NCBI GenBank assembly: GCA_014378225.1
Contig: JACMOA010000068.1
Span: forward strand, 1 to 13,714
DNA: 13,714 nucleotides
Reading direction: 5' to 3'
DNA from: Deinococcales bacterium
Lineage (GTDB): Bacteria > Deinococcota > Deinococci > Deinococcales > Deinococcaceae
Shown here piece by piece: positions 1 to 13,714 of the stretch (position 1 is its first letter; every line of letters begins with the position of its first letter). The notes beneath the pieces are model-generated. The model saw only the letters and a program-made list of their open reading frames with translations, searched no databases and had not been told where the DNA came from. Both the position numbers and the translations under genes were made by a program.

Positions 1-36
1 AGAAAGCTTCACCCTATTCCTCTCGAGTCAGACCTG

Positions 37-42
37 TACAAT
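37..42 (+). promoter_or_regulatory. Candidate -10 box for the TPP-riboswitch operon
   Basis: TACAAT lies 6 bases before position 49, where the 5' strand of riboswitch helix P1 begins, so the transcript would start at the aptamer. No good -35 is seen; CTATTC at 14-19 has 17-bp spacing but matches poorly. Confidence 0.45.
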
Positions 43-48
43 TCCAAC

Positions 49-130
49 GTCACCGGGGGTGTCCTTGCCTGCAAGGACTGAGATTAAACTCCAGGACCTG
101 ACGCGGTTTATACCGCCGTAGGGAGAGTGG
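49..130 (+). promoter_or_regulatory. TPP riboswitch (THI element) aptamer
   Basis: All hallmark segments of the THI box are present in order. GGGGGTG opens the core, followed by a P3 hairpin with TCCTTG/CAAGGA arms. Then come CTGAGAT, the P2 return strand ACTCC, the ACCTGA segment, a P5 hairpin GCGGT/ACCGC, and the terminal CGTAGGGAGAG. P1 closes weakly through TCAC at 50-53 with GTGG at 127-130. The element senses thiamine pyrophosphate in the nascent mRNA and normally shuts off thiamine synthesis or uptake genes. TAGGGAG at 119-125 is complementary to CTCCCTA at 169-175 in the downstream terminator, which gives a direct antiterminator. Confidence 0.95.
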
Positions 131-167
131 CCGCAGCCATGAGCAGTATGTGGTTTGCACTCGCTTT

Positions 168-191
168 CCTCCCTAATAGGGAGGCTTTTTT
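168..191 (+). terminator. Riboswitch expression platform: terminator that also hides the SD
   Basis: CCTCCCT (168-174) and AGGGAGG (178-184) form a 7-bp stem with a 3-base loop, followed by C and six T. The T-run ends at the base before the ATG at 192. The 3' arm AGGGAGG is also the only SD site for that ATG, with 7-base spacing. The terminator fold therefore stops transcription and would mask the ribosome site on any read-through. In the alternative fold, aptamer bases 119-125 pair with 169-175 and free AGGGAGG. Confidence 0.88.
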
Positions 192-1052
192 ATGGCATCG
201 AGCAGGTTGAATTTTGAAAGGCAAGACGAAGATGACTTGAGGGACCCTGTTCCCAGGAAGCAGTCTGCTCGAGAATCTCGCTCGAGAACCTTCAAAGCTG
301 CGCTACCCGCCCTTTTATTGGGAATAGGGGTCACTGCACTGCTGGAGCTGGGTTCTCGGTTAGGTCTGGTTCCCCCTTTTGTGTTGCCTGCTCCCAGTGC
401 GGTTGCAGGTGCGTTGGCTGACAATTTCGAGGCTTTGATGGGGCATTCGGCTCAAACTCTGCTCGAGGTGTTGGTGGGTTTTACCCTGGCCGCCGGGTTT
501 GGAATTCTGACCGCCCTGACCATGAGTGGGGTTCCACCTCTGCGCCGAATGTTGATGCCGTGGTTTATTGCCTCACAGACCGTTCCGCTGGTGGCTCTGG
601 CTCCGTTGATGCTGGTTTGGTTTGGCTTTGGCTTTGAACCCAAAATCATCATCGTGGTGCTGGCCTGCTTTTTCCCTATTACGGTGAGTTTGTTTGATGG
701 CCTCGAGCGCACCGGAAAAGACCACCTCGAGCTGATGCGCTCTTATCACGCCACTCCCGCCCAGACCTACCGCCTGACCCGCTTTCCCGCCGCGCTGCCC
801 GCGCTGTTCTCGGGTCTGAAAACGAGTGCTACCTACGCCGTGACCGCCGCCATTTTTGCCGAGTATGTGGGTGCTTATCAGGGTCTGGGTATCTGGTTAC
901 AAAGCAGCGCCAGTGTTAGAGCCACTGCACTGGTTCTGGCGGGCGTGCTGCTCAGTTGCCTGTATTCCCTGCTGCTGGTCTGGGCGGTTCAGTGGCTCGA
1001 GTCCCGCGTTTTGCGCTACCGCAATCCAGAGCGGCAGGAACGCTCGTTTTGA
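192..1052 (+). CDS. ABC transporter permease, thiamine-precursor uptake (ThiX-like)
   Basis: This 286-residue inner-membrane permease resembles the SsuC/TauC/ThiX branch of ABC importers. After a charged N-terminal tail of about 35 residues come about six hydrophobic segments, from ALLLGIGVTALLELG near residue 40 to LLSCLYSLLLVWAVQWLE near 265. The coupling-loop region near residue 175 (LFDGLERTGKDHLELMRSY...) would contact the ATPase. The ATG at 192 is fixed by the SD AGGGAGG, which is part of the riboswitch terminator. The gene sits directly behind the TPP riboswitch and 30 bases before a binding protein of the NMT1/THI5 type, so the likely cargo is a thiamine pyrimidine precursor such as formylaminopyrimidine or HMP. 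No ATPase gene is present in the unit. Fold and class are sure; substrate is inferred from the riboswitch and neighbour. Confidence 0.9.
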   Translation: MASSRLNFERQDEDDLRDPVPRKQSARESRSRTFKAALPALLLGIGVTALLELGSRLGLVPPFVLPAPSAVAGALADNFEALMGHSAQTLLEVLVGFTLAAGFGILTALTMSGVPPLRRMLMPWFIASQTVPLVALAPLMLVWFGFGFEPKIIIVVLACFFPITVSLFDGLERTGKDHLELMRSYHATPAQTYRLTRFPAALPALFSGLKTSATYAVTAAIFAEYVGAYQGLGIWLQSSASVRATALVLAGVLLSCLYSLLLVWAVQWLESRVLRYRNPERQERSF

Positions 1053-1082
1053 GTCTTTTCGTTCCATCTATTGAGAGGCCCT

Positions 1083-2120
1083 ATGAAAAACACCTTTTTT
1101 TACGTCCCCGCACTCCTAAGTCTTACCTTGCTCTCGAGTTACGCCTCCCAAGCGGCCATTCCACCTAAGATAGCTCCCTTCAGCGTCGCGCTGGATTGGG
1201 TTCCCAACGTCAACCACATCGGTATTTATGTGGCTCAGGCTCAGGGTTGGTACTTGACGCGGGGTATCAACCTCAAAATTTTGCCTTACGGTTCGGTTTC
1301 GCCCGACGTTTTGGTGGTGACCAAACGCGCTGATGTGGGCGTCTCGAGCGGGGAAGGTGTCACTACGGCAGCAGTGAACGGCGAACCCATCGTGAGCATT
1401 GCCACGCTTTACCAGACCAATACCAGCTCAATCGCGGTGCTCGAGTCCTCTAAAATTAAACGTCCCAGAGACCTCGACGGCAAGATTTACGCGGCTTTCG
1501 GAGCGCCTTATGAAAGGGTTATCCTCGAGCGCATCATCAAAACCGATGGTGGAAAAGGTGTGTTTAAAAGCCCCACCCTGAACGTTTTTGGACTCGAGGC
1601 ACTGCTGGCGGGTAGGGCGGATTTTATGTGGATTTTTGAGGGTGTAGAGGGCATCGAAGCGACCCGTCAAAAGCATAAACTGCGAACTTTCGCACTCTCG
1701 AGCTACGGTGTGCCAGACTACTACACTCCGGTTCTGACCGCACACCGGGAGCGGATTACGTCCAACGCCACAAACCTCAAAGCCTTTCTCGAGGTTACGG
1801 CCAGAGGATACGAATTTGCTCGCAAAAACCCCAAAAAGGCCACGGAATTGATGGTTCGGGCGCTGCCCAAAGGCTCAGTAGCAGACCCGAAAATCATCGA
1901 AGACGGGATTCGCTGGTTTGAGGCCAGGGGTGCTTACGTCAAACCGGGAGGGCGTTGGGGCGTGCAGGAACTGAAGCTGTGGACTGCATATCCCAAATTC
2001 TTACTCGACGGAAAAGTTTTTCCCCAGACCAAAGTGAAGTCGCTCGAGTGGGCTAAATTATTCACCAACGTTTTGTTGCCCAAGCCCCCCAAATTGGCTT
2101 CCTTGCAGAAGGGGCAATGA
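1083..2120 (+). CDS. ABC substrate-binding protein, NMT1/THI5-like (ThiY-like)
   Basis: This exported solute-binding protein has 345 residues. The N-terminus MKNTFFYVPALLSLTLLSSYASQAA is a typical Sec signal peptide. There is no lipobox Cys, so the protein is probably free in the periplasm or trimmed by signal peptidase I. The mature part opens with VALDWVPNVNHIGIYVAQAQGWY, the signature start of the NMT1/THI5 family, whose members bind thiamine pyrimidine precursors. The ATG at 1083 is preferred over the in-frame TTG at 1071 because GAGAGG (1073-1078) gives an SD with 4-base spacing and because a signal peptide then begins with Met-Lys. It follows the permease by 30 bases under the same TPP riboswitch. 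The exact ligand cannot be told from the sequence alone. Confidence 0.9.
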   Translation: MKNTFFYVPALLSLTLLSSYASQAAIPPKIAPFSVALDWVPNVNHIGIYVAQAQGWYLTRGINLKILPYGSVSPDVLVVTKRADVGVSSGEGVTTAAVNGEPIVSIATLYQTNTSSIAVLESSKIKRPRDLDGKIYAAFGAPYERVILERIIKTDGGKGVFKSPTLNVFGLEALLAGRADFMWIFEGVEGIEATRQKHKLRTFALSSYGVPDYYTPVLTAHRERITSNATNLKAFLEVTARGYEFARKNPKKATELMVRALPKGSVADPKIIEDGIRWFEARGAYVKPGGRWGVQELKLWTAYPKFLLDGKVFPQTKVKSLEWAKLFTNVLLPKPPKLASLQKGQ

Positions 2121-2133
2121 GCGATGAGCAATA

Positions 2134-2269
2134 ATACCAAGTTGCCAACACTGACTTTCTACCCTGGAAAAAGTACCGGGATGGAAATACAAAACAGCAA
2201 CCCAGTATTCTAGTTTTCTCGCTCCACTCGGCCTTGAAGAGATGGAACTTCTTCAAGGCAACTTGGTAT
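2134..2269. mobile_element. MITE-like element with 13-bp terminal inverted repeats, no gene
   Basis: ATACCAAGTTGCC (2134-2146) and its exact reverse complement (2257-2269) bound 136 bp of non-coding DNA. If the outer bases are target DNA, the ends read TA-CCAAGTTGCC...GGCAACTTGG-TA, which fits a TA target duplication as made by IS630/Tc1-type enzymes; the palindromic TA makes this ambiguous. Inside is a second hairpin with 10-bp arms (GCCTTGAAGA 2231-2240, TCTTCAAGGC 2250-2259). The stretch has no CTCGAG, unlike most of the window. It lies between convergent genes. No transposase is encoded; a bidirectional hairpin region is the alternative reading. Confidence 0.45.
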
Positions 2270-2351
2270 AAGGGGTCTATGATACGTCAGGTTCTTAGCA
2301 TAAATTGGACTTATGAAAAAGGTCTATTTGCCTGAGCGCTCGAACCCAAAA

Positions 2352-4286
2352 CTAGTTTTCTCTGAAAGCCCGAACCGTGCCGTCCATAAAAGCCACGTAC
2401 AGCACGCCGTCTCGTACCAATGGGGTGGCTTGCACCCCCACCTCAAAAATCTTTTCCCAGACCACCTGACCGGACTCGAGGTGAACGGCGGCTAGCCTGC
2501 CCTCCTCAGTGGCGACGTACAGGTACGCTCCCGAAACCACCGGACTCGAGGTGACTCTTCCGCCCAAATCCAGGGTCCAGACCTCCTCGGCGTCCTCGAG
2601 CGTGAGTGCGTGCAGCACGCCGGACCACGAGGCCGCATAGAGGACGCCTCGATACACAGCGGGACTGGCCCACAGCTCTCCCTCCAGGTCAAAAGTCCAC
2701 TCGAGCGGGTCTTCTGCTGGATACATAAAGGGTCCCCGGCGCTCGAGCCGCAGGGCGTTAAGTTCTCCAGACCAGCCAGGAACAAGTAAAATTGCGGCGT
2801 TCTTTTCAATCCGGGCGATGGCGGGCGTGGCGTTCACTGTCTCAAGCTTGATTTTCCATAATACCTTTCCACCCCTGGCTTCTAGTGCCTGAATCCAGCC
2901 GCTCTCGTCTGCCAGAATCAGGGTATGACTCCACAATAACGGTGAGGCAGTGAGCGGCCCTCCGGCCTTGAAACTCCACTCAAGCTTGCCAGATTCACGG
3001 TTTAGAGCGTAGAGAAACCCATCTCGAGCGGCAATGAGCACCTGGTTTCCCCAGCGTGTAGGGGCCGCCGTCACCTCCGCTTTGGCTTTAAAAGTCCAGT
3101 GCTCTGCCAGCGTGACCGGATTTAGAGAGCGCACTACACCGTCCCAGCTTGCGAAAATCAGCGCACCCGGCTCGAGGGTAGCAGGCGCGGTTACTTCGTC
3201 TTTGGCGCTGAGAGAAGTCCGAATTTGCCCGTTGTGCTCGAGCAGGTGAAGTTTGCCGTCCCTTGTGCCAATGCTGAGCAAATTACGGCCTCCGGTCACG
3301 GCAGCGGGCCAGCTCACTTCGCCACCCAGCGCGGTTTCCCAGCACTGACTCAGGTTTCGGGGGTTTGCTGGACCTCCTGGCTGAAACCCACTTCGGGCGC
3401 GGCCTCCTCGGTACTGTCCGGCGCTGTGCTCCGACCAGGTACAGTTTATCACCCGCTCGAGCAGGGTTCTGGCCCCCACACCACTTCCGGGTCGCTTTTC
3501 CGGAGTCTTCTCGAGAAAATTCAAAACCATGTTCGAGACCGCCTCTGGAACAGCGGGATTGCGAAGGTCTGGGCGGGGCGGTGTTTCGTAAACGTGCTGA
3601 AAAAGAACGCTCTGGTCGTTATCGGCCTCGAACAGCACGCTTCCGGTGGTGGCCCGATACATCACTGCCCCAAAGGCATAAACATCTGAAAAAGACCCAA
3701 TATTCAGTCCTTTAGCTTGCTCTGGAGCCATGTAGTGCGGCGTTCCCAGGGTATAGCCGCTGCGGGTGAGGTCCCGTGTGCCTTCGGACAGGTAAACCAG
3801 ACCAAAATCCATCACTCGAGGTTGACCGTCCCGGCCCAGCAAGATGTTGTGGGGCGTTAGGTCGCGGTGAATCAGGCCAGAGTTGTGCAGGTACTCGAGC
3901 GTATCAATCACCCGCAAGCTGGCCTGAAAGTAGCGCTCGAGCATTTCTGGGCTGTCCTCGAGCGGACCAAGCCCATCAAACGCGCCCCCCTCGAGAATCT
4001 GCATGATGAAGTAAAGCCGCCCCTCGGGGTCGTGACCGATGTCGTGAATGCTGACCACGCCGGGATGCTCGAGGTGAGCCAGGGTCCGAATCTCGCGCTC
4101 GAAGCGCACCCGGTCCGCTGGAACCACGTAATCATGAAGAATCTTGACCGCCACTTCCCGCTCGAGGTGGGTGTCCCGCGCCCGGTACACAAAAGCACTT
4201 CCCCCCTCTCCAATTCGCTCACCGAGCAGGTAGCGCCCTCCCAGCAGGGTGGGAAGTGAGGAAGGGCGCTCGAGTGAATCGGTCAT
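2352..4286 (-). CDS. Ser/Thr protein kinase fused to PQQ-type beta-propeller
   Basis: Residues about 15-285 form a Hanks-type kinase. They carry the Gly-rich loop GEGGSAFV (26-33), VAVK with Lys48, Glu65 in helix C, the catalytic loop HRDLTPHN (140-147), DFG (160-162) and APE (187-189), and all key residues are present. The usual Lys of HRDLKPxN is Thr here. After a Gly/Arg-rich linker (about 285-315), the rest is about eight repeats of the PQQ/PknB-propeller kind. Each has a W-containing strand followed by V-T-A-x-P and D-G-x-L-x-A-L, which suggests an eight-bladed propeller. There is no signal peptide or membrane helix, so both halves should be cytosolic; many related kinases place sensor domains outside the membrane. 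The start is the ATG at 4286, with a -10 box six bases upstream and no SD. The propeller probably serves in ligand or partner binding; the substrate is unknown. Confidence 0.92.
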   Translation of the reverse strand: MTDSLERPSSLPTLLGGRYLLGERIGEGGSAFVYRARDTHLEREVAVKILHDYVVPADRVRFEREIRTLAHLEHPGVVSIHDIGHDPEGRLYFIMQILEGGAFDGLGPLEDSPEMLERYFQASLRVIDTLEYLHNSGLIHRDLTPHNILLGRDGQPRVMDFGLVYLSEGTRDLTRSGYTLGTPHYMAPEQAKGLNIGSFSDVYAFGAVMYRATTGSVLFEADNDQSVLFQHVYETPPRPDLRNPAVPEAVSNMVLNFLEKTPEKRPGSGVGARTLLERVINCTWSEHSAGQYRGGRARSGFQPGGPANPRNLSQCWETALGGEVSWPAAVTGGRNLLSIGTRDGKLHLLEHNGQIRTSLSAKDEVTAPATLEPGALIFASWDGVVRSLNPVTLAEHWTFKAKAEVTAAPTRWGNQVLIAARDGFLYALNRESGKLEWSFKAGGPLTASPLLWSHTLILADESGWIQALEARGGKVLWKIKLETVNATPAIARIEKNAAILLVPGWSGELNALRLERRGPFMYPAEDPLEWTFDLEGELWASPAVYRGVLYAASWSGVLHALTLEDAEEVWTLDLGGRVTSSPVVSGAYLYVATEEGRLAAVHLESGQVVWEKIFEVGVQATPLVRDGVLYVAFMDGTVRAFREN

Positions 4287-4292
4287 GGGATT

Positions 4293-4298
4293 ATTTTA
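4293..4298 (-). promoter_or_regulatory. Leaderless-type -10 box (TAAAAT) for the kinase gene
   Basis: On the minus strand TAAAAT is followed by exactly six bases and then the ATG at 4286, so transcription would start at the A of the start codon. There is no SD upstream of that ATG. No convincing -35 is visible at 16-18 bp. Confidence 0.55.
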
Positions 4299-4415
4299 GG
4301 ACAGGGTTAGAGACGGTGTGTCATCAAATACAGGCTATAAGTTCATGAAAAATTTTACACTTCTGCCTAAAACGGGATGCGAAAAAATCTGCAGCCCTTC
4401 CACTCGAGAACTGAA

Positions 4416-4441
4416 TTCTAACGTCTAAGTTCTGACGTCTA
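4416..4441. repeat. Tandem 12-mer pair TTCT(A/G)ACGTCTA
   Basis: TTCTAACGTCTA (4416-4427) and TTCTGACGTCTA (4430-4441) differ at one base and start 14 bp apart. Within them ACGTC and GACGT also form a short inverted repeat. They lie just past the aquaporin stop and about 130 bp upstream of the kinase start. They could be a regulator site or a local duplication; nothing else supports either. Confidence 0.4.
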
Positions 4442-4454
4442 CAGTTTTGGGCCG

Positions 4455-5159
4455 TCAGGCCAGTTCGGATTGGGCTTTGCGGTCGTACAGCCACATCCCG
4501 GTAAAAGCCGCAGCTACCGCTCCAGCACACGGACCCACCAAATAAATCCAGAACTGAAGCAGGTTCTCACCTCTTAGCGCGGTGATGGCTGGACCAAACC
4601 AGCGGGCCGGATTCATGGCCGCTCCGGTGAGCGGACCTCCCAGCAGAATGTCTACGGTGAGGGTGAGTCCGATAAACAGGCCAGCCAGAATGTGATTCTG
4701 ACGCACGGCTACGGTGGTGATGGTCAGCACCAGGAAAAAAGTCATAATCGCTTCAAGGAGCAGCGCCCCGATGGGATGAACTGTAAAGGCAACGCCAGCC
4801 ACCGACACCCCGCCCACCGCCGGAATCCCGAAGTCTACGGCGTTCATCAGTCCACTGCCCCCAATCAGCAGCCACATCAAACTGCCCAGGGTTGCGCCCA
4901 GAAACTGTGCGCCCCAGTAAGCAAACATCTCGTTTAAGGGGAATTTACGGATAGAAAACAGTGCCAGACTGACCGCCGGGTTGAAGTGGCCCCCCGAAAC
5001 CGGACCCAGAGCCATCGCCATGATGGCAATGGTCAGGCCGTGTGCCAGGGCAACTCCCAGTAGCCCCGCTCCCATGGCGTTGGCTCCCACGCCTGCAAAA
5101 ATTAGAGCAAACGTTCCTATCAACTCCGCCAGTAGTCGGGTGCCTAATCCATGTGTCAT
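4455..5159 (-). CDS. Aquaporin (MIP family) with TIP-like pore filter
   Basis: This six-helix channel of 234 residues is full length for bacterial MIPs. Both half-helix motifs are intact: NPA at 60-62 (GGHFNPAVS) and 183-185 (AAMNPARWFGPA). By spacing from the motifs and recalled AqpZ/GlpF sequences, the aromatic/arginine filter would be His40, Ile171, Ala180 and Arg186. That resembles plant tonoplast TIPs (His-Ile-Ala/Gly-Arg/Val) more than AqpZ (Phe-His-Thr-Arg) or GlpF (Trp-Gly-Phe-Arg). Water with ammonia, peroxide or urea is therefore possible; this is inference. The start at 5159 has TATAAT seven bases upstream and no SD. The gene and its close flanks (4409-5213) contain no CTCGAG, which is unusual here. 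It is divergent from the DUF697 gene. Confidence 0.93.
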   Translation of the reverse strand: MTHGLGTRLLAELIGTFALIFAGVGANAMGAGLLGVALAHGLTIAIMAMALGPVSGGHFNPAVSLALFSIRKFPLNEMFAYWGAQFLGATLGSLMWLLIGGSGLMNAVDFGIPAVGGVSVAGVAFTVHPIGALLLEAIMTFFLVLTITTVAVRQNHILAGLFIGLTLTVDILLGGPLTGAAMNPARWFGPAITALRGENLLQFWIYLVGPCAGAVAAAFTGMWLYDRKAQSELA

Positions 5160-5166
5160 GCCCTGG

Positions 5167-5172
5167 ATTATA
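5167..5172 (-). promoter_or_regulatory. Proximal leaderless-type -10 box (TATAAT) for aquaporin
   Basis: A perfect TATAAT on the minus strand is followed by seven bases and then the ATG at 5159. This predicts a transcript starting at or next to the start codon. No good -35 is seen. Confidence 0.55.
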
Positions 5173-5236
5173 ACCTTGTGAGCGCTTTTGAGAATCGAGG
5201 GGGCAACCTTTGGCTCGAGCGGGCAGAAAACAAGTT

Positions 5237-5324
5237 CCTTCTATCCTCGAGTTTTTGATTTTACAAATTAACCCAATCCAGGCAACTTCTAAGCCGCCAT
5301 GCGCGTACACTCGAGGATAGAAGG
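5237..5324. repeat. 16-bp perfect inverted repeat between divergent genes
   Basis: The arm CCTTCTATCCTCGAGT (5237-5252) and its exact reverse complement (5309-5324) are separated by 56 bp. Each arm contains a CTCGAG, but the other 10 bp also match. The arms bracket the distal aquaporin promoter. The left arm covers that promoter's predicted start point, and the right arm overlaps the only -10-like box of the DUF697 gene (TACACT, 5306-5311). It could be a paired operator with looping, or a long hairpin. Confidence 0.75.
5258..5285 (-). promoter_or_regulatory. Distal promoter for aquaporin (TTGCCT-16-TAAAAT)
   Basis: On the minus strand, -35 TTGCCT (5285-5280) and -10 TAAAAT (5263-5258) are 16 bp apart. 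The start would be near 5251, giving a leader of about 90 bases before the ATG at 5159. The promoter lies inside the loop of the inverted repeat. Confidence 0.5.
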
Positions 5325-5350
5325 CTTTGAAAACCCGATAGGAGATTTCC

Positions 5351-6001
5351 ATGTTGCCCAATATTATCAAGCAGGTGCTGGACAATTTTAACTTTGACAT
5401 TAAGCCCGAGTTGACCCCAGAGCAAAACGTGGAAGAAGTCACCCGCTCAGCCGCACTTCTGAGTGGCGCGATTGCGGTGGAGCCGCTGCCTTTCGCAGAT
5501 ATTTTGCTGATTACCCCGCTGCAAATGAAGATGGTGGCGCACATCGGCCTGATTTATGGCTTTAAACCCGACCGCTCGAGAATAAAAGACATCGTGGCCG
5601 AGCTGGGCGCAGCCTTCGCATTTGGTTTTCTGGCCCGCCAGTTGGTGCGTGGCGTGGCCAAAATTGTGGCTCCGGTCATTGGCGGTCTGATTACCGCTCC
5701 GGCGGTGTACGGTTCTACTTTTGCACTGGGCAAGCTAGCCGAAAGTTATTTTAAAGCGCAACTCGAGGGCAAAAACCTGGGCAAGCTCGAGGCCAAAGGG
5801 GTGGCCCGTAAAGCGCTCGAGGACGCTAGAGCGGGCGCGCCCACCATCAAAGCCCTGGGAGAATTGGCCCAGAGTTTGCGCGAGCGGGTGAAGGTGCTCG
5901 AGGGTAAATCTGAAACGGTGCAACCTGGTCAGCCCGTCTCGAGTGGCGCGTTTGAGGGTGAGGTGCTCGAGCCAACCGAGCAGCACGGGAAACTCAATTA
6001 A
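5351..6001 (+). CDS. DUF697 family protein
   Basis: This protein has 216 residues. Residues about 30-130 match the DUF697 family, seen in YcjF-like proteins and often near small GTPases. The tell-tale stretch is AVEPLPFADILLITPLQMKM (about 41-60), followed by a Gly/Ala-rich hydrophobic region (about 85-125) that could enter the membrane. The C-terminal third is charged and rich in Lys/Glu, ending in a probably flexible tail with two Val-Leu-Glu steps (EGEVLEPTEQ). The ATG at 5351 has the SD AGGAGA six bases upstream (5340-5345 region). All five Leu-Glu pairs are encoded by CTCGAG. It is a single gene divergent from the aquaporin. No GTPase partner is seen here. The biochemical function of DUF697 is not established. 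Confidence 0.82.
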   Translation: MLPNIIKQVLDNFNFDIKPELTPEQNVEEVTRSAALLSGAIAVEPLPFADILLITPLQMKMVAHIGLIYGFKPDRSRIKDIVAELGAAFAFGFLARQLVRGVAKIVAPVIGGLITAPAVYGSTFALGKLAESYFKAQLEGKNLGKLEAKGVARKALEDARAGAPTIKALGELAQSLRERVKVLEGKSETVQPGQPVSSGAFEGEVLEPTEQHGKLN

Positions 6002-6068
6002 CTGTGTTTGACTGTTAACCGGGCTTGACTCTTTCTTGAGGGGGCCTTCACACGGTAAAGGGTCGCAC

Positions 6069-6096
6069 TTTGAACGCTCGAGTGTGGCTTTAAGCT
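6069..6096 (+). promoter_or_regulatory. Leaderless promoter for the SDR gene
   Basis: TAAGCT (6091-6096) is followed by six bases and the ATG at 6103. A weak -35 TTTGAA (6069-6074) sits 16 bp upstream. The six bases before the ATG are TTTTCC, so there is no SD. Confidence 0.55.
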
Positions 6097-6102
6097 TTTT
6101 CC

Positions 6103-6981
6103 ATGGCTAAAGTTAGACCTACCTCAGACGATTTCAAAAACGAGCAGAAAATCCCCTATCCTGGCAAGCAATCCGAGATGCAGATTCAACCCCAGACCGA
6201 TTTGGCCGAATACAAAGCAGCGGGCAAACTCGAGGGAAAGGTGGCGCTCATCACCGGGGCCGATTCCGGCATTGGGCGGGCGGTGGCCCTGGCTTTTGCA
6301 CTGGAGGGGGCCAAAGTCGCCATTTTGTACAATGCAAATACTAACGACGCTGAAGAAACCCGCCGGATGGTGGAAGAAAAAGAAGGTGAGTGTCTGGTCA
6401 TTCAGGGCGATGTACGCCGTAAACAGACCTGCGAAGACGCTGTGAAGGCCACGCTCGAGCGCTACGGAAAATTAAACGTGCTGGTCAACGCCGCCGCCTA
6501 TCAGATGGCGGTAAAAAACGTGCTCGAGCTGACCGAGGAACAGATTCGCCGTACTTTTGACACCAATATTCTGGGCTACATTTTCATGATTCAGGCCGCG
6601 CTGCCGCACCTGAAAAGTGGGGACACCATCATCAACACCGGAAGCATCGTGGGCGAGACCGGAAATGAGATGTTGATTGATTATACCGCCACCAAAGGTG
6701 CAATTCACGCGCTCACCAAATCCCTGGCGCTGCAATTTGGCAAGCAGAAAAACGGAATTCGAGTTAACGCGGTGCTGCCGGGTCCGGTGTGGACTCCCAA
6801 TATTCCCGCCACCATGCCGCTCGAAGAGGTACAGAAATTTGGGCATGAGGTGGCGCTGGGACGGCCTGGACAACCCGAAGAGTTGGCTCCGGCCTACGTG
6901 TTCCTGGCCTGTGACGACTCGAGCTTTGTGACCGGAAGCCTGCTGCATGTAACCGGGGGAAAACTCTCGAGCGATAGTTAA
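6103..6981 (+). CDS. SDR family NAD(P)-dependent oxidoreductase
   Basis: This is a classical short-chain dehydrogenase of 292 residues with an extra N-terminal arm of about 40 residues. The arm (PYPGKQSEMQ near 18-27) is typical of the general-stress YhdF/YhxC/YdaD-type group. Motifs are the cofactor loop TGADSGIG (51-58), a VNAAAY variant of NNAG (128-133), Asn155, Ser181 and the YTATK pair Tyr194/Lys198, so the catalytic tetrad is complete. The C-terminus has the usual FVTGSLLHVTGG motif. The enzyme should be cytosolic and oxidise or reduce an alcohol/ketone; its substrate cannot be read from sequence. The start is supported by a leaderless -10 box. It is transcribed alone, about 100 bases after the DUF697 gene. 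Confidence 0.92.
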   Translation: MAKVRPTSDDFKNEQKIPYPGKQSEMQIQPQTDLAEYKAAGKLEGKVALITGADSGIGRAVALAFALEGAKVAILYNANTNDAEETRRMVEEKEGECLVIQGDVRRKQTCEDAVKATLERYGKLNVLVNAAAYQMAVKNVLELTEEQIRRTFDTNILGYIFMIQAALPHLKSGDTIINTGSIVGETGNEMLIDYTATKGAIHALTKSLALQFGKQKNGIRVNAVLPGPVWTPNIPATMPLEEVQKFGHEVALGRPGQPEELAPAYVFLACDDSSFVTGSLLHVTGGKLSSDS

Positions 6982-7307
6982 AGCATTTTGCGGAAGTATA
7001 AAGCCAGGGGCGAAATACTTCCTGACTAAAAGGAGTAGCAACAGGAGGGCGTTCTTCACGAGAATGGAGCCAGCCGAAACGGAGCGGGCAGGCCCGAAGG
7101 TGCCGTCTTGCCCAAGACAGTGGAGGTGGCGTAATGGTAGTGAAAAACGCTTTAGTCGCGCTTTGCACTGGGCAAACGTCGAACGCCGGGTTGTGTTTGG
7201 ATTCCAGAGACTTCTAGGTTATTCTGGTTCGAGAGTATCCAAAAACACGTCTCGGACACACGCTTCAAAATCCTACTCGAGAAAAGTGGCATAATCTGAA
7301 AATAGAT
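6982..7307 (+). other. Gene-free, hairpin-rich intergenic stretch
   Basis: In these 326 bases I find no convincing gene but several stem-loops. One has 8-bp arms GGAAGTAT/ATACTTCC (6992-6999, 7015-7022). Others are GTTCT/AGAAT inside GGC/GCC (about 7049-7070), GTCTT/AAGAC with a GCCC loop (about 7107-7120), and TTTGC/GCAAA (about 7163-7177). A purine-rich AAAAGGAGTAGCAACAGGAGG precedes them. It could be the 3' end of the SDR mRNA, a small RNA or a cis-element for the cupin gene. I recognise no RNA family; T-box, Mn (yybP-ykoY), glycine and c-di-GMP riboswitches were compared from memory and did not fit. The cupin's likely promoter (CATAAT at 7290-7295) closes the region. Confidence 0.4.
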
Positions 7308-7652
7308 ATGCTAAACCACCTGGACGCACTTGCAGCTTCACCAGAACACCACAAAATTCTGCTCGAGAACGACGGAATTCGGGTAATTGAGACTCTTATT
7401 CTTCCCGGCGAAGAAACTCGAGTTCATACCCACATCTGGTCCGGGTATCTGTACATCCTCGAGTGGAGTGACTTTGAGCGCCTGGACGCGGACAGAAATG
7501 TGCTGATGGATTCCAAACGGCTCGAGCACACACCGACTGCGGGAACTGCCCTCTGGTGTGGGCCGCTCGAGCCACATTCTTTACGAAACGTGGGGAATCA
7601 AAATATTCACGTTATCATGACCGAATTTAAAACTGTTCCTGAGATTCGTTAA
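7308..7652 (+). CDS. Small single-domain cupin protein
   Basis: This protein of 114 residues is the size of a lone cupin barrel. Cupin motif 1 is seen as PGEETRVHTHIWSGYLYILE (about 34-53), with two His that could bind metal. Motif 2 is seen as GPLEPHSLRN (about 86-95), with a further His. It lacks a signal peptide, so it is probably cytosolic. Small cupins of this kind may be enzymes, isomerases or ligand sensors, and the sequence does not decide. The ATG at 7308 has no SD. A CATAAT/TAATCT -10 region ends 10-12 bases upstream, so the leader would be only a few bases. It follows the hairpin-rich gap and precedes the TSUP permease with its own promoter. Confidence 0.8.
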   Translation: MLNHLDALAASPEHHKILLENDGIRVIETLILPGEETRVHTHIWSGYLYILEWSDFERLDADRNVLMDSKRLEHTPTAGTALWCGPLEPHSLRNVGNQNIHVIMTEFKTVPEIR

Positions 7653-7675
7653 ATTCTACCCTCGAGAATGACTCG

Positions 7676-7704
7676 CTTAATCAAACTAACGGCTGAGTTA
7701 TAAT
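7676..7704 (+). promoter_or_regulatory. Promoter with consensus TATAAT before the TSUP gene
   Basis: TATAAT at 7699-7704 is a perfect -10. A weak -35, CTTAAT, lies at 7676-7681 with 17-bp spacing. The start should fall at about 7711-7712, on the ATG of the short upstream ORF. Confidence 0.6.
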
Positions 7705-7711
7705 CCGGCTC

Positions 7712-7744
7712 ATGCACTTTTCTTCCCGCTCGAGGACTTTTTGA
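7712..7744 (+). CDS. Possible leaderless 10-codon upstream ORF
   Basis: An ATG lies seven bases after the perfect TATAAT, at the predicted transcript start. It opens an ORF encoding [10 protein letters not shown], whose TGA stop (7742-7744) overlaps the TTG start (7741-7743) of the permease gene in the form TTGA. That geometry suggests translational coupling. The peptide itself has no recognisable function, and such a short frame can arise by chance. Confidence 0.35.
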
Positions 7745-8508
7745 ACGAACTCGAGCTGCTGTCTAACCTTTGGTACGGGCTTCCTTTAGCTTTTTTAGCT
7801 GGATTTATTGACGCTATTGCAGGCGGTGGCGGAACCATCACTCTTCCCGCGCTGCTCCTGATGGGGCTTTCTCCGGTCCAGGCGTCTGCTACCAACAAGC
7901 TGCTGGCCCTCTTTGGCAGCTCGAGCGCGTCTCTAACCTTCTGGAGGCAAGGCAAGGTGGACGTGGCTTTAGTCAAACGCCTGGGTCCTATTGCGTTACT
8001 GGGTAGTGTGCTGGGCGCAAGTTTGATTCTGGGCTTTAAAAATGCCGAACTTTTCAGAATTCTGATAGCCGTTCTGGTGGTGGGTGTCGGGCTTTTGGTT
8101 CTGACCAACCGTAAAATGGGCTTTGAAAACCGCTACGCTGGCCTTTCCCCTCGAGTGTGGTGGATTGGCGGGCTGGGCGTACTAATTATTGGTGTATACG
8201 ATGGTTTTTTTGGGCCTGGAACCGGAACTTTTTTGATGTTTCTGTTTGTGAGTTTCCTGCGTTTTGATTTCATCGTGGGAACGGGAAACGCCAAAGTGAT
8301 AAATTTTATGACTAATCTGGGCGCATTTTTGACCCTGGTATTCACCGGTAATATGCTGTTTTTGCTGGGCATCCCCATGGGTATCGCAAACGCACTGGGC
8401 GCTTGGGTCGGCGCTCGAGCGGCGATTTTGAAGGGAAGCGCGTTTATCAAAATTATTTACGCATTTATCATTGTGCTGGTGGTTTTGCGTCTGGTCTTCT
8501 TGAAATAA
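7741..8508 (+). CDS. TSUP (TauE/SafE, YfcA-like) membrane permease
   Basis: This integral membrane protein of 255 residues has about eight hydrophobic segments and belongs to the sulfite exporter TauE/SafE family. The first repeat carries the YfcA-type signature [20 protein letters not shown] (about 19-38) followed by ASATNKL (about 51-57). The second repeat has [11 protein letters not shown] (about 155-165) and [15 protein letters not shown] (about 182-196). Members move sulfonates, sulfite or other organic anions; the substrate is not readable here. The start is TTG at 7741, with SD GAGGA (7732-7736) four bases before. The ATG at 7712 is in another frame. The 3' end meets the convergent drug exporter gene across a terminator. 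Confidence 0.9.
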
Positions 8509-8534
8509 AAAAAGGCGAGATTTTCACCCCGCCT
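8507..8534 (-). terminator. Intrinsic terminator of the DHA2 exporter gene
   Basis: Read on the minus strand, AGGCGGG pairs with CTCGCCT (one G-U pair) around an 8-base loop and is followed by seven T (A-run 8507-8513). It lies 22 bases past the exporter stop. On the plus strand the hairpin lacks a good U-run, so it would work poorly for the TSUP gene. The A-run overlaps the TSUP stop codon. Confidence 0.85.
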
Positions 8535-8556
8535 CACAAAATTTCACACTCGAGGG

Positions 8557-10395
8557 TCAACCCGCAAAGGCTGGAGTTTCATCACCGTCCACCGATTTCC
8601 TCAATGGAATTTCAGGCAAAAGTGCTGTGATGAAAAAGCCGATAAGCACGATTAAAATACCAATCTGATACAGCCGCTTGATGCCGTCGGTGAAGGCTCC
8701 CTTGAACACTTCAACCCGCTTCTCTTCATTCTCGAGCGCCACTTTTTCACCCTGGTTTAGTCCAGTCAGGATGCCCTGGAGCGTCTGGGGACGGGCCGAC
8801 TCTGGAAGAGTATTGTTGACAATCCCCTCGAGCGCCCCTCGAGACGGTTCACTGAGTTTAGGGTCTTTGAGCAGTTCCTGAGCCGCCGCCGTGTCTCTAG
8901 TGTTGAACGCCTTTTCGTATTGACCGCGTTGAGTTGCAAAGCCTGCCGAAATGCCTTTTTGAATCTGCTTGAGGTTAGGCGCTCCACCTCGCTCGGGTGC
9001 GCCTTTGCCCACTGGACCTGCGCTCGAGGTTTGGGCCGGAGGAAGCCCCGCTGCTTTTGCTCGAACAGTAGTGCTATCTGTGATGGTGGACGCAAAAATA
9101 GTTCCCAAAATGGCCAGCCCCACCGTGCCGCCCATTTGTTGAAAGAAACTTGTGCTCGAGGTAGCAATCCCAGTATTTTCTGGGGGCAGCGCGTTTTGTA
9201 CCGCCAGGGAATACAAGGAGACCACCGCGCCGAGTCCCAGGCCCAGCAGAATCATCTTGAACGTGACCTCGAGCTGGGTGGACTGTGGGGTGAGGGTGAA
9301 GCCCATCACCGCAAAGCCAATCATCAGCACCACCAGAGACCCCAGCATGACGGGTTTATAGCGCCCATAGCGCTGGGTCAATATCCCAGAAGTGATAGCG
9401 CTGGCAATCAGTCCAAAGGTAAGTGGTGTGGTGGTCAGGCCCGAACCCGTGGCGCTTAGACCGACCACATTGACCATGAACAGGGGCAGAAAGATAATGG
9501 CGGCCAGAAAACTAGCGCCCAGAAAGAAGATGGAGAGGTTAGCCAGTGCAAAGGTGCGGTTGCGAAAGAATTTCAGGTCCACCAGTGGGTCTTTTGAGCG
9601 CAACTCGGTGAAAACGAAGGCCCCTAAACCGATCACAAACAGGGCAAACCCACCCAAAATCTGCGGCGAGGTCCAAGCGTAAGCAGTTTCACCCGGCTGT
9701 GGGTTGCTTTTACCCAGAGACAGGGCCAGCAGCAATGGAATGACGGCTACCACCAGCCAGAAGGCCCCAGCATAATCCACCTTGCCGCCCACGTCGCTCG
9801 AGCGCAGGTTGGGCATTCGCCAGATAAAGGCCATTGCAATGAGTCCCAGCGGCAGGTTGACCAGAAAAATCCAGTGCCAGGAAAAGTTATCGGTGATAAA
9901 GCCGCCCACCAGCGGCCCCAGCACGCTCGAGAGTCCGAACACACCGCCCAGCGCTCCGTTGATGCGCCCTCGCTCTGCTGGAGGATAGAGGTCTGCTACG
10001 ATAGCAAACGCTGTGGTGAACAGCGCCCCACCTCCTAAACCTTGCAGCGCCCGAAACCCAATCAGGGAAAGTGCATCCCACGAAATAGCGCACAGCAGCG
10101 AAGCCACGATAAACAGCGCCATACCAAACAAAATGATGATTTTACGCCCGTACAAGTCGCCCAGCCGCCCATAGATGGGAACCACCACCGTGCTCGTGAC
10201 CAAATACCCGATGGTAAGCCAGGTGTAAAGCGAGTTGGAGATGTTCAGGTCACTTTGTATGGCAGGACCCGCCGTGCTGACGATGGTTTGGTCCAGTGCG
10301 CCCAGCAGCAGCGCCAGAATAACGCCCAACAGAATCTGACCTCTGGCTTGGGTAGAGAGGTTGAGTGCGCCGGGGGGCGCGGGTTGTGTGGTCAT
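8557..10395 (-). CDS. DHA2 family MFS multidrug exporter (EmrB/QacA type)
   Basis: This proton-coupled exporter has 612 residues and a predicted 14 membrane helices. LDQTIVSTAGPAI (34-46) is the DHA2 motif D1, GRLGDLYGRK (76-85) is motif A, and the FRALQGLGGGAL / LGPLVGGFITD stretches are also typical. The usual length is nearer 500. The excess lies between the last two helices, where about 130 hydrophilic residues (from TTVRAKAAGLPP to ENEEKRVEVFKG) form a long loop with Gly/Pro-rich and helical parts. The start is the ATG at 10395, with SD AAGGAGA five bases before; an in-frame TTG at 10413 lies upstream of the SD and is unlikely. The exported drug or metabolite is unknown. Confidence 0.93.
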   Translation of the reverse strand: MTTQPAPPGALNLSTQARGQILLGVILALLLGALDQTIVSTAGPAIQSDLNISNSLYTWLTIGYLVTSTVVVPIYGRLGDLYGRKIIILFGMALFIVASLLCAISWDALSLIGFRALQGLGGGALFTTAFAIVADLYPPAERGRINGALGGVFGLSSVLGPLVGGFITDNFSWHWIFLVNLPLGLIAMAFIWRMPNLRSSDVGGKVDYAGAFWLVVAVIPLLLALSLGKSNPQPGETAYAWTSPQILGGFALFVIGLGAFVFTELRSKDPLVDLKFFRNRTFALANLSIFFLGASFLAAIIFLPLFMVNVVGLSATGSGLTTTPLTFGLIASAITSGILTQRYGRYKPVMLGSLVVLMIGFAVMGFTLTPQSTQLEVTFKMILLGLGLGAVVSLYSLAVQNALPPENTGIATSSTSFFQQMGGTVGLAILGTIFASTITDSTTVRAKAAGLPPAQTSSAGPVGKGAPERGGAPNLKQIQKGISAGFATQRGQYEKAFNTRDTAAAQELLKDPKLSEPSRGALEGIVNNTLPESARPQTLQGILTGLNQGEKVALENEEKRVEVFKGAFTDGIKRLYQIGILIVLIGFFITALLPEIPLRKSVDGDETPAFAG

Positions 10396-10704
10396 ACGTT
10401 CTCCTTTGTGCAAATGAGTTGAAAACTACGTATGCAATAGCAAACCGATATGTTCCTAATCAAATACAATAACGTAAAGTCAGTCAGCACTACGCAAGCC
10501 AAATCAAGAACAGGTCACAGGGCCTATCCTTAAAAACGAGCTGTGTCAGATGAATATTCCTCGAGTGCGCCACACATCGGTGAACCTCGAGCGCAAATCT
10601 GGCTCGAGACAAACTGTACCCAACTCGAGCGGATAAACACCGCAGCAATTGAGGAGTTGAGGTTAAAGTAGTAGGCAAACTTTAAATGGGACCTCGAGCA
10701 AGTT
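10396..10704. other. Intergenic region upstream of the exporter gene
   Basis: I see no convincing gene in these 309 bases. They hold six CTCGAG sites between 10560 and 10720 (the last near the dehydrogenase stop). The exporter promoter should lie at 10396-10480 on the minus strand. The best guess, TTGATT-18-TATTGC, is weak. A 7-bp inverted repeat CATACGT (10393-10399)/ACGTATG (10428-10434) spans the start codon and could be an operator, but may be chance. Short frames here lack SD sites. Confidence 0.4.
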
Positions 10705-11661
10705 TCAATACCCCCTCGAGCGCTCCACCAGGTACTCGAGCGGTTCATTCTTGACAAAGTGTGTGGCATTGCGGAGCAGCAAATCTGAGGCTTTGGCCCT
10801 GAAACGGGGTCCGCCGCCGCCCACATGGGGAGTAAGAATGACGTTCTCGAGCGCCCAGAGTTTGGAATCAGTGGGCAAGGGTTCGGTCTCGAATACGTCT
10901 AGCGCAGCGCCACCTATTTTCTTTCCCTCGAGCACTTCAATTAGTGCCACCTCGTCAATGGCCGACCCACGTCCGATATTGACCACCCAGGCATGAGGAC
11001 TCAAAAGTGCAATTCGCGCTCGAGAGAGAAAGTGTTGAGTGTTTGGTGTGTGGGGCAGAGCCAGCACCAGCGCGTCAATCTTGGGAAGCAAGCGCTCGAG
11101 GTCTGAAAGCGCGTGGGTCACAAACCCCTGACGGGTTCCCGCTGTGGTCGCTACCCCTTCCACCTTCGCACCAAACGCAGCAAGCTTGTGAGCGATGTCC
11201 AGCCCAATGCTGCCCATCCCGGCAATCAGGATTCTGGACCCTTCGAGCGAGTAAAATCCCTGACCCTCGAGCGCCTGACCATACGCGCCTTTGTCCCAGG
11301 ACGCCGCATTCTGACGGTCTCGAAATTGGTGTAATTTTCGTGCAGCAGAAAGTAAAAGGGCCACCGCTAGCTCTGCGGTGGGGGCGTCGTGCAGGCCCTC
11401 GCCTTTGCACACCTGCACGCTCGAGGGCAGATTTTCAGCCAGAACATGGTCTATTCCGGCAGTCAGGGTTTGGACCCAACGCAGATTCGGCATCGTTTTG
11501 ACAAGGAGTTGCAAGACTTTACGAGGAATCCCCCAGACCAAAAGTGCATCAGCCTCGAGCAAAACGGGGTCCAGCGGTTCGTTCACCGCGAAACGTTTTA
11601 CCTCGAGCGGAAGTGCAGGCAAGGTCCAGTTCACGGTTTCTGGGATGAGCATGGTAGGCAT
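10705..11661 (-). CDS. D-isomer specific 2-hydroxyacid dehydrogenase
   Basis: This soluble dehydrogenase has 318 residues. The NAD-binding Rossmann fold is marked by GMGSIG (148-153). The catalytic triad of the family is present: Arg231 in VNIGRGSAID, Glu260 in VFETEPLP and His279 in LTPHVGG. The GEGLHDAPTAELAVALLLSA segment (about 87-106) is the usual substrate/cofactor-domain hinge. The enzyme should interconvert a 2-keto acid and a D-2-hydroxy acid with NAD(P)H, in the glyoxylate/hydroxypyruvate reductase-like branch, but the substrate is not decided. The ATG at 11661 is preferred over the one at 11652 because a complete promoter ends six bases before it. It is an independent unit. Confidence 0.92.
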   Translation of the reverse strand: MPTMLIPETVNWTLPALPLEVKRFAVNEPLDPVLLEADALLVWGIPRKVLQLLVKTMPNLRWVQTLTAGIDHVLAENLPSSVQVCKGEGLHDAPTAELAVALLLSAARKLHQFRDRQNAASWDKGAYGQALEGQGFYSLEGSRILIAGMGSIGLDIAHKLAAFGAKVEGVATTAGTRQGFVTHALSDLERLLPKIDALVLALPHTPNTQHFLSRARIALLSPHAWVVNIGRGSAIDEVALIEVLEGKKIGGAALDVFETEPLPTDSKLWALENVILTPHVGGGGPRFRAKASDLLLRNATHFVKNEPLEYLVERSRGY

Positions 11662-11667
11662 GGGTTG

Positions 11668-11696
11668 AGTTTAACCCAGCGGTGGGACGCGAACAA
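11668..11696 (-). promoter_or_regulatory. Leaderless promoter TTGTTC-17-TAAACT
   Basis: On the minus strand, -35 TTGTTC (11696-11691) and -10 TAAACT (11673-11668) are 17 bp apart. Six bases follow before the ATG at 11661, and no SD is present. This is the most complete of the leaderless promoters in the window. Confidence 0.7.
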
Positions 11697-11781
11697 AACC
11701 CCCGAGCGTAAGCAATCGAGGTGAAATGGTTTGTATGGGAACACTCGACCAGAGAGTGAGCAAAAACCTATAGGTTGAGTT

Positions 11782-12369
11782 TCACAATGCCACCAAACCA
11801 TTGCGTACCGCCACGCCCACCGCTTCAGCACGGCTGGAGACCTCGAGTTTGAAAAAGACCTGTCCCAGATGGAACTTGACCGTGTGTTCACTGATGCTAA
11901 GGCGCTTGGCGATAGTTTTGTTGGGCAAACCCTGGGAAAGCAACTCGAGCACTTCCCGCTCTCGAGGGGTCAGGTCTGTCTCGAGTGTGGGACGGCGTTG
12001 AGTGGGTAGTGGGTCACTCGAGAATTTTTCTAGCGGGGCAGGGGAGAGCACACACAATCCCTGAGCCACCGCAACAATTGCTGCCGCTAACTCGAGCGCG
12101 TCAGCGTCGCTGTGCAGCAGGGCCACTCCCGGCTCGAGCGGAGGAAGCGGCTCGTCTGGCTCGAGCAGGTACACCCGTGGGGGCAAGTCTGAACGGGTCC
12201 ACCCCAGCTCGAGCGGACCCGCAAAAATCAGGACCTCGAGCGTTCCCCAGTCGAGGCCCTCGAGACTGTTACCTTCCCCTACAAGCCGCGTATGTCCGCC
12301 CTCTTCCAGCAGGGAACGAAGCCCCCGCCGCAGGGTTGCGGAGTGAGCGACTATCCAGGTTTCAACCAT
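11782..12369 (-). CDS. LuxR/NarL-type regulator with degenerate receiver domain
   Basis: This protein has 195 residues. The C-terminal part (about 130-195) is a clear LuxR-type helix-turn-helix: LTPREREVLELLSQGLPNKT followed by ISEHTVKFHL. Residues 1-110 have the size and pattern of a NarL-like receiver (LRRGLRSLLEE as helix 1), but the acidic pocket is gone: the DD pair reads AHS near residue 8, and the phospho-Asp position in VLIFAG is not Asp. Phosphorylation by a histidine kinase is thus unlikely. The ATG at 12369 is set by the SD AAGGAGG with 5-base spacing; an in-frame start at 12420 lies upstream of it. It lies 109 bases downstream of the PDZ protease gene on the same strand. Target genes are unknown. 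Confidence 0.88.
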   Translation of the reverse strand: MVETWIVAHSATLRRGLRSLLEEGGHTRLVGEGNSLEGLDWGTLEVLIFAGPLELGWTRSDLPPRVYLLEPDEPLPPLEPGVALLHSDADALELAAAIVAVAQGLCVLSPAPLEKFSSDPLPTQRRPTLETDLTPREREVLELLSQGLPNKTIAKRLSISEHTVKFHLGQVFFKLEVSSRAEAVGVAVRNGLVAL

Positions 12370-12423
12370 TGTCCCTCCTTTTGCACCCTGTACATTGCAC
12401 AAATATGGAATCGCGCCCACCTG

Positions 12424-12464
12424 ATTTTAAGGTTCCCATCCAGTTCCATTCAGAATAGATTCTG
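12424..12464 (-). promoter_or_regulatory. Candidate promoter and operator of the LuxR-type regulator
   Basis: TAAAAT (12429-12424, minus strand) is a good -10, predicting a start near 12417 and a leader of about 48 bases with the SD. The -35 is weak. A 14-bp dyad, CAGAAT-AG-ATTCTG (12451-12464), covers the -35 area and could be a binding site, perhaps for the regulator itself. Confidence 0.4.
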
Positions 12465-12478
12465 TTTTGCTTGAAATC

Positions 12479-13372
12479 TCAATTCTTCTCGCCCCTTGCA
12501 CCTATCTCGAGAGTGACTGTTACTTGTGTTCCCGCCCGTACTATCTCGAGGGAAAAACTCTGACCAATCCGTTCACGGCTGACCTGAGCTTGCAGGTCGT
12601 CGGTATCCTCGAGCGCAACCCCACCAAAACTCAACAGCACGTCTCCGATGAAAAGTCCCGCTCGAGCGGCTGGGCTTTGGGGGTCCACACTCACTACCAA
12701 GAGACCCCGGCGGCTTGCGCCCTCGCTCGGCAAGCGCACCGACTGGCTGCCGATGCCCAGAAACGGGTGTGGACGGCGCTCCCCTTGCGCCATCAGGCCA
12801 ACCGTTTCGACCACCAGACTGGCCGGAATGCCCACGCCCTGACCGCGCAGAACCCCGGCGTTGCCCAGACCCACCATAGCGCCGTTCAGGTTGATGAAGG
12901 CTCCGCCAGAGAATCCAGGGTAAGGTTGCGCGTCGCTGCGAAAATAGCGCTCGAGCCGCTGGCCCTGCCCCCTCATGCCTCGTCCCATGCTGACCGGGCC
13001 GCCCACCGCACTGACCACGCCGTGTGACACCATCACGGCGTCTGGGCGAGCCACCCACAGCACGAGTTGTCCTAACTCGGGGTCTTGACCCACCGCAAGC
13101 GCAGGGTTGGTCAACCCCTCCACCCGCAGCAGCGCTAGGTCGCTCGAAGGGTCTCGTCCCAGCACGCTAGCGGCCCATTTGTGTCCGCCTTCCACCGTCA
13201 CACGGGCTTCATCGCCCTCGAGCACATGGTCTACTGTAAGCACCCGTTCAGGAGCCACCACCACCCCCGAAATAGGTCTGCGTCCACCCCACACCGTCAC
13301 CACAGACTGCGCCGCCTGCGCTACCGCCCGCACCATCGCGCTCGAGAGGGTTTCCATCATGTTGTTTTCCAT
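12479..13372 (-). CDS. HtrA-like trypsin/PDZ serine protease without signal peptide
   Basis: This S1C-type protease has 297 residues. The triad is His49 (LTVDHV), Asp78 (SSDLALL) and Ser155 (PGFSGGAF; GNSGG in most HtrA proteins). A single PDZ domain follows, about 203-290, with HPFLGIG and the SPAARAGLFIGDVLLSFGG core. There is no signal peptide or membrane anchor at any plausible start, unlike most HtrA/Deg proteins, so it should act in the cytosol unless exported some other way. The start was set at 13372 because TACTCT lies exactly at the leaderless -10 position. Other in-frame ATGs are 13408, 13360 and 13357, and the choice is uncertain. The LuxR-type regulator follows. Confidence 0.88.
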   Translation of the reverse strand: MENNMMETLSSAMVRAVAQAAQSVVTVWGGRRPISGVVVAPERVLTVDHVLEGDEARVTVEGGHKWAASVLGRDPSSDLALLRVEGLTNPALAVGQDPELGQLVLWVARPDAVMVSHGVVSAVGGPVSMGRGMRGQGQRLERYFRSDAQPYPGFSGGAFINLNGAMVGLGNAGVLRGQGVGIPASLVVETVGLMAQGERRPHPFLGIGSQSVRLPSEGASRRGLLVVSVDPQSPAARAGLFIGDVLLSFGGVALEDTDDLQAQVSRERIGQSFSLEIVRAGTQVTVTLEIGARGEKN

Positions 13373-13378
13373 GTGCTC

Positions 13379-13384
13379 AGAGTA
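13379..13384 (-). promoter_or_regulatory. Leaderless-type -10 box (TACTCT) for the PDZ protease
   Basis: TACTCT on the minus strand is followed by six bases and the ATG at 13372. There is no SD. The -35 is not recognisable, so this is weaker than the other cases. Confidence 0.35.
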
Positions 13385-13387
13385 GAA

Positions 13388-13421
13388 GCTCGAGGGGGAG
13401 TGCGGCATCCCCCGCTCGAGC
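13388..13421. repeat. Stem-loop built from two CTCGAG sites
   Basis: GCTCGAGGGGGA (13388-13399) pairs with TCCCC (13408-13412) and CTCGAGC (13415-13421), leaving a 2-base bulge and an 8-base loop. It sits just upstream of the chosen protease start and includes the alternative ATG at 13408. Confidence 0.5.
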
Positions 13422-13508
13422 AGGAAGCGCCCCCATCAAATGGTCAGGCTCGAGTGGTCAGAGCAGGAAGATTTGTGTGTTGAACTTTTTTGTAATTCTG
13501 AAGCTTAT

Positions 13509-13525
13509 GAGGTGCTAGACACCTC
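13509..13525. other. Short stem-loop GAGGTG/CACCTC
   Basis: A perfect 6-bp stem with a 5-base loop lies 35 bases past the stop of the partial gene at the window end. It has no U-run on either strand, so it is only a weak terminator candidate. Confidence 0.4.
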
Positions 13526-13559
13526 TTACAGCACTCATCATCTCTACTGAAGAAGTTTC

Positions 13560-13714
13560 TCAAATCAGGTCTCGGTATGCTGGAAATCCTGGAATTGACC
13601 TGGCCTGAAGAATCGCGTGAACGATGGCTCGACCTAGGGTATCGGCGGCCACCGCTCCAATGCGGCTCAGCTCGAGTGGACTCTTTACAACAACCTCTCC
13701 GGTGGCCACAGCAA
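13560..13714 (-). CDS. C-terminal end of a gene, possibly P1 family (S58) peptidase
   Basis: An open frame enters from the right edge of the window and reads 50 residues to a TGA at 13560-13562; the first full codon ends at 13712. It begins AVATGEVVVKSPLELSRIGA and ends VPGFPAYRDL-like (IPGFPAYRDLI). The ATGEV...LS.IGAVAADTLGRAIVHAI pattern recalls the C-terminal strand and helix of P1/DmpA-type (S58) aminopeptidases, where an ATGE step precedes an Ala-rich helix. The match is from memory and short, so the family is uncertain. That it is coding is supported by the amphipathic helix pattern and a CTCGAG-coded Leu-Glu. It is on the same strand as the protease and about 190 bases upstream of it. 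Confidence 0.55.
   Translation of the reverse strand, partial: AVATGEVVVKSPLELSRIGAVAADTLGRAIVHAILQARSIPGFPAYRDLI

Follow-up and report, generated by a model that had tools for sequence, protein, structure and literature searches.

An iterated CTCGAG palindrome in a lineage of Deinococcales and a tentative account of its maintenance site by site

Results

CTCGAG sites and genes in the window

The window analyzed here is contig JACMOA010000068.1, positions 1 to 13,714, from the draft genome of a Deinococcales bacterium (GCA_014378225.1; hereafter G000). It carries CTCGAG both within and between ORFs (Table 1). In a scan of genome contigs, the top match of the MFS transporter ORF was in L005, with a best segment 82% identical. 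An exact count gave 108 copies of CTCGAG, the earliest at 22-27 and the final one at 13671-13676, and 18 of these fall outside the 12 ORFs taken as genes. The initial annotation had counted about 108 copies by hand, put the excess at about 28-fold, and named 5246, 7276, and 10560 as examples between genes; the count is exact, all three positions are correct, and the enrichment is ∼27- to 32-fold over expectations of 4.0 (zero-order) and 3.6 (first-order). Dinucleotide shuffles of the window (n = 200) contained a mean of 3.41 copies and a maximum of 11.

Table 1. CTCGAG sites and CTCGAG-bearing ORFs in the window
Feature	Position	Strand	Pfam	Remarks
CTCGAG copies, n = 108	22..13676	.		mean spacing 128 bp
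ABC transporter permease ORF	192..1052	+	PF00528	
NMT1/THI5-like protein ORF	1071..2120	+	PF09084	
Protein kinase ORF with beta-propeller/PQQ repeats	2352..4286	-	PF00069	
Major intrinsic protein ORF	4455..5159	-	PF00230	
CTCGAG between ORFs	5246..5251	.		between 4455-5159(-) and 5351-6001(+); more copies there at 5214, 5310
Short-chain dehydrogenase ORF	6103..6981	+	PF13561	
CTCGAG between ORFs	7276..7281	.		between 6103-6981(+) and 7308-7652(+)
TauE/SafE ORF	7741..8508	+	PF01925	
MFS transporter ORF	8557..10413	-	PF07690	
Five CTCGAG between ORFs	10560..10698	.		10560, 10586, 10603, 10624, 10693; between 8557-10413(-) and 10705-11661(-)
D-2-hydroxyacid dehydrogenase ORF	10705..11661	-	PF02826	
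Trypsin-like peptidase with PDZ ORF	12479..13408	-	PF13365, PF13180	

Markov models fitted to the unmasked window predicted 49 copies at third order and 106 at maximal order. At such orders a model trained on the sequence under study takes up the CTCGAG signal itself. When CTCGAG was masked in a 155-kb sample of G000, first- and second-order models predicted 26 and 15 copies, respectively, versus 1,321 observed. The window is typical of its genome rather than an outlier (7.9 versus a mean of 7.6 per kb).

CTCGAG across the genome and the order

The G000 assembly, which is 59% complete, contains 14,690 CTCGAG in 1.94 Mb, or one per 132 bp (7,585 per Mb). More detailed analyses of this genome used sampled contigs. 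The main figures come from an unselected set of 20 contigs with 8.01 CTCGAG per kb, and the comparison with L005 and L006, two separately named MAG records that also carry the motif, uses the window and four small loci. The 155-kb sample combines the window with a pair-biased set, in which 19 of 20 contigs were picked by a match to CTCGAGN8CTCGAG (8.58 per kb versus 7.6 genome-wide); it underlies the first- and second-order masked expectations, flanks, one-base-off words, frames, resampling, and phasing, as well as the G000 part of the coding spacing data that suggested a protein footprint.

A survey of the 111 genomes of the order (a phylum-wide count gave the identical 111) found a density above 5 per kb in six, every one from families f1 and f5; the five rich genomes other than G000 have about 5,900 to 6,500 CTCGAG per Mb. 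Intermediate densities occur as well, for example 3.1 per kb in G068 and 2.9 per kb in G005. The motif-rich set referred to below comprises seven genomes (G000, G001, G002, G007, G011, G015, and G019). We ranked all 64 palindromic hexamers in 13 samples, namely 11 genomes of the order plus L005 and L006. In 11 of the 13, no other palindrome was as over-represented as CTCGAG (7.7- to 103-fold); in the remaining two, G003 and G006, it was not the top-enriched one. Against a masked background, observed versus expected counts were 3,073 versus 30 in G007, 236 versus 3.4 in G001, and 873 versus 17.5 in G000.

Reading frames and Leu-Glu pairs

In the three best-sampled rich genomes, coding and non-coding DNA carry CTCGAG at similar densities (7.94 and 8.31 per kb in G000, 6.18 and 5.94 in G007, 6.26 and 7.21 in G019). 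The two densities are unequal elsewhere (3.83 and 2.26 in G002, 2.65 and 0.98 in G104, 5.35 and 10.95 in L005). The initial annotation had stated that the hexamer occurs in all frames and that codon choice alone does not explain it, and both statements were borne out in the 155-kb sample: the three frames hold 665, 170, and 241 sites, whereas synonymous resampling predicts 120, 8, and 13. Its observation that Leu-Glu is mostly CTCGAG and other Leu mostly CTG also holds in this sample. In G000, 431 of 524 Leu-Glu pairs (82%) are written CTCGAG, versus a fraction of 0.064 predicted from codons outside Leu-Glu.

The motif is also associated with altered protein sequence. Leu-Glu pairs reach 2.49 times expectation in G000 proteins, whereas the ratio is 1.02 in G003 and 1.06 in G006, both poor in the motif, and CTCGAG density and Leu-Glu excess have a rank correlation of 0.87 over the 13 samples, which are not independent by descent.

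Conservation, decay, and flanks of the sites

At orthologous sites of G007 and G011, CTCGAG was kept in 54 of 77 cases versus 90 of 416 (22%) for control hexamers (p = 4e-16). Among non-shared sites, one-base-off counterparts were scarce (11/54 versus 119/326 for controls, p = 0.02). A small comparison of G000 with L005 and G001, with one alignment doubled in the controls and in the length, gave 7 of 16 CTCGAG shared and 33 of 226 controls. One-base-off words show no genome-wide depletion in the 155-kb sample. C-to-T decay is about equal at both cytosines (TTCGAG 138, CTTGAG 141), and CTTGAG/CTCAAG is not depleted (141 versus 65-78 expected).

The core word is 6 bp long, and its flanks are secondary and lineage-specific. 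The flank preference CTCGAGCG noted by the initial annotation is real in G000, where the dinucleotide CG flanks 607 of 2,642 site sides in the 155-kb sample, but it is local to that genome: G007 shows no preference for it, and G002 prefers the variant CCTCGAGG.

Spacing between sites

In non-coding DNA pooled from three genomes, a second site 10 to 30 bp away is about as common as under random placement (gaps of 10 to 20 bp: 60 observed, 53.4 expected), and therefore no density limit is evident. Shorter non-coding gaps are depleted (7-9 bp, 6 versus 16.1 expected; 6 bp, 0 versus 5.5), and gaps of 31 to 40 bp differ by genome (observed/expected: G007 8/14.4, G019 5/15.4, G000 19/7.3). In coding DNA the exclusion of close sites spans 20 to 40 bp or more. 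The coding data suggested a protein footprint as the cause of short-range exclusion, a signal that survives removal of overlaps; we now disfavor this reading because, outside genes, exclusion is not consistent past ∼10 bp. G000 shows no phasing at 10.5 bp, but the signal rises above noise in G007 (0.125, noise 0.078) and G002 (0.206, noise 0.104), with codon periodicity still in the data.

No consistent diminishing return was observed at 10 to 100 bp in non-coding DNA or at ∼60 to 200 bp in genes. Without clear redundancy in spacing, a function for which some minimum density would suffice is disfavored.

Discussion

The initial annotation had likened CTCGAG to HIP1 as a genome-wide motif, and the likeness is supported: the word is a palindrome far above composition genome-wide, occurs inside and outside genes and in every frame, is kept between species, and is not a product of codon choice. 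These results support CTCGAG as a denser case of the HIP class outside the cyanobacteria, and it is probably a palindrome inherited by the lineage. HIP1 and alternate HIPs are likewise iterated palindromes that most members of a lineage carry in excess and some have at low levels, and related genomes differ in flanks or in the word, as G002 does here (PMC4390886). That source gives HIP1 as the cyanobacterial octamer GCGATCGC, versus a hexamer in a non-cyanobacterial host here, and gives HIP densities of ∼0.5 to 2.5 per kb (500-2,500 per Mb; one alternate HIP is higher), versus ∼6 to 8 per kb for CTCGAG in the richest genomes (PMC4390886). HIPs are also characterized by replacing forms with at least 75% G+C and by deviations concentrated at the first and last positions, whereas CTCGAG has 67% G+C and changes as often at its inner cytosine as at its first. 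A further mark of HIPs is a putative methyltransferase able to act on the word in carrier genomes; in the families searched here, none common to all CTCGAG carriers was found. In Nocardia, a CTCGAG methyltransferase is described as an orphan; the hexamer is identical, but its sites cluster beside dnaA there and fill the genome here (PMC4752239). A literature search with thin coverage of subscription papers turned up no earlier description of iterated CTCGAG in the order.

The excess points to a process that favors one word at site after site. We hypothesize, tentatively, that a repair or conversion bias maintains the palindrome site by site. A putative CTCGAG-recognizing protein would make mismatched duplexes more likely to be repaired or converted to match the CTCGAG strand, a substitution drive in which lost sites would be restored and chance gains retained. 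The genome-wide enrichment, the conservation of individual sites with few one-base-off counterparts, the Leu-Glu excess, and the little redundancy in spacing fit this reading. So does CTCGAG density around methyltransferase genes, whose neighborhoods are often mobile: five genomes have 4.3 to 5.5 per kb there, and the one G002 locus has 0.25. Genes may lose close pairs of sites because two copies of the palindrome can form a hairpin in mRNA. In E. coli, VSP (Vsr) repair is sequence-specific for Dcm sites and enriches its own site. It acts on a single T:G mismatch, whereas here every half-site position is held and CTTGAG/CTCAAG is undepleted, and no repair bias covering all three positions of a half-site is known. 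The depletion at 6 to 9 bp and the disagreement at 31 to 40 bp make a repair drive slightly less likely. The longer exclusion in coding DNA, the unequal coding and non-coding densities of some genomes, and the undepleted one-base-off words also count against it. A more specific version, in which the drive confers no benefit, acts in much of the order, has doubled Leu-Glu in the strongest carriers, and needs no dedicated methyltransferase, appears doubtful.

The main rival to a repair or conversion bias is additive weak selection, in which an abundant protein, nucleoid-organizing or other, binds or modifies each CTCGAG and every site adds a non-saturating gain in fitness. Site maintenance, even density, and change at the amino acid level all fit this explanation, and weak selection per site predicts the same equilibrium as a repair drive. 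The absence of a consistent diminishing return with spacing would be unexpected if the function relied on density, and we regard this rival as possible though on balance improbable.

Methylation-directed mismatch repair, as proposed for cyanobacterial HIPs, would have a CTCGAG methyltransferase mark the strand and mark-biased repair create and keep the sites. Consistent with this, an m5C methyltransferase group is common to G001, G007, and G011 (59-74% identity). It was not found in G015 and G019, which are 91 to 92% complete, or in G002, and G000 is just 59% complete. The one neighbor tested, in G007, has a weak likeness to an rRNA methyltransferase, below the curated cut-off. Our search covered four Pfam families and one XhoI-neighbor protein, and the broadest group at 40% identity or more, a candidate only, reached three of the seven motif-rich genomes. 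Relatives of the XhoI-neighbor methyltransferase in these seven were distant or not found (the longest has 26% identity, in G015), and in genus g11 its four carriers (at least 50%) have 2.3 CTCGAG per kb versus 2.1 in the 14 others (p = 0.08). Neither cytosine decays from C to T more than the other, and the published methylation-repair model saturates at about one site per 1,000 nt, with CTCGAG about seven times denser. We consider methylation-directed repair unlikely.

Many other palindromes are strongly avoided, 22 of the 64 in G000 and 19 in G007 falling below a tenth of expectation. This suggests strong restriction pressure that spares CTCGAG and would favor reading the motif as a relic of CTCGAG restriction-modification or as a defense self-mark. 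CTCGAG is the recognition word of XhoI and PaeR7I, but restriction sites are normally avoided, whereas here they are enriched, and the XhoI-family nuclease (PF04555) was found in four of 111 genomes and in none of the seven motif-rich ones (G000 being 59% complete). With the XhoI-type methyltransferase not clearly tracking the motif either, XhoI-type enzymes are unsupported as a cause and a restriction trace is very unlikely. A DNA uptake sequence or Chi-like recombination signal is highly improbable: the relatives include naturally transformable species, but the uptake and Chi sequences known elsewhere occur more sparsely and have either greater length or an orientation, and a palindrome carries no orientation. 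An artefact of codon usage, composition, or assembly, to which the predominance of the Leu-Glu frame might point, is refuted by the frame and non-coding counts and by the motif in L005 and L006.

How highly iterated palindromes arise and what they are used for is not settled, and CTCGAG provides a denser example outside the cyanobacteria. Since some relatives are without the motif (G003 and G006) and others are graded, the responsible gene can be searched for by comparing which genomes have or lack it. Judging from the Leu-Glu excess, a motif of this kind may shape the proteome of its host, which bears on analyses of codon usage and protein evolution in these genomes.

We draw no viral link from the top listed viral contigs, which are GC-rich and carry GAGCTC also in 11 of 15. 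Three close CTCGAG occur on viral contigs in at least 120 stretches at at least 80 loci, the best among those listed having 6.8 per kb.

CTCGAG iteration is genome-wide and shared by most genomes sampled from the order

There were 108 copies of CTCGAG in the 13,714 bases of the window, compared with 3.4 in dinucleotide shuffles, and the runner-up palindromic hexamer, AGCGCT, had 12. The draft genome to which the window belongs (G000; 1.94 Mb, 396 contigs, 59% complete) contained 14,690 copies, but only 2 of the reversed word GAGCTC. In line with the genome-wide motif proposed in the initial annotation, the window is not an outlier: at 7.9 sites per kb versus 7.6 for the genome, it is therefore typical of G000. 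The iteration is real and genome-wide, it recurs in most of the genomes sampled from the order, and it is denser than the range reported for the highly iterated palindromes (HIP) of cyanobacteria (PMC4390886).

More than 5 sites per kb were found in 6 of the 111 genomes of the order: G000, G001 of the same genus, and G007, G011, G015, and G019 of family f5. Together with G002, these are referred to as motif-rich. G002 had 3.6 sites per kb and G003 0.30, both in the same family as G000; G041 and G052 also had about 0.3. Against a first-order background with CTCGAG masked, calculated for 13 samples of 14 to 500 kb and not for whole genomes, the enrichment was 103 in G007, 69 in G001, 66 in the separately named MAG record L006, 51 in G019, and 50 in G000, followed by L005 (a second such record; 20), G104 (18), G068 (15), G002 (10), G063 (8.3), G005 (7.7), G006 (2.3), and G003 (0.5). 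CTCGAG ranked first among palindromes in 11 of the 13. The best segment of L005 had 82% identity to one window protein. The word appears to be an ancestral trait of much of the order, with its greatest strength in families f1 and f5, and to have been lost or weakened in G003 and in G006.

Codon choice is insufficient to explain the motif

When synonymous codons were resampled at overall usage, the numbers predicted for the three frames were 120, 8, and 13, versus 665, 170, and 241 observed (the window plus 20 G000 contigs, 19 of them chosen via a close CTCGAG pair), bearing out the earlier claim that codon choice does not suffice. Leu-Glu was written CTCGAG in 431 of 524 pairs in unselected G000 DNA and 1,530 of 2,194 in G007, where codon use outside Leu-Glu predicts 6.4% and 1.5%, respectively. 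Leu-Glu pairs themselves exceeded expectation 2.1- to 2.7-fold in G000, G001, G007, G019, L005, and L006, 1.97-fold in G002, and 1.35- to 1.73-fold in G104, G005, G068, and G063; the ratios in G003 and G006 were 1.02 and 1.06. With genes taken as simple longest-ORF calls, so that "non-coding" stretches may contain small genes, coding and non-coding densities were alike in G000, G007, and G019 and unlike in G002 (3.83 and 2.26), G104 (2.65 and 0.98), and L005 (5.35 and 10.95).

Close sites are not clearly redundant

In genes, a permitting peptide was less often written CTCGAG when another site was nearby. At 10 to 20 bp from another site the Leu-Glu counts were 69/160 in G007, 72/127 in G019, and 34/52 in unselected G000, versus 1,170/1,531, 728/918, and 275/311 at 41 to 400 bp. 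Because two palindrome copies can pair with each other, this shortfall in genes may reflect the removal of mRNA hairpins. Across the three genomes, non-coding gaps of 10 to 20 bp numbered 60 versus 53.4 under random placement, gaps of 6 to 9 bp were depleted (6 versus 21.6), and gaps of 31 to 40 bp varied by genome (8 versus 14.4 in G007, 5 versus 15.4 in G019, 19 versus 7.3 in G000). A neighboring CTCGAG does not clearly render another superfluous, which disfavors functions that call for one site within a given distance, including the saturation at about one site per 1,000 nt of the HIP model for cyanobacteria (PMC4390886). The coding rate was lower beyond 400 bp from another site (10/28 in G007, 5/11 in G019), a drop that recent acquisition of such stretches would produce.

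Sites are conserved individually

The best reading is a site-by-site bias toward CTCGAG, exerted by a putative enzyme. Between G007 and G011 (12.2 kb aligned, 72% identity), 54 of 77 sites were shared versus 90 of 416 same-composition hexamers; G007 shared 18 of 39 with G015 (control 13%) and 9 of 25 with G019 (control 11%). One-base-off counterparts were scarce at non-shared G007-G011 sites (11/54 versus 119/326, p 0.02), a pattern in aligned sequence that suggests all-or-none recognition. One-base-off words showed no simple depletion in the pair-selected G000 sample: TTCGAG (138) and CTTGAG (141) reached roughly double their expectation or more and CACGAG roughly half, the pattern expected if sites decay through common transitions. 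The equal counts at the two cytosines do not point to a single methyl-cytosine hotspot.

Candidate methyltransferases

The motif-rich genomes may have a methyltransferase for CTCGAG, for which the searches gave candidates at most. Eight genomes were screened for four methyltransferase families, and a ninth for one of these families. With the hits grouped at 40% identity, the widest group was an m5C enzyme of G001, G007, and G011 (59-74% identity between closest members; best solved relative M.HhaI), absent from the search results of G015, G019, and G002. Its neighbor in G007, with a counterpart in G011, had a weak, below-cut-off likeness to an rRNA methyltransferase. None of the four families matched in G000, which may be explained by the incompleteness of this 59% complete draft.

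An XhoI-family nuclease occurred in 4 of the 111 genomes and in none of the motif-rich ones, G000 being 59% complete. These genes (L125-L129) adjoin methyltransferase-like ORFs, seemingly different in G048 (340 aa) and G008, and the G008 nuclease match is interrupted by stops. Close relatives of the G008 methyltransferase (45-57% identity) occurred in 7 other genomes, all outside the motif-rich set. Within genus g11, the 4 carriers (50% identity or more) average 2.3 sites per kb versus 2.1 in 14 others (p 0.08).

Other palindromes, flanks, and repeats

Of the 64 palindromes, 22 in G000 and 19 each in G007 and G019 were below a tenth of expectation. GATC was nearly missing from G000 (10 versus 278 expected in 104 kb; L427-L446, L105-L124, and the window), where GAGCTC, CCGCGG, GGATCC, and other palindromes were also close to absent. 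GGCC was nearly missing from G007 (12 versus 1,506; L100-L104, L362-L381), and CCGG in the same contigs numbered 112 versus 740; GGCC was also scarce in G011 (4 versus 371) and G019 (56 versus 1,737). The octamer CCTCGAGG fell below its flank-based prediction in G000 (2 versus 69, pair-selected sample and window), G007 (30 versus 95), and G019 (24 versus 86), yet it was the commonest form in G002 (185/362; L090-L094), so flank preferences are lineage-specific. Repeat-like features were also observed.

Coordinates of repeat-like features
Sequence	Positions	Observation
Window	7081-7124	About 44 bases matching three G001 places at 84% identity; possible dispersed short repeat
L100 (G007 contig)	6146-6387	Dispersed repeat family, many places in G011, G015, and G019
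L100 (G007 contig)	6350-6382	Core of this repeat, matching on both strands
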